DNA of 64,000 nucleotides from Oscillospiraceae bacterium (GTDB taxonomy: Bacteria; Bacillota; Clostridia; Oscillospirales; Oscillospiraceae), in the NCBI GenBank assembly GCA_017398725.1, contig JAFQFA010000011.1, positions 1 through 64,000 of the forward strand, in the 5' to 3' direction. The notes below the pieces were generated by a model, which saw only the letters and a list, made by a program, of their open reading frames with translations, had not been told where the DNA came from and ran no database searches. Positions 1 through 64,000 of the stretch are shown here, one piece after another. The translations under genes and the position numbers were made by a program. Each line of letters opens with the position of its first letter. Within the stretch, counting starts at the first letter, position 1.

Positions 1-707
1 CCAAGCCCATTCTGGAGCGTGCCGCTCAGCAGATCGCTGCCGGCGCAACCTATCTGGATGTGAACATCGGACCTGCTGAGAAGGACGGTCCCGAGCGCAT
101 GATGTGGGCTGTTAAGCTGCTGCAGGAGAACTTCAACAATGTTCCTCTGGCACTGGATACTGCCAACATGAAGGCAATCGAAGCCGGTATTAAGGTTTAC
201 AACCGTACCAACGGCAAGCCCATCGTCAACTCTGCTGACGCCGGCTCCCGTATCGGCTACATCGATCTGGCTGCTGCCAACGATGCAATCTGTATCGCTC
301 TGTGCTCCGCTGACGGTATCGCCAAGGACAACGAAGAGCGTATGATGCACTGCGACAACATGCTCGAGCGCGGCCTGAGTCTGGGTATGGGCTCCGACGA
401 CCTGTGGTTCGACCCCCTGTTCTTGGTTGTCAAGGGTATGCAGGATAAGCAGATGGAAGTTCTGGAAGCCATCAAGATGTTCTCCGATAAGGGCCTGAAG
501 TCCACCGGTGGTCTGTCCAACAACTCCAACGGCGCTCCCAAGGACGTCCGTCCCATCATGGACTCCGCTCTGGTTGCAATGTGCATGATGCAGGGTCTGA
601 CCTCCGCCATCGTCAACCCCAACGATCGTCGGCTGATGGAGACCATCAAGTCCTGCGATATCTTCAAGAACCACGTGCTGTACTCCGACAGCTATCTGGA
701 TCTGTAA
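1..707 (+). CDS. acsE: Methyltetrahydrofolate:corrinoid/iron-sulfur protein methyltransferase AcsE, 5' partial
   Basis: The reading frame is open to the left edge (first whole codon at position 3), so this is the C-terminal part of the protein, about 235 residues. The visible start has the pterin-binding pattern (YLDVNIGP), followed by TIM-barrel motifs such as PIVNSADAG and STGGLSNNSNG that are typical of AcsE/MetH-type methyl-H4folate methyltransferases. The family transfers the methyl group of methyl-tetrahydrofolate to the cobalt of the corrinoid/iron-sulfur protein in the Wood-Ljungdahl pathway. The gene lies directly before acsB, which supports this role over methionine synthase. The GTG at 60 is internal and is not the true start. 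Confidence 0.9.
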   Translation, partial: KPILERAAQQIAAGATYLDVNIGPAEKDGPERMMWAVKLLQENFNNVPLALDTANMKAIEAGIKVYNRTNGKPIVNSADAGSRIGYIDLAAANDAICIALCSADGIAKDNEERMMHCDNMLERGLSLGMGSDDLWFDPLFLVVKGMQDKQMEVLEAIKMFSDKGLKSTGGLSNNSNGAPKDVRPIMDSALVAMCMMQGLTSAIVNPNDRRLMETIKSCDIFKNHVLYSDSYLDL

Positions 708-725
708 TCTTATTTCCCCGCAATT

Positions 726-757
726 ATGGCTGGGAGGGTAACTCCCTCCCAGCCACT
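726..757 (+). terminator. Weak hairpin after acsE
   Basis: A short inverted repeat (GGCTGGGAGGG ... CCCTCCCAGCC) lies just after the acsE stop and is followed by TTTGCTTTTTT. It could end or attenuate transcription between acsE and acsB. Confidence 0.6.
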
Positions 758-775
758 TTGCTTTTTTGACGAATT

Positions 776-890
776 TCCCGTTTGCGGTGCCCTGTGTGCG
801 CCTTGGCGCGAACGCCTGCGTTGCCCACAGACCGCGGCACACGCTACGCCTTCCCTTGATCCGCCACTGGCGGCGGGAAGGCTCGCGGCC
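776..890 (+). repeat. Dispersed repeat module, copy 1
   Basis: This gene-free stretch between acsE and acsB matches, in opposite orientation and at roughly 80 percent identity by eye, the interior of the repeat at 41470-41652. Shared blocks include GCGGTGCCC, GTGTGCGCCTTG, CTGCGTTGC, GACCGCGG and CCGCCACTGGCGGCGG. Small ORFs here translate poorly and I do not consider them genes. The rest of the gap up to acsB shows only the acsB ribosome-binding site. Confidence 0.65.
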
Positions 891-1012
891 CTCCGGCTTA
901 TGCTTTTCTAGGAAAAGTTTTCTCCTCAGAAGAGGCCTTAGAAAATTCGTATATCCAGCCGGGCGGGTATGACGCCGGCTTCATATAAACTAATTTTTAG
1001 GAGGAACTACTT

Positions 1013-3139
1013 ATGAGCGTATTGACTGATTTGATCTATGGCGGCAGCAACGCTGTGGCAGGCCTGACTGAAGGCGCTGTTAACGATGCCATTGCCAAGT
1101 ACGGCGCGGACAAGGCCATTGCCTTCCCCGACACCGCTTACTATTTCCCCACCATCTACGCAGCTACCGGCGTCAAGGTGAAGACCTTGGGTGATCTGGT
1201 TCCCTGTGTGGGCGTTCTGAAGAGCCTCATTACCAATCAGGAAGATCTGGGTCAGGCCCTTAACGCAGGCCTTGCTACCGCCGTCGGTGCGGAAATTCTG
1301 GAAGGCCTGAAATGGGCTGCCAGCGAGAACCCTTACGAGAATGAATCCGGCATCGGCTTCGTTCCCGACCCCATTATCCGGTCTCTGGGCGTGCCGCTGG
1401 TTACCGGTGATATCCCCGGCGTCGCGGTTGTTCTGGGCAAGGCTGACAACGCAGAAGATGTAGTCAATGTGGTCAAGGACTACCAGTCCAAGGGCATTAT
1501 GACCTTCATGGTAGGCGATGTGATCGAGCAGTGCGCTGAAGGCGGCGTAAAAATGGGTCTGGAATTCCGTGTGATCCCGCTGGGTCACGATGTGACCTCT
1601 GTGATCCATGTTGTTACCGTGGCTGTCCGTGCTGCTTTGATCTTCGGCAATGTGCAGCCCGGCGATCTGGGCGGCCTGCTGACCTACACCAAGGAGCGCG
1701 TACCTGCCTTCGTGAACACCTTCGGTGCCCTGAATGAGGTGGTTGTTTCCGCCGGCGCCGGTGCCATCGCACTGGGCTTCCCTGTGATCGTGGACATCGA
1801 TCTGGGCGAAAATCAAGTGCCCGGCGCACTGGAATCCGTTTGTGATCATGCCGAGACCGTTAAGAAGTCTCTGGAGCTGCGCAACATCAAGATCAAGGTA
1901 AAGGAGCTGCCCATCCCGGTAGCCTTTGCCGCTGCCTTTGAAGGTGAGATCATCCGTAAGGCAGATATGCACAACGAGTTCTGGTCCTCCAAGAACCCTA
2001 CTGCCGAGCTGGTTATGATGCGGGGCATGGATGAGATCGAGGATCATAAGATCACCATTACCGGTCCTGATCTGGCTGACGGACAGGAGCTGGCACTGGC
2101 TACCTTCGTGGAAGTGGCCGGCAAGAAGATGCAGGAGGATTTCGAGTCTGTTATCGAGCGGAAGTTCCATGCTTGGTTCAACTACATGGAAGGCGTGATG
2201 CACACCGGTCAGCGCAATCAGGTCCGTGTCCGTGTTTCTAACGGCGCTTTTGAAAAGGGTCTGAAGCTGAAGGACTTTGCAGAAGTTCTGTATGTAATGA
2301 TCATGGACGAGTTCGAGGCGGTTGTGGATAAGTGTCAGGTGACCATTATCACCGAGCCTGTGGCGGCCGGCAAGTTCCGTGACGAAGTGGCGATGCCCCG
2401 TTACGCCGCCCGTGATGCCCGGTTGGAGAGCCTCACCGACGAGGCAGTTGACCGTTATTACACCTGCATCCTTTGCCAGAGCTTTGCCCCTGCCCACTGC
2501 TGCGTGGTCACCCCCGAACGTCTGGGTCTGTGCGGCGCGGTGTCTTGGCTGGATGCCAAGGCTACCAACGAGCTGGATCCCAACGGTCCTTGCCAGCCTA
2601 TTTTCAAGGAAGGCTGCACCGATGAGCGCACCGGCCGTTTTGATTCCGTGAATAAGGCCATCACCGATGCCACCCACGGCGCGGTGGAGACCGTAACCCT
2701 GTACTCCATTCTGGAAGATCCCATGACCTCCTGCGGCTGTTTCGAGTGCATTTGCGGCATTGAGCCCATGAGCGGCGGCTTCATCGTGGTCAACCGGGAA
2801 TTCTCCGGCATGACCCCTGCCGGCATGACCTTCGGCGAGTTGGCATCCTGCACCGGCGGCGGCGTTCAGACCCCCGGTTACATGGGTCACGGCCGTCACT
2901 TCATCTCCTCCAAGAAGTTCATCGCTGCCGAAGGCGGCATTGAGCGCATCGTTTGGATGCCCAAGGAACTGAAGGACGATGTGGCGGAGCGGCTGAATAA
3001 GACCGCCAAGGAGCTTTACGGCATTGAAAACTTTACCGATATGGTGGCAGACGAAACCGTTACCACCGACGGCGAAGAGCTGCTGGCATGGCTGACCGAG
3101 AAAAACCACCCCGTTCTGGGCATGGAAAGCCTGCTGTAA
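1013..3139 (+). CDS. acsB: CO dehydrogenase/acetyl-CoA synthase, acetyl-CoA synthase subunit (beta)
   Basis: This 708-residue protein matches acetogen acetyl-CoA synthase in length (about 730 residues in the classical enzyme). It joins CO, the methyl group from the corrinoid protein, and CoA to make acetyl-CoA at the nickel/iron-sulfur A-cluster. The A-cluster ligands are visible: a CxxC pair beginning near residue 485 in YYTCILCQSFAP, further Cys in the following stretch ending LGLCG, and the Cys-Gly-Cys near 574-576 in MTSCGCFEC. The start is fixed by AGGAGG about 8 bases before the ATG. It follows acsE and precedes the corrinoid activator, as in acetogen acs clusters. The CODH and CFeSP subunit genes are not in the window and may lie to the left. 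Confidence 0.97.
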   Translation: MSVLTDLIYGGSNAVAGLTEGAVNDAIAKYGADKAIAFPDTAYYFPTIYAATGVKVKTLGDLVPCVGVLKSLITNQEDLGQALNAGLATAVGAEILEGLKWAASENPYENESGIGFVPDPIIRSLGVPLVTGDIPGVAVVLGKADNAEDVVNVVKDYQSKGIMTFMVGDVIEQCAEGGVKMGLEFRVIPLGHDVTSVIHVVTVAVRAALIFGNVQPGDLGGLLTYTKERVPAFVNTFGALNEVVVSAGAGAIALGFPVIVDIDLGENQVPGALESVCDHAETVKKSLELRNIKIKVKELPIPVAFAAAFEGEIIRKADMHNEFWSSKNPTAELVMMRGMDEIEDHKITITGPDLADGQELALATFVEVAGKKMQEDFESVIERKFHAWFNYMEGVMHTGQRNQVRVRVSNGAFEKGLKLKDFAEVLYVMIMDEFEAVVDKCQVTIITEPVAAGKFRDEVAMPRYAARDARLESLTDEAVDRYYTCILCQSFAPAHCCVVTPERLGLCGAVSWLDAKATNELDPNGPCQPIFKEGCTDERTGRFDSVNKAITDATHGAVETVTLYSILEDPMTSCGCFECICGIEPMSGGFIVVNREFSGMTPAGMTFGELASCTGGGVQTPGYMGHGRHFISSKKFIAAEGGIERIVWMPKELKDDVAERLNKTAKELYGIENFTDMVADETVTTDGEELLAWLTEKNHPVLGMESLL

Positions 3140-3147
3140 TTTCGTTC

Positions 3148-3177
3148 ATTGGGGGCGGCGGTTTTCCGCCGCCCCAA
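3148..3177 (+). other. GC-rich hairpin between acsB and acsV
   Basis: An inverted repeat of the type TTGGGGGCGGCGG/CCGCCGCCCCAA sits in the 87-base gap. It has no T tract, so it is more likely a processing or mRNA-stability hairpin that sets lower expression of the downstream gene than a full terminator. Confidence 0.5.
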
Positions 3178-3226
3178 TCCCTGCAAAATACCAATGACTC
3201 CCTATTAAATATAAGGAAATAGAAGT

Positions 3227-5152
3227 ATGAAAGTAACCTTCCAGATTGAGGGCGCAAGCCCTGTTCAAATTGAATGTAACGCCGGTGATAACCTGTTGGA
3301 GCTGGCCCGTCGTGCCAATGTGGCCATCGACGCCCCCTGCTCCGGCAACGGCTCCTGCGGCAAGTGCCGTGTGAAGCTTGTTGAAGGGGAGGTAGAGTCT
3401 ATCCCTTCCCGGCATATCACCGCCGAGGAATATGATGCAGGCTGGCGGCTTAGCTGCAACAGTAAAGTGGTGGCCGATTGTACCGTATTTGTCCCCGATA
3501 TTGCCAGCGCTTACCAAAGCCGGATGAAGACCGCCGACTTGTCCTCTCCCGAGGAAGTGGCGATTTTCCAAAAGGCGCAGAATCAGATCCAAGAAAGCGG
3601 CATTTCCTTCTCCAATGACTATATGGCGCTGCAGCTTACAATGGAAGCCCCCGGCGAGGACGATACCATGCCGGATATCGAGCGGCTGCAGTGGGCAGTG
3701 CAGGCTGCGGTGGAATGCAAAACGGTCAAAGTGCCTTACAGTGTGATGGTGAAGCTTGCCAGCACATTGCGGGAAAATGATTTTAAAGTCTGCGTCAAGG
3801 GCAAGCTGGACAGGAATGTGTTCCAGTGTATGGAAATTACCCCCTTTGAGGATACCGCCATTGTAGGCTGCGCCATCGACATCGGTACTACCACCGTTTC
3901 CATGGTGCTGGTAGATCTGACAGACGGCAAGATCTTGGCAAAAGGTTCTTCCGGCAACGGACAGATCCGCTACGGTGCGGATGTGATCAACCGGATCATT
4001 GAGTCTACCCGCCCCGGGGGCAGAAAAAAGCTGCAGGATGCCGTTGTCAAGGAAACATTGACCCCCATTATCGCCAATTTGTGCCGCAGCGCCGGGATCA
4101 ATGCCCGGTCCATCCTGCGGCTGTGCATCGGTGCCAACACCACCATGAACCACCTGTTGGTAGGGGTGGATGCCGATCCCGTGCGGATGGACCCCTATAT
4201 TCCCAGCTTCTTTGCATGGGAGGGCCTGCTGGCCCGGGATCTGAACCTGCCTGCCAACCCCTTGGCACCGGTGGTCATTGCGCCTAATATCGGCTCTTAT
4301 GTGGGCGGCGATATTACTGCCGGCACACTGGCGACCATGATGTGGGACAAAGATGAAATGACCCTGTTCATCGACTTGGGCACCAACGGTGAGATCGTGT
4401 TCGGTAATCGGGATTTCCTCATGAGCTGCGCTTGCAGCGCCGGTCCTGCCTTCGAAGGTGGCGATATCTCCTGCGGTATGCGTGCCACCGACGGCGCAGT
4501 GGAAGCAGTGACCATCGATGGCGCTACCATGGAACCCACCCTGACCATCGTGGGCGATGCCGGTCAAAAACCGGTAGGTATCTGCGGCAGCGGCATTATC
4601 GATATCATCGCGGAGCTGTTCCGTACCCGGATCATCAACGCCAAGGGTCTGTTTGTCCGGGAGGGCGATCGGGTGAAGCGGGATCAGTACGGTATGGGCC
4701 GTTATGTGCTGGCCACTGCGGAGGAAAGTGAGACAGGCCGGGAAGTGTCCATCAATGAGGTGGATATCGATAACTTTATCCGTGCCAAGGGCGCGATCTA
4801 CTCCGGTATTGATACCTTGCTCCAGTCTGTGGATATGACCCCGGAGTGCATCGACAAGGTGATGGTCGCCGGCGGTATCGGTTCCGGTATCAACATGAAA
4901 AACGCCATCAGCATTGGCATGCTGCCGGATGTGGAGCTGGAGAAGTACCAGTATATCGGCAATTCCAGCCTTACCGGTGCCTATGCCATGGTGGTCAGCG
5001 ACCAAGCGATTGAAAAGTGCCATGAGGTAGGTGCCAATATGACTTATTTGGAGCTTTCCACCTACCCCGGCTATATGGATAGCTTTGTGGCTGCCTGCTT
5101 CCTGCCCCATACCGATGCAAGCCTGTTCCCCAGCTGCGTGCAGGAGGATTGA
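3227..5152 (+). CDS. acsV: Corrinoid protein reductive activator, [2Fe-2S] ferredoxin + ASKHA (RACo-type, DUF4445)
   Basis: A 641-residue protein with an N-terminal plant-type [2Fe-2S] domain (Cys38, Cys44, Cys47, Cys77 in DAPCSGNGSCGKC and RLSCNSK). A linker and a C-terminal ASKHA ATPase region follow, with the phosphate loop GCAIDIGTTTVSMVLVDL and a later GTNGEIVFG block. RACo-family proteins use ATP to return the inactive Co(II) form of corrinoid proteins to Co(I). Its place directly after acsB points to the corrinoid/iron-sulfur protein as partner, matching the gene called acsV or orf7 in acetogens. The ribosome-binding site is modest (AAGGAAATAG). The stop lies two bases before the next ATG, so translation is probably coupled. 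Confidence 0.92.
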   Translation: MKVTFQIEGASPVQIECNAGDNLLELARRANVAIDAPCSGNGSCGKCRVKLVEGEVESIPSRHITAEEYDAGWRLSCNSKVVADCTVFVPDIASAYQSRMKTADLSSPEEVAIFQKAQNQIQESGISFSNDYMALQLTMEAPGEDDTMPDIERLQWAVQAAVECKTVKVPYSVMVKLASTLRENDFKVCVKGKLDRNVFQCMEITPFEDTAIVGCAIDIGTTTVSMVLVDLTDGKILAKGSSGNGQIRYGADVINRIIESTRPGGRKKLQDAVVKETLTPIIANLCRSAGINARSILRLCIGANTTMNHLLVGVDADPVRMDPYIPSFFAWEGLLARDLNLPANPLAPVVIAPNIGSYVGGDITAGTLATMMWDKDEMTLFIDLGTNGEIVFGNRDFLMSCACSAGPAFEGGDISCGMRATDGAVEAVTIDGATMEPTLTIVGDAGQKPVGICGSGIIDIIAELFRTRIINAKGLFVREGDRVKRDQYGMGRYVLATAEESETGREVSINEVDIDNFIRAKGAIYSGIDTLLQSVDMTPECIDKVMVAGGIGSGINMKNAISIGMLPDVELEKYQYIGNSSLTGAYAMVVSDQAIEKCHEVGANMTYLELSTYPGYMDSFVAACFLPHTDASLFPSCVQED

Positions 5153-5154
5153 TT

Positions 5155-5766
5155 ATGCAAGTGGAAAACCATAAAGAAGAAGTACCCTTTGAGTATTATG
5201 AAGGCTTGTTTCAAAAGCTGGACCCGAAGGAAGCATTGGAACGGCTGCCGGATATAAAGTGGGACGGTAAGGAATTTTATGTAAATCTGCTGGGCAGGGA
5301 ATATGCCATTGCCCATCCGGATTACGGATTCCGTGCACTGGATGGGGGGATGATTCCGCCGCTGTCCGTGCAAACCTTCTTGCTGCGGTATTTGCTGGAG
5401 AGCAAAGCAGTCCTATGGAAGGGCACATGGAAGACTTTCCGGGAAATGCCTTGGGGGGAGATGTACATCAAGCCCTATACCGGACGGGTGCTGACCCGGG
5501 CGGCCTTTACCTTTGGCACCCGGCTGGAAGCCTTCCGGGCTGCCTGCGAGAAAATGGGTGCCATGGCGCTGCCCCACGGGGATGCAGGCTTCCAATTTGA
5601 TTTTATCGGTGGGTTTATGGTGCAGATCATGGCGTGGGCCGGCGACGATGAGTTCCCGCCCAATGCGCAGGTGATCTATTCCGATAACTTTGAGGAGGGC
5701 TTTGCCCCGGAGGACCGGGTAGTGGTGGGAGATATCCTGATCTCCACCATTAAGGCGAATATGTAA
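5155..5766 (+). CDS. DUF3786 protein, acs-cluster associated
   Basis: This 203-residue protein carries the DUF3786 signature: Y-E-x-L-F-Q-K-L-D at the start, LLGREYAI, an FREMPWGEMY block, and a conserved end with EFPPNAQVIYSDNF and EDRVVVGDIL. No catalytic function is established for this family. It recurs beside acetyl-CoA pathway genes of acetogens, so a role in corrinoid or metal-centre maturation is an inference from context. I chose the ATG at 5155 because AGGAGG lies 7 bases upstream, overlapping the end of acsV; the in-frame TTG at 5149 has no such site. A strong terminator follows, so it closes the operon. Confidence 0.85.
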   Translation: MQVENHKEEVPFEYYEGLFQKLDPKEALERLPDIKWDGKEFYVNLLGREYAIAHPDYGFRALDGGMIPPLSVQTFLLRYLLESKAVLWKGTWKTFREMPWGEMYIKPYTGRVLTRAAFTFGTRLEAFRAACEKMGAMALPHGDAGFQFDFIGGFMVQIMAWAGDDEFPPNAQVIYSDNFEEGFAPEDRVVVGDILISTIKANM

Positions 5767-5767
5767 C

Positions 5768-5799
5768 AAACCGGGAGTGTTTTTCAACACTCCCGGTTT
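5768..5799 (+). terminator. Terminator of the acs operon
   Basis: A 14-bp perfect stem (AAACCGGGAGTGTT / AACACTCCCGGTTT) with a short loop, starting directly after the DUF3786 stop. The sequence on both sides is A/T-rich. Confidence 0.85.
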
Positions 5800-5826
5800 C
5801 TAAATTTTGATTTATCGGTCTAATCT

Positions 5827-5898
5827 GTAGGGCGGGGGCTCTGCTCCCGCCGCCAAAACCCATTACATTTACACGGCGGGACCAAGGCCCCGCCCTAC
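5827..5898. repeat. Dispersed GTAGGGCGGGG palindromic repeat
   Basis: A composite palindrome whose outer arms are GTAGGGCGGGG and CCCCGCCCTAC, enclosing GGCTCTGCTCCCGCCGC and GGCGGGACCAAGG. The right flank (GTTATACGACAAACAG, then AAATTGGAACTTGTTG) recurs after the copy at 41470-41652. Shorter relatives lie at 22747, 23002 and 43770. This fills the gap between the acs operon and the amino-sugar genes. Confidence 0.75.
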
Positions 5899-6031
5899 GG
5901 CGTTATACGACAAACAGCCCGAAAAATTGGAACTTGTTGATTGGTTGGAAAAGATTTTTTGTTGATTATTCCGGCGTGTTGTGCTAGAATTTTTCTGTTG
6001 GGTACTGACCCACAGAAAGGTTTGATCGTTT

Positions 6032-6688
6032 TTGTATACTGTGAAGAATCTGTATGACTTGGAGCATACCATTGCCGGGGATTACTTGGCACAATTTACC
6101 TACCCTTGGGAAGCCCTTGCCGGAATCAAGGCGCTGATCGTTGAACTGGGTGCGACACTGAACAAAGACGATTACTTAGAAATTTCCCCGCAGGTCTGGG
6201 CCCATAAAACGGCTAAGATCATGCCCTCTGCCTATATCGGTGCGCCCTGCATCATCGGCCCTGATACCGAGGTGCGGCACTGTGCCTTTATCCGTGGCAG
6301 CGCTTTGATTGGCGCTAACTGTGTGGTAGGCAACTCTACCGAACTGAAAAATGTGATTTTGTTTGACAATGTGCAGGTGCCCCACTTTAATTATGTGGGT
6401 GACAGCATTTTGGGTTACCGGGCCCACATGGGTGCCGGCTCTATCACCTCCAATGTAAAGGCAGATAAGTCTTTGGTGGTGATCCACTGTGAACCGGAGA
6501 TCCCCACCGGCATCAAAAAGGTTGGCGCTATGCTGGGCGATTTTGCGGATGTGGGCTGCAACAGCGTCCTCAATCCCGGTACCGTCATCGGCCGCCGGAG
6601 CAATGTATATCCCACCAGCTGTGTCCGGGGTGTGATCCCGGAGGGCAGCATTTACAAAAATAACGGTACCATCGTTACAAAACGGTAA
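6032..6688 (+). CDS. Single-domain GlmU-like sugar-phosphate acyltransferase (left-handed beta helix)
   Basis: A 218-residue protein built from hexapeptide repeats (YIGAPCIIGPDTEVRHCAFI, LIGANCVVGNSTELKNV, GCNSVLNPGTVIG), the left-handed beta-helix fold of the GlmU C-terminal domain. GlmU acetylates glucosamine-1-phosphate and then uridylylates it; only the acetyltransferase-like half is present, so uridylyl transfer would need another gene. It is 11 bases before glmM, whose product is the natural substrate. I take the TTG at 6032, 12 bases after AGAAAGG; a GTG at 6041 is possible but further from the site. Function by homology and context; substrate not proven. Confidence 0.8.
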   Translation: MYTVKNLYDLEHTIAGDYLAQFTYPWEALAGIKALIVELGATLNKDDYLEISPQVWAHKTAKIMPSAYIGAPCIIGPDTEVRHCAFIRGSALIGANCVVGNSTELKNVILFDNVQVPHFNYVGDSILGYRAHMGAGSITSNVKADKSLVVIHCEPEIPTGIKKVGAMLGDFADVGCNSVLNPGTVIGRRSNVYPTSCVRGVIPEGSIYKNNGTIVTKR

Positions 6689-6699
6689 GGAGTATATTT

Positions 6700-8088
6700 A
6701 TGGGAAAATATTTTGGAACGGACGGCTTCCGTGGCGAAGCCAATATTGATCTGACGGCGGATCACGCCTATCAGGTCGGTCGTTTTCTAGGCTGGTATTA
6801 TAAAGAGGTAAAGACCCGCGCCGGCAGCGACGAAGAGACGAAGATCGTCATCGGTAAGGATACCCGCCGGTCTTCCTACATGTTTGAGTACGCTTTGGCA
6901 GCAGGCATTACCGCCTCCGGCTCCAACGCATACCTGCTCCATGTGACCACTACCCCTTCTGTTGCCTATGTGACCCGCACCGACGAGTTTGATTGCGGCG
7001 TCATGATCTCCGCCAGCCATAACCCCTTCTATGACAACGGCATCAAGCTGCTCAACGGCAACGGCGAGAAGATGGAAGAGGCAACCATCGATCTGGTGGA
7101 AGCTTACTTGGATGGTCAGCTGGAAGTGTTTGGACAGAAGTATCCCCAGATTCCCTTTGCCAAGCGGGATGAAATCGGCCGGACGGTGGACTATGTGGCA
7201 GGCCGCAACCGGTATATCGGTTATCTGATCAGCTTGGGGATGTATTCTTTCAAGGGCGTAAAGGTGGGTCTGGACTGCGCCAACGGCGCCAGCTGGAATA
7301 TCGCCAAGAGTGTATTTGATGCGCTGGGCGCCAAGACCTATGTGATCAATGCCGATCCGGATGGTGTGAATATCAACGAGGATGCCGGCTCTACCCACAT
7401 TGAGAATCTGCAGAAATTTGTTCTGGATAACGAACTGGATGTGGGCTTTGCCTACGACGGCGATGCAGACCGCTGCCTGTGCGTGGATGAAAAGGGTCAG
7501 GTGGTCTCCGGCGATCATATCCTCTACATTCTGGGCAATTACATGAAGAGTAAGGGCCAGCTGGATAACAACACCGTGGTTACCACCGTTATGTCCAACT
7601 TTGGTCTGTACAAAGCCTTTGATGCCTGCGGCATTGACTATGCCAAGACCAAGGTGGGCGACAAGTATGTTTACGAGTATATGGTCAAAAACGGTTGCCG
7701 TTTGGGCGGCGAGCAGAGTGGCCATATCATCGTTTCTCAGTACGCCACCACCGGCGACGGCATCCTCACCAGCTTGAAGGTGATGGAGGTCATGATGAAG
7801 ACCAAAAAGAGCTTGTCTAAACTTTGCGATGGTCTGACGATCTACCCGCAGGTGCTGAAAAATGTCCGTGTTCATAGCAAGCCCGAGGCGCAGAATGATC
7901 CGGCGGTGAAGGCGGCGGTGGAGGATGTTGCTCAGAAACTGGGCGATACAGGCCGAATTTTGGTGCGGGAAAGCGGTACAGAGCCGGTTATTCGCGTTAT
8001 GGTGGAGGCGGCTACCAAAGAGGAATGTCAGCGGTATGTGGATCAGGTGGTGGATGTGATCTGCCGTCAGGGCCACGCAAGAGTGTAA
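6700..8088 (+). CDS. glmM: Phosphoglucosamine mutase
   Basis: A 462-residue alpha-D-phosphohexomutase. It has the N-terminal GKYFGTDGFRG, the phosphoserine loop ISASHNP (Ser106), the metal loop YDGDADRCL and the C-terminal phosphate-binding RESGTEPVIRVMVE. The first and last of these are characteristic of GlmM, which converts glucosamine-6-phosphate to glucosamine-1-phosphate for UDP-GlcNAc and peptidoglycan synthesis in the cytosol. The ATG has AAGGAG 8 bases upstream. It is co-transcribed with the preceding acyltransferase and ends at a strong terminator. Confidence 0.95.
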   Translation: MGKYFGTDGFRGEANIDLTADHAYQVGRFLGWYYKEVKTRAGSDEETKIVIGKDTRRSSYMFEYALAAGITASGSNAYLLHVTTTPSVAYVTRTDEFDCGVMISASHNPFYDNGIKLLNGNGEKMEEATIDLVEAYLDGQLEVFGQKYPQIPFAKRDEIGRTVDYVAGRNRYIGYLISLGMYSFKGVKVGLDCANGASWNIAKSVFDALGAKTYVINADPDGVNINEDAGSTHIENLQKFVLDNELDVGFAYDGDADRCLCVDEKGQVVSGDHILYILGNYMKSKGQLDNNTVVTTVMSNFGLYKAFDACGIDYAKTKVGDKYVYEYMVKNGCRLGGEQSGHIIVSQYATTGDGILTSLKVMEVMMKTKKSLSKLCDGLTIYPQVLKNVRVHSKPEAQNDPAVKAAVEDVAQKLGDTGRILVRESGTEPVIRVMVEAATKEECQRYVDQVVDVICRQGHARV

Positions 8089-8103
8089 ATAATGAAACCA
8101 TCT

Positions 8104-8134
8104 CCGGGGCGCTGATCAGCGCCCCGGTTTTTTT
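8104..8134 (+). terminator. Terminator of glmM
   Basis: A perfect palindromic stem (CCGGGGCGCTGATCAGCGCC, continuing CCGG) followed by seven T. Confidence 0.92.
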
Positions 8135-8256
8135 GCGGCAGTGTGGGCCTGATGTTGTGAAATTGTAACTAAAATTACAAAGCTGTAATATTTTCCTTGC
8201 TTTTCCAGTAAGCTTATGGTATGATGACACAAGTTTGCGTAAAGGAGGTGCCGTTT

Positions 8257-9885
8257 ATGGCGCGCAAAGTATGGATCACATTGCTGGCGTTGGTGCTGGC
8301 GTTGGGCATGGTTCCGGTTTCTGCCGCAGCGGCATCCCCGGAAGCGGCGGAGGCGTTGTATGAGAGCACACGCCGCAGCTATACTGCCAGTTTGTCTTCT
8401 GCCGGAAAAGCCTCGTTTCACGGTTTTTGCGGTACCATGGTGGCTTATCAGCTGCGCCATTTGAAGATTACCGGCAAAGTGGAAAAGGCCGACGGCAATA
8501 AGATGTTTGACCGCTTCAAGAAAAAGGAGCGCAGCTCCGGCGGTTACTATATCACCCCGTATTCTGCGAAAAAGTATACCTTGGAGCAGGCGCTGAACGC
8601 CATTTCCCATGATGGCACCAAGGATGTCTATAATATTCTGGTGGGTTTCCAGTGGACCAATACAGAAGCCGGCGCCCGGTTTGGGCATACGGTGTTTATC
8701 AACGGCATTCTGGACGGCACGGTTTATTTTGTGGAGAGCTTCGATTCCTCCATGGGTGGCAAAGAAGGGTCTGTGATCCGCAAGTCCATTGCGGCCTTTG
8801 CCAAATATTATGATCGTTGGACCCGGTTTGAAGGCTGCATTCATTTTACTAAGGGGTACGCCGATTCTTTGGAAGACTGGGCAACGGACATGATGGTAAC
8901 AGCCCAATCAGAATCGGCGCTATTGAGCCAGCCTGCTCCGGAGGGGAAAGAGGGCAGCCACTTGCTGCGGAGCGTTATCCCGGGAGAGCGGCTGACCGTG
9001 GACCGGATTCTGAAGGACAAGCAGGGAACATGGTATTATCAGGTGCAGGACGGTACATATACCGGTTATATTGCGGCGCAGGAAGCTGCTACCGAGCAGA
9101 TCCGCTATGCCGATCTTTCTATGACCGATATCACGGTGCCTGCGGATGTGCAGACGGACGCGCCGGTACAGCTTTCGGGTAAGGTTTCTACCAAAGCGGC
9201 CCGGCTGGGAAGCGTGCAGCTCCGGATTTCCGATCCTACCGGCGGGGAGATCACCTGCAAGGAAACCCGGGTAGATGCAAAAAACCTTGATCTGGCGGCG
9301 CTGAAAGTGCCGGTTTTGCCCCAAGGCAACTATCGTTTGACGGTGACGGCAGAAAATGTGTGTCACTATCTGGCAGATGGGGAGCTGGTTTGCGTCACTA
9401 CACCGGTGGAAATTGTAAACGCCACATTCCGGGTGGGCCTGATGCCCCGGATCTACGGCCTGCAGAGCCGACAGGCAGCACCGGCAGAGAAAAACGGCTG
9501 GGTTTTGGAAAACGGCAGCTGGCATTTCTATGAAAACGGGGAGACGAAAACCGGCTGGTTCCGGGAAAATCAGATTTGCTACTATTTTGACGAAACCGGA
9601 GCGGCCGCTACCGGCTGGACGGAGATAGACGGACAGACTTGTCTGTTTAGTGCTACCGGCGCTTTGTGTACCGGATGGATCCGGGTGGAAGAGGGCCTGC
9701 GTTACTGCGCCGTTGGCGGTCGTTTTGCAAATGGCTTGCAGAATGTTGACGGCCGGTGTTATTACTTCCAAGACGGCCTGCTGCAAACAGAAGGTACGGT
9801 TACCGAAGCGGGGGTCACCTACACCCTCCAACCCGACGGGCAGGCAACGATCCTTGACCAATTCACAGAAGGTGATCTCACATAG
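8257..9885 (+). CDS. Secreted protein: papain-like/amidase-like N-domain, SH3-like and Ig-like modules, C-terminal cell-wall-binding repeats
   Basis: A 542-residue protein with a signal peptide (MARKVWITLLALVLALG, cleavage near AAAA). Next comes a domain with a Cys at a helix start (HGFCGTMVAY) and a later His strand (RFGHTVFING) followed by FVESFDS, an order that fits papain/NlpC-like cysteine peptidases or amidases. An SH3-like stretch (GTWYYQVQDGTYTGYI) and an Ig-like stretch follow. The end has choline-binding-type aromatic repeats (NGSWHFYENGETKTGWF, QICYYFDETGAAATGW and others). It probably acts at the cell surface. The ATG at 8257 follows AAAGGAGGTG; the upstream in-frame ATGs at 8221-8224 are less likely. 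The catalytic assignment is an inference from spacing only. Confidence 0.7.
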   Translation: MARKVWITLLALVLALGMVPVSAAAASPEAAEALYESTRRSYTASLSSAGKASFHGFCGTMVAYQLRHLKITGKVEKADGNKMFDRFKKKERSSGGYYITPYSAKKYTLEQALNAISHDGTKDVYNILVGFQWTNTEAGARFGHTVFINGILDGTVYFVESFDSSMGGKEGSVIRKSIAAFAKYYDRWTRFEGCIHFTKGYADSLEDWATDMMVTAQSESALLSQPAPEGKEGSHLLRSVIPGERLTVDRILKDKQGTWYYQVQDGTYTGYIAAQEAATEQIRYADLSMTDITVPADVQTDAPVQLSGKVSTKAARLGSVQLRISDPTGGEITCKETRVDAKNLDLAALKVPVLPQGNYRLTVTAENVCHYLADGELVCVTTPVEIVNATFRVGLMPRIYGLQSRQAAPAEKNGWVLENGSWHFYENGETKTGWFRENQICYYFDETGAAATGWTEIDGQTCLFSATGALCTGWIRVEEGLRYCAVGGRFANGLQNVDGRCYYFQDGLLQTEGTVTEAGVTYTLQPDGQATILDQFTEGDLT

Positions 9886-9901
9886 TGAGATCACCTTTTT
9901 A
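9869..9901 (+). terminator. Terminator overlapping the stop codon
   Basis: AAGGTGATCTCAC / GTGAGATCACCTT with a three-base loop and a T tract. The TAG stop (9883-9885) sits in the loop and first arm base, so the last codons form the stem. Confidence 0.9.
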
Positions 9902-10035
9902 TATTACTCCCCAAAACTTTCATTAAAAGGGCACAATATATGGTGGATTATTTGGAGTTTTGTGTGTTTCCACTTGCTTTTTTTACGGGGTCATGGTAAA
10001 ATATAGCCAACTGAGATAAAGGAGTTTGATCAGTC

Positions 10036-11289
10036 ATGATGAAGAAGATCCTTTCCTTCTTGCTTTGTGCCGGTATGCTGCTGTCTATGGCCGCCTGCGG
10101 CGGTGCGCCTGCACAGGAGGACCCTGCCAAGACCGGTTCTGCCTACGCAGCCAAGGAGGCAGATGTAGCGTTTTTGGATAAGGCCTACGAAGGCCGCGTG
10201 GCATATCACGGAGAATTCCATGACCATGCCAGCACCGGCGGCACCAGTGACGGTAAACAGTCCTTGCAGATCTGGTTGGCAGTGATGGAAAGTCTGGAAA
10301 TGGACTTTGCAACCATCGTGGACCACAAGCAGGCGCTGCATATGGAGCTGGACGCATGGGATGATACCATCTTTATTGGCGGCTCTGAGCCGATGGCTAT
10401 GCCCTCCGGTTTGATCGCAGCAACCTATAATAAGATGCATTTCAATATGATCTTCACGGATGTGAACGGCCTGATCAATACGGTCAAGGAGTATGACGCA
10501 TCGTGCCCAATCCTGAGAGGGTTTAATGCCAAGGACTATCCGGCAGATTATGACGGCCCGGACGCAAATAAACTGGCAGGCGGCTGGCACTTTACTTATC
10601 TTTACGGCGACAGCACGCCCAGCAAGGAGCAGATGGCCCAGCTGATCGATATTATTAAAAAGAATAACGGCATGTTTGTGAATGTCCATCCCAAGTCCAG
10701 CGGTTATGTGGACTCCGAGAACCCTCTGGACTACTGGTATGCCGACTACACCGGTCTGGAAGTGTTCTATGGCTACAAAGGATACGCCCCGGCGCAGCCT
10801 GCTACCCTGAAAAACTACGAGCTGTGGAAGAATCTTTTGACCATGGGCAAGAAGGTTTGGGCTACCGCCGGCAGTGACAAACACAATATGCCCAATACCG
10901 ATGCGCTGTCCACGGTGTATTCCGAGAAAAAGGATGCCAAGGTCTACTTTGAGCATTTTAAGGTGGGCGACTTTGTGTGCGGTCCTGTAGGCATCCGGAT
11001 GGCCATTGGTGATGCCACCATGGGCGGCGAAACAGCCTTTGCAGGTAACCGGGTGGTGTTCTCTGTGGGCGACTTCCACAAGAGCGCCTATGATCCTACC
11101 CATAAGTACCGGGTGGAGCTGCATAGCGATAAGGGCATTGTCTTCAGTCAGGAGCTGACCGATCCTACGCAGACTGCTTATTTTGCCGTGGATGCTAAGG
11201 AAGACGCAGCTTTCTACCGGGTGGAGATCCGTGACATCACCACTGACTTGATGCATGCTCTGGGCAATCCCATATGGAATGTGAAGTAA
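10036..11289 (+). CDS. PHP-domain (CehA/McbA-like) metallohydrolase lipoprotein
   Basis: A 417-residue lipoprotein: MKKILSFLLCAGMLLSMAAC is a signal peptide with lipobox MAAC, so the protein should be anchored outside the membrane. From about residue 55 it has the PHP metal-binding pattern HGEFHDHASTGGTSDGK, then TIVDHKQ, VNVHPKSSGYV and a late AGSDKHNMP, consistent with a multi-metal phosphoesterase/hydrolase site. A beta-rich tail ends in YRVEIRD...NPIW. The catalytic part and tail are paralogous to the C-terminal half of the protein at 43850-46012. The substrate is unknown. Start: the first of two adjacent ATGs, 11 bases after AAAGGAG. It stands alone between terminators. Confidence 0.8.
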   Translation: MMKKILSFLLCAGMLLSMAACGGAPAQEDPAKTGSAYAAKEADVAFLDKAYEGRVAYHGEFHDHASTGGTSDGKQSLQIWLAVMESLEMDFATIVDHKQALHMELDAWDDTIFIGGSEPMAMPSGLIAATYNKMHFNMIFTDVNGLINTVKEYDASCPILRGFNAKDYPADYDGPDANKLAGGWHFTYLYGDSTPSKEQMAQLIDIIKKNNGMFVNVHPKSSGYVDSENPLDYWYADYTGLEVFYGYKGYAPAQPATLKNYELWKNLLTMGKKVWATAGSDKHNMPNTDALSTVYSEKKDAKVYFEHFKVGDFVCGPVGIRMAIGDATMGGETAFAGNRVVFSVGDFHKSAYDPTHKYRVELHSDKGIVFSQELTDPTQTAYFAVDAKEDAAFYRVEIRDITTDLMHALGNPIWNVK

Positions 11290-11312
11290 TTTACTCTAAG
11301 TACGATAGATCC

Positions 11313-11343
11313 AAAAAAGGAAGCCGCAAGGCTTCCTTTTTTT
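11313..11343 (+). terminator. Terminator after PHP lipoprotein
   Basis: AAAAAAGGAAGCC / GGCTTCCTTTTTT with a four-base loop and a T run. Confidence 0.9.
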
Positions 11344-11401
11344 GCAAATTGAAATTTGACAGTATATGTTATAATATAGAAAAAACGCGGGAGTAGGAAA
11401 T

Positions 11402-12193
11402 ATGCGGATTATTGAGGTAACGGATTTTCAGGATCCGGCTTTGGATGTATATGCCCGGCTGACGGAGGCGCAACTCCATCAAAGCCCCGGGAAGCTCTTC
11501 ATTGCGGAAAGCCCGAAAGTGATCGCCCGGGCGCTGGATGCCGGCTGTGTGCCGGTGTCTGTGCTGGCGGAGCGGGAGAACCTAAAAGGAGAAGCAGCCC
11601 AAGTGATCGAAGCCTGCGGGGATGTGCCGGTATATACCGGAGAAAACGCCCTTTTGGCAAAGCTTACCGGCTACAAGCTTACAAGAGGTTTATTGTGTGC
11701 GATGCACCGTCCGCCGGTACGAACCTTGGAGGAAGTGCTGCAGGATGCCCGCCGGGTGGCGGTGCTGGAAGATGTGGTGAATCCTACCAACTTGGGCGCG
11801 ATTTTCCGTTCTGCGGCGGCATTGGGAATGGATGCAGTGGTGCTGACCACCGGCTGCTCCGATCCACTGTACCGGCGCAGTGCCAGAGTGAGTATGGGTA
11901 CGGTGTTCCAAGTGCCGTGGGGATATCTGGAACAGCCCATCGGCTACCTGCGGGAGCTGGGCTTTCGAACCGCTGCCATGGCATTGAAAGAGGATACCTA
12001 TTCCATCGATGCTCCGGAGCTTGCCAAGCAGGAGCGGCTGGCAATCGTTTTGGGCACAGAGGGGGAAGGCTTGAAAGATGCCACCATCGCCCAGTGTGAC
12101 TATACGGTGAAGATCCCCATGTATCACGGGGTGGATTCGTTGAATGTGGCGGCTGCCAGTGCTGTGGCCTTCTGGGAACTCCGGAAACGATAA
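11402..12193 (+). CDS. TrmH/SpoU-family RNA 2'-O-methyltransferase
   Basis: A 263-residue SPOUT enzyme. The N-terminal part resembles the substrate-binding domain of this family (SPGKLFIAESPKVIARAL). The C-terminal trefoil-knot methyltransferase has motif 1 VVNPTNLGAIFRSAAALG, motif 2 IVLGTEGEGL and motif 3 IPMYHGVDSLNVAAASAVA. It methylates a ribose in rRNA or tRNA using SAM; the target nucleotide cannot be read from the sequence. Upstream is TTGACA...TATAAT-like sequence (11356-11380). A bidirectional terminator separates it from the opposing lipoprotein gene. Confidence 0.9.
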   Translation: MRIIEVTDFQDPALDVYARLTEAQLHQSPGKLFIAESPKVIARALDAGCVPVSVLAERENLKGEAAQVIEACGDVPVYTGENALLAKLTGYKLTRGLLCAMHRPPVRTLEEVLQDARRVAVLEDVVNPTNLGAIFRSAAALGMDAVVLTTGCSDPLYRRSARVSMGTVFQVPWGYLEQPIGYLRELGFRTAAMALKEDTYSIDAPELAKQERLAIVLGTEGEGLKDATIAQCDYTVKIPMYHGVDSLNVAAASAVAFWELRKR

Positions 12194-12211
12194 ATTGGAA
12201 TTTGTTGCAAT

Positions 12212-12243
12212 AAAAAACCGGAGGACATCGTCCTCCGGTTTTT
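12212..12243. terminator. Bidirectional terminator between convergent genes
   Basis: AAAAAACCGGAGGAC / GTCCTCCGGTTTTT with a three-base loop. It has A and T tracts on opposite sides, so it can serve both the methyltransferase (+) and the lipoprotein (-). Confidence 0.92.
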
Positions 12244-12256
12244 GGTTGTTTGGCAA

Positions 12257-13012
12257 TTAAGCAGCCTTAGCAATGGCGGTGATGTGGGTATTCACGCCCT
12301 TGTACCAGTACAGGAAGCCCTCCACATCCACAACGTCACCCTCAGCCAGCGTGCCGACAGTCTTGTAAACATCGGAGTCAACGCCGGTCAGGTACATTTC
12401 CACGCAGAAGCTGTACTCGTTTTCACCCTTGGCAACGGTCACATAGATGTCATCGCCGGGCGCGCCGTTCTTGTACTCCACCTTCTTGATGGTCAGGCCC
12501 TTGAAGGAAGCCAGCTTGTTCATGTGCTTCTCCAGCTCCTCGGTGCCCAGCAGCTCAGTGGCGTCCATAGCCTCGGCAACATAGGTGTCAGCGCCTTCCA
12601 CGAAGGTGAAGGTGCCGTTCATGATCTCCACCTCGCCGTCGTAGATCGCCTTGTCGCCGGTGACGCGGATCTTGGTGCCGGGGGTCAGCTTAGCAGCATC
12701 TTCCTCGGAGCAAGCCATGTCATACATGAAGTAACCGCCGTCGGGGCCCTGTGCGTAGACGCAGATGGTGTTGTTCCACCAAGCGCGGGTAGCCTGCACA
12801 TAGGTCTCGATGCAAACAGCGGCATCCACCTCAGCGGCCATGAACTCCTCGTAGGTCATCAGGGCAACTTCGGTGCCGTTGGTGGCCTCGGTAGCATCAC
12901 CGGTAGCGGTGGTGGGGGTGGCGGTAGTACCGGCAGGAGCGGCAGTTTCGCCACAGGCGACCAGACCGGCAACCATCAGCACAGCCAGCAGCATAGCAAA
13001 CAGTTTTTTCAT
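12257..13012 (-). CDS. Lipoprotein with predicted OB-fold-like domains
   Basis: A 251-residue protein with a signal peptide and lipobox (LMVAGLVACGE), then a Thr/Ala-rich linker typical of a wall-spanning tether. Two beta-rich stretches follow (VCIETYVQATRAWW...GTKIRVTGDKAIYDGEVEI and TIKKVEYKNG...LAEGDVVDVEGFLYWYKG). The phrases KIRVTGDKA and DVVDVEGFL resemble OB-fold strands. No enzyme motif is visible. The ATG follows AAAGGAGAA. A promoter with TTGATT, 16 bases and TATAAT lies at 13106-13079. Function unknown. Confidence 0.75.
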   Translation of the reverse strand: MKKLFAMLLAVLMVAGLVACGETAAPAGTTATPTTATGDATEATNGTEVALMTYEEFMAAEVDAAVCIETYVQATRAWWNNTICVYAQGPDGGYFMYDMACSEEDAAKLTPGTKIRVTGDKAIYDGEVEIMNGTFTFVEGADTYVAEAMDATELLGTEELEKHMNKLASFKGLTIKKVEYKNGAPGDDIYVTVAKGENEYSFCVEMYLTGVDSDVYKTVGTLAEGDVVDVEGFLYWYKGVNTHITAIAKAA

Positions 13013-13078
13013 TTTGAATTCTCCTTTTTTTGTAGTAGAGTGATTGGGAGCATATGCTCCGGAAACTATACATCATTC

Positions 13079-13106
13079 ATTATACACACCGGATGTTGAA
13101 AATCAA
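13079..13106 (-). promoter_or_regulatory. Sigma-A-type promoter of the 12257-13012 lipoprotein
   Basis: On the minus strand, TTGATT (13106-13101), a 16-bp spacer and TATAAT (13084-13079), about 70 bases before the start codon and just after the stop of the ABC substrate-binding gene. Confidence 0.6.
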
Positions 13107-13113
13107 TGCTTTT

Positions 13114-14706
13114 TTACTGATTTTTTCCTTTTTTTGTTTTGCGGGCTTGGTTCAGGCAGTAAATACCCATGCAGAGCCAAGCGCCGGACAGAGTACAAAG
13201 CAGGGCAACAGAGCCGGCGGGCAGATCGCCCAAGAGCAGCTTTCCGCTGCCGTCAAGCTGGATCTGATCCAGCCGGTGCAGGGCGGTGGTGTCCTCAAAA
13301 AGCTTGCGCATATACGCCTCGTCCAAGGTTTCCTTCCGGCGTGCGGATTTGCGGACCTGCTCGATCATATGTCCGGCGGCGTCCCGCAGGGAGGCAGAGC
13401 CGTTGAAAACGGCGGTGACAAAGCTGCGGTGGGTGTTTTCCATCAGAAGCCGGGTGGCTTGGATCTTGATGGGGTAGTGCAGCTGATTGTCTTCTCCTGC
13501 CCGGTTCAGATAATCCTGATAGACAGGATCGTTCTGGGCTTTGGCGGTAACGGGACAGTAGCCCTCGGTTTGGGAGTAGGCGATCTGTACAGAGTTGGTC
13601 AGCATAAACTGGGCAAACAGCCAGCTTGCCAGAACCTCCTGCGAATCTGCTTTGTTGAACACACAGATGGAAGGGCCTTGGGAAATCATAATGGGATTTT
13701 CCGGATCAAACTGGGGTACGGGATACACCACCGTTTCAAATTGCACAAGATCCTCCTCGGCAATATCCAGCAGGGGAGCATCCGAGCCCATCCAAGTGGC
13801 ACCGGCGGTGGAATCCACCGCAAAGATGCATTGCCCGGCGTTGAGATAGTTGGCAGGGTAACCGGTCATTTTAAAGGTGGCAAAAGCGCCGTTGCCGGCA
13901 TGCTCGCCGATCTCGTATAAAAGTTCGGCGGTGGTATCGTTAAAGATCTGCACCTGTCCGTCAAAGGTGGAATAACCGGCGCCCTTTTGCCGCAGCATCT
14001 GGATCATCATGTTATCGGTGGACTTGTACATGAAAGGCAGCATGACCTTTTGTCCGTTTACTAGATAGTTGCCGTTTTCGTCCTTTTTGGTGGCGGCTTC
14101 CGCCACTTCCCATACAAAGTCCCATGTGAGGATCTCCGGCAATGTATAGCCCAGCTTTTCTACATAGGTCTTGTTTACATAACATGCCTCGGTGGAGCGC
14201 ATATAGGGGATGGCGTAGTAGTGGCCTTTAAAAGCGCATTCGTTGAGGAATTTTTCGATGATCTCATCCTGCTTGGGCCCGTCGTAGCGCAGTTGGCTGC
14301 CGCCAAGACCGTATTGGGGGTCTGTAAACAGATCGTCCAGCGGCACCACGGTATCGCCGCCGGTCAGATAGGTGGCGATATGGTCCGGATAGGTGATGCA
14401 CACATTGGGTGTGGTGTCGGTGGAGATATTGGTGATTACATCGTTGTAGATCCGGCCGTAGTCGGTGTACAGCCGCAGGTTGACTTTGATGTTGGGATAA
14501 AGAGCTTCAAAGTCTGCGATGGCCTGCTTATAAATATTTACTTGGGTCAGGTTGGTATCGTTTTTCGCCCAGAAGGAGATCTCGTAATTGCCTTCGGTGT
14601 CAAACTGCTCCGGAATGGTGAAAACCTTTTCCTCCCGCTTGCCGTGGCAGCCGAACAGACTGAACACACAGGCAAAAACCATAAAAACGCACAACAGCTT
14701 TTTCAT
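13114..14706 (-). CDS. ABC transporter extracellular solute-binding lipoprotein with C-terminal membrane segment
   Basis: A 530-residue family-1-type (carbohydrate) binding protein: signal peptide with lipobox SLFGCHG, then the YEISFWAKNDTN and ADFEALYPNIKVNLRLY pattern of this class. Unusually, the end has a hydrophobic stretch (GSVALLCTLSGAWLCMGIYC) followed by a Lys/Arg-rich tail, which would give a second membrane anchor near the permeases. The start at 14706 is chosen for the GGAGGTG about 6 bases upstream; its ATG overlaps the TGA of the preceding permease. It is the last gene of a four-gene importer operon. The ligand is not identifiable. Confidence 0.85.
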   Translation of the reverse strand: MKKLLCVFMVFACVFSLFGCHGKREEKVFTIPEQFDTEGNYEISFWAKNDTNLTQVNIYKQAIADFEALYPNIKVNLRLYTDYGRIYNDVITNISTDTTPNVCITYPDHIATYLTGGDTVVPLDDLFTDPQYGLGGSQLRYDGPKQDEIIEKFLNECAFKGHYYAIPYMRSTEACYVNKTYVEKLGYTLPEILTWDFVWEVAEAATKKDENGNYLVNGQKVMLPFMYKSTDNMMIQMLRQKGAGYSTFDGQVQIFNDTTAELLYEIGEHAGNGAFATFKMTGYPANYLNAGQCIFAVDSTAGATWMGSDAPLLDIAEEDLVQFETVVYPVPQFDPENPIMISQGPSICVFNKADSQEVLASWLFAQFMLTNSVQIAYSQTEGYCPVTAKAQNDPVYQDYLNRAGEDNQLHYPIKIQATRLLMENTHRSFVTAVFNGSASLRDAAGHMIEQVRKSARRKETLDEAYMRKLFEDTTALHRLDQIQLDGSGKLLLGDLPAGSVALLCTLSGAWLCMGIYCLNQARKTKKGKNQ

Positions 14707-15554
14707 CCTTTGACACCTCCTCTGGAAACGCCTGCCATGATCCGTTTCCGGAAGCAAAGGAACAGGACGATCAGCGGCACGGAGATCACTACAACCGCCG
14801 CCATCATGGCGGGGATGTTTTCTCTGCCAAAGCCGTTTTCCCGGATCTCCTGAATGCCGTTGGATACCAGAAAATAGGCTTGGTCATCGGTGATGAGCCG
14901 GGGCCAGATATAGCTGTTCCAGCACTCGATCACCTTCAGAATGGTAACGGTGACAATGGTGGGGCGGCAAATAGGGATCATCACCTTGAAAAGGTATTTA
15001 AGGTCCGAAGTGCCGTCCACCTTGGCAGCGTAATACAACTCATTGGGAATCTGGGAGAAATTTTCCCGCAGCAGGTAAATGTAGAAAACAGAGGTCACCG
15101 AGGGCAAAACCAGACCGGCAAAGGTGTTGCGCAGGTCCATATTGGTGATGGTGACGAAATTGGTGATGACCACCAGCTCCGTGGGAATCATCATCAGCGC
15201 CAGAAAGGCGGTAAAGGCCAGATCCCTTCCTTTGAACTGGAGCCGGGAGAAGCCAAAGGCGGCCAGCACCGTGACCATCAGCATCAAAGCCGTGGTAGCC
15301 AAGGTGAAGATCACGGTGTTTACAAAGTAATCCAGCAGCGGCACAGCGGAAAAGGCATCCAGATAGTTCTGCAGGGTGGGGTGCAGGGTGTAAAGCTGGG
15401 GGATATACTCTGCGTTGTAGCTGCCGTAGCTTTTTACCGAGGTCAGTACCATCCAGTAGAAGGGAAACAGCACAAAGATGCCCCAGACCGTCAGAAAACC
15501 GTAAGTGAGGGTTTTACGGAGAATATCTCTTTTTTGCAAAGATTTCGGTTCCAT
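14703..15554 (-). CDS. Carbohydrate ABC transporter permease (MalG/UgpE type)
   Basis: A 283-residue inner-membrane permease with about six hydrophobic segments and the EAA loop (YYAAKVDGTSDLKYLFKVMIP) that docks on the ATPase. The N-terminal segment and the PFYWMVLTSVKS motif are typical of the second permease of family-1 sugar importers. It overlaps the binding-protein gene by four bases (ATGA) and follows the other permease after 12 bases, so the subunits are translationally linked. Confidence 0.92.
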   Translation of the reverse strand: MEPKSLQKRDILRKTLTYGFLTVWGIFVLFPFYWMVLTSVKSYGSYNAEYIPQLYTLHPTLQNYLDAFSAVPLLDYFVNTVIFTLATTALMLMVTVLAAFGFSRLQFKGRDLAFTAFLALMMIPTELVVITNFVTITNMDLRNTFAGLVLPSVTSVFYIYLLRENFSQIPNELYYAAKVDGTSDLKYLFKVMIPICRPTIVTVTILKVIECWNSYIWPRLITDDQAYFLVSNGIQEIRENGFGRENIPAMMAAVVVISVPLIVLFLCFRKRIMAGVSRGGVKG

Positions 15555-15566
15555 GCTACCCCTCCT

Positions 15567-16460
15567 TTACGCGTAGTGGACGTGCTTTTTACTCACCAGC
15601 AGGTTGATGCAGGTAATGGTCAGCACGATGGCAAACAGAATGATGGCAGCGGCAGCGGCATAAGAGGGATAACCGCCGGAGTTGCCGTAAAGCATATCGT
15701 AAATATAGCCTACGATGGTGTTCATTTCCGCCGCGTTCAGGTTGGTGCCGAAGAGGGCCACCGCGTCAGAGTAGGCTTTGAAAGCGCCGATAAAGCCGGT
15801 GATGATCAGATAAAACAAAGTAGGGCTGATCATAGGCAGGGTGATCCGGGTGAACATCCGGAACCGGGGCGTGCCGTCTACCATGGCGGCATTGTAATAG
15901 TCCTGCTTCACGGAGGCGAGGGCACTGGTTAGGATCAGCACTTTAAAGGGCATGACCACCCAGATAGTATAGAAGCACAGCACAAACATTTTTGCCCAGT
16001 AAGGACCGTCGATGAAATCAATAGGCGAGATCCCGAACCAGCCGAGGATCAGGTTGGCAAGGCCGTCGGTGTAGGGGGTCTGCTTAAACAGGATCATAAA
16101 CACAAGGCCTACTGCCAAGGTGTTGGTCACATAGGGCAGGAAGAATACCGTTTGGTACAATTCTCGCAGCTTTTTAATAGAACTCAGGGCTACGGAGATC
16201 AAAAGGGCAATACCGGTGGACAGAGGAACGGTGATGGCCACCAGAATAAAGGTGTTTTTCAGCGCCTGCAGGAAGTAAGGATCCCGCAGCACATAGGCGT
16301 AGTTGTAAGTGCCGGTGCCGTAGTAGGTCTGGGATGCAAAGTTGTAGCCTTCCTCAAAGGAGTACACCAGTACGTCAATAAGGGGATACACCATAAACAC
16401 ACCCAGAAATACCATGGCGGGCAGCAGGTACAGCCAGCCTTTCCGGTTATTTTGTTCCAT
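15567..16460 (-). CDS. Carbohydrate ABC transporter permease (MalF/UgpA type)
   Basis: A 297-residue permease with six predicted membrane spans and the EAA motif YYNAAMVDGTPRFRMFTRITLP. The start WLYLLPAMVFLGVFMVYPLIDV is characteristic of the first permease of sugar/glycerol-phosphate-type importers. It pairs with the permease at 14703-15554 and lies 13 bases after the ATPase gene. A ribosome-binding site (GGAGGTAG) precedes the ATG. Confidence 0.92.
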   Translation of the reverse strand: MEQNNRKGWLYLLPAMVFLGVFMVYPLIDVLVYSFEEGYNFASQTYYGTGTYNYAYVLRDPYFLQALKNTFILVAITVPLSTGIALLISVALSSIKKLRELYQTVFFLPYVTNTLAVGLVFMILFKQTPYTDGLANLILGWFGISPIDFIDGPYWAKMFVLCFYTIWVVMPFKVLILTSALASVKQDYYNAAMVDGTPRFRMFTRITLPMISPTLFYLIITGFIGAFKAYSDAVALFGTNLNAAEMNTIVGYIYDMLYGNSGGYPSYAAAAAIILFAIVLTITCINLLVSKKHVHYA

Positions 16461-16473
16461 AGTCTACCTCCGG

Positions 16474-17565
16474 TCAGAAACGGATCCGGTCGCCGGTGTC
16501 GGGCCGGAACAGGTACACTTTGTTTTCCTTCAGGGAGAAACGGGCCTCGGCGGAAATTTGGCAGATCTCGTCGGAATCGATAATGGCACGGAAGGTCTCG
16601 CCGGTGAAGGCCGGGTGGCTGCAAACCACGCTGGTATCCCGCCCCATGACCTCGATCCGCTGAAGCTGGCAGGTAAAACTGCCTAAGGGAGAGGGTACAA
16701 AGCCCTCGGGGCGGATGGCAGCGATCACCGGACCGGTTTCTGCGTCCGGCAGTTCCAGAACCGCTTCCTCGCCAATGTACAGCTTGCCGGCTTCCACCCG
16801 GGCATCAAAGGTGTTGATGGGGGGCGTGCCCAAGAATTTGGCAACAAACAGATTTTCCGGATCATCATAAACCTGCTGGGGCTGACCGATCTGCTGCAAA
16901 ATGCCATCGCGCATCACCACGATCATATCGCAGATGCTCATGGCCTCTTCCTGATCGTGGGTGACGAATACGGTGGTAATGCCGGTTTGGGTTTGGATCC
17001 GGCGGATCTCCTCCCGGGTCTGCAGCCGCAGACGGGCATCCAGATTGGAAAGGGGCTCGTCCAGCAGCAGGATCCGGGGCATTTTTACCAGCGCCCGGGC
17101 AATGGCTACCCGCTGCTGTTGACCGCCGGAAAGCTCACTGGGCTTGCGGTCCATCAGCTGGTCGATCTGCACCAAACGGGCGGCTTCCAGCGCCTTTTCC
17201 CGCATTTGGGCCTTGGTAAGCTTGTCTTTGCCCTTGAGATTTTCCAAGGGGAAGGTGATATTCTGCATCACCGTCAGGTGGGGATACAGGGCGTAATTCT
17301 GAAAAACCAGTCCCACGCCCCGATTCTGAGGGGGCTGGTTGGTTACTTCTTCCTCGCCGAAGAAGATCTTGCCGGCGGTGGGCGTCAAAAGACCGGACAG
17401 CAAATTCAGCATGGTGCTCTTGCCGCAGCCGGAAGGACCCAAAAGACCCACCAGCTTGCCGTCGGGGATCTCAAAGGTGAAATCGTTCACCGCGATCACA
17501 TCGTTATTTTTTTGCTTGCCCCGTCCGGGGAAGGTTTTTGTCAGGTTTTGCAGTGTAACATTCAT
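16474..17565 (-). CDS. ABC transporter ATP-binding protein (UgpC/MsmK/MalK type)
   Basis: A 363-residue ATPase: Walker A GLLGPSGCGKST, Q-loop VFQNYALYPH, signature LSGGQQQR, Walker B ILLLDEPLSNLDARL and switch His in VFVTHDQEEA. The C-terminal 120 residues form the TOBE/MalK-like regulatory domain. The length and tail match the ATPases of sugar and glycerol-phosphate importers. It is the first gene of the operon; the usual order with the binding protein first is reversed here. A promoter lies at 17624-17597. Confidence 0.94.
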   Translation of the reverse strand: MNVTLQNLTKTFPGRGKQKNNDVIAVNDFTFEIPDGKLVGLLGPSGCGKSTMLNLLSGLLTPTAGKIFFGEEEVTNQPPQNRGVGLVFQNYALYPHLTVMQNITFPLENLKGKDKLTKAQMREKALEAARLVQIDQLMDRKPSELSGGQQQRVAIARALVKMPRILLLDEPLSNLDARLRLQTREEIRRIQTQTGITTVFVTHDQEEAMSICDMIVVMRDGILQQIGQPQQVYDDPENLFVAKFLGTPPINTFDARVEAGKLYIGEEAVLELPDAETGPVIAAIRPEGFVPSPLGSFTCQLQRIEVMGRDTSVVCSHPAFTGETFRAIIDSDEICQISAEARFSLKENKVYLFRPDTGDRIRF

Positions 17566-17596
17566 AACACATACCCCCTACATAAATATTACTGTT

Positions 17597-17624
17597 ATTA
17601 TACCAATTACCAGTGTAAAAGCAA
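17597..17624 (-). promoter_or_regulatory. Promoter of the ABC importer operon
   Basis: Minus-strand TTGCTT (17624-17619), 16 bases, TATAAT (17602-17597), about 30 bases before the ATPase start. It lies between the regulator stop and the importer. Confidence 0.6.
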
Positions 17625-17639
17625 TCTGCAAATTCCAAT

Positions 17640-18413
17640 TTACCGTTGCAGGCAGGCGTAATGATAGGCCATTTTATAGTCTTCTAACTCTTTGCAGCAG
17701 AGTTCCAGCAGCGGGATCGCCTGCTGAGGGAAGGCTTCTTCTGCCTGCTGTAAAAGGGGAAGGGCGGTCTTGGCATCGCCGGTGCGCAAAGCAGATTCTC
17801 CCCGCAGCAGCGCCCAGCGGGCATCCCGGGCATCGATGGCTTCCAGATACCGGATGGCGGCGGCGGGCTCTTTCCGGGAAAGGGCTTTTTCTGCCAGTAA
17901 AAGCAAGGGACGATGGTCAAAGGGGATCGCTTCTTCGCCGTCAGCTTGTGCCAGTAAAAGCAGCCGTTCCTGCTCCAAGGCGGGGGTTTTGTATGGCGTT
18001 TCCAAATTTCCGGCTCGCTCCAGTAGCTGCCGGGCATAGGGGCGCTTGCCTTCGGCAAGTACCTGCCGCCCCAATTCCGTCAGGCACAGATATTCCAGAA
18101 ATGTTCCTTCCTCAGTGGCACACCGGCGTTGAGATAAACAGTCCAAGGCTTGCTGGAAATGACCACCCATGTAAGCCTTGCGGGCCTGCCGGAGAAAGGC
18201 GTCGCTGGGGGATAGGAGGGCATCTTCCTCCAAAAAGAAGCTTACCGGCTTGTCCAGCCGGGCTGCCAAGTACTGCAGCGTGGTCATAGAGGGGCGGGCT
18301 TTTCCGGATTCGATCTGGGAAAGCATATTCCGGGTGATCTCCTCGCCGCAAAGCTGCCGCTGGCTCAGGCCCGCTTCGGTTCGCGCCTGCCTTATCTTTT
18401 CTCCCAGTTCCAT
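17640..18413 (-). CDS. XRE-family regulator with TPR-like C-terminal domain
   Basis: A 257-residue protein. Residues 5-60 form an XRE helix-turn-helix (IRQARTEAGLSQRQLCGEEI, then MLSQIESGKARPS). The remainder is helical with TPR-like repeats (FLRQARKAYMGGHFQQALDCL, LLRGESALRTGDAKTALPLL, FPQQAIPLLELCCKELEDY). This layout recalls RRNPP-type or Rgg-like regulators, whose TPR part senses a peptide, but no peptide gene is evident. It is upstream of the importer on the same strand. A palindrome just after its -10 suggests autoregulation. Confidence 0.85.
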   Translation of the reverse strand: MELGEKIRQARTEAGLSQRQLCGEEITRNMLSQIESGKARPSMTTLQYLAARLDKPVSFFLEEDALLSPSDAFLRQARKAYMGGHFQQALDCLSQRRCATEEGTFLEYLCLTELGRQVLAEGKRPYARQLLERAGNLETPYKTPALEQERLLLLAQADGEEAIPFDHRPLLLLAEKALSRKEPAAAIRYLEAIDARDARWALLRGESALRTGDAKTALPLLQQAEEAFPQQAIPLLELCCKELEDYKMAYHYACLQR

Positions 18414-18431
18414 AAGACCCTCCTTTTTGCA

Positions 18432-18458
18432 AGGTAAAAATTATTTACCTATATTATA
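18432..18458 (-). promoter_or_regulatory. Promoter -10 and palindromic operator of the XRE-TPR gene
   Basis: Minus-strand TATAAT at 18458-18453 is directly followed by the palindrome AGGTAAA-N5-TTTACCT (18432-18450), placed over the expected transcription start. This is a good site for autorepression. A second 12-bp palindrome GTAGAATTCTAC lies at 18472-18483, in the divergent promoter region shared with the membrane-protein gene. Confidence 0.6.
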
Positions 18459-18557
18459 CCACAGACTTTGTAGAATTCTACCGTTACAAAAAATTTATTT
18501 GCTATTTTCTGGAGTTTGGCTTACACTGTAGTCAGATTTACAATGAGGTGTTTTACC

Positions 18558-19502
18558 ATGGATATCCAAAACATAAAGCAACGGACGGCCCGGTGTCTGT
18601 CCGGGGCAACCTACAGCCCCAGACGCTTGGCGCTTTTGCATACCGGCATTGCCCTTGCCGGCTCCTTGGTGCTGATGATCGTCAGCTATCTGCTTTCCCG
18701 GCAGATGGCAGGAACCGGCGGCTTAGCGGGTATCGGCACACGGACTGCCTTGCAGTCGGTGCAAACGGTGCTGTCGATGGGCTTGACGTTGGCCACGCCT
18801 TTTTGGGAATTGGGTTTTTTGGCGGCGGTGATGGACTATGCCCGGCAGCAACCCACGACGCCTAAGGGCCTGCTTCGGGGTTTCCAAAGAATTGGACCGC
18901 TGCTGCGGCTGATGCTGCTGCAAGGGCTAATATACGGTTTGATCCTGTTTGCCGCTATGCAGCTGGCAAGCACCGTGGTGATGCTGACACCCTTCGGCGG
19001 CGGGCTTTTGCAGCTGATGCAGAATCTTTCTGAAAGTGAGCAGTTTTTGCAGACCGGGGTGGTTCCGGAGGCAATGCTGATGCCCCTGATGAAGGCGGCG
19101 CTGCCCATGTATGTGGTGTCGATGGTTCTGTTCGTGGCAGCTATCGTTCCGGTAAGCTATCGGCTCCGGCTTGCCCGGTATATTTTGCTGGATCAGGAGC
19201 GTCCCCGGGCGTTGGTGGCATTGGTTGCCAGCAATCGGGCCATGAAGGGCAACTGCGTTGCCTTCTTTAAGCTGGATCTAAGCTTCTGGTGGTATTGGCT
19301 TTTGCAGGGCGTGTGCGCAGGGATCGCCTTGGGAGATGTGTTGCTGCCTTTGCTGGGGGTAACGTTGCCCTTCGGTCCGGAGGTGGCGGTCTTTGTGTTT
19401 GGCGGATTGCAGATGGTCGGGCTTTTGCTGCTGGCTTATTATTGGCGCAGTTCGGTGGAAACCGCCTACGCCGTTGCCTACGATACTGTGACAGAGGAAT
19501 AA
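18558..19502 (+). CDS. DUF975-like integral membrane protein
   Basis: A 314-residue protein with about six hydrophobic segments. The conserved-looking part, SYRLRLARYILLDQERPRALVALVASNRAMKGNCVAFFKLDLSF, fits the DUF975 pattern (a cytoplasmic stretch before an amphipathic helix and a last pair of spans); I cannot run a profile to confirm it. Function unknown. The ATG at 18558 is preferred because GAGGTG lies 7 bases upstream; the longer in-frame start at 18516 lacks a site. It is divergent from the XRE-TPR regulator and may be controlled by it. Confidence 0.7.
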   Translation: MDIQNIKQRTARCLSGATYSPRRLALLHTGIALAGSLVLMIVSYLLSRQMAGTGGLAGIGTRTALQSVQTVLSMGLTLATPFWELGFLAAVMDYARQQPTTPKGLLRGFQRIGPLLRLMLLQGLIYGLILFAAMQLASTVVMLTPFGGGLLQLMQNLSESEQFLQTGVVPEAMLMPLMKAALPMYVVSMVLFVAAIVPVSYRLRLARYILLDQERPRALVALVASNRAMKGNCVAFFKLDLSFWWYWLLQGVCAGIALGDVLLPLLGVTLPFGPEVAVFVFGGLQMVGLLLLAYYWRSSVETAYAVAYDTVTEE

Positions 19503-19515
19503 AAGAATCAGAAAA

Positions 19516-19546
19516 ATCCCCCGGCAGGTACAGCCTGCCGGGGGAT
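19516..19546 (-). terminator. Terminator of the nifS-nifU-iscR-like operon
   Basis: ATCCCCCGGCAGG / CCTGCCGGGGGAT with a five-base loop. On the minus strand it is followed by a run of five T, so it mainly serves the leftward operon; the convergent membrane-protein gene also ends here. Confidence 0.85.
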
Positions 19547-19549
19547 CGG

Positions 19550-19960
19550 TTATTTACTTTCTTCCAATAGGTCTGCCAAGGTGATCCCTTCAAAAAAGTC
19601 GTCGATCATCCGGTCTAATTTCTGCCACATGGCTTTGGTGGAGCAGCAGGTGGCGCGGCCGCAGGCCTCCGGACCTTGGGTGGTGCAGCTGACCGCTGCC
19701 AGAGAGCCTTCCGTCAGCTTCAAAATACTGCCTACGGTGTAATCTGCGGGGGGCCGGTTCAGCCGGTATCCGCCGCCTTTGCCGTGAACCGCATCCACAA
19801 AGCCGGCTTTGCTTAAAACCGTCATAATGGATTCTAAGTATTTTTGGCTGATTCCTTCTGCTTCGGCGATCTCTTTTAAGGGGATATATTCTCCGGCGGG
19901 TTTTTGAGCAAAGCATACCATCACCCGCAGGGCATATCTGCCCTTCGTGGATACGATCAT
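19550..19960 (-). CDS. iscR: Rrf2-family transcriptional regulator (IscR-like)
   Basis: A 136-residue Rrf2 protein: a winged helix (STKGRYALRVMVCFAQ, IAEAEGISQKYLESIMTVL, GGYRL wing) and a C-terminal Cys cluster (VSCTTQGPEACGRATCC) that can hold an iron-sulfur cluster. IscR-type proteins sense cluster status and control Fe-S biogenesis genes. It is the last gene of the nifS-nifU operon; its ATG overlaps the nifU stop (ATGA). The operon promoter carries two copies of one palindrome (21610-21669), a likely target. Which cysteines bind the cluster is not certain. Confidence 0.9.
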   Translation of the reverse strand: MIVSTKGRYALRVMVCFAQKPAGEYIPLKEIAEAEGISQKYLESIMTVLSKAGFVDAVHGKGGGYRLNRPPADYTVGSILKLTEGSLAAVSCTTQGPEACGRATCCSTKAMWQKLDRMIDDFFEGITLADLLEESK

Positions 19961-20388
19961 TCGTGGCAGTGGGCGCAGTTCTCACAGTCGGGGAACTGGC
20001 TCTTATCGTAGGGGATGCCGTTTTTATCGTAATAGTTCTTCAGGGCGGACTTGATGGCCTCTTCTGCCAGCACGGAGCAGTGCATCTTGTGGGCAGGCAG
20101 ACCGGACAGGGCCTCGGCCACTGCCTTGTTGGTCAGCTTCATGGCATCGTCGATGGACTTGCCCTTGATCATCTCCGTGGCCATGGAGGAGGAGGCAATG
20201 GCGCTGCCGCAGCCAAAGGTCTCAAACTTCACATCCACGATGATGTTGTTTTCGATCTTCAAATAGATCTTCATAATGTCGCCGCACTTGGCGTTGCCCA
20301 CTTCACCAACGCCGTCGGCGTTCTCAATCACACCCACATTCCGGGGGTTCATAAAATGGTCCATGACCGCTTCAGAATACAGTGCCAT
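19957..20388 (-). CDS. nifU: Iron-sulfur cluster scaffold NifU/IscU
   Basis: A 143-residue IscU-type scaffold. The three conserved cysteines are seen in GNAKCGDIM, ETFGCGSAIA and HKMHCSVLAEEAI, with the conserved Asp next to the first. The C-terminal extension adds a Cys/His-rich tail (PDCENCAHCHE), as in the NifU-like proteins of Clostridia. It accepts sulfur from the cysteine desulfurase encoded just upstream and assembles [Fe-S] clusters in the cytosol. AAGGAG precedes the ATG. Confidence 0.95.
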   Translation of the reverse strand: MALYSEAVMDHFMNPRNVGVIENADGVGEVGNAKCGDIMKIYLKIENNIIVDVKFETFGCGSAIASSSMATEMIKGKSIDDAMKLTNKAVAEALSGLPAHKMHCSVLAEEAIKSALKNYYDKNGIPYDKSQFPDCENCAHCHE

Positions 20389-20400
20389 AATTGTTTCTCC

Positions 20401-21588
20401 TTACAAAATATATTCTCTCTTGCCGGTTTGCAGATCCCGCCATACCGGGCTCATATTCCGAAGCAGGGTCACTACCTCGGGTACGACCTTCAAAATGTGA
20501 TCGACTTCTTCTTCTGTGTTGTAGTGGCACAAAGACAGCCGCAAAGAGCCGTGGGCCACATCGTGGACCCGGCCGATGGCCAGCAGCACATGGCTGGGAT
20601 CCAGAGAGCCGGAGGTGCAGGCAGAGCCGGAGGAGGCGCATACACCCTTGGCGTCCAGCAGAAGCAGCAGACTCTCGCCTTCGATACCCTCGAAGCAGAA
20701 GCTTACATTGCCGGGCAGCCGGTTTACCGGGTCGCCGTTGAGGGCACTGTGGGGAATCTGGGAAAGACCGGCGATGAGCTTATCCCGCATAGCCACCACC
20801 TTGGCGGTGTTGGCTTCCAGATTGGCGCAGGCATCTTCCAATGCAGCGGCAAGACCTACGATACCGGCAATGTTTTCTGTGCCGGCCCGCTTGCCCCGCT
20901 CCTGTGCGCCGCCTTCGATCAGATTGTGGACCATCAGGCCCTTACGCACATACAGCGCACCAACGCCCTTAGGACCGTGGAACTTATGACCGGACAGGCT
21001 GAGCATGTCGATATTCTGTTCTTTTACATCGATGGCGATGTGGCCGGCGGCCTGCACCGCATCGGTGTGGAATACCACGCCGGCTTCCTTACAAATTGCG
21101 CCGATCTCGGCGATGGGCAGCACGGAGCCGATCTCGTTATTGGCGTACATGGTGGTCACCAGACAGGTGTCCTCCCGGATGGCATCCTTGACCTGTTGGG
21201 CGGTGACATTATGACCTTCCCGGACATCCAGAAGGGTCACCTCAAAGCCTTCTTTTTCCAGCTTTTGCAGGGTGTGCAGCACGGCATGATGCTCAAAGGC
21301 GGTGGAAATAATGTGCTTTTTGCCTTTCCGGGCGCCGTTGATGGCAGCAGAGCGGATGGCTTGATTGTCAGCCTCGCTGCCGCCGGAGGTGAAATAGATC
21401 TCTCGGGGCTCGCAGCCTAAGCAGGCAGCCACCTTTTCCCGGGCGGCATCCAGCACTTCTTTTGCCTCCTGACCGATGGAGTGGAGGCTGGAGGGGTTGC
21501 CGTAAACTTTGTCAAAATAAGGAAGCATTGCGTTTATGGCATGGCTGCTCATTTTGGTGGTAGCAGCATTATCAGCATATACTTGCAT
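20401..21588 (-). CDS. nifS: Cysteine desulfurase NifS/IscS
   Basis: A 395-residue class-V aminotransferase-fold, PLP-dependent enzyme that converts cysteine to alanine and hands persulfide to the scaffold. Landmarks: VYADNAATTKMS at the start, GGSEADNQAI, the PLP lysine in SLSGHKFHGPKG and the active Cys loop SSGSACTSGSLDPSHVL. The ATG at 21588 has AAAGGAG about 9 bases before it; a longer in-frame start at 21642 would begin inside the promoter. First gene of the nifS-nifU-iscR operon. Confidence 0.95.
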   Translation of the reverse strand: MQVYADNAATTKMSSHAINAMLPYFDKVYGNPSSLHSIGQEAKEVLDAAREKVAACLGCEPREIYFTSGGSEADNQAIRSAAINGARKGKKHIISTAFEHHAVLHTLQKLEKEGFEVTLLDVREGHNVTAQQVKDAIREDTCLVTTMYANNEIGSVLPIAEIGAICKEAGVVFHTDAVQAAGHIAIDVKEQNIDMLSLSGHKFHGPKGVGALYVRKGLMVHNLIEGGAQERGKRAGTENIAGIVGLAAALEDACANLEANTAKVVAMRDKLIAGLSQIPHSALNGDPVNRLPGNVSFCFEGIEGESLLLLLDAKGVCASSGSACTSGSLDPSHVLLAIGRVHDVAHGSLRLSLCHYNTEEEVDHILKVVPEVVTLLRNMSPVWRDLQTGKREYIL

Positions 21589-21609
21589 GGGGGTAATCTC
21601 CTTTTGTCT

Positions 21610-21669
21610 TTTACCTATTATTTTCATGGGTAATAGTACCATGATTTACCCACCATGTCAATGGGTAAA
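21610..21669 (-). promoter_or_regulatory. nifS operon promoter with two tandem palindromic operators
   Basis: Minus-strand TTGACA (21661-21656), exactly 17 bases, then TACTAT (21638-21633). Over it lie two palindromes of the same form: TTTACCCA-N9-TGGGTAAA (21645-21669), covering the -35, and TTTACCTA-N9-TGGGTAAT (21610-21634), covering the -10 and start point. Both are 25 bp and their starts are 35 bp apart. The arrangement predicts repression, most simply by the Rrf2 regulator at the end of the operon. Confidence 0.8.
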
Positions 21670-21776
21670 AGAATGATTCGGTAATTTTATCCAAATTTCG
21701 CGACTTTTTCAGCGGTTACAACCTTTTGCGCATGGCATATTAAAAAAGCAGGCGACAAAGCAGGAGGTTGGTAAAT

Positions 21777-22745
21777 ATGAAAAAAATGGCATTTTCAATG
21801 GCGTTTATTTTTCTATTGATATGGGCGCTGCCTCAGTCAGTAGAGGCAGCCCGCTTGTTGATCCCCGGCGGTCAGGTCATCGGCATGGCGTTGGAGGATC
21901 AAAGCGTCAGTGTGGCTGGGTTTGACGAGAAGCTGGGGGCGGCGGCAAAAAGCGCGGGGCTGCAGACGGGGGATCAGATTCTAAAGGTAAATGATACCCC
22001 CATAACCTGCCCGGAGGATATTCGCCTTGCGCTTTCCAAAAGCGACGGTTCTGTGGCATTGACGGTGCGCCGGGGACAGCGGCAGCGGCAGATCCGGTTT
22101 TGCCCGGCGGCAACGGAAAAGGGCCCCAAATTGGGCGTGTATCTGAAGCGGGGCATTACCGGCATCGGCACCGTTACTTGGTATGATCCCCAAAGCGGAA
22201 AATTCGGGGCATTGGGGCATGGCGTAAATACCCCGGCGGGAAAGCTTTTACAATTGGAAAAAGGGAATGTGTATGATACGCAGGTGGTATCTGTCAAAAA
22301 AGGCTGCATTGGACAGCCGGGGCAATTGATGGGTACCATCAGCGGCAGTCAGATGGTAGGAGCTATTCGTAAAAATGTCCAGCAGGGTGTTTTCGGCACC
22401 ATGGAAAATAAGTTCCGGCTGGAGCCTATGCCGACGGCAGAAAACGGGCAGATTCGGGAAGGCAGCGCTACCATCTATTCTACGGTAGAAGGCTGCGTGC
22501 CCCGAGAATATTCTGTGGAAATTTTGAAGATCTATCCAAGCGCCAGCCAAAGCGGCAGAAACATGCTTTTGAAAGTTACGGATCCGGCCCTGCTGGCCAC
22601 CACCGGCGGCATCGTCCAAGGGATGTCCGGCAGCCCCATCATCCAAGACGGCAAGCTGATCGGCGCAGTGACCCATGTGCTGGTGAATGATCCGACTACG
22701 GGTTACGGAATCTTTATTGAAAATATGTTAGACGCGGCAGCATAA
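21777..22745 (+). CDS. spoIVB: SpoIVB-type S55 serine peptidase
   Basis: A 322-residue protein with an N-terminal signal/membrane segment (MAFSMAFIFLLIWALPQSVEA), a PDZ domain (about 40-105: AAKSAGLQTGDQILKVNDTPI) and an S55 peptidase domain with the His in FGALGHGV (His148) and the Ser in GMSGSPII (about 284-286). SpoIVB is made in the forespore and starts sigma-K activation in the mother cell by cleaving SpoIVFA. It is shorter than the Bacillus protein (about 425). AGGAGG lies 9 bases before the ATG. It is monocistronic and implies a sporulating host. Confidence 0.9.
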   Translation: MKKMAFSMAFIFLLIWALPQSVEAARLLIPGGQVIGMALEDQSVSVAGFDEKLGAAAKSAGLQTGDQILKVNDTPITCPEDIRLALSKSDGSVALTVRRGQRQRQIRFCPAATEKGPKLGVYLKRGITGIGTVTWYDPQSGKFGALGHGVNTPAGKLLQLEKGNVYDTQVVSVKKGCIGQPGQLMGTISGSQMVGAIRKNVQQGVFGTMENKFRLEPMPTAENGQIREGSATIYSTVEGCVPREYSVEILKIYPSASQSGRNMLLKVTDPALLATTGGIVQGMSGSPIIQDGKLIGAVTHVLVNDPTTGYGIFIENMLDAAA

Positions 22746-22746
22746 C

Positions 22747-22795
22747 GGGCGGATGTAGGCATCCGCCCCTACGGACACAAACGAACATCCCGTAG
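22747..22795. repeat. Dispersed GGGCGG/CCGCCC palindrome
   Basis: GGGCGGATG-N4-CATCCGCCC followed by CTACGG and a CATCCCGTAG tail, directly after spoIVB. It is a degenerate relative of the GTAGGG family at 5827 and may act as a terminator-like hairpin. Confidence 0.5.
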
Positions 22796-22814
22796 AACAG
22801 AAAGGAGAAAAATT

Positions 22815-23000
22815 ATGGATTTCTATAAAGTCCCTATCGGCTTTGGTATGGCACTGGCTGTGAATGAGCCGGCGATGAACGCCTATGCCAAAATGACCGA
22901 AGCCCAAAAGCAAGCGATTCTCAACAAAGCCCACAATGTCCGCTCCGAAAAAGAAACGCACGACCTTGTGAACTCCCTTGCACACCCAACAATGCAATAA
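22815..23000 (+). CDS. Small conserved-looking protein of unknown function (61 aa)
   Basis: A 61-residue protein starting MDFYKVPIGFGMALAVNEPA with a helical, charged C-terminal half (YAKMTEAQKQAILNKAHNVRS, then EKETHDLVNSL). The ribosome-binding site AAAGGAG sits 8 bases before the ATG, and base use is like neighbouring genes, so I treat it as real. No signal peptide, no membrane span, no metal motif. I recall similar short proteins in Clostridia but no assigned function. It is flanked by two dispersed palindromes. Confidence 0.7.
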   Translation: MDFYKVPIGFGMALAVNEPAMNAYAKMTEAQKQAILNKAHNVRSEKETHDLVNSLAHPTMQ

Positions 23001-23001
23001 C

Positions 23002-23031
23002 GTAGGGCGGGGGCTTGCTCCCGCCGCTTTT
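23002..23031. repeat. Dispersed GTAGGGCGGGGG palindrome
   Basis: GTAGGGCGGGGGCTTGCTCC followed by CGCCGC and a T-rich tail, right after the small gene. It is a short member of the family seen in full at 5827 and 41470. Confidence 0.6.
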
Positions 23032-23083
23032 TCTTGCCAATCTTACTGCCGTGTGCTATGATAAAAGAAAAGGCGGTGAGCAT

Positions 23084-23812
23084 ATGGAAAATCCCTCCAT
23101 CGATTTTGAAAGCGCGGAATTTGCTTTGCGACAAAGCTGGGAAATTCATCGGCAAGCATTTGGGCCGATTTTAGAGCCTGCATTTGTGGAAAATCAGCAA
23201 GTACGTATTCTGTTGATCAACGCGCTGAACCATATCAGCAGACGGGAAGTCAAGCGGGGTATGGAACTCCTAAAAGAAATCCACCCACACTGTATTTACG
23301 ATGAGGACAAAGCCGCTTGGGCGTTCTTTGTAGGGTTATGCTTTGAAATGGGCGGTGCGCGGGATCAGATGCTGGAATGGTATGAAAAAGCCGGAGAAAT
23401 CGGGCATCGCTTTTATCTGCCATACCTAAAACTGGCGAAAGCCGCACATGCTGCGGCACAATTCGAAAAAGCAAAGGACTATTACCAAACTGCCATAGAA
23501 TGCTTGCAGGAAATGTCTGAAAATGATAAGGATGAGATCATCCTTGGCTCGGCTTATACAAATTTGACATCTTGCCTGACAATGATTCACCAATACCCGG
23601 AAGCAGAGAATGCATGGAAAGCAGCGCAGCAATACCCCGCCCAACCGGGCGCAGATGCCACTGCAGCTATTTTGTATGCAGCAATGGGTAATGCAGAAAA
23701 AACCGCTGAACATATTAACGGGTTAAAAGAAAAATTCCCGGCTTGGGTAGAGCAAACCCAACAAATGACCGGGCAGATTTTAAGCGGTACACACCCTGCT
23801 TTTCCCAAATAG
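23084..23812 (+). CDS. TPR-repeat helical protein
   Basis: A 242-residue soluble protein made of helix pairs of TPR type (KAAWAFFVGLCFEMGGARDQ, FYLPYLKLAKAAHAAAQFEK, SAYTNLTSCLTMIHQYPEAE, TAAILYAAMGNAEKTAEHIN). Such domains bind peptides or proteins. There is no enzymatic motif. The ATG at 23084 follows AAGGCGGTGAG; the longer frame from 23015 runs through the dispersed repeat. It appears monocistronic. Partner unknown. Confidence 0.7.
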   Translation: MENPSIDFESAEFALRQSWEIHRQAFGPILEPAFVENQQVRILLINALNHISRREVKRGMELLKEIHPHCIYDEDKAAWAFFVGLCFEMGGARDQMLEWYEKAGEIGHRFYLPYLKLAKAAHAAAQFEKAKDYYQTAIECLQEMSENDKDEIILGSAYTNLTSCLTMIHQYPEAENAWKAAQQYPAQPGADATAAILYAAMGNAEKTAEHINGLKEKFPAWVEQTQQMTGQILSGTHPAFPK

Positions 23813-24218
23813 GAGATCATTAAGCAATAAAATGGAAGCGGTTTCGGCGGCTTCCATTTTTGTTCTTGATAAGGTTAGACACTTGCGCACCTCCCGAAAT
23901 CAGAATCTGTCGAAAAGGATAGGGAAATGAAAAATCCCCTCTTTCGACAATGTGCCGCCCGCATTGCAACTGCGCGCATCTGAGAGAAGCACCCGTTGCA
24001 GAAACAGGACGGTCGGACTTGCAGGGGAACATATGCTTACAGGCCAGCGGTGGGCAGTTGGGGGGTTGTGTTGGCTTTGCGTTGCGGCAGGGCTGTTTCT
24101 ATGCAAAATAAGGAAATTCTACCCACAGGAGAGTGGGAAAAACAAAAGTAGATTCAAAAAACGCCGGGGACATGGTATGATGCTGCTATCGAGCTTGCAA
24201 GGAAAGGAACAATGAAGG
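23813..24218. other. Non-coding stretch with a hairpin
   Basis: About 400 bases between the TPR and DegV genes. The ORFs here (23820-24106 minus, 23952-24215 plus) have no ribosome-binding site or protein-like composition. The clearest element is an interrupted stem at 23908-23949 with perfect outer arms TGTCGAAA/TTTCGACA and an inner AGGGA/TCCCCT pairing. A small structured RNA is possible; I do not recognise 6S, SRP or RNase P RNA here. Confidence 0.35.
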
Positions 24219-25055
24219 ATGAGAAATATTAAGATCGTAGCGGATTCCTCGGCGGATCTGCTGGAACTGGAAGGTGTGCCTTTTGCTGCAGCACCGCTTA
24301 AGATCATTGCAGGAGAACAGGAGTTTGTGGATGATGCCCGGCTGGATGTGGCCGGTATGGTGGCATGGTTCGATAGCTATAAAAAACCGTCTAAAACCTC
24401 CTGCCCCAATCCGGGAGATTGGATAGAAGCTTTTGGGGAAGCCGATGAGGTGTTTTGCGTGACCATTACCAGCGGCCTTTCCGGCAGCTATAATGCGGCC
24501 TGTGTTGCCAAGCAGATGTATGAAGCAGAACATCCCGGCAAAAAGGTGTATGTGATCGACTCGCTGTCCGCCGGTCCGGAGTTGGTGCTGATCATCGAAA
24601 AATTAAAGGAAATGATCGCCGAGGGGAAAACCTTCGGAGAGATAGGGGAGTACATCGAGTACTATAAAAATACCACCGGGTTGGTGTTTATGCTGGAATC
24701 CCTCAAAAACTTTGCAGCCAACGGAAGAGTGTCTCCCGCCGTGGCAAAAATCGCCGGCGTTCTGGGCATCCGGATCGTGGGTAAGGCCAGCGATCAGGGT
24801 ACGTTAGAACCCATAGACAAGAGCCGTGGTGAAGCAAAAGCATTGGCGGCGCTAATGCAGCATATGCGTACATCCGGCTTGCAGGAAGGCAAAGTCCGGA
24901 TCGCCCATTGCCAGAACGAAGCGGCTGCCGAAAAGTTTGCAGCCATGCTGCGGGAGCAGTTTCCGAAAGTGCAGATGAAGATCCATACCTTGCGGGGTCT
25001 TTGCAGCTATTACGCGGAAAAAGGCGGTCTGCTCATCGGTTTTGAGAAGAAATAA
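24219..25055 (+). CDS. DegV-family fatty-acid-binding protein
   Basis: A 278-residue DegV protein: IKIVADSSADL at the start, the TSCPNPGDW and TITSGLSGSYNAA motifs that hold the lipid carboxylate, then VIDSLSAGPE. A second alpha/beta domain ends in LRGLCSYYAEKGGLLIGF. DegV/FakB proteins bind fatty acids; FakB presents them to the kinase FakA for phospholipid synthesis. No fakA is in the window. The ATG follows AAAGGAACAATGAAGG. Single gene ending at a strong terminator, and the last clear host gene before the prophage-like cluster. Confidence 0.92.
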   Translation: MRNIKIVADSSADLLELEGVPFAAAPLKIIAGEQEFVDDARLDVAGMVAWFDSYKKPSKTSCPNPGDWIEAFGEADEVFCVTITSGLSGSYNAACVAKQMYEAEHPGKKVYVIDSLSAGPELVLIIEKLKEMIAEGKTFGEIGEYIEYYKNTTGLVFMLESLKNFAANGRVSPAVAKIAGVLGIRIVGKASDQGTLEPIDKSRGEAKALAALMQHMRTSGLQEGKVRIAHCQNEAAAEKFAAMLREQFPKVQMKIHTLRGLCSYYAEKGGLLIGFEKK

Positions 25056-25076
25056 GTAATACATATAAAAACGAGA

Positions 25077-25105
25077 AAAGCCCGCTGCATGATGCAGCGG
25101 GCTTT
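25077..25105 (+). terminator. Terminator of degV
   Basis: AAAGCCCGCTGCAT directly followed by its complement GATGCAGCGGGCTTT. The 140 bases beyond it, up to the ImmA gene, show no further element; the left border of the phage-like cluster probably lies here. Confidence 0.88.
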
Positions 25106-25247
25106 CCTGCTTTAGTCAAAAAGAAGAGAGGTAGAAAAGAGGTTTACGGAGTAGAAAGGGGCGGCTCACGGCTTCCGCGTCCTTTCTGAAAATAGAATAA
25201 TCAGAACTTTTGAACAGGCAATAAAGCATTTGAAAACAAAATGCGAC

Positions 25248-25673
25248 TTATTTGTTAAAATCTATTTCTTTGCGCTCTGACCAATAGGTCAGGGCGTTTT
25301 TTATATCCTGCTCCGGCAGGTCAAAGTATTCTGCCAGCTGCCAAAGCTCTGTATAACCCGCCCGGAAGGCATCCCGGAAGGCCGCTTCTGTCAAAAACCG
25401 CTGGGCCACATACCGGTTGGCGCGGTATTCGCTGCGTTCTACCAGCTCATAGGGGCTGTCTACCCGGTGCAAAGCGCCGGTGGCGATATGGCCAAGCTCA
25501 TGGCAGCATACCCCCCGCAGCAGCCGGGCAGAACAAATTTTGGAAAAATCCAGAAAAACCGCATAGTAATTGCCGTCCCGGACCGTGGCACCGGGCTGGG
25601 GCACACCAATGTAGGGAATCACATCCACATGATTGGTCTTGCAGTAATCGTAAAAACAGGATAACTCAAACAA
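25248..25673 (-). CDS. ImmA/IrrE-family metallopeptidase
   Basis: A 141-residue protein with the zinc-protease motif HELGH at residues 58-62 and a downstream Glu in VERSEYRANRYV, as in ImmA/IrrE. In ICEBs1 and PBSX-type elements such proteases cleave the XRE repressor made from the adjacent gene and so induce the element. It follows the repressor by two bases on the same strand. It is therefore the likely induction switch of the phage-like cluster. What activates it is not visible. Confidence 0.9.
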   Translation of the reverse strand: MFELSCFYDYCKTNHVDVIPYIGVPQPGATVRDGNYYAVFLDFSKICSARLLRGVCCHELGHIATGALHRVDSPYELVERSEYRANRYVAQRFLTEAAFRDAFRAGYTELWQLAEYFDLPEQDIKNALTYWSERKEIDFNK

Positions 25674-25675
25674 TG

Positions 25676-26017
25676 TTACTTCTCCCCATTGGAGGTTCTG
25701 CGGGCGCGCATCAAACGCACCATATCCCGCACGGCCTCCTTTTGCTCCTCGTCCAATTCCTTAAAATCGCCGTAAAATGCCACATCCACTTGGTCCAGAA
25801 TGTCAGAGGCGGTGTCATTCTGACCCAACAGGTATCCTACGGAAACGCCGAAATAACCGGCGATCTTCTGGGCAGTTTCCGCGTTGACGCTTTTTTTACG
25901 GCCCATTTTCAGGTCCGTCATCAGTCCGCGGCTGAGTCCTGTTTCGTCACACAGGCGACCGGGGCGGATGCCGCGCTGGGTGCAAAGCTTTTGGATCATT
26001 TCATATAAATTGCCCAT
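25676..26017 (-). CDS. XRE-family repressor of the prophage-like cluster
   Basis: A 113-residue protein with an XRE helix-turn-helix (IQKLCTQRGIRPGRLCDETG, then LSRGLMTDLKMGRKKSVNAE, AGYFGVSVGYLLG) and an acidic/helical tail (FYGDFKELDEEQKEAVRDMV). The start at 26017 is chosen for CGGAGGT 9 bases upstream; the longer frame begins among the operators. Four related palindromes lie directly upstream, as expected for a repressor that controls itself and the structural genes. The tail is the likely ImmA target. Confidence 0.9.
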   Translation of the reverse strand: MGNLYEMIQKLCTQRGIRPGRLCDETGLSRGLMTDLKMGRKKSVNAETAQKIAGYFGVSVGYLLGQNDTASDILDQVDVAFYGDFKELDEEQKEAVRDMVRLMRARRTSNGEK

Positions 26018-26029
26018 ATTTTTACCTCC

Positions 26030-26185
26030 GTACTTGTGCAAGTACACAAATTCCTGAAAAACAGGAAAATTAGTCTTGACATGTACTTGAACAAGTACTA
26101 TTATGAGGGCGTGACGAGTACTTGTCCATGTACAAAATCTAGTGAACATCTATATATTAGTACATGAACGGGTACTTGTCAAGAC
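26030..26185. promoter_or_regulatory. Switch region: four palindromic operators and opposing promoters
   Basis: Operators of the form GTACTTG-N2-CAAGTAC lie at 26030-26045 (perfect), 26083-26098 (perfect), 26118-26133 (GTACTTGTCCATGTAC) and 26160-26175 (GTACATGAACGGGTAC), with a further half-site at 26172-26185. A rightward promoter TTGACA (26076-26081)-N17-TATTAT (26099-26104) has operator 2 filling exactly the spacer. A leftward promoter TTGACA (26182-26177)-N17-TAATAT (26159-26154) has operator 4 in its spacer. A second leftward option is TGGACA-N17-CATAAT (26128-26100). Binding would block -35/-10 recognition on both sides. Confidence 0.85.
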
Positions 26186-26207
26186 CCAAGAAAGGAGGTG
26201 ATGGACC

Positions 26208-26426
26208 GTGGACCGGTCTTTCTGTAAGCCACAGATCCCGGCAACAACAGAATACAGGTCAAACCGTACAACATTCAGGACACTTTATATGCCCTTGGGG
26301 ATGCGCGACCCTCAACAGGCACAGCCGGTGTCTTGGTGTGTTTGCTGCGGGGCAGAGGTGTACCGGCCGGACACCTTATTATGCCGGCGCTGCGGTCCGG
26401 AGGATGACGGAACTGAGTACCCATGA
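26208..26426 (+). CDS. Small zinc-ribbon protein, first gene of the structural operon
   Basis: A 72-residue protein with a CVCCGAE...LLCRRCG pair of Cys knuckles near its end, a probable zinc ribbon. GTG start 9 bases after AAAGGAGGTG. It overlaps the next gene by 23 bases. Its place as first gene behind the switch promoter would suit a regulator or a packaging factor, but its function is unknown and I see no known family. Confidence 0.6.
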   Translation: MDRSFCKPQIPATTEYRSNRTTFRTLYMPLGMRDPQQAQPVSWCVCCGAEVYRPDTLLCRRCGPEDDGTEYP

Positions 26427-26781
26427 GATTCTGGAAGAGCTTCGGGCCATTGCCATGGCCCGGGCCACGGATTTTATGGCGGTCCGCGACGGCGGGCTGG
26501 AGATCCGTGCCACTGACAGCCTGACACCGGAGCAGGCCGCCGCCATCGCCTCCATCGAGCGTTCCACCGGCGGCTTGAAAGTGAAGTTTTACGACAAGCT
26601 GAAGGCGTTGGAACTGCTGGGTAAGTACTTGGGCCTGTTTGAGACCCGGGCGGCTTGGCCTGACGGGCAGGAAACCAATCTTTTGCAGGCCATTGTGGAT
26701 GCTACCAACAAGGAGGTGCCGACCGATGATCTACCGGAGCTTCAGCAAGCGGCAGCTGCTGGCGATGACTTGGTGGAATAG
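26404..26781 (+). CDS. Terminase small subunit, C-terminal type only (TerS, truncated)
   Basis: A 125-residue protein matching the C-terminal part of PBSX/SPP1-type small terminases (VRDGGLEIRATDSLTPEQAA..., STGGLKVKFYDKLKALELLG, KYLGLFE). Family members usually carry an extra N-terminal helix-turn-helix that recognises the packaging site. That part is not encoded here; the upstream in-frame residues are not HTH-like and the space is used by the zinc-ribbon gene. GGAGG abuts the ATG, so the start depends on coupling with the upstream gene and is uncertain. It overlaps terL by 56 bases. Confidence 0.7.
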   Translation: MTELSTHEILEELRAIAMARATDFMAVRDGGLEIRATDSLTPEQAAAIASIERSTGGLKVKFYDKLKALELLGKYLGLFETRAAWPDGQETNLLQAIVDATNKEVPTDDLPELQQAAAAGDDLVE

Positions 26782-27937
26782 ACCCGATCTTCGCCGGTTT
26801 GATGCCATCATTTGCGACGGGGCGGTGCGCTCCGGCAAAACAGTGTGCATGGTGGTGGGCTTTTTTCTGTGGAGCATGGCGTCCTTTAACGGGAATGTAT
26901 TTGCCCTTTGCGGAAAGACAGTGGCCTCTCTGCGGCGCAATGTGGTGATCCACCTGCAGCAGTGGCTGGGCGGGGTGCTGGATATTACAGAGCACCGCAG
27001 CGACAACCGGCTGGAGGTCCGCAGTCCCGACGGCAGAAAGAATACTTACTATCTGTTCGGCGGGCAGGACGAAAGCTCCTATATGCTTATTCAGGGTATT
27101 ACCTTGGCAGGGGCTTTGCTGGACGAGGCGGTACTGATGCCCCGCTCCTTTGTGGAGCAGACCTGCGCCCGCTGCTCGGAAATGGGGGCAAAGCTGTGGT
27201 TTAACTGCAATCCTGCCTCTCCGGAACACTGGTTTTACAAGGAATGGCTGGAAAAATGCCGGGAGAAGAACGCCCTGCATCTGCACTTTACCATGGGGGA
27301 TAATCCTGCCTTGCCTCCGGAGGTGCGAGCGCGCTATGAGCGCATGTACACCGGGCATTTTTACCGCCGGTATGTGCTGGGGCAGTGGTGCGGCGCGGAG
27401 GGTCTTGTCTACGATTTTGATCCCAAGCGCCATGTGACAGAGAAGCTGCCCCAAAGTGGCAGGTACTATATCTCCGTGGACTACGGTACCCAAAATCCCT
27501 TTTCCGCCGGACTTTGGTGCGTGACAGGGGACAAGGCCTACCGGCTGCGGGAGTATTACTACAATGGCCGGGAAGCAGGCAGGATGCGCACCGATCAGGA
27601 GTATTACGAAGCCTTGGAGGACTTGGCTGGGGATCTGCCGGTGGAGCAGGTGGTCATCGACCCTTCTGCTGCGTCCTTTATTGCGGTGGTGCGAAAAGCG
27701 GGACGGTTTCGGGTGCGTCGAGCCAACAACGAGGTGCTGCCCGGGATCCAGATGGTGGCGCGGCTTTTGCAGACCGGGCGCTTGCAGATCGGGGCAGATT
27801 GCAAAGCAGCCATTCGGGAGTTTTCTCTTTACTGCTGGCAAAGCACCGGCGAGCGGGATCAGCCGGTCAAGGAGAACGATCATGCCATGGACGATATTCG
27901 CTATTTCTGCATGAGCGTCCTGCGCCGGACACAGTAA
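26726..27937 (+). CDS. Terminase large subunit (PBSX family)
   Basis: A 403-residue packaging motor. The ATPase has Walker A CDGAVRSGKTVCMV and Walker B-like GALLDEAVLM, then the coupling-type WFNCNPASPEHWFY. The C-terminal RNase-H-like nuclease shows acidic positions in YISVDYGTQNP, VVIDPSAASF and NDHAMDDIRYF. It pumps DNA through the portal into the capsid and cuts it. The start at 26726 follows AAGGAGGTG by 9 bases. All key motifs are intact, so the motor may be functional. Confidence 0.93.
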   Translation: MIYRSFSKRQLLAMTWWNRPDLRRFDAIICDGAVRSGKTVCMVVGFFLWSMASFNGNVFALCGKTVASLRRNVVIHLQQWLGGVLDITEHRSDNRLEVRSPDGRKNTYYLFGGQDESSYMLIQGITLAGALLDEAVLMPRSFVEQTCARCSEMGAKLWFNCNPASPEHWFYKEWLEKCREKNALHLHFTMGDNPALPPEVRARYERMYTGHFYRRYVLGQWCGAEGLVYDFDPKRHVTEKLPQSGRYYISVDYGTQNPFSAGLWCVTGDKAYRLREYYYNGREAGRMRTDQEYYEALEDLAGDLPVEQVVIDPSAASFIAVVRKAGRFRVRRANNEVLPGIQMVARLLQTGRLQIGADCKAAIREFSLYCWQSTGERDQPVKENDHAMDDIRYFCMSVLRRTQ

Positions 27938-27961
27938 GTTGGAAACGGAAAGGAGTCAATA

Positions 27962-28153
27962 ATGAAAAAATGGTTATTGGAGCATTTTTTGCCTATGTGG
28001 GCAAAGGAAACGGTGCTCCGGGACAACCGCCGGCTGGCGCGGGAAAACCGGCAGTTAAGCCGGGATAACGAAAGCTTGCGCTGCTATATCCGGGGGCTGC
28101 ATGTGGGCCTGCGCAGCAGCCGGCGAACAGGAGGAAAACATGAAGCTTCTTGA
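27962..28153 (+). CDS. Small coiled-coil phage protein
   Basis: A 63-residue, strongly basic protein (KETVLRDNRRLARENRQLSR, then DNESLRCYIRGL) with an evident coiled coil. It lies between terL and the portal gene and overlaps the portal start by 14 bases. Similar short ORFs occur at this place in related prophages. Role unknown, possibly an assembly or DNA-binding factor. Confidence 0.65.
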   Translation: MKKWLLEHFLPMWAKETVLRDNRRLARENRQLSRDNESLRCYIRGLHVGLRSSRRTGGKHEAS

Positions 28154-29456
28154 GTATCAGCAAGCCTTTGGGGCATGGGACCGAACCTCGGAGCAGATGC
28201 GAAAAGGGATTTCTCAATGGTTTAAGCTCTACTATCAAAGCGGTAGCGACGGACAGCTTGATCCCTGCCAGCGGGTGGCTTACAGCGTGGTCAGCAAGCT
28301 GGTAAAAGCAATTTTCAGCGAGTACCGGGCAACAGCAGAAACGGCGTTTTATCAGAAAATTCTGGAGCAGCTGCTTGGCTGCCACCGGCAGGCCATGGAG
28401 CTGACCTTGGTGGGCGGCGAAAGTTATTTAAAGCCTTGCATCGGTCCGGATGGGATCAGCTTGACGGTGATCCCTCGGAACCGGGTGCTGGTGTTCGGCA
28501 GAGATCCGGAGGGGGAACTGACGGATGTGGGCATGCTGGAAAAATCCACGCAGGACCGCTACTATTACACCCTTTTGGAGCGCCGGCGGCTGGATGAGCA
28601 AGGTCTGCTTACCGTGGAAAACACCCTCTACCGCTCTTTGAATGCCCAAACGCTGGGAACCCGGGTGAGTCTGCAAAGCCTGCCCCGGTACAGGGCGTTG
28701 GCAGAGCGCTATACCTTCCCCCAAAGTTTGCATGGTGTGGGGTTGGTGCGATTGCGTACGCCTATGCTCAACTGCGTGGACGGTTCTGATGAGGGGGTCA
28801 GTGTGTATGCCCCGGCGGTGGATCTCATCGCCAATATCGACCGGAACGAAGCCCAGCTTTGCGGAGAGTTTGAGCGGGGCGAAAGCCGGATCATTACCTC
28901 CCGGGATCTTTTGGATGAAAACCGGCTTTTGACAGATCATCTGTTTATTGGGCTGGATGAAGATCCTCAGCAGGTGGGCTTCCATATTTTCAATCCCCAG
29001 CTGCGGCAGCAGTCCTTTTTGGACCGGAAGCAGGAATATCTGCGCAATGTGGAATCTGTGATCGGCTTGAAGCGGGGCATGCTGGCAGATGTGAACACCA
29101 ACCTGCGCACTGCCACGGAGATCTCTGCCAGCGAAGGGGAGTTTAATCTCACAGTGCTGGATTTCCAGCGGATGTGGCAGACTGCTGTGCAGCGGCTGTT
29201 TGCATTATGCCGGCAGCTGGCCGGGCTTTACGGTCTGGGCAGATTCCCGGAGGAGCGGGTGCAGATCGACTGGGGCAACGGGGTGCTCTTTGACGAGGAC
29301 AAGCTGTGGCAGGAGTACCGGCAGATGGTGCTTGACGGTCTCATCGCCCCGGAGATCGCGCTGGGCTGGCGGTTCAATATGCCGGCGCAGACCCCGGCGC
29401 AACGGGAAGCCATCCGCAGCCGGTATATGCCTCAAATTTGCCAAGGTCAGGCGTAA
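28140..29456 (+). CDS. Portal protein (SPP1 gp6/PBSX-like)
   Basis: A 438-residue protein of portal length. Typical features are the early YYQSGSDGQ segment, MELTLVGGESYLKP, the central clip region, and LKRGMLADVNTNLRTATEISASE, which resembles the wing/crown part of this portal family. Portals form the dodecameric gate used by the terminase and join to the tail. The ATG follows AGGAGG by 6 bases. No separate MuF-type minor head gene follows, unlike SPP1. Confidence 0.88.
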   Translation: MKLLEYQQAFGAWDRTSEQMRKGISQWFKLYYQSGSDGQLDPCQRVAYSVVSKLVKAIFSEYRATAETAFYQKILEQLLGCHRQAMELTLVGGESYLKPCIGPDGISLTVIPRNRVLVFGRDPEGELTDVGMLEKSTQDRYYYTLLERRRLDEQGLLTVENTLYRSLNAQTLGTRVSLQSLPRYRALAERYTFPQSLHGVGLVRLRTPMLNCVDGSDEGVSVYAPAVDLIANIDRNEAQLCGEFERGESRIITSRDLLDENRLLTDHLFIGLDEDPQQVGFHIFNPQLRQQSFLDRKQEYLRNVESVIGLKRGMLADVNTNLRTATEISASEGEFNLTVLDFQRMWQTAVQRLFALCRQLAGLYGLGRFPEERVQIDWGNGVLFDEDKLWQEYRQMVLDGLIAPEIALGWRFNMPAQTPAQREAIRSRYMPQICQGQA

Positions 29457-29513
29457 AAAAGACCAAGCGCAGGTGAAGCCACCACATAAAAAGCGTAGCG
29501 CGGAAAGGAATTT

Positions 29514-29972
29514 ATGAAACGGGAATTTTTGCAGAATCTGAAAGTAGGGGAAAGTGCTTTATCCAAAGAAGTCATCGACGCCATCATGGCGGAAAACGGG
29601 AAGGACATTGAAGCCGCCCGGCAGTTGGGCAACACATGGGAAGAAAAATATAACCATGCGGTACAGGCCCATCAGCAGGAGCTTACTGCCTTGCGTTTTC
29701 AGTCGGCGCTGGATGCTGCGGTCCGGGAGCATGGGGGCCGGAATACCAAAGCCATTGCCGCCCTGCTGGACATGGAGGCCATCCAAGCCAGCGAAGATCT
29801 TTCCGGGGCACTGAAAAGCGCCTTGGAGGAAGTGAAAAAAGAGCATGACTATCTTTTTACGGTGCAGACCCCGCCTCTGTTTGCCAGAGGTACAGGCGCC
29901 CAAACGGGTGAAATCGATCAGCGAAGCGCCACATTGGCAGGTGCTTTGCGGGAAAAATACGAAAGGAAGTAA
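29514..29972 (+). CDS. Capsid scaffold (phage minor structural GP20-like)
   Basis: A 152-residue, highly helical, charged protein (GNTWEEKYNHAVQAHQQELT, then VREHGGRNTKAIAALLDMEA) of the GP20 scaffolding type, located between portal and capsid genes as expected. Scaffolds guide capsid assembly and then leave. No capsid-maturation protease gene is seen next to it. Confidence 0.85.
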   Translation: MKREFLQNLKVGESALSKEVIDAIMAENGKDIEAARQLGNTWEEKYNHAVQAHQQELTALRFQSALDAAVREHGGRNTKAIAALLDMEAIQASEDLSGALKSALEEVKKEHDYLFTVQTPPLFARGTGAQTGEIDQRSATLAGALREKYERK

Positions 29973-29979
29973 ATAACTT

Positions 29980-30927
29980 ATGGCAATTACTCTTTACGAA
30001 GCAAAGGTCGGCATGGCCGACAAGGTAGATCAGCAGATCGTGGATATGTTCCGCCGCAGCTCTCAGCTGCTGGATGGCATGGTGTTTGACAATGTTATTG
30101 CCCCCGGTACCGGCGGCAGCACCCTGACCTACGGCTATATCCAGCTGAAGACCCCCGCCACCGCCGCGGTCCGTGCGGTAGGTGCCGAGTACACCCCCGG
30201 CGAGGCAAAGCGGGAGAAGAAGACCACCGGCGCGGTGATTATGGGCGGTGCGTTCCAAGTGGACCGTGTGCTGCAGAATACTGCCGGCGCTGCCGATGAG
30301 GTGGCTTTTCAGGCAGAGCAGAAGATCAAGGCTACTGCCAACTTCTTCCACAATATGGTCATCAACGGTGACAGCGACGAGGGCGGCTTTGACGGCCTGA
30401 AGAAGCTGCTGACCGGCACTGCCAATGAGCTGACCAGCGAGGTCAGTCTGGCAACCTCTGCCCAGCTGGATGAGAACTACAATGCCTTTTTGGATGAAAT
30501 GGATGCCTTCTTGGCGGCGCTGGACGGCACGCCCAGCATGCTGCTGATGAACACCGGCATGCTCATCAAGCTGCGCTCCATTGCCCGCCGCGCCGGTTAC
30601 TACGAGCGCACCCGGGACGATTTCGGCAACTTTGTGGAGACTTATGCCGGTATCCCCATGGTGGACATGGGCAAGTTCTTTGACGGTACCGAAACTGCCG
30701 ATGTGATCCCCACCGAGGAGGGCAAGACCGCCATTTACGCGGTATGTCTGGGCTTGGACGGCTTCCACGGCATCAGCCCGCAGGGCGACGGTGTCATCAG
30801 CTGCTACCTGCCTGACCTGTCTGCTCCCGGCGCTGTGAAGACCGGTGAGGTAGAACTGGTGGCCGGCGTGGCCCTGAAGAACACCATGAAGGCAGCGGTT
30901 CTGAAGGACATCGCCATCGGCGCCTGA
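29980..30927 (+). CDS. Major capsid protein (HK97-like fold, inferred)
   Basis: A 315-residue protein directly after the scaffold, with codon use more biased than its neighbours, as expected for the most abundant virion protein. The N-terminal arm and long helix (KVDQQIVDMFRRSSQLLDGM), the E-loop-like GGSTLTYGYIQLKTPATAA, and the P-domain (INGDSDEGGFDGLKKLL) fit the HK97 fold by position and pattern, but no profile was run. It forms the icosahedral shell. Confidence 0.85.
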   Translation: MAITLYEAKVGMADKVDQQIVDMFRRSSQLLDGMVFDNVIAPGTGGSTLTYGYIQLKTPATAAVRAVGAEYTPGEAKREKKTTGAVIMGGAFQVDRVLQNTAGAADEVAFQAEQKIKATANFFHNMVINGDSDEGGFDGLKKLLTGTANELTSEVSLATSAQLDENYNAFLDEMDAFLAALDGTPSMLLMNTGMLIKLRSIARRAGYYERTRDDFGNFVETYAGIPMVDMGKFFDGTETADVIPTEEGKTAIYAVCLGLDGFHGISPQGDGVISCYLPDLSAPGAVKTGEVELVAGVALKNTMKAAVLKDIAIGA

Positions 30928-30944
30928 GATGGGAGGCGCCGGGG

Positions 30945-31277
30945 ATGGTAGACTATGATTTCTACATAAATACCTACCTTGGCAGCACCATCGATGAAAA
31001 AAGCTTTCCTGCCGCGGCGGCTCGAGCCGCCGCGGTGTTGGAAGGGTATGAGCGGTGCTGCCGGGTACACTGCCCCGGTCCCGATAGCCGGCGCATGGCC
31101 CTGTGCGCCATGGCAGAGGTAATTCACAGCTATGGTCAGAGCCGGTTTGTGGATTCTGCCAGTATCGGTAGCGTATCTGTGCGCTGGGGCAGCCGGGGCG
31201 GTCATGCGCTGGAGCAGGAACTGCTGCGCAAGGCCGGGATCTATCTGGACATCCTGCGGGGGGTGGGGCAGAAGTGA
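30945..31277 (+). CDS. Head-tail connector (adaptor, gp6/gp15-like)
   Basis: A 110-residue, helical protein (DYDFYINTYLGSTIDEKSFP at the start, then a central helix ALCAMAEVIHSYGQSRFV) with the size and place of the adaptor that docks on the portal. It overlaps the next gene by four bases (GTGA). Confidence 0.75.
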   Translation: MVDYDFYINTYLGSTIDEKSFPAAAARAAAVLEGYERCCRVHCPGPDSRRMALCAMAEVIHSYGQSRFVDSASIGSVSVRWGSRGGHALEQELLRKAGIYLDILRGVGQK

Positions 31278-31597
31278 CGCACCCTCTTTGCAATCAGACG
31301 GTAACCCTTTACCACCCCACACCCCAAGGGGTTATTCGGCGGGTAGTCACCGGCTGTTTTTACCATTGGCAGCAAACCTGCCTTGCCGACGGCTTGGAAG
31401 AAACCACCTTCCTGTTGGTACTGCCGGCAGGGGAGTCTGTTTCGGTAGGCGACCGGGTTTTGGCGGGAATCGGGCCGGAGCAGGTGGTATGGGAGTCCTT
31501 TTTGCCTGTAAATACCCAGAGCCTGTCTGAGGTGGCCTATGTGACCCCTTACTATTTTATGGGCCGTCTGCACCATACCGAGGCAGGCAGAAAGTGA
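31274..31597 (+). CDS. Head-tail joining/minor capsid protein
   Basis: A 107-residue beta-rich protein (TVTLYHPTPQGVIRRVVTGC, LVLPAGESVSVGDRVLAGIG) in the position of the phage stopper. GTG start coupled to the preceding stop. The family call rests on position and size. Confidence 0.65.
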   Translation: MTHPLCNQTVTLYHPTPQGVIRRVVTGCFYHWQQTCLADGLEETTFLLVLPAGESVSVGDRVLAGIGPEQVVWESFLPVNTQSLSEVAYVTPYYFMGRLHHTEAGRK

Positions 31598-31604
31598 GGC
31601 GGCA

Positions 31605-32003
31605 ATGGATACATTAACGGCAATGCTTACCTTTTTACGGCAGTTTCCTTTATGGGAGCAGCAATCCCTGACGGTGGATGAAAAAAGCCCGAAGCCCCAT
31701 ACCTGTCAGCTCTTTCCTTTGGGGCTGACGGTGCTGCGCCGTCGGGAAAATGTACAGGGCGATAAGGTGTTTACCCTGCGGCAAAGCTTTCTGCTGCGGC
31801 GGGTGGCCTATGCCGGTCAGACGGCAGCTGCTTGGCTGCTGGCACTGCAAAACTGGCTGCTTACCCAGCCGGTGGAGGCGTTAGAGCCGGCCTTCGGCAA
31901 CCGGCTGCGGCTCTGGGCAGAGCAGGGACAGCCGGCAGGGCTCAATCAGCCCGGTACCGGTGTCTACCAAGTAAAAATCCATGTGGAATACGAGAAGGAG
32001 TAA
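31605..32003 (+). CDS. Tail terminator/minor capsid-type protein
   Basis: A 132-residue protein between the stopper and tail-tube genes, the usual place of the tail-terminator protein that caps the tail and joins it to the head. The pattern (QLFPLGLTVLRRRENVQGDK, then LALQNWLLTQ) fits this class loosely. GCGGCAATGG precedes the ATG; the ribosome-binding site is weak, so translation is probably coupled. Confidence 0.65.
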   Translation: MDTLTAMLTFLRQFPLWEQQSLTVDEKSPKPHTCQLFPLGLTVLRRRENVQGDKVFTLRQSFLLRRVAYAGQTAAAWLLALQNWLLTQPVEALEPAFGNRLRLWAEQGQPAGLNQPGTGVYQVKIHVEYEKE

Positions 32004-32006
32004 AAA

Positions 32007-32486
32007 ATGGCAAAAATCGAACGGAAATATTTGGCCCATTTCATCAATGCCGCCCAGCCCGGTCAGGAAGCAGAGTATGAGCGGCTGGGCAAGGATCTGG
32101 AGGAGTTCAGCCCGGAGCTTTCTGCGCAGGTAGAGACCCGGAAGAACATTCTGGGTCAGACCAGTGTGGTGATCTCCGGCTATGAAAAGACCGCCGCCGT
32201 AGAGCCTTTCTACGCGGTGGCAGGCAGCAGCCTCTTTGACCGGCTGCAGGCGATTATCGATGACGGCAAGGTGCTGGAAGAACTGAAAGCGGATGTGGTG
32301 GAAGTAAAGCTTTGGGAAGAAGAGACAGAAGCCGGTTTCCCCGCCATTTTGGAGGAAGTGTATATCGAGGTCACCTCCTACGGCGGCGATACCACCGGCT
32401 ATCAGATCCCCTTTACCCTGCACTATACCGGCAGTAAGGTGAAGGGCCGCTTCCAGCTGGAGAGCCGCATCTTTACCGCTGACTAA
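32007..32486 (+). CDS. Major tail tube protein
   Basis: A 159-residue protein starting MAKIERKYLAHFINAA, with beta-rich QTSVVISGYEKTAAVEPFYA and SLFDRLQAIIDDGK, in the pattern of siphophage tail-tube proteins. It polymerises around the tape measure. No sheath gene is present, so the tail is non-contractile. AAGGAG precedes the ATG. Confidence 0.82.
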   Translation: MAKIERKYLAHFINAAQPGQEAEYERLGKDLEEFSPELSAQVETRKNILGQTSVVISGYEKTAAVEPFYAVAGSSLFDRLQAIIDDGKVLEELKADVVEVKLWEEETEAGFPAILEEVYIEVTSYGGDTTGYQIPFTLHYTGSKVKGRFQLESRIFTAD

Positions 32487-32500
32487 AAGGAGGAATCCGG

Positions 32501-32929
32501 ATGGAACAGCTCAATATCGATTGCGGATTGGAAGAATATGCGGTGGGCGGCGCAATACTGCGCTTTAATCCTACCGACCCCAATCTGTACGCCCGCTTTA
32601 TGCAGCTGGAAGGGCAGCTTGGTCAGCTCCGGAAAGAGCTGGAGCAGAAGGTCAGTGCTGCCATGGAAGCGAGTCAGGTACTGACGGTGCTGGAGGAGAC
32701 GGACCGGACCTTTAAAGACCTGCTGACCCGGGTGTTTGGCCCGCAAAACGATTTTTCCAAACTGATGGAGGGGGTCAACCTGCTGGCTATGGGCAATAAC
32801 GGCCTTTCTGTGGGAGAAAATCTGCTGATGGCCTTAGAACCGGTGCTGACGAAGGGCGCAGAGCGTTTTGCCGGGGTTAAGACCCGCGAAGCAGTGGAAA
32901 AAGCCCGGCAGCGCCGGGCAGGCCTATGA
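32501..32929 (+). CDS. Tail assembly chaperone-type protein
   Basis: A 142-residue helical protein (LYARFMQLEGQLGQLRKELE, FKDLLTRVFGPQNDFSKLME) ahead of the tape measure gene, in the position of the gpG-type chaperone. Its TGA overlaps the next gene (ATGA), so the second product is made by re-initiation; I do not see a clear slippery site for a programmed frameshift. Confidence 0.72.
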   Translation: MEQLNIDCGLEEYAVGGAILRFNPTDPNLYARFMQLEGQLGQLRKELEQKVSAAMEASQVLTVLEETDRTFKDLLTRVFGPQNDFSKLMEGVNLLAMGNNGLSVGENLLMALEPVLTKGAERFAGVKTREAVEKARQRRAGL

Positions 32930-33531
32930 TGGACCTGTGGCAACTGCCGGTGCGAGCCACCTTGGATGGACAAACTTTTGACCTGCATACAGATTACCGG
33001 GATATTTTGGAGATCTTTTCTTATTTGGAAGATCCGGATCTGCCGGAGCCGGTCCGGTGGCGGATCGCCTTGGCCCTGTTTTATGAGCAGCCGGTTCCCG
33101 AGGATATGCTGCAATCAGCCCTTGATTATCTGGTGGACTTTTTGCAGTGCGGTCAGACGGATCGGCCCGGTCCCCGGCTGATGGATTGGCAGCACGATGC
33201 GCAGGCAATTCTGGCGGGAGTAAACCGGGTGGCAGGCAAAGAAGTCCGGGCACTGCCTTATGTCCATTGGTGGAGTTTTTTGAGCTGGTTCCATGCCATG
33301 GAGCCGGGGCAGCTTTCCACATTGGTCAGCATCCGTCAGCGGCTGCGGCAGGGAAAGCCCTTGGAATCGTGGCAAAAGGAGTTCTACCGGGAAAATCGCC
33401 GGGCGGTGGAGCTGCCGGTGCGCCGCAGTTCGTTAGAAAAGCAGCAGTGCCGGCAGCTTCTGGCCCGGCTGGACAGGGAAGGAGAAAACCATGGAACAAA
33501 AGAATCAGCCCTTTGCCGGGGATCTGGATAA
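32926..33531 (+). CDS. Bacteriophage Gp15-like protein
   Basis: A 201-residue protein with the Gp15 pattern: YRDILEIFSYLEDPDLPEPV, the middle DWQHDAQAILAGVNRVAGKE and LPYVHWWSFLSWFHAM, then FYRENRRAV. Gp15 takes the place of the second tail-chaperone product in Gram-positive siphophages. It overlaps the tape measure gene by 41 bases. Confidence 0.82.
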   Translation: MMDLWQLPVRATLDGQTFDLHTDYRDILEIFSYLEDPDLPEPVRWRIALALFYEQPVPEDMLQSALDYLVDFLQCGQTDRPGPRLMDWQHDAQAILAGVNRVAGKEVRALPYVHWWSFLSWFHAMEPGQLSTLVSIRQRLRQGKPLESWQKEFYRENRRAVELPVRRSSLEKQQCRQLLARLDREGENHGTKESALCRGSG

Positions 33532-34855
33532 GGAAACGGCAAAGGTGCAAAAGAGCCTGTCTGCCGGCGCCCAATCCGGATTGGAACTGGCACAGGCACT
33601 GGAGCGGGCCCGGGCAGCCGGCAGGGCCTTGGCTTCCACCTCTTCCCGGATCAAGCGGGTGCTGGCAGGTTTTGACCAGATCAACCGTTTGGGGGAGGAA
33701 AAAAAGACCGGCTCCGGCGGAAGGAAATCCGCAAAAAAGAATCAGATATCTGTGCCGGAGGTGGAGGAGGAACAAGGCCCCGCGCCACTGCCGGAGCTGG
33801 AAGTGCCCAAATACTCTGCCATCATGGATCAGCTGTTCCATATCTCGGATATTATGGCATGCATCAACCGGATCGGGCAGCTTTTGCAGCAGCTTTGGCA
33901 GAATGTGCTGATGCCCTTTATCGAATGGTTTACCGGCAAGCTGGTGCCCGCCTTCGGGGTGCTGCTGGGGCAAGGCATTGAAGGCGCTATCCAGTGGATC
34001 AAAAACCTCGGACTGCAGGCGAGCCAGCTTTGGCAGAATCTGCAAGCCGGTGCAGAGGGCATCCGGCAGGGGATATTGCCGGTGCTCCAAGGGCTGGGGC
34101 AAGGGGTAAAAAGCTTGGCAGAAGGCTTTTTCTCCAGCTGCAGCCAGATCGGGACCCAGACCCAGCAGATGCAGGAGCGGGTCAGCACGGCAGCCGGTAC
34201 GCTGCGCAATGCCATTTCCGGATTACAGGGCGGCTGGCTGCAGAATACCCGGGCGATGCAAAGCGGCACTTCGGAAATGTCTACCGGTGTCACCGGCGCG
34301 TTGCAGCGGATCACGGAATACCTCCGGGGCAGCTTCAGCCAAGGCTGGTCTGAGGGCTTTTCCGGGCTGAAAGCCCCGGTCAAAGGGGTGATCAACAGCA
34401 TCATCGGCTTTCTCAACACCATGCTTACCGGCTTGGGCAGCGCCCTGAACGGGGTGATCGAAGCGGCCAACAAGCTGAAATTTACGGTGCCGGATTGGGT
34501 GCCGGGGATCGGCGGCAAGCAGTACGGCTTTTCTTTGAAAACGGTGTCCGTACCCAAGATCCCTTATTTGGCCCAAGGTGCGGTGCTGCCTGCCAACCAG
34601 CCGTTTTTGGCGGTGGTGGGCGATCAGCGCCACGGCACCAATGTGGAAGCGCCGCTATCTACCATTCAAGAGGCGGTGGCTGCGGTGATGGCAGATCATA
34701 CAGCCGGCAATATGGCAGGCCATGAAGCCACTGTGCAGGTGCTGAACCGGATCTTGGAGGCGGTGCTGGGCATCGAACTGGGAGAAGCGGTGATCGCCCG
34801 GGCCACCCAAAGCCACCGGATGAAAAACGCGGTGATGAAAGGAGGAAGCTTCTGA
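33491..34855 (+). CDS. Tail tape measure protein, short
   Basis: A 454-residue protein with a charged, helical N-terminal part, hydrophobic central stretches (LPAFGVLLGQGIEGAIQWIK-like, IINSIIGFLNTMLTGLGSAL-like) and a C-terminal GGKQYGF...YLAQGAVLPANQP end that is typical of tape measures in this phage type. The protein sets tail length: at about 1.5 angstrom per residue, a tail near 70 nm. AAGGAG precedes the ATG, which lies inside the Gp15 gene. Confidence 0.85.
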   Translation: MEQKNQPFAGDLDKETAKVQKSLSAGAQSGLELAQALERARAAGRALASTSSRIKRVLAGFDQINRLGEEKKTGSGGRKSAKKNQISVPEVEEEQGPAPLPELEVPKYSAIMDQLFHISDIMACINRIGQLLQQLWQNVLMPFIEWFTGKLVPAFGVLLGQGIEGAIQWIKNLGLQASQLWQNLQAGAEGIRQGILPVLQGLGQGVKSLAEGFFSSCSQIGTQTQQMQERVSTAAGTLRNAISGLQGGWLQNTRAMQSGTSEMSTGVTGALQRITEYLRGSFSQGWSEGFSGLKAPVKGVINSIIGFLNTMLTGLGSALNGVIEAANKLKFTVPDWVPGIGGKQYGFSLKTVSVPKIPYLAQGAVLPANQPFLAVVGDQRHGTNVEAPLSTIQEAVAAVMADHTAGNMAGHEATVQVLNRILEAVLGIELGEAVIARATQSHRMKNAVMKGGSF

Positions 34856-35223
34856 TGCTGCAGTATCCTTATCTCATTGAAGGGATTCCCATGCCCTTGC
34901 CGGATCAGGAGGTGCAAATGTCCTTTGAAGATCTGGATCACGCCGATGCGGGGCGGGATGAAGCCGGGTTTATGCACCGGCTGGTGGCACGGTATAAGGT
35001 TGGCTCGTGGGACTTTGTTTACAGCCATCTGACCCAGCAGACCTATCAGCAGCTTCTGCAGCTACTTCCCCAAAGCGGCAGCTTTGTGTTCTCTTATCCG
35101 GACCCCATGAACCCGGATCAGTACAAGCATACTGTCGCTTATTTATCCCGCTACGGCATCACTTGGCGCAATGCGGCCACGGGGCTGTACCGGAATCTGA
35201 AGTTTTCCATTATTGAGTGTTAA
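34855..35223 (+). CDS. Tail protein following tape measure (DUF6711-like)
   Basis: A 122-residue protein (MPLPDQEVQMSFEDLDHADA, then GFMHRLVARYKV and KFSIIEC at the end) in the place of a distal-tail or connector protein. ATG coupled to the tape-measure stop (TGATG). It probably forms the tail tip hub with the next protein. Family name from memory, moderate confidence. Confidence 0.68.
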   Translation: MLQYPYLIEGIPMPLPDQEVQMSFEDLDHADAGRDEAGFMHRLVARYKVGSWDFVYSHLTQQTYQQLLQLLPQSGSFVFSYPDPMNPDQYKHTVAYLSRYGITWRNAATGLYRNLKFSIIEC

Positions 35224-35240
35224 CATCGGGAGGTTTAAAA

Positions 35241-36884
35241 ATGCGCAATCATTTGATGGTACTGCCTGACGGCACAGAACTGTTTTCCGGCGGACCCGGC
35301 GGGGCCATCATGGGTCTGAGCCTGACCCGATGCGTCAACAGTCGGGAGGAACTGACACTGGGTTCTGCCTGTGCGGCCATGCTGGAAGCAAAGCTGCTGC
35401 TGCCGGAGGACATGTATCTTCCGGCGGATCGGGAGTTGATCCTTTATCAGGTGGATGAAGCCGGCGTCCGTCGGCAGGAGGGGATCTTTGTGACCCAAAA
35501 GCCGGTGCGGTGCGGCCGCCATAGTGTGAAGCTCACCGCTTTTGACCGGATGGTGTATGCAGATCGGGATTTGACCGGATGGCTGAACGGACTGACCGGT
35601 TGGCCCTATACATTATCTCAGCTGGCGCAGATGGTCTGCGATGAAATCGGTTTGGAGCTGACCGGCGATCCCTTGCCCAACGGAGATCTGCCGGTGCAGG
35701 CCTTTGAAGCTGCGGATATTACCGGACGGGAACTGCTGCAATGGATCGGAGAAGCAGCGGGTCGGTTTTCCCGGATCGATCCCCATGGTCGGCTGGAATT
35801 TTGCTGGTATACCCCGGCAGGCCGGATTTCCTTGGGGCCGGAATTTGCTTGGGGCATCCAAACTCGTTGCGAGGCCGGGCAGCTGACGCTGGCACTGACC
35901 GGCACAGCCACCCAAGAGGGGGTGGCACTGTCGGGGGAATACCTGTCTGCTGCCGATGACGGCATGGGCAATGTAACCCTCATCGGTCCGGAGCAGCAGT
36001 ATTATCTTATGGACTCTCTGGAAATGGCAGATTACACGGTCAGCCCCATTGAAAAGGTGCAGATTCGGGCATCCACCCGGGATGTGGGTACCTTGTGGCC
36101 GGATACGGAGCAGCCGGCAAACACCTATATTGTGCAGGCAAATCCCTTGCTGGCAGCCCAAAGCGGGGACAGCCTTGTCCGGGTGGCGCAGACTTTGTAT
36201 GAACAGCTGCATCAGGTACAATATACCCCCTGCAAGGTGTCTGTGCCGGCAGGATTGGATTTAGAGCCGGGGCAGATCCTGCAAATTACTGACAGTCGGG
36301 GTGCGCGGGCGGATATGTATATTATGCAAAAGGTCCGTGCCGGGCAGCATGAAACCTTGGAGTGTACCGGCGCAGCCCACCGGGAGACCACCACAGCGGT
36401 GAATGACCGCTATTTGAAGGCTTTGTCCGGAAAGGTGCTGGAACTGCGCACCGATGTGGACGGCTTGCAGGTAAAGAATGCGGATGCCGCAGGACGAACC
36501 GCCCAGCTGGAACTGGATGTGGAAGGCTTGCGCGGCCGGGTAAGCCGGCAGGAAAACGGCATGACTCAGCTGACCCAATTGCAGCAGGATGCCGCCTCTA
36601 TGGAGCTTAAGATCCAGACATTGGAAGAAAACGCCGGCAGAGTGATCACCTCCACCGGCTACAGCTTTACGGAGGATGGTTTGCAGATCAGCAAAACCGG
36701 ACAGGAAATGAAAAGCTTGGTGGATCATACCGGCCTGTATGTAAAACGGGGCGGCACGACGATCCTGCAAGCCGGCAACCGGGGCGTTACGGCGGTGGAT
36801 GTGACCGTGGGCAATTACTTGATCGTGGGAAACCACGCCCGGTTTGAAGATTTTGAAGGCGGCACTGCCTGTTTTTACATATAA
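35241..36884 (+). CDS. Phage tail tip/baseplate hub protein (tail-associated)
   Basis: A 547-residue protein. The first 350 residues resemble prophage tail endopeptidase/gp27-like hub proteins (VKLTAFDRMVYADRDLTGWL, YTLSQLAQMVCDEIGLEL). The last 150 are coiled-coil (VDGLQVKNADAAGRTAQLEL, then RQENGMTQLTQLQQDAASME) and end in a beta-rich trimerisation-like part. The ATG at 35241 follows GGGAGG. It likely contacts the cell wall. Confidence 0.78.
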   Translation: MRNHLMVLPDGTELFSGGPGGAIMGLSLTRCVNSREELTLGSACAAMLEAKLLLPEDMYLPADRELILYQVDEAGVRRQEGIFVTQKPVRCGRHSVKLTAFDRMVYADRDLTGWLNGLTGWPYTLSQLAQMVCDEIGLELTGDPLPNGDLPVQAFEAADITGRELLQWIGEAAGRFSRIDPHGRLEFCWYTPAGRISLGPEFAWGIQTRCEAGQLTLALTGTATQEGVALSGEYLSAADDGMGNVTLIGPEQQYYLMDSLEMADYTVSPIEKVQIRASTRDVGTLWPDTEQPANTYIVQANPLLAAQSGDSLVRVAQTLYEQLHQVQYTPCKVSVPAGLDLEPGQILQITDSRGARADMYIMQKVRAGQHETLECTGAAHRETTTAVNDRYLKALSGKVLELRTDVDGLQVKNADAAGRTAQLELDVEGLRGRVSRQENGMTQLTQLQQDAASMELKIQTLEENAGRVITSTGYSFTEDGLQISKTGQEMKSLVDHTGLYVKRGGTTILQAGNRGVTAVDVTVGNYLIVGNHARFEDFEGGTACFYI

Positions 36885-36896
36885 GGAGGAATCCCA

Positions 36897-38549
36897 ATGG
36901 CAATACAAAGCAAAGATTTTTCCGTATCCTGTAAAGCCTTGGGGGGCAGGGTCACGGTCAGCTATATTCTGCGTGTTACGGAAGAAAGTGTGGACACAGC
37001 AAAAAACTGCTCCCTCTTAACCCTGCAGGCGATTCTGAAGCAAGCCTATGACGGCACGGCTTTCCATAATTTCTGGACAGGTGTTTCTTGCAGTATCGAC
37101 GATCAAAGCTTGTTTTCCGATTACCGTATACGCACCCTCACCGGCAGGGAAGAGCATGTTTACCATACTTGGACCGGACAGATTCCCCACGAGGATGACG
37201 GCACCTGCACCATCCGTATCAGCGGTCGGGTCTGGCAGCCGGAGATGCCGGGCGACGCGCACTTAGATATGGAGATCACCGATGGGACGATGGTGCTGAC
37301 ACCGATATCCCGGGCTTCCGGGGTGGGGGCGGAGGATGCCCCCATCGAGGGCAGGACCACAGTGGTGATCTCCCCGGTGGCAGAGGGCTTTACCCACACC
37401 CTTGCCTATACCTTCGGGGAGGAAACCGGCTATATCGGGCAGGACGGAAGCACCAGCGATGTGCCGGTGCAGCTTACCGGTAATACGGTATCGTTTCTGA
37501 TTCCGGAAAGCTTTTATTACCAGATCCCCGACAGACCATGGGCAGAGTGCCTGCTGGAATGTAAAACCTACCGGCAGGATCAGCCCAGAGGAAGCAAAAT
37601 TACCCGGTTCCGGGTAACTGCCGACCCCGCCCGGTGCAGCCCAACGGCAGAGTTGGTGCTTTCGGATGTAAACGAAGCCACCCTTGCCCTCACCGGAAGC
37701 AAGAATCGGGCGGTGCAGTATATGTCCACCCTGCGCTGCCGCCCTCAGGTGAAGGCGATGTTCGGCGCCCGGATCACAGAATGTCGGATCAACGGCAAGT
37801 CTTTGGAAGGAGAATATCTGGATATACCCCAAGCGGAAAAGGATTGGGTCACCTGCCGGGTAACCGACAGCCGGGGCTATATCAGTATGGTCACAGCAAC
37901 GATCCCCATGATCCCTTATGTGAAGCTGACCAACAATCCCCAAGCGGTCCGCACCGCCCCCACCACCGGCTGCGTCAGCCTTACTTTTTCCGGGAATTGC
38001 TACCGGGGCAGCTTTGGAGCAGAAGACAATGTGTTATCCCTGCGCTATCGCCTGTGTCCGGAGTTTGGCAGCTTCGGTCCGTGGCAGCAGGTGCAGGCGC
38101 TTCCGGAGGCGGATCATACCTACCGGCTGGATCTGGAACTGACGGATGTGGATTATACCAAGTCCTACACATTGGAAACGGAGGTATTCGACCGGCTGGA
38201 TCGGGTAACGGCGGTACTGACGGTGCAGCAGGGAATTCCGGTGTTCCATTGGAAAAAGGATCGTTTTTTCTTCCATGTGCCGGTGGAGTGCGACCAAAGT
38301 GTGTCCGGCGCCTATATCCGCAGCCACCCCCTTTACGGACAGACGGAGATCGCCCTGACCATAGAGCCGGGACAGACAGTGTTTCTTTTCAGCGGCTGTA
38401 TTTGGGGAACGGTGCAGGCGACGGGACAGTGGCAGGGAACGGAAAATGTAACGGTCCGGACGGAAGCGGAGAAGGTCACCCTTTCGCTGCCTTATACCGC
38501 CAGCGACGAGGTGCTTCTCATTTCTTCCCGGAAATTTCAAGTAGAGTAA
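36897..38549 (+). CDS. DUF859-like phage minor structural protein
   Basis: A 550-residue, mostly beta protein. The conserved C-terminal motif GIPVFHWKKDRFFFHVPVE is typical of DUF859 tail-tip proteins. N-terminal half has Ig-like or jelly-roll strands (VSYILRVTEESVDTAKNCS). It is the likely upper baseplate/side-fibre protein. AAGGAGGAAT precedes the ATG. Confidence 0.8.
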   Translation: MAIQSKDFSVSCKALGGRVTVSYILRVTEESVDTAKNCSLLTLQAILKQAYDGTAFHNFWTGVSCSIDDQSLFSDYRIRTLTGREEHVYHTWTGQIPHEDDGTCTIRISGRVWQPEMPGDAHLDMEITDGTMVLTPISRASGVGAEDAPIEGRTTVVISPVAEGFTHTLAYTFGEETGYIGQDGSTSDVPVQLTGNTVSFLIPESFYYQIPDRPWAECLLECKTYRQDQPRGSKITRFRVTADPARCSPTAELVLSDVNEATLALTGSKNRAVQYMSTLRCRPQVKAMFGARITECRINGKSLEGEYLDIPQAEKDWVTCRVTDSRGYISMVTATIPMIPYVKLTNNPQAVRTAPTTGCVSLTFSGNCYRGSFGAEDNVLSLRYRLCPEFGSFGPWQQVQALPEADHTYRLDLELTDVDYTKSYTLETEVFDRLDRVTAVLTVQQGIPVFHWKKDRFFFHVPVECDQSVSGAYIRSHPLYGQTEIALTIEPGQTVFLFSGCIWGTVQATGQWQGTENVTVRTEAEKVTLSLPYTASDEVLLISSRKFQVE

Positions 38550-38559
38550 GGAGTGTATT

Positions 38560-39882
38560 ATGGCACAAATGAAAACCCTGACCGTTAGCGGTCAGACCTA
38601 CACCGTCAATGACCCGGCGGCGGTTTCCTTTCAGGAGAAACAAGCGCTGTCGCCGCAGCAGCAACAGACTGCGAGGGAAAACATTGGCGTGACAGCCCTT
38701 GATGACAGAAAAGCCGGCAAAGCCCCTTGGTCGGCAGAACATATCCTGCAGGCACTTTGCCCTGTGTTTCAGGATGCGGGCAACATGGTGCAGTGCTGCC
38801 CGGTGGAGGGAAGTAAGCTGGAACCGGTAAGTCGGATCCAGCCGGTGCAAGGCGGCACCGGAGAACCCAGCCCGGAAAATATCCGGCCCATTACCGGGCA
38901 AAGTGTGGTCAAGCTGACCCGGTGCGGAAAGAATCTGTTTAACATCGCAAAGGGAAAAAGCAGTAATGCTACTGTAAACGGAAACACCATTCGAGTTATA
39001 AAAAGCGCAAACGGCGGTCGCTCTAGCGGCAATGTTCCTTTGAATATTCCTGCCAATACGAGCTTCACCGTGTCCGGCAAGTTGATTGGTACAAATGGGA
39101 CTACAACAAACCCGTGGATGGTTTTTGTCATTACTGAATCCGGCAAATACCACGGTATTAATCAGTCCAATGTTTCCGCAGATGGAACATTTAGTTGGAA
39201 CAGAACATTTACCGAAGCGATCACAAAAAGCTACATCCAAGTAGAAATGACCGAGGAAGCCGGGGTATATGTGGAACTTGCCGACATCCAAATCGAGTTC
39301 GGCAAAAAAACCGACTACGAGCCGTACAATGGCGATACCTTCACCTTTGACTTAGGTCAAACTGTCTACGGTGGCGCAATCAACTGGGCAACTGGAGAAC
39401 TGACATGCACCCACAAAGGCATGGCAATGAAAGGGTTGGGCTGGTATGTTGTCGGCGCTATGATCTGCGCGCCGTTGGCCGACGGAATAAGGAGCGGAAG
39501 CATCGGTGTACCATGTTGGTGTAACATGTATGCTACCGCTACAACTACGCAGGAAGTTAACGGCATTATAAACGGGACAAACACCAAAATCACAGTAGGC
39601 TCTAACCTTATCGATATTGGCTGTATGGTAGCGGTGGGTAATCCGCAAGGCTTATCCGTGTCTGACTTTAAAACGGCACTTTCGAAAAACGATGCGCTTC
39701 TTGTGTATCAGCTTGCCGAGCCGGTCACCATCCAACTGACACCGCAAGAAATCTTTGCTTTGTCCGGGGTAAACACCCTCTACAGTGACACGGGAGATAC
39801 AGCGGTTACCGGCAGGGAAGCGCCGGCATCGGTTTTTGAGAAGCTGACCAATGCCGTTATTGCATTGGGCGGCAATGTATAA
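38560..39882 (+). CDS. Tail fibre/receptor-binding protein with mosaic centre
   Basis: A 440-residue protein. The N-terminal 125 residues (SGQTYTVNDPAAVSFQEKQA...) and the C-terminal end (YQLAEPVTIQLTPQEIFALS) resemble tail-tip proteins of Clostridia prophages. The centre (about residues 125-370, bases 38930-39670) is a carbohydrate-binding-like beta domain with visibly lower GC and different codon use. This suggests replacement of the binding domain by recombination. It presumably recognises the cell surface. Confidence 0.75.
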   Translation: MAQMKTLTVSGQTYTVNDPAAVSFQEKQALSPQQQQTARENIGVTALDDRKAGKAPWSAEHILQALCPVFQDAGNMVQCCPVEGSKLEPVSRIQPVQGGTGEPSPENIRPITGQSVVKLTRCGKNLFNIAKGKSSNATVNGNTIRVIKSANGGRSSGNVPLNIPANTSFTVSGKLIGTNGTTTNPWMVFVITESGKYHGINQSNVSADGTFSWNRTFTEAITKSYIQVEMTEEAGVYVELADIQIEFGKKTDYEPYNGDTFTFDLGQTVYGGAINWATGELTCTHKGMAMKGLGWYVVGAMICAPLADGIRSGSIGVPCWCNMYATATTTQEVNGIINGTNTKITVGSNLIDIGCMVAVGNPQGLSVSDFKTALSKNDALLVYQLAEPVTIQLTPQEIFALSGVNTLYSDTGDTAVTGREAPASVFEKLTNAVIALGGNV

Positions 39883-39894
39883 GGAGGAAAGGCT

Positions 39895-40104
39895 ATGTTT
39901 TGCTTGAAAGATTTTATTAAAAGGGGTCTTCTGGACGCGGTGGGGAAGATGGCAGACTATCAGGTGATCCTCAATGCTGCAGGGTGGATGGAAAAGGGAG
40001 TGCTGGGGCAAGCAGATCTTGCCCAGATCAGTGCTTCCATGGAAGCCCGGTATCCAGCAGAAGAAATCTCCGGCGAGGATGGGGTTGACCCGGAGGAGGT
40101 GTAA
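39895..40104 (+). CDS. Small tail/lysis-region protein (XkdX-like position)
   Basis: A 69-residue protein (FIKRGLLDAVGKMADYQVIL at the start, acidic end) between the fibre and endolysin genes, where PBSX-like elements carry xkdX. AAGGAGGAAAGGCT precedes the ATG. Function unknown. Confidence 0.6.
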   Translation: MFCLKDFIKRGLLDAVGKMADYQVILNAAGWMEKGVLGQADLAQISASMEARYPAEEISGEDGVDPEEV

Positions 40105-40107
40105 GAT

Positions 40108-40977
40108 TTGCCTTGTACGGCAGAACAGGTGATTGCCCTTGCACAGGCAGAGGTGGGATATCTTGAGAAAAAGAGCAACGCCCAGCTGGATAGCAAGACC
40201 GCAAACGCCGGCAGTAAAAACTACACCAAATACAACCGGGACTATGTGGCATGGGGCTGCGGCGGCAGTCGTGCCATGCAATGGTGCGGCGCCTTTGTCA
40301 GCTGGCTTTTTGCGCAGGCCTACGGATTGGAAGAGGCAAAACGCTTGCTTTGCGGCGGGCTGTTCCATTACACTCCCACCGGGGCAAACCGCTTTCAAAA
40401 GAAGAAGCAGTATATCCGCCGGGGGGAGGATAAGCCCAAAGCCGGGGATGTGGTGTTCTTTTATTCCAAGGAAAAGGGCAGGATCGGCCATACCGGTGTT
40501 GTTTACAAGGTAGATAATACCAAAGTCTATACCATCGAGGGGAATACCTCCGGTGCCAACAGCCTGATCACCAACGGCGGCGGGGTGAAGAAAAAGTCCT
40601 ACAAACTCACCAGTACTTATATCCACGGCTACGGCAGACCGGCCTATGGACAAACGCCGGAGGCTTATTCTTTTAAAGAGTTTGTAAAGGATGTGCAAAT
40701 GGCTTGCGGCGCAGCAGTGGATGGCATCGCCGGCCCGGAGACTTTCAGTAAGACGGTGACCTTGTCTGCCAAGGAAAATCCCTGCCACAAGGCGGTCAAA
40801 CCGGTACAAAAGCAGCTGGATGTATTGGGCTATCCGCAGGTAGGGAAGGCAGATGGCATCGCCGGCCCAAAATTCACAGATGCGGTGCTGGCCTTTCAGA
40901 AGGACCATGGCTGCCGGTGCGACGGCATTATTACCGCCCGGAATCAGACTTGGCGCAAATTGTTGAAAATGAAATAA
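40108..40977 (+). CDS. Endolysin: CHAP amidase/peptidase + peptidoglycan-binding domain
   Basis: A 289-residue lysin. The CHAP domain has the catalytic Cys in MQWCGAFVSW, His in RIGHTGVVY and the third residue in TIEGNT. After about residue 190 comes a PG_binding_1-like repeat region (VQMACGAAVDGIAGPETF, VQKQLDVLGYPQVGK, DGIAGPKFTDAVLAFQ). It cuts peptidoglycan to release particles. TTG start, justified by GGAGGAGGTG 8 bases upstream. No signal peptide, so it depends on the holin genes that follow. Confidence 0.9.
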   Translation: MPCTAEQVIALAQAEVGYLEKKSNAQLDSKTANAGSKNYTKYNRDYVAWGCGGSRAMQWCGAFVSWLFAQAYGLEEAKRLLCGGLFHYTPTGANRFQKKKQYIRRGEDKPKAGDVVFFYSKEKGRIGHTGVVYKVDNTKVYTIEGNTSGANSLITNGGGVKKKSYKLTSTYIHGYGRPAYGQTPEAYSFKEFVKDVQMACGAAVDGIAGPETFSKTVTLSAKENPCHKAVKPVQKQLDVLGYPQVGKADGIAGPKFTDAVLAFQKDHGCRCDGIITARNQTWRKLLKMK

Positions 40978-40992
40978 GAAAGGGAGCAAACA

Positions 40993-41223
40993 ATGAGTGA
41001 AACCATAATTGTGGCACTGCTGGGCTTTGTCGGTACGCTGCTGGGATCGCTGTGCGGCGTGCTGGCAGCCCAGAAGCTGACCCAGTACCGGCTGGCGCAG
41101 CTGGAGGATAAGGTGAATAAGCACAATAATCTTATTGAGCGTACCTTCCGGCTGGAAGGGCAGATGGAGGAGTGCCAGCACGATATCCGGGATCTGAAAA
41201 GCATTTGTCACGGAGGTGCATAA
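40993..41223 (+). CDS. XhlA-like holin/haemolysin-type protein
   Basis: A 76-residue protein with one N-terminal membrane span (TIIVALLGFVGTLLGSLCGV) and a cytosolic coiled coil (RLAQLEDKVNKHNNLIERTF), the XhlA layout turned around. With the next small membrane protein it probably forms the holin system, as xhlA-xhlB do in PBSX. AAGGGAG precedes the ATG. Confidence 0.7.
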   Translation: MSETIIVALLGFVGTLLGSLCGVLAAQKLTQYRLAQLEDKVNKHNNLIERTFRLEGQMEECQHDIRDLKSICHGGA

Positions 41224-41403
41224 ATGGAATTTGTAAAAAATCTTGCAAGTCTTTTGAAGGTGAAGACCATCGTGACCTTGGTGGTTATGGGTGTGTTTGC
41301 GGTGCTGGCACTGAAAGGTACGATAACCGCCGATAACGCCATGATCGTCATCTCCATGGTGGTATCCTTCTACTTTGGCACCCAGCACGAAAAGAAAGCA
41401 TAA
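41224..41403 (+). CDS. Small holin-like membrane protein (59 aa)
   Basis: A 59-residue protein: basic start MEFVKNLASLLKVK, hydrophobic TIVTLVVMGVFAVLALKG, second span AMIVISMVVSFYFG, basic end. ATG directly after the previous stop, with GGAGG 7 bases upstream. Two spans and position after the endolysin suit a phage holin. It is the last gene of the cluster. Confidence 0.7.
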   Translation: MEFVKNLASLLKVKTIVTLVVMGVFAVLALKGTITADNAMIVISMVVSFYFGTQHEKKA

Positions 41404-41441
41404 CTTTGGCGCACCTGCTTCGGCAGGTGCGCCAAAGTTTG
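41404..41441 (+). terminator. Terminator of the phage-like operon
   Basis: A 14-bp perfect stem CTTTGGCGCACCTG / CAGGTGCGCCAAAG with loop CTTCGG, right after the last stop. Only three T follow. Confidence 0.85.
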
Positions 41442-41469
41442 ATTTATCGAACAAGTTCCAATCCGTATT

Positions 41470-41652
41470 GTAGGGCGGGGGGAGCGATGCGACCGCCGCC
41501 AGTGGCGGGTAAAGGGAGCAGAGCGAGTGGCCGCGGTCGGTGTGCAACGCAGCCGCGCCGTCGGCAAGGCGCACACCGGGCACCGCAACAGGAACTGCTC
41601 CCGCCGCTCTGTTGCAGTGGCTTTTGACGGCGGGACCAAGGCCCCGCCCTAC
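41470..41652. repeat. Dispersed GTAGGGCGGGG palindromic repeat with inserted module
   Basis: Outer arms GTAGGGCGGGG (41470-41480) and CCCCGCCCTAC (41642-41652), flanked by TTTATCGAACAAGTTCCAAT and by GTTATACGAAAAACAG as at 5827-5898. The interior (about 41497-41590) is the inverse of the module at 776-890. So one copy carries both halves of a composite family. It fills the gap between the phage-like cluster and the DeoR gene. Confidence 0.75.
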
Positions 41653-41752
41653 GGTGTTATACGAAAAACAGTTCGATAAATTGGAATTTCTATAAGTTGA
41701 CAATCTTTGGGAAAGTGTGTTACAATGTGAAAAAATGTGGAGGTTTGTGGAA

Positions 41753-42526
41753 ATGCTTGCAAACAGAAGACATGAGCTTATTTGTGCCACTTTGCGCAGC
41801 GAGGGGGCGGTTACGGCTTCCCGTCTGGTGGAGGAATTTGGCGTATCTTTGGAAACCGTCCGTCGGGATCTGCTGATGTTGGAGCGGGCGGGCCTTTTGC
41901 GCCGTGTCCACGGCGGTGCGGTGTCTTTGGGTGCTATGAAACCCTATAAAACACCGGAAGACCGGCAGCTGGACTACAACAAGGAGAAAGAAGAACTTTG
42001 TGAAAATGCCGCAGATCTGGTGCAGGAGGGGGATTATATTGCCATCGGCACCGGCACGACCCCCATCCACTTTGCCCAGACGTTGAAAAAACGGTTTCAA
42101 AAGCTGACAGTGATCACCTATTCCTACACGGTGTTTGAAACCCTTTCCGATATGCCGGAGTATGATCTGATCCTGTTGGGCGGTCAGTACATGCACCGGG
42201 AGCAGTCTTTTTGCGGACAGATGACCTTGGATGCTTTGCGGCAGCTGCGGGTGATGAAAAGCTTTGTGTTCCCTTCGGCTGTTTCGCTGGAATACGGCAT
42301 TTTCGGCTATGAGCAAACATTGTATCCTCTGCAGCGGCAGCTGCTGGAGTGCTGTGACCAAGCTTATGTGCTGGCGGACAGCAGCAAGTTTGAACGCAAA
42401 GCTCTTTATAAAGTGGCCCCGATGCGGCCGGAATATATCTATGTGACCGATTCCCAGCTTCCCGAGGACTTGGCAAAGATCTATCGGGATAACGGCCTGC
42501 AGGTGATTACGGGTAGAAGCCAATGA
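41753..42526 (+). CDS. DeoR-family transcriptional regulator
   Basis: A 257-residue regulator: N-terminal DeoR helix-turn-helix (VTASRLVEEFGVSLETVRRD, then RVHGGAV) and C-terminal sugar-phosphate-sensing domain (YIAIGTGTTPIHFAQTL, DKF-like DSSKFERKALYKV). Start at 41753 is set by TGGAGG 9 bases upstream. DeoR proteins usually repress neighbouring sugar-phosphate genes. Its stop overlaps the MFS start (ATGA), so it leads a four-gene operon and probably controls it. Confidence 0.9.
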   Translation: MLANRRHELICATLRSEGAVTASRLVEEFGVSLETVRRDLLMLERAGLLRRVHGGAVSLGAMKPYKTPEDRQLDYNKEKEELCENAADLVQEGDYIAIGTGTTPIHFAQTLKKRFQKLTVITYSYTVFETLSDMPEYDLILLGGQYMHREQSFCGQMTLDALRQLRVMKSFVFPSAVSLEYGIFGYEQTLYPLQRQLLECCDQAYVLADSSKFERKALYKVAPMRPEYIYVTDSQLPEDLAKIYRDNGLQVITGRSQ

Positions 42527-43731
42527 GAAGATTATCAATTAGCCCTGCCGCCCGGAAGGCCATTGCCATCGGCAGCTTATGTTCAACCGCGTATCTTGCG
42601 GTGTATGTGGCAAAAAACATCCTCAGCGCCGCCACCCCCCAGATTACCGCAGCCGGCGCTTTCACCGTGGAGCGGATCGGCGCACTGTCCTCTACTTACT
42701 ATATCTGCTATGCCATCGGTCAGCTGATCAACGGCTATATCGGCGATAAGATCAAAACAAAATACATGATCTCCTTCGGCCTTTTGCTGGCATCTACCGG
42801 CTTTTGGCTGCTGCCCCAGCTGGCGGGCTTGGATATGGCGGCCACCGCTGCCTACGGCGCATCCGGCTTCTTTATGGCAATGATCTACGGCCCTATGACC
42901 AAGGTGGTGGCGGAAAATACGGAGCAGCTGTATGCCACCCGCTGTTCCATGGGGTATACCTTGGCGTCCTTTTTAGGCAGTCCCGCGGCAGGCGTGCTGG
43001 CGGCATCCCTTGCTTGGGAATGGGCGTTCCGGGCTGCCGGCGGCATCATGGTGGTGATGGCCACCATCTGCATGATCGTCTTTACGGTTATGGAGCGCAA
43101 GGGCGTTATTCGGTACGGTCAGTTCAAGCCTAAGCAGAAGGGCGTGGGCAATATCCGGATATTGCTAAAGCGGCAGATTTTGCGTTTTGCGCTCATCGCC
43201 GTGCTGACCGGCGTGGTTCGGACAGCGGTGCTGTTCTGGCTGCCTACTTATATTTCCCAGCATTTGAAGTTTGACCCCAGCAGTGCGGCGCTGATCTATA
43301 CGGTGGGCACTCTGTGCGTTTCCTGCAGCACCTTCTTGGCAATCTTCCTGTATGAGCGGGTAATGAAGGGAAATATGGAAAAGACCATTTTGCTATCCTT
43401 TGCCTGTGCGGCTTTGAGCTTCGGCGGAGCGTATCTGATCCCTGTGGAGCTGCCCTTTGCCAATGTGGTGTTTATGGTGCTGGCGATCTTGAGCGCAAAC
43501 TGTGCTTCCAATATGATCTGGAGTCGCTACTGCCCCAGCTTATTTGACACAGGTATGGTTTCCGGTGCCACCGGTTTTCTGGATTGCTGCAGCTATCTGG
43601 CAGCCTCCGCGGCAACGGCGCTGTTTGCCAATGCGGTTGCCGATATCGGTTGGGGCAACCTGATCCTGATCTGGGTGGGACTGATGGTTCTCGGCGCAGT
43701 GATCAGCCTGCCTTTTCACAAGAAACAGTAA
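42523..43731 (+). CDS. MFS transporter, organophosphate:Pi antiporter-like
   Basis: A 402-residue protein with about 12 predicted spans. The start (STAYLAVYVAKNILSAATPQ), the loop GYIGDKIKTKYMISFGLLLA and ATRCSMGYTLASFLGSP recall the GlpT/UhpT branch, which exchanges organic phosphates for phosphate. Substrate not shown by the sequence. Coupled to deoR by ATGA overlap. The next genes encode hydrolases that could act on the imported compound. Confidence 0.78.
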   Translation: MRRLSISPAARKAIAIGSLCSTAYLAVYVAKNILSAATPQITAAGAFTVERIGALSSTYYICYAIGQLINGYIGDKIKTKYMISFGLLLASTGFWLLPQLAGLDMAATAAYGASGFFMAMIYGPMTKVVAENTEQLYATRCSMGYTLASFLGSPAAGVLAASLAWEWAFRAAGGIMVVMATICMIVFTVMERKGVIRYGQFKPKQKGVGNIRILLKRQILRFALIAVLTGVVRTAVLFWLPTYISQHLKFDPSSAALIYTVGTLCVSCSTFLAIFLYERVMKGNMEKTILLSFACAALSFGGAYLIPVELPFANVVFMVLAILSANCASNMIWSRYCPSLFDTGMVSGATGFLDCCSYLAASAATALFANAVADIGWGNLILIWVGLMVLGAVISLPFHKKQ

Positions 43732-43769
43732 CGTCCGATTTTTGAACGCTTCCATCTGTGCAAATGCCC

Positions 43770-43796
43770 GTAGGGAGGGTCAAGGCCCTCCCCTAC
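43770..43796. repeat. Dispersed GTAGGG palindrome between MFS and PHP genes
   Basis: GTAGGGAGGG-N6-CCCTCCCCTAC, followed by TTAACAGTTTGATAAAT, resembling the flank of the copy at 41652. A short member of the family. Confidence 0.6.
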
Positions 43797-43849
43797 GATA
43801 AGCCTGTTATTTAACAGTTTGATAAATCAGATTTTGAAAGGAAATGCCT

Positions 43850-46012
43850 ATGAAATTGCCTGTTGGGCTTTATGCGGTGTCGGCGGATTTTAAAGACCGG
43901 ACCGGTACAGCCTTGTTTTCTTTTCAAGATACGGAATATGCGGTGCAGATCGGGGAAAACGCCTTTGAGAATTTGGATGCGCTGGTCAAGTATCCCTTAG
44001 AGCCGGTAAAAGAACCTTTTTTGGGCTATGGTGACCGGCCTGTGATTTTGGTGGGTGCCGGCGTGTTGCCCATGGGCAATGGCGCCACCAATCAGGAAAA
44101 ATTCCGTACAAATTTCCCTTGTGCCGTGGCAATTTTGGGAGAAAATGCCGGCATCAGCCCCAATGCAGGGGATCTGCGCACCCCGGCTAAACGCCGGCCG
44201 GAATCCGTTTTGTTAGGCAGCTTTTATTTCGGCGCGGTTGCGATGTCCGGAGAGGTTTCCGGAACCCTTACGGTGGACGGCGTCTGCCTGAAGGCGAAGA
44301 TACAGGATTACCGTACCGGCGGACAGAACGCGGTGCTGGAAGTGAAGAACACCCTGATCGAATCCGAATTGGTCTACACATTGCTTCATGTGACCAACTT
44401 TGCAGGCAGCCGCAAAACGGTGATTCAAAATTGCCGTGCAGACGGACTGGAGGACCGGGACGGGGAAGGAAACCTTTTCCGGTTTGATTGCGGCGAGAAT
44501 CTGGTGGAAAATCTCTATGTGGCAAACACCCGGAAATTCTTGGGTATGACCAACTATGCATGCACCGGCATCAACAGGATCGCGTCTTTGACCCTGAAAA
44601 ACTGCTTATTCGAAAACAGCCGGTCTGTCCATGGCCTGACGGTGAACCTGCCGGAGGACAGTACTGCCTGCGTTACATTGGAAGGCTGCGGGTTTCACAG
44701 CTTTACCCCCCGGGAAGACCCGGCGGTAACGGCAGTTCTGCCGCAAGGCGCAATTTTGCGCGTAAAGGATTGCTGCTTCACCGGCGACCACACTGCCCCG
44801 GCGATCCTCGTAGACGGCAGCATGGATGGCGTGCGTTTGGAAAACACAGCCCAAACCGGCTATAGGCAGCTGTGCATGAAAAAAGCACCCCGCCGTACCA
44901 CCGTTGAACCGGACCGGATCTATCCCATAGAAGATCCCCATACGCTTTTGGAAAATGCGGATTTTGGTGCGCTTGACCGGCTTTATGCAGGACGGCAGAT
45001 CTTTTACGGGGATTTTCATTGCCATAGCAATTCCGGCGGCACCAGCGACGGTAAGACCCCCATTGAAAACTATGTGGCGGATATGCAAAAGCTTCATATG
45101 GATTTTGCTGCCATTGTGGACCATAAGCAGATGCGCCATTTCTTTTTGCCCTGCTGGGATGAAAAATATCTGATTTGCGGCACAGAGCCTGCCACGGTCT
45201 TTACCGATGTAGAAAAACCGGGCTATGCCAAGAAATTCGATTACACCATGATCTTTCCGGATAAAACAGGGCTTATGCGGGTGCTGGAGAAATTCCCCGG
45301 CTTTGGCTTTGCGGGCACGCCGGAGGAAGGCGCGTTTCAATACTATTTCATGCCCAAGACCACATTTTTGGAGCTGGCGGCCTTCGTATATTCCATCGGC
45401 GGCCTTGTGAGTCACGCCCATCCCAAGCAAATGCTGTCTTCTCCGGATCCGCTGGATTATTATTTTGGCGACCTTGTGCCGCTGGAAACGGTTCATGTGG
45501 CGCCGGATAATTATGCTACCCGGCAAAATCGGGATCTGTGGGTGGCGCTGCTGAAACTGGGCAAGCGGGTGAAGACCCATGGTTCTTCCGATGCCCACGG
45601 ACCGGTGTCCAACCGGGGCTTGACGGCGGTGTATGCCGAAAGACATTACTCTACAGATATCTTTCGTGTGATCCGCAAGGGCGATTGTACTGCCGGTGGC
45701 GTAGCGATCCAAATGAGTATCGACGGCGCGGTGATGGGAACAGTGGCAGAGTACGCACCGGGAAAGACCCTGTATATCCGGGTGGAGGATTTCCACATTG
45801 CCCACAGGAAAGAAGCTACCGTATTCTGCCTGAAAGTGTATACGGATCAAGGCCTTGCCTATGCCCGGGAGTTTGACTGCTGTCAAAAGCAGGCATTGGC
45901 AATTCCGGTGAAAAACAGAAAGTATTACCGGGTGGAGATCACCAACGAAAGCGACGGCTGTCCGGTGGCGTTTTCCAACCCCGTTTGGCTGGAGGAACAG
46001 AATGAAAGCTGA
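43850..46012 (+). CDS. Beta-helix/PHP (CehA/McbA-like) metallohydrolase fusion
   Basis: A 720-residue cytosolic protein. Residues 1 to about 370 look like a beta-rich solenoid (repeats such as ASLTLKNCLFENSRSVHGLT, CVTLEGCGFHSF, LRVKDCCFTGDH). From about 385 a PHP metallohydrolase follows: YGDFHCHSNSGGTSDGK, AIVDHKQM, VSHAHPKQML and GSSDAHGP supply metal ligands. The final beta-rich tail matches that of the lipoprotein at 10036-11289. No signal peptide. ATG at 43850 fits GAAAGGA better than the ATG at 43844. It overlaps the next gene by 11 bases. Substrate unknown. Confidence 0.75.
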   Translation: MKLPVGLYAVSADFKDRTGTALFSFQDTEYAVQIGENAFENLDALVKYPLEPVKEPFLGYGDRPVILVGAGVLPMGNGATNQEKFRTNFPCAVAILGENAGISPNAGDLRTPAKRRPESVLLGSFYFGAVAMSGEVSGTLTVDGVCLKAKIQDYRTGGQNAVLEVKNTLIESELVYTLLHVTNFAGSRKTVIQNCRADGLEDRDGEGNLFRFDCGENLVENLYVANTRKFLGMTNYACTGINRIASLTLKNCLFENSRSVHGLTVNLPEDSTACVTLEGCGFHSFTPREDPAVTAVLPQGAILRVKDCCFTGDHTAPAILVDGSMDGVRLENTAQTGYRQLCMKKAPRRTTVEPDRIYPIEDPHTLLENADFGALDRLYAGRQIFYGDFHCHSNSGGTSDGKTPIENYVADMQKLHMDFAAIVDHKQMRHFFLPCWDEKYLICGTEPATVFTDVEKPGYAKKFDYTMIFPDKTGLMRVLEKFPGFGFAGTPEEGAFQYYFMPKTTFLELAAFVYSIGGLVSHAHPKQMLSSPDPLDYYFGDLVPLETVHVAPDNYATRQNRDLWVALLKLGKRVKTHGSSDAHGPVSNRGLTAVYAERHYSTDIFRVIRKGDCTAGGVAIQMSIDGAVMGTVAEYAPGKTLYIRVEDFHIAHRKEATVFCLKVYTDQGLAYAREFDCCQKQALAIPVKNRKYYRVEITNESDGCPVAFSNPVWLEEQNES

Positions 46013-46835
46013 TTGCCATATCCATATGGTGCTCGATGGCGTTGATTGGAAAGCCTCCATAGCCCGGGGGATCCAAGAAGAATATATCCGGGGGGTGCTG
46101 GCAAACTACCGCGCCCAAGGCTATGATTATCTCCGGGACGGCGGCGACCGCTGGGGTGTGAGCCTGCAGGCGAAGGTGCTGGCGCAGGAATACAGCATTA
46201 CCTATAAAACACCTTTGGCGCCGTTGTGTCTGAAAGGACATTACGGCAGCTTTATCGGCTTGACCTATGAAACACCCCGGGAATATGCCGCTTTGGTAAC
46301 AAAGCAGCGCAGCCAAGGGGCGGACTTTGTGAAGATTATGATCTCGGGCCTGATGGATTTTGACCGGTTTGGGATGCTTACCGAGCCGGGATTAGAACCC
46401 GGGCTTATCCGGGAACTGATCCATATTGCCCATGAAGAGGGCATGTCGGTTATGGCCCATTGCAATGGCGGCGATACGGCGCGGGTTGCAGCGGAAGCCG
46501 GGGTGGATTCTGTGGAGCACGGCGCCTATCTGGATGAGCAGGCATTGTCTGCGATGAAAGAAAACGGCGTGGTGTGGGTTCCCACCGTCAGTACGATCGG
46601 CAACCTTTTAGGTAAGGGACGGTTCCGGGAAGACGCGGTCCGAAAGATTTTGGACAGCGCTTTGGAAAAGCTGTCGGCATTTTGTATGATGGGCGGCCTG
46701 ATTGCGCCGGGAACGGATGCCGGCGCATGGGCCGTTCCCCACGGTTGTGCCACGGAGGAAGCATGGCTGGCAAAGGCTGGCGTAACGGCGGAAGATCTGC
46801 ACAGAGGCATTGCCGTGCTGCGAAGAAAATTCTGA
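46002..46835 (+). CDS. Amidohydrolase-superfamily metal-dependent hydrolase
   Basis: A 277-residue protein with the amidohydrolase pattern: HxH in MKADCHIHMV, a possible carbamylated-Lys position in DFVKIMISG, His in VMAHCNGG and SVEHGAY, and the late Asp in APGTDAGAW. It is shorter than typical imidazolonepropionase-like enzymes because it starts right at the metal-binding HxH. It overlaps the PHP gene by 11 bases and ends the deoR operon. Reaction unknown. Confidence 0.82.
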   Translation: MKADCHIHMVLDGVDWKASIARGIQEEYIRGVLANYRAQGYDYLRDGGDRWGVSLQAKVLAQEYSITYKTPLAPLCLKGHYGSFIGLTYETPREYAALVTKQRSQGADFVKIMISGLMDFDRFGMLTEPGLEPGLIRELIHIAHEEGMSVMAHCNGGDTARVAAEAGVDSVEHGAYLDEQALSAMKENGVVWVPTVSTIGNLLGKGRFREDAVRKILDSALEKLSAFCMMGGLIAPGTDAGAWAVPHGCATEEAWLAKAGVTAEDLHRGIAVLRRKF

Positions 46836-46861
46836 CTGTTTGATCCGCATAAATATAAAAA

Positions 46862-46890
46862 ACCGCCCGAAGACTGTGTCTTCGGGCGGT
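46862..46890. terminator. Terminator between convergent genes
   Basis: ACCGCCCGAAGAC / GTCTTCGGGCGGT with a three-base loop. The T tract is on the minus-strand side, serving the lipoprotein gene best. Confidence 0.88.
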
Positions 46891-46900
46891 CGTTTATTTA

Positions 46901-47662
46901 TTATGCTTCTTCGGCGATGTCGCCAATATCAATCTCTTCTTCGGGGAACTCCAGATCCACCTCGGGCTCGCCTGCAACGGGGTTGCCGAACTCGTCCACG
47001 CCACCTTCCGGAATTTCAAAAGGATCTACAGCGGTGATGTCCAGAATCACGGTGCCGGTAGCGGCATCCATCTTGTATTCCCGCTCTGCACCTTCGGACT
47101 CAAAGGTGAGGGTGTAGGTGGCTTCTTCCACCTCGGAGCAGTTAACGGTCACATCCACCAGCTTCAGCTGACGGGTCAGGATATCCTTGGCGGACTCTGG
47201 GGTGATATAGCCTTCAGCGGTCAGCTCCTTGGCAGAGATCAGAACGATCTCAAAGTCGGTGACGGCAGCGGCATCGATCCGTGTATCCTCCAAGAAATTG
47301 GCGGAGGGGTTCTTGGAGCCGGGGGCCTGCTTCAGCACCACAACACGGGTAGCGCCGTGCTTTTCCGCTTCAATGGTGCGCTTAATCAGTTGGCTGACCA
47401 CAGTATCGCAGGGAGAACCTACGGCATCGGAATAGGTGTCGGAAATTTCATCAAAGGCATCTTCTGTGCTTTCCACAGCCATCACCAAGCCGTCCTCATC
47501 ATAAATCACCTTGAACTCGGCACCGATGCTGACAAACAGAACGCCGGCGGCTTCTGCGTCGTTAATTTGGGGCAAGGTGGCCTTGCCGGCAGAGGCGTTT
47601 CCGCAGGCCACAAGGCACAGGATCATTGCTGCGCAGATCACGATGGAGAGAATCTTTTTCAT
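46901..47662 (-). CDS. Lipoprotein with RsgI/anti-sigma-like body and PepSY-like end
   Basis: A 253-residue lipoprotein (MKKILSIVICAAMILCLVAC, lipobox LVAC). The middle (FVSIGAEFKVIYDEDGLVMA, VVVLKQAPGSKNP, VTDFEIVLISAKELTAEGYI) resembles the extracytoplasmic core of anti-sigma RsgI-like proteins. The C-terminal part (LTFESEGAEREYKMDAATGT, VILDITAV) looks like a PepSY strand pair, then a very acidic tail. Start at 47662 after AAAGGAG; the longer frame lacks a site. No sigma factor gene is adjacent. Function unknown. Confidence 0.72.
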   Translation of the reverse strand: MKKILSIVICAAMILCLVACGNASAGKATLPQINDAEAAGVLFVSIGAEFKVIYDEDGLVMAVESTEDAFDEISDTYSDAVGSPCDTVVSQLIKRTIEAEKHGATRVVVLKQAPGSKNPSANFLEDTRIDAAAVTDFEIVLISAKELTAEGYITPESAKDILTRQLKLVDVTVNCSEVEEATYTLTFESEGAEREYKMDAATGTVILDITAVDPFEIPEGGVDEFGNPVAGEPEVDLEFPEEEIDIGDIAEEA

Positions 47663-47833
47663 ATCGGGAAGCTCCTTTATGTTCATTATTTCGGAATCGG
47701 GAATGGTTGCATTCAAAATGGTTTATAATATACTATAACACAGGCGGTATAGGAAAAACAAGATAAAAAATATTTTTTACAAATTATTTGCAAAAACGAC
47801 GAAAAGAGCCGCCAAACCCGAAGGAAATCGCAC

Positions 47834-47862
47834 TTGACAAGACTACGCGTCTGTGCTATACT
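47834..47862 (+). promoter_or_regulatory. Promoter of tRNA-fMet
   Basis: TTGACA (47834-47839), 17 bases, TATACT (47857-47862), 26 bases before the tRNA. It is close to the sigma-A consensus, as expected for a stable-RNA gene. Confidence 0.85.
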
Positions 47863-47888
47863 AACTGGGCAATCGAGTGCACCCATAT

Positions 47889-47964
47889 CGCGGAGTAGAG
47901 CAGTTGGAAGCTCGTCGGGCTCATAACCCGGAGGTCGTAGGTTCGAGTCCTGCCTCCGCAACCA
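47889..47964 (+). tRNA. Initiator tRNA-Met (CAU)
   Basis: A 76-base tRNA with encoded CCA. Acceptor arms CGCGGAG/CTCCGCA give the C1-A72 mismatch typical of initiator tRNA. The anticodon arm is CGGG-CTCATAA-CCCG, with the GGG/CCC pairs also characteristic of initiators. The T loop is GGTTCGAGTCC. The strong promoter upstream and hairpin downstream make it a single-gene unit. AT-rich foreign-looking DNA begins right after it. Confidence 0.95.
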
Positions 47965-47965
47965 T

Positions 47966-48001
47966 AAAAGTTCCGAAAACCACCCGGTTTTCGGAACTTT
48001 T
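47966..48001 (+). terminator. Terminator of tRNA-fMet
   Basis: AAAAGTTCCGAAAACC / GGTTTTCGGAACTTTT with a short loop, right after the tRNA. Confidence 0.9.
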
Positions 48002-48158
48002 CTTTGTTTATAGGCTGAAATACTTGCCCCTAATTTTATAATTTTCCGTCTGACCCATATTCTGACCCATAATAGAACATCACCCCTTGGACAGAATAGC
48101 ATAAACACGATTCGCTTTTACATGTTTTGGCGAAATTGGTTTATTTTTGCATATTTTC

Positions 48159-48186
48159 TTGTTATTCTGCTTATTAATGATATAAT
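48159..48186 (+). promoter_or_regulatory. Promoter of the membrane protein/UbiA pair
   Basis: TTGTTA (48159-48164), 16 bases, TATAAT (48181-48186), about 37 bases before the start codon. The rest of the gap from 48002 holds only a pair of GGGTCAGA copies on the minus strand (48048-48070), which may be a remnant of an older insertion. Confidence 0.6.
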
Positions 48187-48222
48187 AGGTGTAATAACAT
48201 ATAAAAAGAGGGAGAAATACAG

Positions 48223-49002
48223 ATGTCTAGAATTGAGTCGTTTAACAAGGATACAGGTTTTTATAAGGCTATCCATATCATAGACGCTTTTGTTTGGACA
48301 ACAAATTTTATGATAGCAATTGTAGGAGTTATTTGTTTTATTCTTGTGAAAATTGGTATTGTGTCCTCTCTTCCAGAATGGATAAGTGGCTATAATCTTG
48401 GTATTAAAATGTCTGCAAATGCGATGCTCCTATTGGTGCTCAATAACGGACACAATAGGTACTACTCAATATACTCAAAATATTTGGAATTATCTGTTCT
48501 AGGTAATACATTAGATTTAGTGATCAAGATTATACTAGCAGGGGCAACAATACTGCAAGTTATTGCGGACAACTCAATCATCTTGTTTGCTACGATTGCC
48601 TATATACTTACTTTTTTTAGAAATTTGGAACTTCTCTCAACCCTTGAAGAAAAGAATCCACTTCGGGGGCATGTTAAAACGGCCTGGATACCCAATAATA
48701 TCCGGCATAACGTCGTTATGTTGCTATTTTGTACCTTTTTCTATTTAATAGAATTCAAAATAGTATATTTTGCTGCCTCATGGTTAATGAATTCAACAAT
48801 GAATATGTCTTTTTTTAATAGTGGGGCTTTCGGCGCAATACATAATGGCTTGATTTTTATGTATGTTTTATTTTTTGATGTATACTGGATGCACCGAGTA
48901 TTAAGAAAAATCAAAATCAGCAAAAGCAACTTCTTTAAGATGAATCCAATGAATAAATTAGCGGAATCTATGGAGGCATACAATGAAGCGAAGGTTAAAT
49001 AG
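48223..49002 (+). CDS. Integral membrane protein of unknown function, UbiA partner
   Basis: A 259-residue protein with about six membrane spans (FMIAIVGVICFILVKIGIVS, LVIKIILAGATILQVIADNS and others) and short charged ends. I do not recognise the family. AGGGAG precedes the ATG. It overlaps the UbiA gene by 20 bases, so the two are co-translated and probably act together. AT-rich and unlike the host backbone in codon use. Confidence 0.65.
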   Translation: MSRIESFNKDTGFYKAIHIIDAFVWTTNFMIAIVGVICFILVKIGIVSSLPEWISGYNLGIKMSANAMLLLVLNNGHNRYYSIYSKYLELSVLGNTLDLVIKIILAGATILQVIADNSIILFATIAYILTFFRNLELLSTLEEKNPLRGHVKTAWIPNNIRHNVVMLLFCTFFYLIEFKIVYFAASWLMNSTMNMSFFNSGAFGAIHNGLIFMYVLFFDVYWMHRVLRKIKISKSNFFKMNPMNKLAESMEAYNEAKVK

Positions 49003-49816
49003 CAGTAAATACATCTATGGAATAGAGTATATATTTAACGTACTTTGGCTAATTAGGATACCTATTGTTTCTGTAAGCATTCTTCTATTAATTAATGCGT
49101 TCGTTTTATCCGGAGTTCAAAATGTATTTTTCCCTTGCATTTCAACGATGTGTATGTTGTTTTTTGGATATGTTATAAATGATATCCTAGATGTTAAAAT
49201 TGACATTATTTCTGCTCCGGATCGACCTATCCCCTCTGGAAAAATTTCGTTGAGGGTAGCGAAATGGATAGGTGGTTTTTTTGGCGGGCTAGCATTAATA
49301 TTTGCTTTGCTGTCAGAAAACATTTTGTTTGTTCTGTATATTGTAATATATGCGGTGATGTTTTGGATCTATACAAAGCATCTTAAACGTAACTGGTTAA
49401 TCAAAAACGGTGTTACAGCACTATTTTTTAGTTCTTTGGCTCTTATTCCAGTGATATTTGAAAAATCAGCACTTGCTGCGATACTGCCATTATTCGCTGT
49501 TTCCTTTGTATTCACATTGGGGAGAGAGATTCTGATGGATATAAAAGATTCTGCTGGCGACAATGTCATTCCGGGAAATATAAGGATAAAGGTCGAATTG
49601 GGATGGGTAGTTTCTACTGTTCTTATCGTGGCTGCGTTTTTATTAATGGAAATAATGTGCTTTGAGACATATGTCCTAAGATACATAGTTATCACCGTAG
49701 TTTGCGCATCTTTTACATTAGTGCTCCGGAATAAGAAGAAAAAGATTTGGTTATGTGCTGAAATCATAAAATTGTGGTTCTTAATTAATTTGTTCTTCTT
49801 ACTTGTGAAAATGTAG
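48983..49816 (+). CDS. UbiA-family prenyltransferase
   Basis: A 277-residue membrane enzyme with both Asp-rich motifs of the UbiA superfamily: NDILDVKIDIISAPDRPIPS and, later, REILMDIKDSAGDNVIPG. These bind the Mg-diphosphate of a prenyl donor. The motif wording is close to that of geranylgeranylglycerol-phosphate transferases of archaea and related bacterial proteins. Eight or nine hydrophobic segments. The acceptor is unknown. AT-rich, island-borne, linked to the preceding membrane protein. Confidence 0.82.
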   Translation: MKRRLNSSKYIYGIEYIFNVLWLIRIPIVSVSILLLINAFVLSGVQNVFFPCISTMCMLFFGYVINDILDVKIDIISAPDRPIPSGKISLRVAKWIGGFFGGLALIFALLSENILFVLYIVIYAVMFWIYTKHLKRNWLIKNGVTALFFSSLALIPVIFEKSALAAILPLFAVSFVFTLGREILMDIKDSAGDNVIPGNIRIKVELGWVVSTVLIVAAFLLMEIMCFETYVLRYIVITVVCASFTLVLRNKKKKIWLCAEIIKLWFLINLFFLLVKM

Positions 49817-50158
49817 TGTTTATCCTATAGAAACAAGCGATTTTCATATGAAATGAGCAATGCAAACAACACGCGGATTTGCCCATGCTTCTTGCTTAAT
49901 CATATATGGGCAATCGTTGCCTGTGGGATGCTATAACTGGATAGCCATTTTTGAAATTGAGAATCTTATCATAAATCCCTTCCAGAGCGGCTCTTATGGA
50001 CCACCGGAAGGGATTTAATTTGTTTACTTGTATTGTTAGCTGCCGTCTCTCGGTATCATATCCTACCGTTTGGCGGTAACCGATAATTTGGCAAACTTGA
50101 CAGTTGAATAAAGAGGAACTCTAAGCTAACATCACCAAAACCTTGGAGGTGGTGTTTA
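49817..50158. other. Intergenic region with inverted repeat and the left direct repeat
   Basis: No gene seen. It contains the arms AAATCCCTTTCC (49973-49984) and GGAAGGGATTT (50007-50017), a stem with one bulged base, and then the 49-base direct repeat at 50021-50069. A ribosome-binding site for the short leader ORF ends the region. Confidence 0.5.
50021..50069 (+). repeat. Left copy of a 49-bp direct repeat
   Basis: Begins TTGTTTACTTGTATTGTTAG and ends ATCATATCCTACCG. It matches 63648-63696 at 47 of 49 bases in the same orientation, and similarity extends to the GGAA(A)GGGATTT just upstream. It may be an element end (att-like). Confidence 0.8.
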
Positions 50159-50218
50159 TGGGGAATATCCGCATACTTGCATAAGGGCAGGTATGCGGAT
50201 TTTTACGTTCATCCGTAG
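50159..50218 (+). promoter_or_regulatory. Leader peptide ORF with overlapping terminator (attenuator) before the recombinase
   Basis: A 19-codon ORF (MGISAYLHKGRYADFYVHP) with a strong site GGAGGTGG in front. Inside it lies a 10-bp perfect stem ATCCGCATAC (50167-50176) / GTATGCGGAT (50191-50200) followed by five T, an intrinsic terminator. A translated leader over a terminator is the standard attenuator design, so recombinase expression may depend on leader translation. Confidence 0.65.
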
Positions 50219-50268
50219 CTTTCTTGATTTTGGGTACAATATCAGTATCAAATCAAGGAGGAAGCATT

Positions 50269-51099
50269 ATGAAACTGTCAAATAAACAAATCAAGGAATT
50301 TGCGAACTACCTTTGTCGAGAAGAAAAGAGCAATGCGACACAGGAGAAGTATCTGCGTGATGTTCAGGCTTTCAGCCTGTATGCAGACAACAGAGAGATC
50401 ACGAAAGAAGTGGTTGTTTCCTGGAAAAAACAGCTGGTGGAAAGCGGTTATGCAGTGCGATCCATTAACTCTATGCTTGCCAGCGTGAATAGCCTGCTGG
50501 AGTTCCTGAATCTGCCTAACTGCAAGGTAAAGAATATCCGTACGCAACGGCAGACTTACTGCACAGAGGACAAGGAATTGACCAAGTCAGAGTATCTGCG
50601 GTTGCTGGCTGCATCCAAGAAAAACGAGCAATTGAACCTTGCAATCCAGACAATCTGCGGGACGGGCATCCGGGTTTCTGAATTGCGGTATTTTACCGTG
50701 GAAGCGATCCGGTATGGCGAGGTAACTGTGGATTGCAAAAGCAAAACCCGGACGATTCTCATTCCGGGAAAGTTGAAGAATATTCTATTGAACTACGCCA
50801 AGAAACACGGCATCACCACCGGTGCAATCTTCGTTACTTGTACAGGCAAACCACTGAACCGCAGCAACATCTGGTCAGCAATGAAGAAACTGTGCGAGAC
50901 CGCCGGCGTAAAGCCAAGCAAGGTCTTTCCTCACAATCTGCGAAAACTCTTTGCCCGCACTTTCTATGGCATCGAAAAAGATATTGCTAAACTGGCTGAT
51001 ATCCTGGGGCACAGTTCTATCAATACAACGCGCATCTATATTATGACTACCGGCATTGAGCATCGCCGTAAAATTGACCGCCTGGGACTTATAGTGTAG
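50269..51099 (+). CDS. Tyrosine site-specific recombinase (XerC/D-like)
   Basis: A 276-residue recombinase: N-terminal SAM-like core-binding domain (about 1-90) and C-terminal catalytic domain with Arg in GTGIRVSELRYF, Lys in VDCKSKTRTI, His-x-x-Arg in FPHNLRKLFAR, His in ILGHSSINTTR and Tyr in RIYIMTT. All catalytic residues are present. The ATG at 50269 follows AAGGAGGAAG. It is too short for a phage integrase with an arm-binding domain and fits Xer- or inversion-type enzymes. It lies between the direct repeat and a pair of inverted 18-bp sites. Confidence 0.9.
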   Translation: MKLSNKQIKEFANYLCREEKSNATQEKYLRDVQAFSLYADNREITKEVVVSWKKQLVESGYAVRSINSMLASVNSLLEFLNLPNCKVKNIRTQRQTYCTEDKELTKSEYLRLLAASKKNEQLNLAIQTICGTGIRVSELRYFTVEAIRYGEVTVDCKSKTRTILIPGKLKNILLNYAKKHGITTGAIFVTCTGKPLNRSNIWSAMKKLCETAGVKPSKVFPHNLRKLFARTFYGIEKDIAKLADILGHSSINTTRIYIMTTGIEHRRKIDRLGLIV

Positions 51100-51111
51100 G
51101 CAAAAAGAAAA

Positions 51112-51135
51112 ACCACATAATCCGCATTATGTGGT
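51112..51135 (+). repeat. Recombination-like site 1
   Basis: A 24-base palindrome, arms ACCACATAAT and ATTATGTGGT around CCGC. Its 18-base core (51115-51132) recurs exactly in opposite orientation at 51387-51404. It starts 13 bases after the recombinase stop. The A-rich flank also makes it a possible terminator for leftward transcription. Confidence 0.6.
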
Positions 51136-51273
51136 AGATCAATTACTTCAGATTCGATCTGAATATCTGAATTTATATAAATTATATGATATTCAAAACA
51201 GAAAATCAAGTGTACAGCTACGGAAAAGCACGATTGATGTCGAAAACACCCCATCAATACATAGAATTTACAA

Positions 51274-51331
51274 CACAAATACACCCTCATGTGCCTTAAC
51301 AAAAGCAAAATGATGAGGGTGTGGATTTGTG
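51274..51331 (+). repeat. Hairpin inside the possibly invertible segment
   Basis: Arms CACAAATACACCCTCAT (51274-51290) and ATGAGGGTGTGGATTTGTG (51313-51331) pair except for two extra bases. No T tract follows. The remainder of the 51100-51460 gap shows no gene. Confidence 0.55.
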
Positions 51332-51379
51332 CGCCCAAATGCATATAGCTTGAATATTTTGCCGGGGCAGTTTGCTCGC

Positions 51380-51404
51380 TATTATTACATAATGCGGATT
51401 ATGT
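51380..51404 (+). promoter_or_regulatory. Recombination-like site 2 with adjoining -10 element
   Basis: ACATAATGCGGATTATGT (51387-51404) is the exact reverse complement of the core of site 1. A possible -10, TATTAT (51380-51385), lies just inside it, with a weak -35 (TTTGCC at 51358-51363). As placed, the promoter would read rightward into the SPFH operon; inversion of the segment would turn it away. Confidence 0.5.
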
Positions 51405-51460
51405 TGTGTCAATTCGTTTTATCCCACAAACATAGAAAGAAATCAAAGGGGGACTTATCC

Positions 51461-52819
51461 ATGGCGTTGTTTACCAGTAGCAATCCCAAAGAAAAGCAGC
51501 ATTCCGGCATCCTTGGTGCATTTTCCGTAGATGTAATCAAGTGGGAACCGGAAACCGATGCAGAAGCTTCTGTCATCGTTCACAAGTTTGAATACGAGGA
51601 TTTTCCTAACGGTTCTTATTTGATTGTCGGACCTTCTCAGATGGCAATCTTCACAAACAATATGAACGCTGCCAACTCCCTGGGGGATGCATCTGCGGGT
51701 CAGTCTCAGGTTACAACCTTTGTAGGTCCGTGCAAGATCAAGTTAGAGACCGGCGACAGCCGCTTTGCTCCGTTCCGCAATATTTCTCATGCGCTGACAG
51801 GCGGAGAATCTGCGTTCCATAGCACGGTCTACTTTGTGAATACTACATACCTGAACGACCTGTCTTGGGGTACGCAAGCTCCTGTGGTTGTTGTGGATCC
51901 TGAGGAAGATGTGAATGTGCATGTTCGTGCATTCGGTTTGTTTGGTGTGCACATTGAGCAGGTGGATACCAGCCGTGCTGAATTGCAGGCAAGAAAATTC
52001 CTGCAAAAGATTGTAGGCACAAGAGCAGACTACACAAGAGATGAACTGGTTGCTTTTATGCGCGCCAAGATCCTGGAGTATGTGCCGAATCTTCTGGCGA
52101 ACAACATCATCCGCCAGAACATTAGTGTTTTGAAAATCAGCGCATACCTCTCCGAGTTCTCTGCAACCATCTGCGAGGCACTGCGAGATCACTTCGATGA
52201 ATTTGGTCTGACCCTGGATAACTTCTCCTTCCACAGCATCAATGTGCCGGACGAGGATCTCAGAATCATCAACGAGGCTAAGATCCAGAGAAAGAAAGAC
52301 CAGATCGAAGCCGAAGGCACAGCGGCCAAGATGGATATCGAATCTGCTGCACGTGCTCGTATGCGCGAGCGTGAAGGTTATACCTATCAGCAGGAGCATT
52401 CCTTCGATGTTATGAAGGCTGCAGCTCAGAATGAGGGCACGGCATCTAATCTGATGGGAGCAGGCATGGGCATGGGTATGGGATTTGGTGTTGGTGGCGC
52501 TTTTGGTGCCGGTATGAGCAATATCGCGCAGAACACAATCGGTGCAGTAAATAATACTCCTGCACAGAACGCACCGGCACAAGGCAATGCATGTCCTAAG
52601 TGTGGTGCTGCCTGTGCTCCTGATGCAAAGTTCTGCCTGAACTGTGGTGAGAAATTGGGCGTTGCAGGTACTGCTTGTCCTGAGTGCGGAGCTGCACTTC
52701 CTGCCGGAGCGAAATTCTGTGCGAACTGTGGGCACAAGCTGGAAACCGCCTGTCCCAATTGCGGAAACAAGTTGGCACCGGGAGCAAAATTTTGTCCCGA
52801 GTGCGGTACAAAGATTTAA
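51461..52819 (+). CDS. SPFH-domain protein with three C-terminal zinc ribbons (YdjI-like)
   Basis: A 452-residue protein. Residues 1 to about 300 form the SPFH/virion-core-like region (SGILGAFSVDVIKWEPET, FEYEDFPNGSYLIVGPSQMA) with a charged helical end (INEAKIQRKKDQIEAEGTAA). A Gly/Met-rich stretch (GMGMGMGFGVGGAFGAGM) and an Ala/Asn-rich linker follow, then three zinc ribbons: CPKCG...FCLNCGEKL, CPECG...FCANCGHKL, CPNCG...FCPECGTKI. Bacillus YdjI, a relative, works with PspA at stressed membranes. AAAGGGGG lies 8 bases before the ATG. First gene of a six-gene operon. Confidence 0.88.
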   Translation: MALFTSSNPKEKQHSGILGAFSVDVIKWEPETDAEASVIVHKFEYEDFPNGSYLIVGPSQMAIFTNNMNAANSLGDASAGQSQVTTFVGPCKIKLETGDSRFAPFRNISHALTGGESAFHSTVYFVNTTYLNDLSWGTQAPVVVVDPEEDVNVHVRAFGLFGVHIEQVDTSRAELQARKFLQKIVGTRADYTRDELVAFMRAKILEYVPNLLANNIIRQNISVLKISAYLSEFSATICEALRDHFDEFGLTLDNFSFHSINVPDEDLRIINEAKIQRKKDQIEAEGTAAKMDIESAARARMREREGYTYQQEHSFDVMKAAAQNEGTASNLMGAGMGMGMGFGVGGAFGAGMSNIAQNTIGAVNNTPAQNAPAQGNACPKCGAACAPDAKFCLNCGEKLGVAGTACPECGAALPAGAKFCANCGHKLETACPNCGNKLAPGAKFCPECGTKI

Positions 52820-52841
52820 CGCATAGGAGGTTAAGCTGATT

Positions 52842-53543
52842 ATGAAGAAAATTACACGGACTTCAGTTTTGGCAATTTCTATTGCGATAATCGCACTGGT
52901 CTGGCTGTTTGCTGTTGCTGCGTATACCGCTATTTTTGAATTGCCGGAAATTTGTTGGGGCAGCATTGTCTGCACCATTATCGCCGTTATTATTACAGAA
53001 CTGTATTTACTGGTATTCCGAAAGAATCCTGGCGAACAGGGAATAGAACCTGCTGCGCTTGGCATTATTCTGACTATCAGCTTTATGGTAGTTACAATAC
53101 TGCTTAACACGATTTTTGTATTGGTAGAGCACGGGGATTTCAATTGGATTCTTTTGCTTCTGAACTTTATGGTAGTTGCAAGCTACATTATCCCGCTGCT
53201 TTGGGTTGAACTGTCAGTTGCCAGACTTATCAGACAATTGAAGGTAACGGAGCAGAAGACTACACCCTCTGTCAACATCGGAAAGAAACTGGGTGAATTG
53301 CTTGCGATCACCGAGGACGCAGAAATTAGAGGAAAACTACTGAAATTGAAAGAAGCGGTAGATTACGGTACTAATATTTCCACCAATGCAACCGCTGAAA
53401 AAGAGGCTCAGATGGGAGCCTTGTTGGACGAGCTTGCTCAGTTGACAATTGCACGAGCAGACCGCCTGATTATCCTTAACAAGGTTGAAGCAGCAGAAAT
53501 GACTTGGAAAATGCGTAGCAGTACAGCGTCCTCTGTCAGATGA
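52842..53543 (+). CDS. Four-span membrane protein with cytosolic helical tail
   Basis: A 233-residue protein. Four hydrophobic segments (VLAISIAIIALVWLFAVAAY, IVCTIIAVIITELYLLVF, LGIILTISFMVVTILLNTIF, ILLLLNFMVVASYIIPLLWV), then about 100 helical cytosolic residues (KLGELLAITEDAEIRGKLLK). No known enzyme motif. Probably the membrane anchor that recruits the SPFH and zinc-ribbon partners. Ribosome-binding site AGGAGG. Family not recognised. Confidence 0.7.
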   Translation: MKKITRTSVLAISIAIIALVWLFAVAAYTAIFELPEICWGSIVCTIIAVIITELYLLVFRKNPGEQGIEPAALGIILTISFMVVTILLNTIFVLVEHGDFNWILLLLNFMVVASYIIPLLWVELSVARLIRQLKVTEQKTTPSVNIGKKLGELLAITEDAEIRGKLLKLKEAVDYGTNISTNATAEKEAQMGALLDELAQLTIARADRLIILNKVEAAEMTWKMRSSTASSVR

Positions 53544-53561
53544 TAAAGAGAGGATCAAGAT

Positions 53562-54371
53562 ATGGATTTAGAGGGACTGCAATGTCACGGCTGTGGCAGT
53601 ACCAATGTAACATTTGATCCCAAACGGAGGATATTAAGCTGTAATCAGTGCGGAAAGGAAGAGTACTATTCCCGATCAACGCTGAATGCAAACGGCAAGG
53701 TTGTATATGCCCGTCGAAATGCCATCCATTTTTTCAAGGAAGGAAGAATGGATGATGCAAAGCACTACGCTATGGAGGTTCTGAATATCTCCATGGACAA
53801 TGCACCAGCAATGTACATACTGGCATATTATGACGAGTTTACGGCAAGAAAACCGGATTCTATGCGGCTGTTCTTTGAACAGATTATGGATGTGGCGTTG
53901 GAATATGACGAGGTGCGGGATATTTGCAGCTTGATCATGGCTTCTGCCTACAACCTGGCAGACTTTGAAGAAGAGGTTATCCAGCTGATTGCTGTCAATA
54001 TGCAATCGCCGGACGATGCAAGGGAATTGTGCACCGTTATTGATACAATATGTCCGTTTCTGATTTCCAAGCGAACCTCTGCCGGATATCTTACAGACAA
54101 TCTTGTGGAGATGTACCGAGAACTGGCAGAGCATTGCGGCATCCCTAAAACTTGCTTTGCCTTGCTTAAATCGATCGAAACAAATCCGGATTCTCCTTAT
54201 GTAGGAAAGAGCTTTTACCTAAAAGCAAAAGTCCGGTATTTCTATGACAATTACATTGTCAATGTTGGCAAGGTGATTCGGGCAATGAATGATGCCAACA
54301 TGAAAGCAAAATTTGTTGGAGCATACGAGAGCAAGTGTCAGCAATATAAAGCTGACGCAGATATGTCGTAA
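53562..54371 (+). CDS. Zinc-ribbon + TPR-like helical protein
   Basis: A 269-residue protein. The N-terminus is a TFIIB-type zinc ribbon (LQCHGCGSTNVTF, LSCNQCGKEEYY). The rest is helical with TPR-like pairs (ARRNAIHFFKEGRMDDAKHY, APAMYILAYYDEFTARKPDS). No catalytic motif. AGAGAGG precedes the ATG. Its zinc ribbon and repeats suggest a scaffold for the SPFH complex. Function unknown. Confidence 0.7.
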   Translation: MDLEGLQCHGCGSTNVTFDPKRRILSCNQCGKEEYYSRSTLNANGKVVYARRNAIHFFKEGRMDDAKHYAMEVLNISMDNAPAMYILAYYDEFTARKPDSMRLFFEQIMDVALEYDEVRDICSLIMASAYNLADFEEEVIQLIAVNMQSPDDARELCTVIDTICPFLISKRTSAGYLTDNLVEMYRELAEHCGIPKTCFALLKSIETNPDSPYVGKSFYLKAKVRYFYDNYIVNVGKVIRAMNDANMKAKFVGAYESKCQQYKADADMS

Positions 54372-54393
54372 CCAATACTAAGGAGGAGTAAAA

Positions 54394-56061
54394 ATGCCAG
54401 ATATTGCAACAAGTATCAACCTTTCGTCCATTGAAAGACGATTGGATAAGGTCGCGGAGTCTACCAATCGAATTGAGCGCGAAATTGGTCAGACTAATAG
54501 TCGCCTGACGCAAGTAACAAGCGAGCTGAATGAACTGACTGAAGAATTAAACGGCTTAAAGGCGTCTTTTGATCGCTTTATGGACGACTCTAAGAGAGCG
54601 ACCACTTTGCAGAAAGCTGCTACAGAATTGATTCGTGTTCGTCAGGAACTGGAGCAGAATTACGGCGGATACAAGATCGTCAGAGAAACTATGCTTGGCG
54701 TATTGCAGGCAACTGACCTTGCGCTGGTTAAGAAAACCACAATTTCTCAGGTTACTGAAGAACTGATGCTCTCCACACCCGATTACTGGCTTGCTCCTTG
54801 TCTGGTTGCTGTGGCAGCATGGATTGGTAACGACAGAGACTTGGCTAACCGCGCGATCAAGGAAGCGGTCAAGCGCGATGAGGAAAAGACGGCTTTGGCC
54901 ATGGCACTTATCTGCCGGCGTAACAACAGAACGGATACTTGCTTTGAATGGCTGTCCATCTATTTTGCACATCAGAGTGCAGAAAACTTTACCGAAAGTA
55001 ACTTTACATACCTTAATGCTTATCTGAACGGCGTGTTTGGGCCTGATGAAAAGCATATGTGTGAGGACTATGTTGCTAAGTGGCTGCGTGAGATTCAGAG
55101 CAACGGTGCCGATTTTGAAAAACGGCAGACTGAAATCTGGCGAGAGTATTGCAAGAACTTCACTGTAGATCTGGAAGGTCAGTTCCCCCAGATGAGCGGT
55201 AGTGTTCGCGAATATGCGGAAATCGCTGCATACGTAAGCCGTATCAATTCTGTTGGTCGCATTTCCGACAAGTTTTCCAGCATGAAGAATATCACTGTTG
55301 AAGAAGAGAAACTCAAGAAGGATATCGACCAAACCTTGGTTTCCCTCATCAGTCGTTGTGATGCCAAGGAAGAGCCCCTGCGTAAGGAAGAAAGATATTT
55401 GCAGGCAGTCCGTTATTTTGATGGCGATACGGATGCTGCAAAGCACTCTGTCCTGGAGGCAGATCGTAAGCGCACGGAAGAGACCATTGACTTGGTTAGC
55501 CAGATGACAAACATCATTATTAACCGGGAAGATGCTCGTCCTTCTGAGCGAAAGACCTCTGTTAACTTCTTGAGTAGTTACATTCGCAGTGGCTTCCAAG
55601 AGTATATGGCAGAAAAGAAGCCTGAATTTCCCGAGCAGATCACATTGAATGTGGATACATGGTCCGGCACAACCTCTGATGGCGCAAATGCTGATGAATT
55701 GCAGCGCGGTTATGAGCTGCATATGCAGCAGGAGCGGCAGGAGAAGTTAGCTACTGTAAAGAAGGACAAGCCGAAACAGCGTAAGATCCTTGCAGGTGTC
55801 ATTGGTGGCATTAGCTTGATTTTCTTGTTCCTGTTTGCACCTTTGGGCATTATGGGCTTAATTGGCGCAGGTGTATGCTTCTTTACATCCGGAAGCGTTG
55901 AAAAAGCCAATCAGCAGCAGATCGCCAACATCAACGCAGAGTATGATGCCAAAATAGCTGCAGGCAAAAAGAAAATTGATGACATACTTACGGAGTGGAA
56001 GCAAGCAAAGACAATTGTTGATAGCTACGAAAGTGGCGAGACCCCTGACATTGTCGCTTAA
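54394..56061 (+). CDS. Coiled-coil protein with C-terminal membrane hairpin
   Basis: A 555-residue protein. It begins with a long coiled coil (residues 1-75: LDKVAESTNRIEREIGQTNS and on), a helical middle of about 350 residues, then two hydrophobic spans near 470-510 (IGGISLIFLFLFAPLGIMGL, IGAGVCFFTSG) and a last coiled coil (IDDILTEWKQAKTIVDSYES). It may shape or sense membranes. No nucleotide-binding motif seen, so it is not a dynamin. AAGGAGGAG precedes the ATG. Confidence 0.68.
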   Translation: MPDIATSINLSSIERRLDKVAESTNRIEREIGQTNSRLTQVTSELNELTEELNGLKASFDRFMDDSKRATTLQKAATELIRVRQELEQNYGGYKIVRETMLGVLQATDLALVKKTTISQVTEELMLSTPDYWLAPCLVAVAAWIGNDRDLANRAIKEAVKRDEEKTALAMALICRRNNRTDTCFEWLSIYFAHQSAENFTESNFTYLNAYLNGVFGPDEKHMCEDYVAKWLREIQSNGADFEKRQTEIWREYCKNFTVDLEGQFPQMSGSVREYAEIAAYVSRINSVGRISDKFSSMKNITVEEEKLKKDIDQTLVSLISRCDAKEEPLRKEERYLQAVRYFDGDTDAAKHSVLEADRKRTEETIDLVSQMTNIIINREDARPSERKTSVNFLSSYIRSGFQEYMAEKKPEFPEQITLNVDTWSGTTSDGANADELQRGYELHMQQERQEKLATVKKDKPKQRKILAGVIGGISLIFLFLFAPLGIMGLIGAGVCFFTSGSVEKANQQQIANINAEYDAKIAAGKKKIDDILTEWKQAKTIVDSYESGETPDIVA

Positions 56062-56076
56062 ACTGGAGGTAGAGAT

Positions 56077-56247
56077 ATGACTGATACCAATTTGGCAAAT
56101 GAATTCAGCGAGTTTGAAGAACTCGAGGCAATGTTTGGTCAGGATACATCGGATCTGGCTAAAATGGAAAAAGTAATGCTGACTCAAAACTTGGAAGGTT
56201 TTGCAAGTTGTTTCCCTGAATGGGATCTGCATCCTCCGGTTGCTTGA
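56077..56247 (+). CDS. Small acidic protein (56 aa)
   Basis: A 56-residue, acidic protein (NEFSEFEELEAMFGQDTSDL) ending CFPEWDLHPPVA. GGAGG lies 8 bases before the ATG and the gene sits tightly between operon members, so it is likely real although very short. Function unknown; it could be a partner or inhibitor of the neighbours. Confidence 0.65.
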   Translation: MTDTNLANEFSEFEELEAMFGQDTSDLAKMEKVMLTQNLEGFASCFPEWDLHPPVA

Positions 56248-56267
56248 TTTATGGGAGAATGCATGCT

Positions 56268-56753
56268 ATGGACAATCTGAACTTATTACAGGACGAAGTT
56301 GTTATTTTTCATAACCAAGAAGCACGGGAAGTAAAAGCGGATACAACCATTGACCTCTATCTTACAAGCCATAATGTGATTGTCTGCAAGACCGTAAAAA
56401 AGGGATTGCTAAAAAAGGAAAAAGTGGTTGAAAAGTATCCCCTTGAACAGATCTTGGTTTCTGGTGGAAGACCTCAAATTGCCGAGACAATTCCCGATGA
56501 GGACACGGATGACTTCTATGAGGGCTCCATCAAAATTGAATTCACCTCCGGAGCATACATTTTCGAACTTAACGAAGATGGCGAGGATGAGGCAAAGAAA
56601 GCTGCAAAGCAGTGGGTTAATTGCGTAAACATTCTCCTGACTGGTTTGCCCTATGGCAACAACAGCAAGGGGCTGGGCGTAGGCAATGAGAACCAGCCGG
56701 ACAACTCGGCATACGCAGCATATTACTTTTATCAGAAGATCTGGAAAAGATAA
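56268..56753 (+). CDS. PH/GRAM-like domain protein
   Basis: A 161-residue protein whose first 110 residues look like a bacterial PH/GRAM domain (LQDEVVIFHNQEAREVKADT, IDLYLTSHNVIVCKTV, YPLEQILVSGGRPQ) closing with a helix (EAKKAAKQWVNCVNILLTGL). Such domains bind lipids or proteins. Start: ATG at 56268 with GGGAGAA about 10 bases upstream; an in-frame ATG at 56259 is possible. Last gene of the operon. Confidence 0.65.
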   Translation: MDNLNLLQDEVVIFHNQEAREVKADTTIDLYLTSHNVIVCKTVKKGLLKKEKVVEKYPLEQILVSGGRPQIAETIPDEDTDDFYEGSIKIEFTSGAYIFELNEDGEDEAKKAAKQWVNCVNILLTGLPYGNNSKGLGVGNENQPDNSAYAAYYFYQKIWKR

Positions 56754-56755
56754 CG

Positions 56756-56789
56756 AAAAGGAGTCAGCCTTGATTGGCTGACTCCTTTT
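56756..56789 (+). terminator. Terminator of the SPFH operon
   Basis: AAAAGGAGTCAGCC / GGCTGACTCCTTTT with a six-base loop. Downstream, a promoter-like TTGTTG-N18-TATAAA precedes the next gene. Confidence 0.9.
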
Positions 56790-56918
56790 CGATTGTCTAA
56801 AGAAAGATATCCATGTGTATTGAGTAGAAGAAATATTGTTGAAAAACCAAAGATCGTATTATAAAATATAGATACTGAAGACATAAACAAAAACATCAAG
56901 TAAAAGGTGGCATATTGT

Positions 56919-57311
56919 ATGGATAAGATGGAAACGCAAATTCTTGGATTAGTTCAGAGTAAAGGTAAATCTGCTGAAAAAATGACGTCAGCTTTTAAGT
57001 TTATTGGAAACGGAAGCATGGAGGAGGGCATTAAGCGCTTTGCGAAATTCTTCTCCGATTCTGGTTATAGCAAAGGGGAACAAGCTGGAATTATGAAAGG
57101 CGTGGGAGGAACGCTTGGTACTCTGACCCTAGCAGCATTAATCTATTACCTAGCACTGTACATAAAGCAGCAGGTGCAAAAGCAAAAGGAATTGGAAAAA
57201 GAAGGGCAGGGTATTATTGCAGCCTTGGAAAGCGTGCCGGACGATGCAGGAGAAGAGTATCTGGACGGTCAGATGGATAATGAGTCAAACAGCGTAGAAG
57301 ATGAATCATAA
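56919..57311 (+). CDS. Single-span membrane protein with acidic tail
   Basis: A 130-residue protein. N-terminal helical part (TSAFKFIGNGSMEEGIKRFA), one membrane span (LGTLTLAALIYYLALYIK), a charged coiled coil (QQVQKQKELEKEGQG) and a very acidic end. AAAAGGTGG precedes the ATG. Co-directional with two larger membrane proteins. Function unknown. Confidence 0.62.
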   Translation: MDKMETQILGLVQSKGKSAEKMTSAFKFIGNGSMEEGIKRFAKFFSDSGYSKGEQAGIMKGVGGTLGTLTLAALIYYLALYIKQQVQKQKELEKEGQGIIAALESVPDDAGEEYLDGQMDNESNSVEDES

Positions 57312-57343
57312 TACTATGATTGATATAGACATTGGAGGATTTG

Positions 57344-58129
57344 ATGAGACAGAAAAATACTATTTGGCGATATATTTGGGATGTTGTGTTGATCCTAACA
57401 GGTGCTATAATTGTTACATTGGGACTGCTAGGACTAGTAGCTTTGTTTGAAAAATGTAATATTCATGTGCCAGGAAGCAGGGAAATGTGGATAGGCTTGA
57501 TTGGTGCAATTTTAGGTGGAGCGTATACACTTTTGGGCGTACAGATTACGATTAGAAGACAAAGAGAGGCAGATATAGACCAACAGCGCTTAGAGCATAT
57601 GCCAATCCTAAAGTTTAAGACCAGTACCAGTTGTATGATGGATTTTGATGGACAAGGTGTTTTTACACTATGTGCAGATGAATTCTTTACAACAGGATTT
57701 CCGGAAAAGGAATTTGGTAACTATCCTACAATTGAGATTTCTTTAGCATCAGCCAATTCAGCGTTTGATGTGCGTATTGATTCTTGTATAACGACAGAAC
57801 ATAAGAAGATTCCAAAGCAAACCGAGTGCTATTTTCCGCAAGAATATCGGTTGGTTGATGATGAAAAAATCCAAAACATGTTTTGGATTGAGGACTATAG
57901 TGGATATCCCCAAAGTAATGTTCAGGGCATATTAAGAATTGCCTATTCGGATGTTTTTGGAAACCCTTATTATCAAGATATTAGTTTTACATATGATGAG
58001 CACTTGTTTGACAGCGATGATATGTTAGTTGTTGACAGAGTAATGTCCCCGGTTCTAGCAGACAAAAAGGCACCCACTCTTTTGGAGCGGGTGCGTAAAG
58101 AATACTCGTATCTCTATGATAAAAAGTAA
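57344..58129 (+). CDS. Two-span membrane protein with cytosolic beta domain, A
   Basis: A 261-residue protein. Two spans (VVLILTGAIIVTLGLLGLVA and MWIGLIGAILGGAYTLLGVQ), then ITIRRQREAD and a soluble, beta-rich part of about 180 residues. The start at 57344 follows GGAGG. The second span plus its charged end resemble those of the protein at 58334-59182 (WIG...G.I.GG...T..R), so the two share a layout. Such membrane-tethered domains occur in island-borne defence-type genes, but no known effector motif is seen. Confidence 0.62.
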   Translation: MRQKNTIWRYIWDVVLILTGAIIVTLGLLGLVALFEKCNIHVPGSREMWIGLIGAILGGAYTLLGVQITIRRQREADIDQQRLEHMPILKFKTSTSCMMDFDGQGVFTLCADEFFTTGFPEKEFGNYPTIEISLASANSAFDVRIDSCITTEHKKIPKQTECYFPQEYRLVDDEKIQNMFWIEDYSGYPQSNVQGILRIAYSDVFGNPYYQDISFTYDEHLFDSDDMLVVDRVMSPVLADKKAPTLLERVRKEYSYLYDKK

Positions 58130-58140
58130 GAGAATGGTGA

Positions 58141-58284
58141 TGAAGGAAGCAAGATTTTGGTAAAAATACCGTTTCCACCAGAACCTATTCCTATACGGAT
58201 ATTTATAAAATAATCAACGTGGGCGACAGGATTGAACTAAAGGGAATTGTTGATATGAATAATCATGATGAGATTTTAGAATAA
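58141..58284 (+). pseudogene. Possible gene fragment
   Basis: An open frame of about 45 codons without a start codon ends in a stop at 58282-58284 (YSYTDIYKIINVGDRIELKG, then IVDMNNHDEILE). It reads like the last part of a protein that has lost its beginning. Too short to name. Confidence 0.3.
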
Positions 58285-58333
58285 ACACCATATTATATAT
58301 TTGATTGGACTAGAAACAGAGAGGAGTGAGGGC

Positions 58334-59182
58334 GTGAAAGATATGATTATTTGGAGCTTTATCGGTGCTGTTGTTTTGGTGATCTCGATTTGGGCTGTGT
58401 GCATGGCTGTGAAAGATTTCAAAGAGCAGTTGAATGCTATGAAGGTTTTGCGGGTTACTGCTTTGGTGGTAATACTCTCCCCAATTATTACTTATGCGAT
58501 TTTGGACCTATCTCGAATGCTGAAAAAATACCAGTTTGTTGAAGCCATTGGAAGTGCAGATGCGTGGATAGGCTTTGCGGGATCGATTATTGGTGGCTCA
58601 ATAACGATGATTGCACTATATTTGACATTTAGACATGAACGCGATGTGGGACGACAGCATTATATTGAATCGATAAAGCCATACATTTCTTGTCGGGTTG
58701 CAAATTATGATGAAGATGATCGGACGATTGATGTTGGGAAATGCATTGAGGATTATGGCTTTATCAAGTGTAAAATGAAAAATATTTCAAACAGTATTGC
58801 TAATATAAGCTATGGTGATCAATATATTAGTCTTGAGCAAGAAAAAGGTGTATATGAAAAGCAAGAGAACCTTGATCAATTTGGTATATCGATTTATACT
58901 GTGCAACTAGATAGTGGTTTCTTTTTGGCTCCGAAAGATGATTATAAATGGAATGTAAACTTTAATATTGAATTGGACGATGATGGAAATTATAAATTCC
59001 AAGATTCAGCATTTGCTTTTCGTTATACGATTTTGTTTCAAATTACTGATGCCTTAAAGGCGGACACATATACATTTGAGTTTGCGTTTGATATTAATAT
59101 TAATATTGATACAAACGGAAAACCAATTCTGTTTTTGGATAACCAAAGTAATACTATTTTGGAGAATGTAAAACCAGCATAA
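58334..59182 (+). CDS. Multi-span membrane protein with cytosolic beta domain, B
   Basis: A 282-residue protein with three hydrophobic segments (IIWSFIGAVVLVISIWAVCM, LRVTALVVILSPIITYAILD, AWIGFAGSIIGGSITMIALY), then LTFRHERDVGRQ and about 180 soluble beta-rich residues. GTG start at 58334, 7 bases after GAGGAG. Its last span and the following charged motif parallel those of the protein at 57344-58129. Function unknown. Confidence 0.62.
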   Translation: MKDMIIWSFIGAVVLVISIWAVCMAVKDFKEQLNAMKVLRVTALVVILSPIITYAILDLSRMLKKYQFVEAIGSADAWIGFAGSIIGGSITMIALYLTFRHERDVGRQHYIESIKPYISCRVANYDEDDRTIDVGKCIEDYGFIKCKMKNISNSIANISYGDQYISLEQEKGVYEKQENLDQFGISIYTVQLDSGFFLAPKDDYKWNVNFNIELDDDGNYKFQDSAFAFRYTILFQITDALKADTYTFEFAFDININIDTNGKPILFLDNQSNTILENVKPA

Positions 59183-59194
59183 CACGCAATATCT

Positions 59195-59230
59195 AAGCCT
59201 GGGACGATGCAATGTTCGTCCCAGACTTTT
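59195..59230. terminator. Bidirectional terminator
   Basis: AAGCCTGGGACGA / TCGTCCCAGACTTTT with an eight-base loop, between the convergent membrane-protein gene and integrase gene. Confidence 0.82.
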
Positions 59231-59251
59231 AAATCGTCTACAAAGCTATTT

Positions 59252-60394
59252 TTACATTGTGAGGACTTGTCCCATGGTTTCGGCGGCTTCCTTCTGTGCC
59301 GAGGTGGTGACATGGGCGTAGGTGTCTAGGGTGAAGCCGGCGGAGAAGTGACCGAGCATACCGCTGACCGTCTTGATGTCCACACCGTTCTGGAGGGCGA
59401 TGGTGGCGAAGGTGTGGCGGAGATCATGGAATCTGACCTTTGGGATACCCGCCCTTGCCAGCACTCGTTTGAGCATGTTGTTGACACTGTCGGGTGAGAT
59501 CGGACCACCATTGGGGGATGGGAATACATATTCGTCATTAGTCTTTGCTTTCTGTGTTTTAAGAACTTCTATTGCTTGCTGTGAGATGGTCACAGCGCGA
59601 TAGGAGTTTTTTGTTTTCAGCGGAGCTTCTACGATCTCGCCGTCAACCCTTGCCACCTGCCGTCTGACCTTGATGATACCATTCTTCCAGTCGATGTCTT
59701 GCCACTTTAGCCTCAACAGTTCACCTCTCCGCAGTCCGGTGGCAAGTTCGATGTAGTACATCTCGTACACCCCAGTCTCTTTGGCTTCTTTGAAGAAGGC
59801 TTCCAGTTGTTCTGCCGGTATCGTCTGCATCTCCTTGTGCTCCACCTTGGGCAGTTCGCAGGCATCCGTGGGATTCTCAATAATGATTTTCTGTGCCACC
59901 GCCAGTTCCATCGCTGAGGAGATTACTTGGTTGATGTTCCTAACTGTCTTGGCAGACAATCCTTTCGGTTGCTTTTCGGATTCCTTCCGTTCAATGCGAC
60001 CCTTGGTCAGAAGCTTGCGGTAGAATTTCTGTAAGTCCATAGTTGTCAGCTTCTCCAAGGGGATGTTACCGATGTTTGGCTTGATGTGGTTATCGATGTA
60101 ACCTTTGTAGGTCTGATGGCTTGATGCTCGGACCTTGATCTTTGCCACGTTCTCGTACCATGTGTCCATCCAAGTTCCTACGGTGTACTGCCCGGTCTTG
60201 GTGAAGTCAATCTTTCCACACTCCACTAATGCTTTCTTCAGTTTCTCCTTGACTTCAGCTTGTGTCTTGCCCAACACATTCTTGAAGACTTGTTTGCCGG
60301 TGGCAGGATCGTGGCCGGCTGTGTACCGACCTTCCCAGCGACCGTCTTTTCTCTTTCGGATATTACCTTCTCCGTTGGATCGTCTTTTTGCCAT
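59252..60394 (-). CDS. int: Tyrosine integrase of the mobilisable element
   Basis: A 380-residue integrase of phage/Tn916 type: N-terminal arm-binding domain (EGNIRKRKDGRWEGRYTAGH), core-binding domain (SSHQTYKGYIDNHIKPNIGN), catalytic Arg in TGLRRGELLRL, His-x-x-Arg in FHDLRHTFA, GH in GMLGHFSAG and Tyr in LDTYAHV. Start at 60394 is given by GGGAGGTG 8 bases upstream; a longer frame reaches into the relaxase gene. It should insert and, with the excisionase, remove the element. Confidence 0.93.
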   Translation of the reverse strand: MAKRRSNGEGNIRKRKDGRWEGRYTAGHDPATGKQVFKNVLGKTQAEVKEKLKKALVECGKIDFTKTGQYTVGTWMDTWYENVAKIKVRASSHQTYKGYIDNHIKPNIGNIPLEKLTTMDLQKFYRKLLTKGRIERKESEKQPKGLSAKTVRNINQVISSAMELAVAQKIIIENPTDACELPKVEHKEMQTIPAEQLEAFFKEAKETGVYEMYYIELATGLRRGELLRLKWQDIDWKNGIIKVRRQVARVDGEIVEAPLKTKNSYRAVTISQQAIEVLKTQKAKTNDEYVFPSPNGGPISPDSVNNMLKRVLARAGIPKVRFHDLRHTFATIALQNGVDIKTVSGMLGHFSAGFTLDTYAHVTTSAQKEAAETMGQVLTM

Positions 60395-60468
60395 TACTAG
60401 CACCTCCCTTGCAGCACAACACATTACCACAGAAGTTTTTAAATAGCTAGCCACCAAACCCAACAAAT

Positions 60469-61620
60469 TTACATCAGCATTTCGTACTCTTTCAGACTCA
60501 AATGATAAGTAGATTCGGGTAGGTTTTCCGACTTCTGTCCGTGTGCCAGTTTCTTCTGCTCCACCTTGGAGTGGAGTTTGGAGTCTACCTGGGATTGTAG
60601 TTTCTGCCGCTTCGCCATACACTTGTTTCCAATCAGACTGGCAAGTGACCCAATAATTCCCATAGCAATGTTGGGCGCTTGTGCCTTGATGGGGATGTAA
60701 ACTTCTGCATTCAGCACCGCACGGATAATAGTGTTCTTGATGCTGCGGAACTCTTTATTATCTTTCAGAGGGATGTCTGGCGTTTCTTTTTCGTGATAGA
60801 GGGACAGCTTCTCCCGATCGATCTGATTCCACTCGCTGTTAAGCCTTGCGATGTTCGGGTCTTTCGCCAGCTGCGCAACGATCTCGTTGACCGTATCCTT
60901 TATCCGCTTGGGCAGGTAACCGTAAACCTTCTTACCATGGTGTTCGTCCAACTGCTTCTTTAATGTTACGATCAGTTGCAGCATAGTATCTGTCGGTTCG
61001 GGAGACCACTCTGCCATAGAAACCAAACCTTCGATCCGCAGTTGTGCTTCTTCCTTTAATTCCTGACGCAGTGCGGTCTGCATCTGGAAGAGTTGATACT
61101 GCTCGTTGCGGAAGATGTCATTGCCGAAAGTGCTCCGCAGAGAATCCAATCCCTTATTGCTCAGATGACCTTCCTTGCCTTTGGAGTAGACCATCAGATG
61201 AATATGCGGATGGTGGCCGGTGTTGTGGAACGCGCCGTACCATTGCAGATCTGTCACTGGGATCTTGTGCGCTTCGGCGATCTTCGTGATGTTCCTGCGG
61301 ACAAGTTTCTTCCAAGCGGTGGCATTGTTGTAGCCCAGCCTTTCCGCATCTTCCCGGCGAAGACTGACCACATGGGTCCAGATGATGCCCTTGTGATTGG
61401 AGGCATCTTCTGCTGCGGTTTCCAAGTCTATAGGATCATCCGTCTGAGAGAAGAGACCATGTGCGCCCGTCTTCTCTACGCCGGGGCGTTCTGCCATATA
61501 GGTGACTAACTTTTCTACGTCCTCGCGGGTGCCCATGTACTGGAGAAGACCGCCGGCAGTCTTTCGTTTGCCACCACTGCCACCCTTACGGAAGGCGCTG
61601 GTTACAATGATCTTTGGCAT
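60469..61620 (-). CDS. MobP-type relaxase
   Basis: A 383-residue mobilisation protein. The relaxase core has a histidine cluster in GAFHNTGHHPHIHLMVYSK, the metal-binding motif that nicks oriT with an N-terminal catalytic residue. The N-terminus PKIIVTSAFRKGGSGGKRKT, then YMGTREDVEKL, resembles the MobP3 group. No conjugation apparatus is present, so transfer needs a helper. The ATG overlaps the stop of the RHH gene (TAATG). Confidence 0.85.
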   Translation of the reverse strand: MPKIIVTSAFRKGGSGGKRKTAGGLLQYMGTREDVEKLVTYMAERPGVEKTGAHGLFSQTDDPIDLETAAEDASNHKGIIWTHVVSLRREDAERLGYNNATAWKKLVRRNITKIAEAHKIPVTDLQWYGAFHNTGHHPHIHLMVYSKGKEGHLSNKGLDSLRSTFGNDIFRNEQYQLFQMQTALRQELKEEAQLRIEGLVSMAEWSPEPTDTMLQLIVTLKKQLDEHHGKKVYGYLPKRIKDTVNEIVAQLAKDPNIARLNSEWNQIDREKLSLYHEKETPDIPLKDNKEFRSIKNTIIRAVLNAEVYIPIKAQAPNIAMGIIGSLASLIGNKCMAKRQKLQSQVDSKLHSKVEQKKLAHGQKSENLPESTYHLSLKEYEMLM

Positions 61621-62030
61621 TAGCTTTCCTCCGAGTGTTGATAGTCATAGGCTTCTTCAAAGTGGATAATACCATTATTCTGAGCGACTTCATTAGAGCA
61701 CATATTCCGCAGTGCGTTGATACTTTTGTCCGGGATGTGATTAAGGTGTGCTGTTAGATGTGTATTCATTCCTATCTCTACCGCCAGCTTGAACAGCATC
61801 CGGGAGAGGTTAGTTTCCAGACTTTCTCCTTCCTCTTTTACTGTCTGCGCAATGATGGGAGCAAGGTAATTGGTGTTCTTATCCTGCCGGAGGTAGCCAA
61901 TATAAAATTTGATCGCATGGGTAACGAACTCACTCTTGCTGCGGATATCTTCATCGACTATCATTTCCTCCATCTCCGCTACCAGAGAAGGGCGAAGCCA
62001 AAAGGCATATTTCTCTTTCTTGTCGTCCAT
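61620..62030 (-). CDS. Ribbon-helix-helix-like mobilisation accessory (MobC-like)
   Basis: A 136-residue protein with an RHH-like start (KYAFWLRPSLVAEMEEMIVD, then RSKSEFVTHAIKFYIGYL) and a helical end. Such proteins bind oriT next to the relaxase. The start at 62030 follows GGAGGT by 8 bases. Coupled to the relaxase gene. Confidence 0.72.
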   Translation of the reverse strand: MDDKKEKYAFWLRPSLVAEMEEMIVDEDIRSKSEFVTHAIKFYIGYLRQDKNTNYLAPIIAQTVKEEGESLETNLSRMLFKLAVEIGMNTHLTAHLNHIPDKSINALRNMCSNEVAQNNGIIHFEEAYDYQHSEES

Positions 62031-62324
62031 ATTTACCTCCATTTCTTTGTGCATACTACACCGACCACGCTTATGGCGCCAAAGGAGTCACCGGGAAAAC
62101 CCTTGTAACACTCCCACAAAAGCGGTCGGCTCTGCCGTCCGATGTCTCTGGAAAGGGTCGGGATAGACCCCTTACTTTAACCTGCTTCTTTTCATCTTTC
62201 GCAAAATCACTGAAACCTCAAAATATTTGTGCATATTATCCTCTGCAAAACCAACCCGCTAAGGTGGGGATGTGTTGCATCTCCACCACCGCAGAACAAA
62301 TCGGACACGGGCTCGACACGGGCT
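62031..62324. other. Gene-free region, candidate oriT
   Basis: About 290 bases upstream of the mobilisation genes without a convincing gene. It has GC-rich short inverted repeats (GGTCGG / CCGTCC around 62125-62142, and GGGTCGGGATAGACCCC at 62155-62171). oriT is often placed here. The nick site cannot be read from the sequence. Confidence 0.35.
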
Positions 62325-62675
62325 TCACAGGGGCAATTCTTCTGCGGTATCAGTGGCGCGATATACCTCTGGGTTATCCAGCGATAGCAGAGTGTACACA
62401 TTGTTCTTGCCCCAGCAACCATCTACACGACGGCGGCTTTTTGAGATCAGCTGCCGCTGCTCCAGGATCTTCAGATGTTCCTGAATGGTAGAAATACTCA
62501 ACCCTGTCTTTCTACTGATGGTATCCAGGCTGGGCCAACAGCTGCCCTTGTTACCGGCACAACTGAGCAGGTATGCGTACAGCAGAAAAGTAGGCGCTTT
62601 GAGATTCAGATCGAACACCAGGTTGTACATCCGAAAGTAATTCTCAGTAGGGACGCTGTATTTGTACTTACTCAT
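62325..62675 (-). CDS. Helix-turn-helix protein (replication/transfer-control type)
   Basis: A 116-residue protein with a MarR/RepA-N-like winged helix (FLLYAYLLSCAGNKGSCWPS, LDTISRKTGLSISTIQEHLK, ILEQRQLISKSRR). Such proteins in mobilisable elements act in replication initiation or as regulators. It overlaps the excisionase gene by 8 bases. Confidence 0.72.
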   Translation of the reverse strand: MSKYKYSVPTENYFRMYNLVFDLNLKAPTFLLYAYLLSCAGNKGSCWPSLDTISRKTGLSISTIQEHLKILEQRQLISKSRRRVDGCWGKNNVYTLLSLDNPEVYRATDTAEELPL

Positions 62676-62880
62676 CCATGCCCTCCGTGTTGTTATCGAT
62701 CCATTTTATGAACTTGTCCTTGGGAACAAGAATTCTGTTCCCTAACTTCATGTGCGGGAATCCAGCGGAGCGAACCAAATCATACGCTCCTGCTCTGGAG
62801 ATCCCAAGCACCTCTGCCACCTCCGGTGCTGACAGCATCAGGGGCAGATCGCCATAACTTCTGTATTTGCTTTCTCGCAT
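62668..62880 (-). CDS. xis: Excisionase/AlpA-like DNA-binding protein
   Basis: A 70-residue protein with an excisionase-type HTH (LMLSAPEVAEVLGISRAGAY, then DLVRSAGFPHMKLGNRILVP). These small proteins bend DNA at attachment sites to drive excision by the integrase. The start at 62880 follows CGGAGGAAT. It begins the leftward module xis-HTH-mob-int. Confidence 0.85.
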   Translation of the reverse strand: MRESKYRSYGDLPLMLSAPEVAEVLGISRAGAYDLVRSAGFPHMKLGNRILVPKDKFIKWIDNNTEGMDE

Positions 62881-62968
62881 TTTGATTCCTCCGTTCCTTT
62901 TCTTCTGACATAATTGTATACGAAAACTAATTTTCCTTGGGTAGAATTCTGTCGAAGGGGACAAAAAA

Positions 62969-63041
62969 ACCGGGCACAAAGGCATAACACATAGCCGGCA
63001 GATATCTGTCGGTTTTTATGTATCATACTTTTGTGCCCGGT
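62969..63041. other. Nested long hairpin upstream of the mobilisation module
   Basis: Outer arms ACCGGGCACAAA (62969-62980) and TTTGTGCCCGGT (63030-63041) enclose an inner stem CCGGCAGAT/ATCTGTCGG (62995-63012) that is followed by five T. This may be a terminator, a structured RNA or an origin-type structure. Confidence 0.55.
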
Positions 63042-63226
63042 GTACTATTGGCGTCTTACGAGCTGGTGTAGCATACGCACCGCTACCCGAGGCATTAGTT
63101 GTGCTTTTATTATAACGAACAGATGTTCGCGTGTCAATAGCTGTCAAAAATTTTTTTGGAAAATACTACTTGCAATTTGCCGGAAGCCAAGGTAACATAC
63201 GACAAACTTTTTTGGAGGTGCTATCT

Positions 63227-63526
63227 TTGGAGAAATATATAATTGCCTTGAAGGACTACTGCAAACGAAATCCGCCTAATCACGGAGACGCTCAGTCGGT
63301 GATGAATCTGCTTTACTGGACATACACCGAGTACAACCCAATCGACGACCAAAAGATAAAGGACTGTTTCGCCAGACTGCGAAACCACTTTCCGGAACTG
63401 GATCTAACGCAGTTCGACCCTATCTTTTTCACCGTCAGCGACCTTTGTGCGGAACACGAACGCCTTGCTTTTATGGAAGGACTCCGCCTGGGCGTGACGC
63501 TGATGCAGGAACTGACAGAGAAATAG
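63227..63526 (+). CDS. DUF6809-like small protein
   Basis: A 99-residue helical protein (IIALKDYCKRNPPNHGDAQS at the start) with C-terminal FTVSDLCAEHERLAFMEGLR and LGVTLMQELTEK, which recalls the DUF6809 end. TTG start 8 bases after TTGGAGGTG; the longer frame from 63131 lacks a site. Function unknown. Common on Firmicutes mobile elements. Confidence 0.6.
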   Translation: MEKYIIALKDYCKRNPPNHGDAQSVMNLLYWTYTEYNPIDDQKIKDCFARLRNHFPELDLTQFDPIFFTVSDLCAEHERLAFMEGLRLGVTLMQELTEK

Positions 63527-63750
63527 AAAGACAGCACCATCCCACCCGGATGGTGCTGTTCTGCGAAAACCCTATTCTTTGTTTATTGCATATCATTTTT
63601 TGACCCGACATAAGCGAATTGACGATCTCTCTGGAAAGGGATTTCAATTGTTTACTTGTATTGTTAGCTGCCGTCTCCCGGCATCATATCCTACCGGCAA
63701 ACGACAATAGGAAAGCGTGTGATCTTGCGGTATCGTTTCATTTGGCCTGA
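63527..63750. other. Intergenic region with terminator and right direct repeat
   Basis: A hairpin ACAGCACCATCC/GGATGGTGCTGT (63532-63558) ends the DUF6809-like gene. The right direct repeat lies at 63648-63696. No gene seen. Confidence 0.6.
63648..63696 (+). repeat. Right copy of the 49-bp direct repeat
   Basis: Same orientation as 50021-50069 with two T-to-C differences. It is 13.6 kb from the left copy. It may mark the other end of the integrated element. Confidence 0.8.
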
Positions 63751-64000
63751 TTAAATTAGGGAAATAATACCGGTAGAAAGGACATCGTTTTTAATGGTAT
63801 TTTTATCATTATCTTTATATAGAGCGATAAAAACATCGTAATTATCCTTTATGGAACAAAGCGCTTCTTCGAAAGATAATAACTTTTTATCGGAGATGCA
63901 TGTAACGATTTCAGATATGTATGTTGACAAGTAATCATTGAGATGTTCTATGTATACAATCAAAGAAGTTTGTTCTTGTAGAGCGGCGTGCGCGATTTCA
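63751..64000 (-). CDS. Unknown protein, 5' partial (runs off the right edge)
   Basis: The frame is open to the window edge, so at least 82 C-terminal residues are visible (EIAHAALQEQTSLIVYIEHL, then helical, charged LLSFEEALCSIKDNYDVFIA). I do not recognise it. AT-rich composition. The TTG at 63963 is probably internal. Confidence 0.45.
   Translation of the reverse strand, partial: EIAHAALQEQTSLIVYIEHLNDYLSTYISEIVTCISDKKLLSFEEALCSIKDNYDVFIALYKDNDKNTIKNDVLSTGIISLI

Follow-up and report, generated by a model that had tools for sequence, protein, structure and literature searches.

A phage-derived head-tail gene cluster of Candidatus Faecousia that probably encodes a gene transfer agent-like particle

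Introduction

The 64,000-nucleotide stretch of DNA analysed here (the window) carries a compact set of phage-type head, tail and lysis genes, and it raises the question of whether these genes belong to a prophage, to a particle that kills competitors, to an element that packs itself, or to a gene transfer agent (GTA). The original prediction had placed a domesticated, GTA-like or PBSX-like particle at positions 25248-41441 and assigned the host to Clostridium. The host is instead Candidatus Faecousia (Oscillospiraceae). The cluster itself is real, but homology with its sister element L126 (blastn and pairwise alignment) is slightly wider, and defines the whole element as 25058-41449. The left limit directly follows the degV stop codon and the right limit lies just beyond a hairpin terminator recognized in the sequence (41402-41439, + strand).

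Results

Gene content and borders

The element consists of an intact ImmA/XRE switch, four operators and a single rightward operon extending from the small terminase subunit (TerS) to holin-like genes. All gene classes named in the original prediction, from ImmA/XRE through the holins, are present as open frames, the fibre and the holins being assigned by position. The operon features below are on the + strand. Upstream of terS a small open frame resembling a zinc ribbon was recognized by eye (26301-26426; 55% match in L126 and L127). TerS (26404-26781, 125 amino acids) lacks the N-terminal DNA-binding domain, its match to Pfam Terminase_2 starting at profile position 60 only; its start was placed at about 26404, as a longer frame from 26164 had no support in relatives. 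The large subunit, TerL (26726-27937; phrog_2, 1.2e-45, and motif counts, see below), is followed by a conserved 63-residue ORF (27962-28153) with matches in many related clusters and by the portal gene (28101-29456; phrog_533, 7.5e-53). A GP20-b cis-regulatory RNA, a feature missed in the first reading, is located at 29439-29497 (Rfam RF03003, 49.1 bits). The head genes continue with the capsid scaffold (29514-29972; PF06810, 1.1e-20), the major capsid protein (MCP, 29980-30927; phrog_212, 3.9e-65), a head-tail adaptor (30945-31277; phrog_541, 1.7e-11), a probable head-closure protein assigned by position only, without a family match (31274-31597), and a tail completion protein (31605-32003; phrog_3266, 0.0014).

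Three tail genes match families of unnamed function and owe their probable roles to position: the tail tube protein (32007-32486; phrog_3099, 1.8e-43), the tail assembly chaperone (32501-32929; phrog_11299, 1.3e-17) and the distal tail protein (34855-35223; phrog_1194, 4.1e-13). Between the latter two are a Gp15-type protein (32926-33531; PF06854, 2.5e-14) and a short tape measure of 454 amino acids (33491-34855; phrog_1535, 3.5e-29). Further downstream are a tail tip protein (35217-36884; phrog_6616, 1.4e-11), a DUF859 tail protein (36897-38549; PF05895, 2.3e-17; phrog_372, 3.6e-42), a probable tail fibre assigned by position, without a family match (38560-39882), and an open frame of 69 codons, also without a family match (39895-40104). 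The lysis genes encode a CHAP endolysin with a peptidoglycan-binding domain (40108-40977; PF05257, 1.6e-12; PF01471, 1.2e-15) and two holin-like proteins (40993-41223, phrog_1863, 2.8e-14; 41224-41403, phrog_13256, 9.4e-15), whose families are of unnamed function and whose role was assigned by position.

As predicted, no integration, excision or replication genes were found among the Pfam and PHROG matches of the cluster. The tyrosine integrases nearest to it in the window, at 50575 and 59303, lie in a low-GC stretch and are separated from it by deoR, a tRNA-Met and MFS, PHP-like and amidohydrolase-like genes, and no resolvase-type recombinase was found in the genome. The expected lack of att-like repeats was borne out, all exact direct matches between the border stretches 24900-25300 and 41350-41760 being shorter than 9 nt. 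One copy of a dispersed 68-nt repeat adjoins the right border (41622) and another is at 5868, far outside the element. The hallmark of a temperate prophage, an integrase together with attachment repeats, was not found at the window cluster. Of 13 related clusters whose contigs measure 29.8 kb or more, two had a listed tyrosine integrase within 10 kb, with other genes intervening.

The regulatory switch

An ImmA-type metallopeptidase (25248-25673; phrog_87, 7.4e-14; Pfam Peptidase_M78 at 8.8e-4, below its cut-off) and an XRE repressor (25676-26017; HTH_26, 3.5e-8) are encoded on the - strand, with dN/dS values relative to L126 of 0.08 and 0.11, respectively. The adjoining region (26030-26175) contains four palindromic operator-like sites of the GTACTTGNNCAAGTAC type, at 26030, 26083, 26118 and 26160, with 0, 0, 1 and 3 mismatches. 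The sites are kept in L126, L127 and L023 in the same order and with nearly identical spacing, and only two others with at most three mismatches occur in the 64 kb. These observations agree with the operator-rich switch that had been proposed. The retention of a phage-type switch in the window's branch counts against the GTA reading.

Terminase subunits

The match to the Pfam TerS profile begins at position 59-65 in five of five clusters versus 1-3 in four of four prophage-side loci. A model of the DNA-binding domain matched six of six prophage-side loci and none of 43 clusters (11 of them cut 5' by a contig end, 40 differing in sequence); since it was built from the same six loci and the G142 copy, its positives are positive by construction. 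Residues 3-57 of the prophage TerS match PDB entries 2cmp and 4zc3, and the PDB match of the cluster TerS is restricted to residues 117-153 of 3zqp. In one study, a TerS without the N-terminal DNA-binding domain is proposed as defining for GTAs (PMC6854486), and the window cluster has a TerS of this type. When TerL sequences were scored with motif patterns, Walker A was present in 53 of 54 and the three nuclease motifs in 54, 50 and 54 of 54. Self-made Walker B patterns were found in 31 (strict) or 36 (loose) of 54, which was counted against the GTA reading.

Relationship to prophages of the same genus

In a three-gene tree the branch between stripped clusters of the genus (31 rows) and related prophages (7 rows) had a support of 100/100 and was present in all 200 bootstrap trees, and a larger quick tree separated 76 cluster rows from 9 prophage rows with an SH-aLRT of 100. 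Recombinase and replication content was checked in two prophage-side members: G142 carries tyrosine integrase, DNA polymerase A, VapE-like and SNF2 genes, and G137 carries serine recombinase, DUF927 and helicase genes. The rooted MCP-only tree counts against a single cluster clade: prophages are basal, the clusters do not form one clade (mixed forks, SH-aLRT 75-92), and the starred branches require the prophage label to change at least twice; L044, L046 and L169 were given this label without a k28 gene.

The full prophages (L040/G137, L047/G142, L027 and L038) have the same MCP, portal, TerL and scaffold families as the clusters, except that L038 had no TerL match, and G137 and G142 share ImmA/XRE with the window cluster. 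Unlike the clusters, they carry a minor head protein (phrog_581), longer tape measures (as called, 639-1004 versus 207-601 amino acids) and, in those read (L027, L040 and L047), a full-length TerS. Some cluster relatives have no tail tube and tape measure and keep the packaging and lysis genes; therefore the DNA-packing head, and not the tail, seems to be under selection.

These relatives bear on an alternative in which the particle would be PBSX-like, packing host DNA without delivering it and being kept for killing competitors. PBSX of Bacillus subtilis is chromosomal and integrase-less, with lysis genes, a repressor with an ImmA-like partner and a contractile tail. The window cluster is likewise chromosomal and integrase-less and shares the ImmA/XRE control and the lysis genes, and several tail proteins vary fastest (dN/dS between the window cluster and L126 of, for example, 0.56 for tmp and 0.40 for d859, against 0.09 for terL). 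But TerL belongs to the most strongly conserved genes, the gene set is of siphovirus type, the Pfam and PHROG matches include no contractile-sheath family, and a killing tail fits poorly with tube-less relatives. We regard a killing particle as unlikely, and the PBSX part of the original prediction as doubtful. A capsid-forming satellite of the cf-PICI type does not fit either: such satellites have their own integrase and no tail genes, and the cluster has tail genes and no integrase.

Shared sites and selection

Clusters were found at shared sites in related genomes, as the original prediction had proposed to look for, at three loci with two to five species each. Locus A is common to G123, G128, G135 and G144 on both flanks, to G127 on the left flank (the contig ends within the cluster) and to L041 on the left flank only; locus B is common to G132 and G133 on both flanks, and locus C to G125 and G139 on the right flank. 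Purifying selection was evident in all five shared-site pairs, with dN/dS values of 0.120, 0.174, 0.134, 0.156 and 0.193. With cluster-internal ORFs kept separate from neighbours in the recount, the dS values (cluster/neighbours) were 0.54/0.43, 0.97/0.46, 0.38/0.44, 0.25/0.20 and 1.08/1.11. The synonymous divergence of the cluster was close to that of the neighbouring genes in four of the five pairs, and in G125/G139 it was twice as high. The dN/dS of other pairs was above the range of the shared-site pairs (window cluster/L126, 0.28; window cluster/L023, 0.31; L031/L032, 0.43). These higher values and the G125/G139 exception weigh against the GTA reading. Long-term vertical inheritance under purifying selection is what these five pairs of relatives, located at sites other than the window's, indicate.

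The cluster clearly descends from temperate phages that have these head genes, which would suit an ordinary prophage now decaying after a recent loss of its integrase. Such a prophage is very improbable, because the genes are open with dN/dS far below 1, and because the clusters have a deep branch, repeated fixed sites and the TerS truncation in common.

Distribution and the window's own site

An MCP match was found in 31 of 136 genomes of the genus (7 of 40 high-quality ones) and a TerS-profile match in 34 of 136; both counts include prophage forms, and many of the genomes are incomplete MAGs. At least five of the 31 MCP-positive genomes (G009, G012, G021, G179 and G197) hold a prophage-side or distant form. 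A similar cluster was also present in another family.

A wider spread of the family itself was rejected. The MCP profile matched 10 of 394 genomes of the order, and the seven outside the genus were taken as other phages because their neighbouring genes gave weak matches or none to the Faecousia cluster family (the best were dit, 51% in G342, and terS, 48% in G236).

Patchy presence, which would have spoken against the original prediction, was partly observed: presence differs from species to species (31 of 136 genomes), and the nearest relatives, L126 and L023, lie at sites other than the window's. A search of 81 genomes of the genus gave degV homologues in 52, and in 13 regions none of 34 other queried window genes was alongside; a search of 80 other genomes for deoR gave no homologue at E 1e-60. 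An empty degV/deoR site was rejected, degV homologues elsewhere having different neighbours. For an empty locus A, metF was found in 53 of 136 genomes, but in 14 regions (one from the window's genome) the order of genes near metV varied and no clean empty site was found.

The different sites of the window element, L126 and L023 favour a self-packing mobile element using an unrecognised route, such as a helper phage or recombination between dispersed end repeats. Copies of the dispersed repeat adjoin one end of each of two elements, the right one in the window (41441-41690) and the left one in L126, and both G122 and G125 carry a related full prophage in addition to a cluster. However, no recombinase was found in the window cluster, sites are fixed and dS is neighbour-like in most shared-site pairs, and a TerS without a DNA-binding domain should not choose its own DNA; such an element seems quite improbable. 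Site-specific integration through the repeats was set aside, though left open, in view of their opposite ends in the two elements and of many partial copies elsewhere. Two candidate free forms were discarded: L139 (IMG/VR, 10465 bp, 65-bp terminal repeat) is without terL and could be a loop created in assembly, and the circularly permuted look of L202 gave way to the full contig L219, which is without an exact terminal repeat and has a second phage's end beside an sfsA-like gene.

Comparison with known systems

The closest published system is FpGTA of Faecalibacterium (Borodovich et al. 2026, PMC12946183). As described there, FpGTA resembles the cluster in a TerS reportedly without an obvious DNA-binding domain, in TerL, portal, scaffold and MCP, in having no replication genes and in a gut Ruminococcaceae/Oscillospiraceae host (PMC12946183). 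The same paper gives F. prausnitzii as the strong operon candidate among the MAGs searched and mentions GTA-like packaging in Oscillospiraceae (Onthomonas). FpGTA particles are described as having no identifiable tails (PMC12946183), and some Faecousia relatives are tube-less. FpGTA is divided between an operon of 10.5 kb and one of 5.5 kb (PMC12946183), whereas the window has one 16-kb cluster, a comparison made by description only. Set against that description, the window cluster differs in its tube, tape measure, lysis genes and local ImmA/XRE switch.

RcGTA of Rhodobacter capsulatus has a short, siphovirus-like tail and a phage ancestry different from that of the Faecousia cluster. It is similar to the window cluster in this tail type, in having a structural cluster and in a TerS without the N-terminal helix-turn-helix domain (PMC6854486). 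It differs in its host and in its control: its production is described as dependent on the host regulator CtrA, whereas the window operon is adjoined by a phage-type repressor. Solvent-producing clostridia have domesticated prophages and tailocins that are likewise resident, vertically kept, prophage-derived elements of Clostridia, but those described are mostly R-type, contractile and tailocin-forming (PMC10538166).

Discussion

Taken together, the cluster probably encodes a GTA-like particle of Candidatus Faecousia that descends from a temperate siphovirus and belongs to a GTA lineage, of which the window's branch has a phage-type switch. For the domesticated particle of the original prediction, shared sites, purifying selection, the tree split and TerS strongly support the GTA type. 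The lineage seems to be old and inherited, without mobility, replication and DNA-recognition parts of its own. As mobility, copying and recognition of self DNA are seemingly lost, the cluster probably packs the host chromosome and may pass pieces of it to other cells.

In the mechanism that we propose from the gene content, XRE would repress the operon through the four operators and ImmA would lift this repression under stress. The scaffold would guide capsid formation, TerL and the shortened TerS would fill the head with chromosomal DNA, without sequence choice, until it is full, and the short tail would join the filled head. Holins and endolysin would then lyse the cell, and the particle would bring its DNA to related cells.

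A broader reading is offered tentatively, as a possibility about as easily doubted as accepted. Faecousia would have one old domesticated gene-transfer lineage, spread over many species and sites, in which tail tube and tape measure would have been lost repeatedly, with a change from siphovirus-like to podovirus-like; it would be one of several Oscillospirales clusters, unrelated or very distantly related, that converged on a stripped operon, a fixed site and a TerS without DNA-binding domain.

Few GTAs are known outside Alphaproteobacteria (PMC12946183). The Faecousia lineage adds candidates at the sequence level from a further gut genus, in which related prophages can serve as controls. Because these prophage relatives exist, the step from phage to transfer agent can be traced gene by gene, through losses of the integrase, the replication genes, the minor head protein and the TerS DNA-binding domain, and the tube-less relatives bear on the question of whether tails are needed at all. 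If several Oscillospirales clusters did converge in this way, gene transfer agents would be recurrent in gut Oscillospirales.

Gene content of the cluster

The source genome of the window is a 1.41-Mb MAG (completeness 66%) of the same genus as the genomes of two related loci, L031 and L032, i.e. Candidatus Faecousia; the MCP positions of these two loci coincide with those of the genus members G046 and G146. Family matches identified an ImmA-type peptidase and an XRE repressor, read leftward, from 25248. Gene calls and family matches on the plus strand gave a rightward series of genes, which starts with packaging and head functions (small terminase TerS, large terminase TerL, portal, scaffold, major capsid protein MCP, adaptor and connectors), continues with the tail (probable tube, Gp15-type protein, 454-aa tape measure, tail tip, DUF859 protein and probable fibre) and ends with a CHAP endolysin and two holin-like proteins; the names head closure, tube, chaperone, distal tail protein, fibre and holins are based on position. 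Four predicted palindromic operators lie in the xre-terS gap and are retained in the close relatives L126, L127 and L023. A GP20-b RNA was found at 29439-29497, 5' of the scaffold gene, and also in five of the seven related loci searched (L021, L023, L025, L034 and L047), one of which is a full prophage.

Truncation of the small terminase

When compared with Pfam Terminase_2 (141 positions), the match of TerS starts at positions 59-65 in five clusters and at positions 1-3 in four prophage-side loci. A model of the N-terminal region of TerS matched 6/6 prophage-side loci, from which, together with the G142 copy, it had been built, and 0/43 cluster loci (better than E 1), 40 of which differ in sequence and 11 of which lose their 5' side at a contig end. 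Residues 3-57 of TerS of prophage L047 match PDB chains 2cmp and 4zc3, which are isolated DNA-binding domains. The match of cluster TerS to a small terminase is confined to residues 117-153 of 3zqp, with a weak match to 3zqm. Absence of the N-terminal DNA-binding domain has been proposed to define gene transfer agent (GTA)-type TerS and has been linked to non-specific packaging (Sherlock et al. 2019, PMC6854486).

The core gene set and the TerS trait of the Faecousia cluster are the same as those of the Faecalibacterium GTA (FpGTA), but FpGTA, as described in PMC12946183, is split over two operons. According to the same paper, FpGTA particles contain 8.4-8.9 kb of DNA from Faecalibacterium, and GTA-like packaging occurs in Oscillospiraceae (Onthomonas). 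The word Faecousia is absent from the main text of that paper, and no description of the Faecousia cluster was found in the accessible portions of the openly licensed literature on GTAs of this group or Faecousia prophages, or of PMC10538166.

Across 394 genomes from the order, the profile of cluster TerS had matches in 32; three of these belong to the window's genus and nine to a single genus of another family (g30, family f10), where the TerS frames are short. TerS of the g30 locus L288 matches Terminase_2 only from position 53 and is followed, in a cluster at ~5.8-13.5 kb, by TerL (~28% identity to that of the window), portal, scaffold, an MCP of another family (phrog_283) and connectors. 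In six of these nine matched g30 genomes (L288, L290-L294), the cluster lies between a shared GH18 gene, to its left, and acetate kinase, to its right. This would be a second stripped head cluster, with a TerS predicted to lack the DNA-binding domain.

Relationship to prophages

Relatives of the MCP were collected from 30 loci in genome contigs and from IMG/VR (the best 80 of 105 confirmed) and occurred in 31 of the 136 genomes of the genus; these genomes are for the most part incomplete MAGs, each species being represented once, and genes of the relatives were called with a simple codon-score script. Of these 111 sequences (the window, 30 and 80), 85 in which two or more of the TerL, portal and MCP genes were present entered a quick, unrooted tree, which separated (SH-aLRT 100) 76 rows without a match to k28, the gene of a phrog_581 minor head protein, from L046 and eight rows with k28, of which three are nearly identical. 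In a careful, unrooted three-gene tree of 38 rows, hand-picked for spread from the 85, the split was 31 versus 7 rows, with support 100/100 and recovery in 200/200 bootstrap trees. A rooted MCP-only tree (121 rows) placed prophages at the base and did not recover the stripped clusters as one clade, its mixed forks having SH-aLRT values of 75-92.

Two prophages were checked: G142 carries tyrosine integrase, DNA polymerase A, VapE-like and SNF2 genes, and G137 carries serine recombinase, DUF927 and helicase genes. The lengths of the tape measures, as called, are 639-1004 aa in prophages versus 207-601 aa in clusters (L162 called in part only). The 10.5-kb IMG/VR contig L139 has a 65-bp terminal repeat and the genes from portal to tail tip, with terL absent.

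Borders and mobility

The sister element L126 from IMG/VR aligns with window positions 25058 to 41449; the first lies immediately beyond degV and the second immediately beyond the right terminator. The left neighbour of L126 is a dihydroorotase-like gene and L023 is flanked by an HTH regulator (own reading of the sequences); the flanking genes thus place these close relatives (window, L126 and L023) at three different sites. The stretches around the two borders of the cluster in the window have no exact direct match of 9 nt or longer in common. The tyrosine integrases of the window genome are at 50575 and 59303, in a separate low-GC stretch, or on other contigs, and a resolvase-type recombinase had no match in this genome.

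Among 13 related clusters whose contigs are 29.8 kb or longer (G119, G120, G123, G125 C7, G127, G128, G132, G133, G135, G139, G143, G144 and G145), of which those of G127 and G143 run into a contig end and show one flank only, a tyrosine integrase was present within 10 kb in two (G120 and G123), with other genes intervening, and a resolvase-type recombinase in none, among the matches listed. Because many of the IMG/VR contigs end before any flank is reached, the absence of integrase holds only for clusters with flanks.

The low-GC stretch (47889-64000) is a mobile element that lies past tRNA-Met. It also contains an ORF (60469-61620) that by eye is relaxase-like, and a direct repeat of 61 nt has copies at 50008 and 63636. 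A dispersed repeat with inverted ends occurs at the right border of the phage-like cluster (41441-41690), at 5868-5935 and at the left border of L126 (4673-4835); its partial copies are numerous in related genomes.

Shared sites and selection

Several species carry the cluster at common chromosomal sites, where gene names are from our own reading of the sequences. Locus A, bounded to the left by a DUF218-like gene and to the right by metV, metF and lar-type genes, is occupied in G123, G128, G135 and G144, and its left side was seen in G127, where the contig stops inside the cluster, and in L041. At locus B, which is occupied in G132 and G133, both sides match; at locus C, occupied in G125 and G139, the match is on the right side.

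dN/dS was calculated from Nei-Gojobori counts with Jukes-Cantor correction, cluster-internal ORFs being excluded from the neighbour set for the five shared-site pairs. The following values were obtained for cluster and outside genes (with cluster/outside dS in parentheses): 0.120 and 0.097 for G132/G133 at locus B (0.539/0.425), 0.174 and 0.207 for G125/G139 at locus C (0.968/0.458, outside set of three genes only), and, at locus A, 0.134 and 0.093 for G123/G128 (0.382/0.435), 0.156 and 0.121 for G123/G127 (0.248/0.202) and 0.193 and 0.153 for G135/G144 (1.082/1.106), dS near 1 being close to saturation. Cluster and outside dS agree to about one third in four of the five pairs, and cluster dS is doubled in G125/G139. 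Other comparisons gave 0.150 (G135/L041), 0.311 (window/L023) and 0.427 (L031/L032, pushed up by the tail tip, 0.51, and the DUF859 protein, 0.45). The overall value for window/L126 was 0.277, with the highest values for tape measure (0.56), endolysin (0.41) and DUF859 protein (0.40) and the lowest for the first holin-like protein (0.06), ImmA (0.08), MCP (0.08) and TerL (0.09).

Immediately left of the DUF218-like gene of locus A, six to eight proteins of ~885 aa are encoded in tandem (L098, L099, L105 and L106; G135 and G144). An isolated endolysin gene and two holin-like genes adjoin metF in L256 (11774-13156) of G155, whose genome gave no match to the MCP; these genes may be either a remnant or a second operon as in FpGTA.

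Tube-less relatives

By our own rule, 22/111 sequences, including L046, have adaptor and distal tail protein genes close together and no tube or Gp15 match. The gap between the two genes is 262-718 bp in G123, G127, G128, G144 and L039; in tubed clusters called it is 2.9-4.4 kb in 22/23 and 8.3 kb in L024. G135 and G144 have locus A in common, one being tubed and the other tube-less, and well-supported branches of the quick tree force at least three changes of the tube label, including L046 on the prophage side. The tube-less clusters read to the end (G123, G128 and G144) have kept packaging, capsid and lysis genes. The comparison argues that a DNA-filled head is the part retained.

Possible mechanism and control

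The sequences establish the parts, their conservation and the truncation of TerS. In the proposed mechanism, ImmA would lift XRE repression and chromosomal DNA would be loaded non-specifically. Tail length follows the tape measure at ~0.15 nm per residue, and the 454-aa protein would specify a short tail of ~70 nm. Lysis of the host cell and then delivery of the DNA would follow.

In a first scan of the 30 genome loci, with the window's ImmA/XRE as the only repressor query, matches were obtained in L023 and the prophage-side L046 only; G137 and G142 were added later. At locus A, just past the last holin-like gene, L099 and L104 (G135 and G144) encode, facing the cluster end, a response regulator judged by eye to be Spo0A-like; it may be a host regulator. 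If other clusters carry no repressor, their control must be host-derived.
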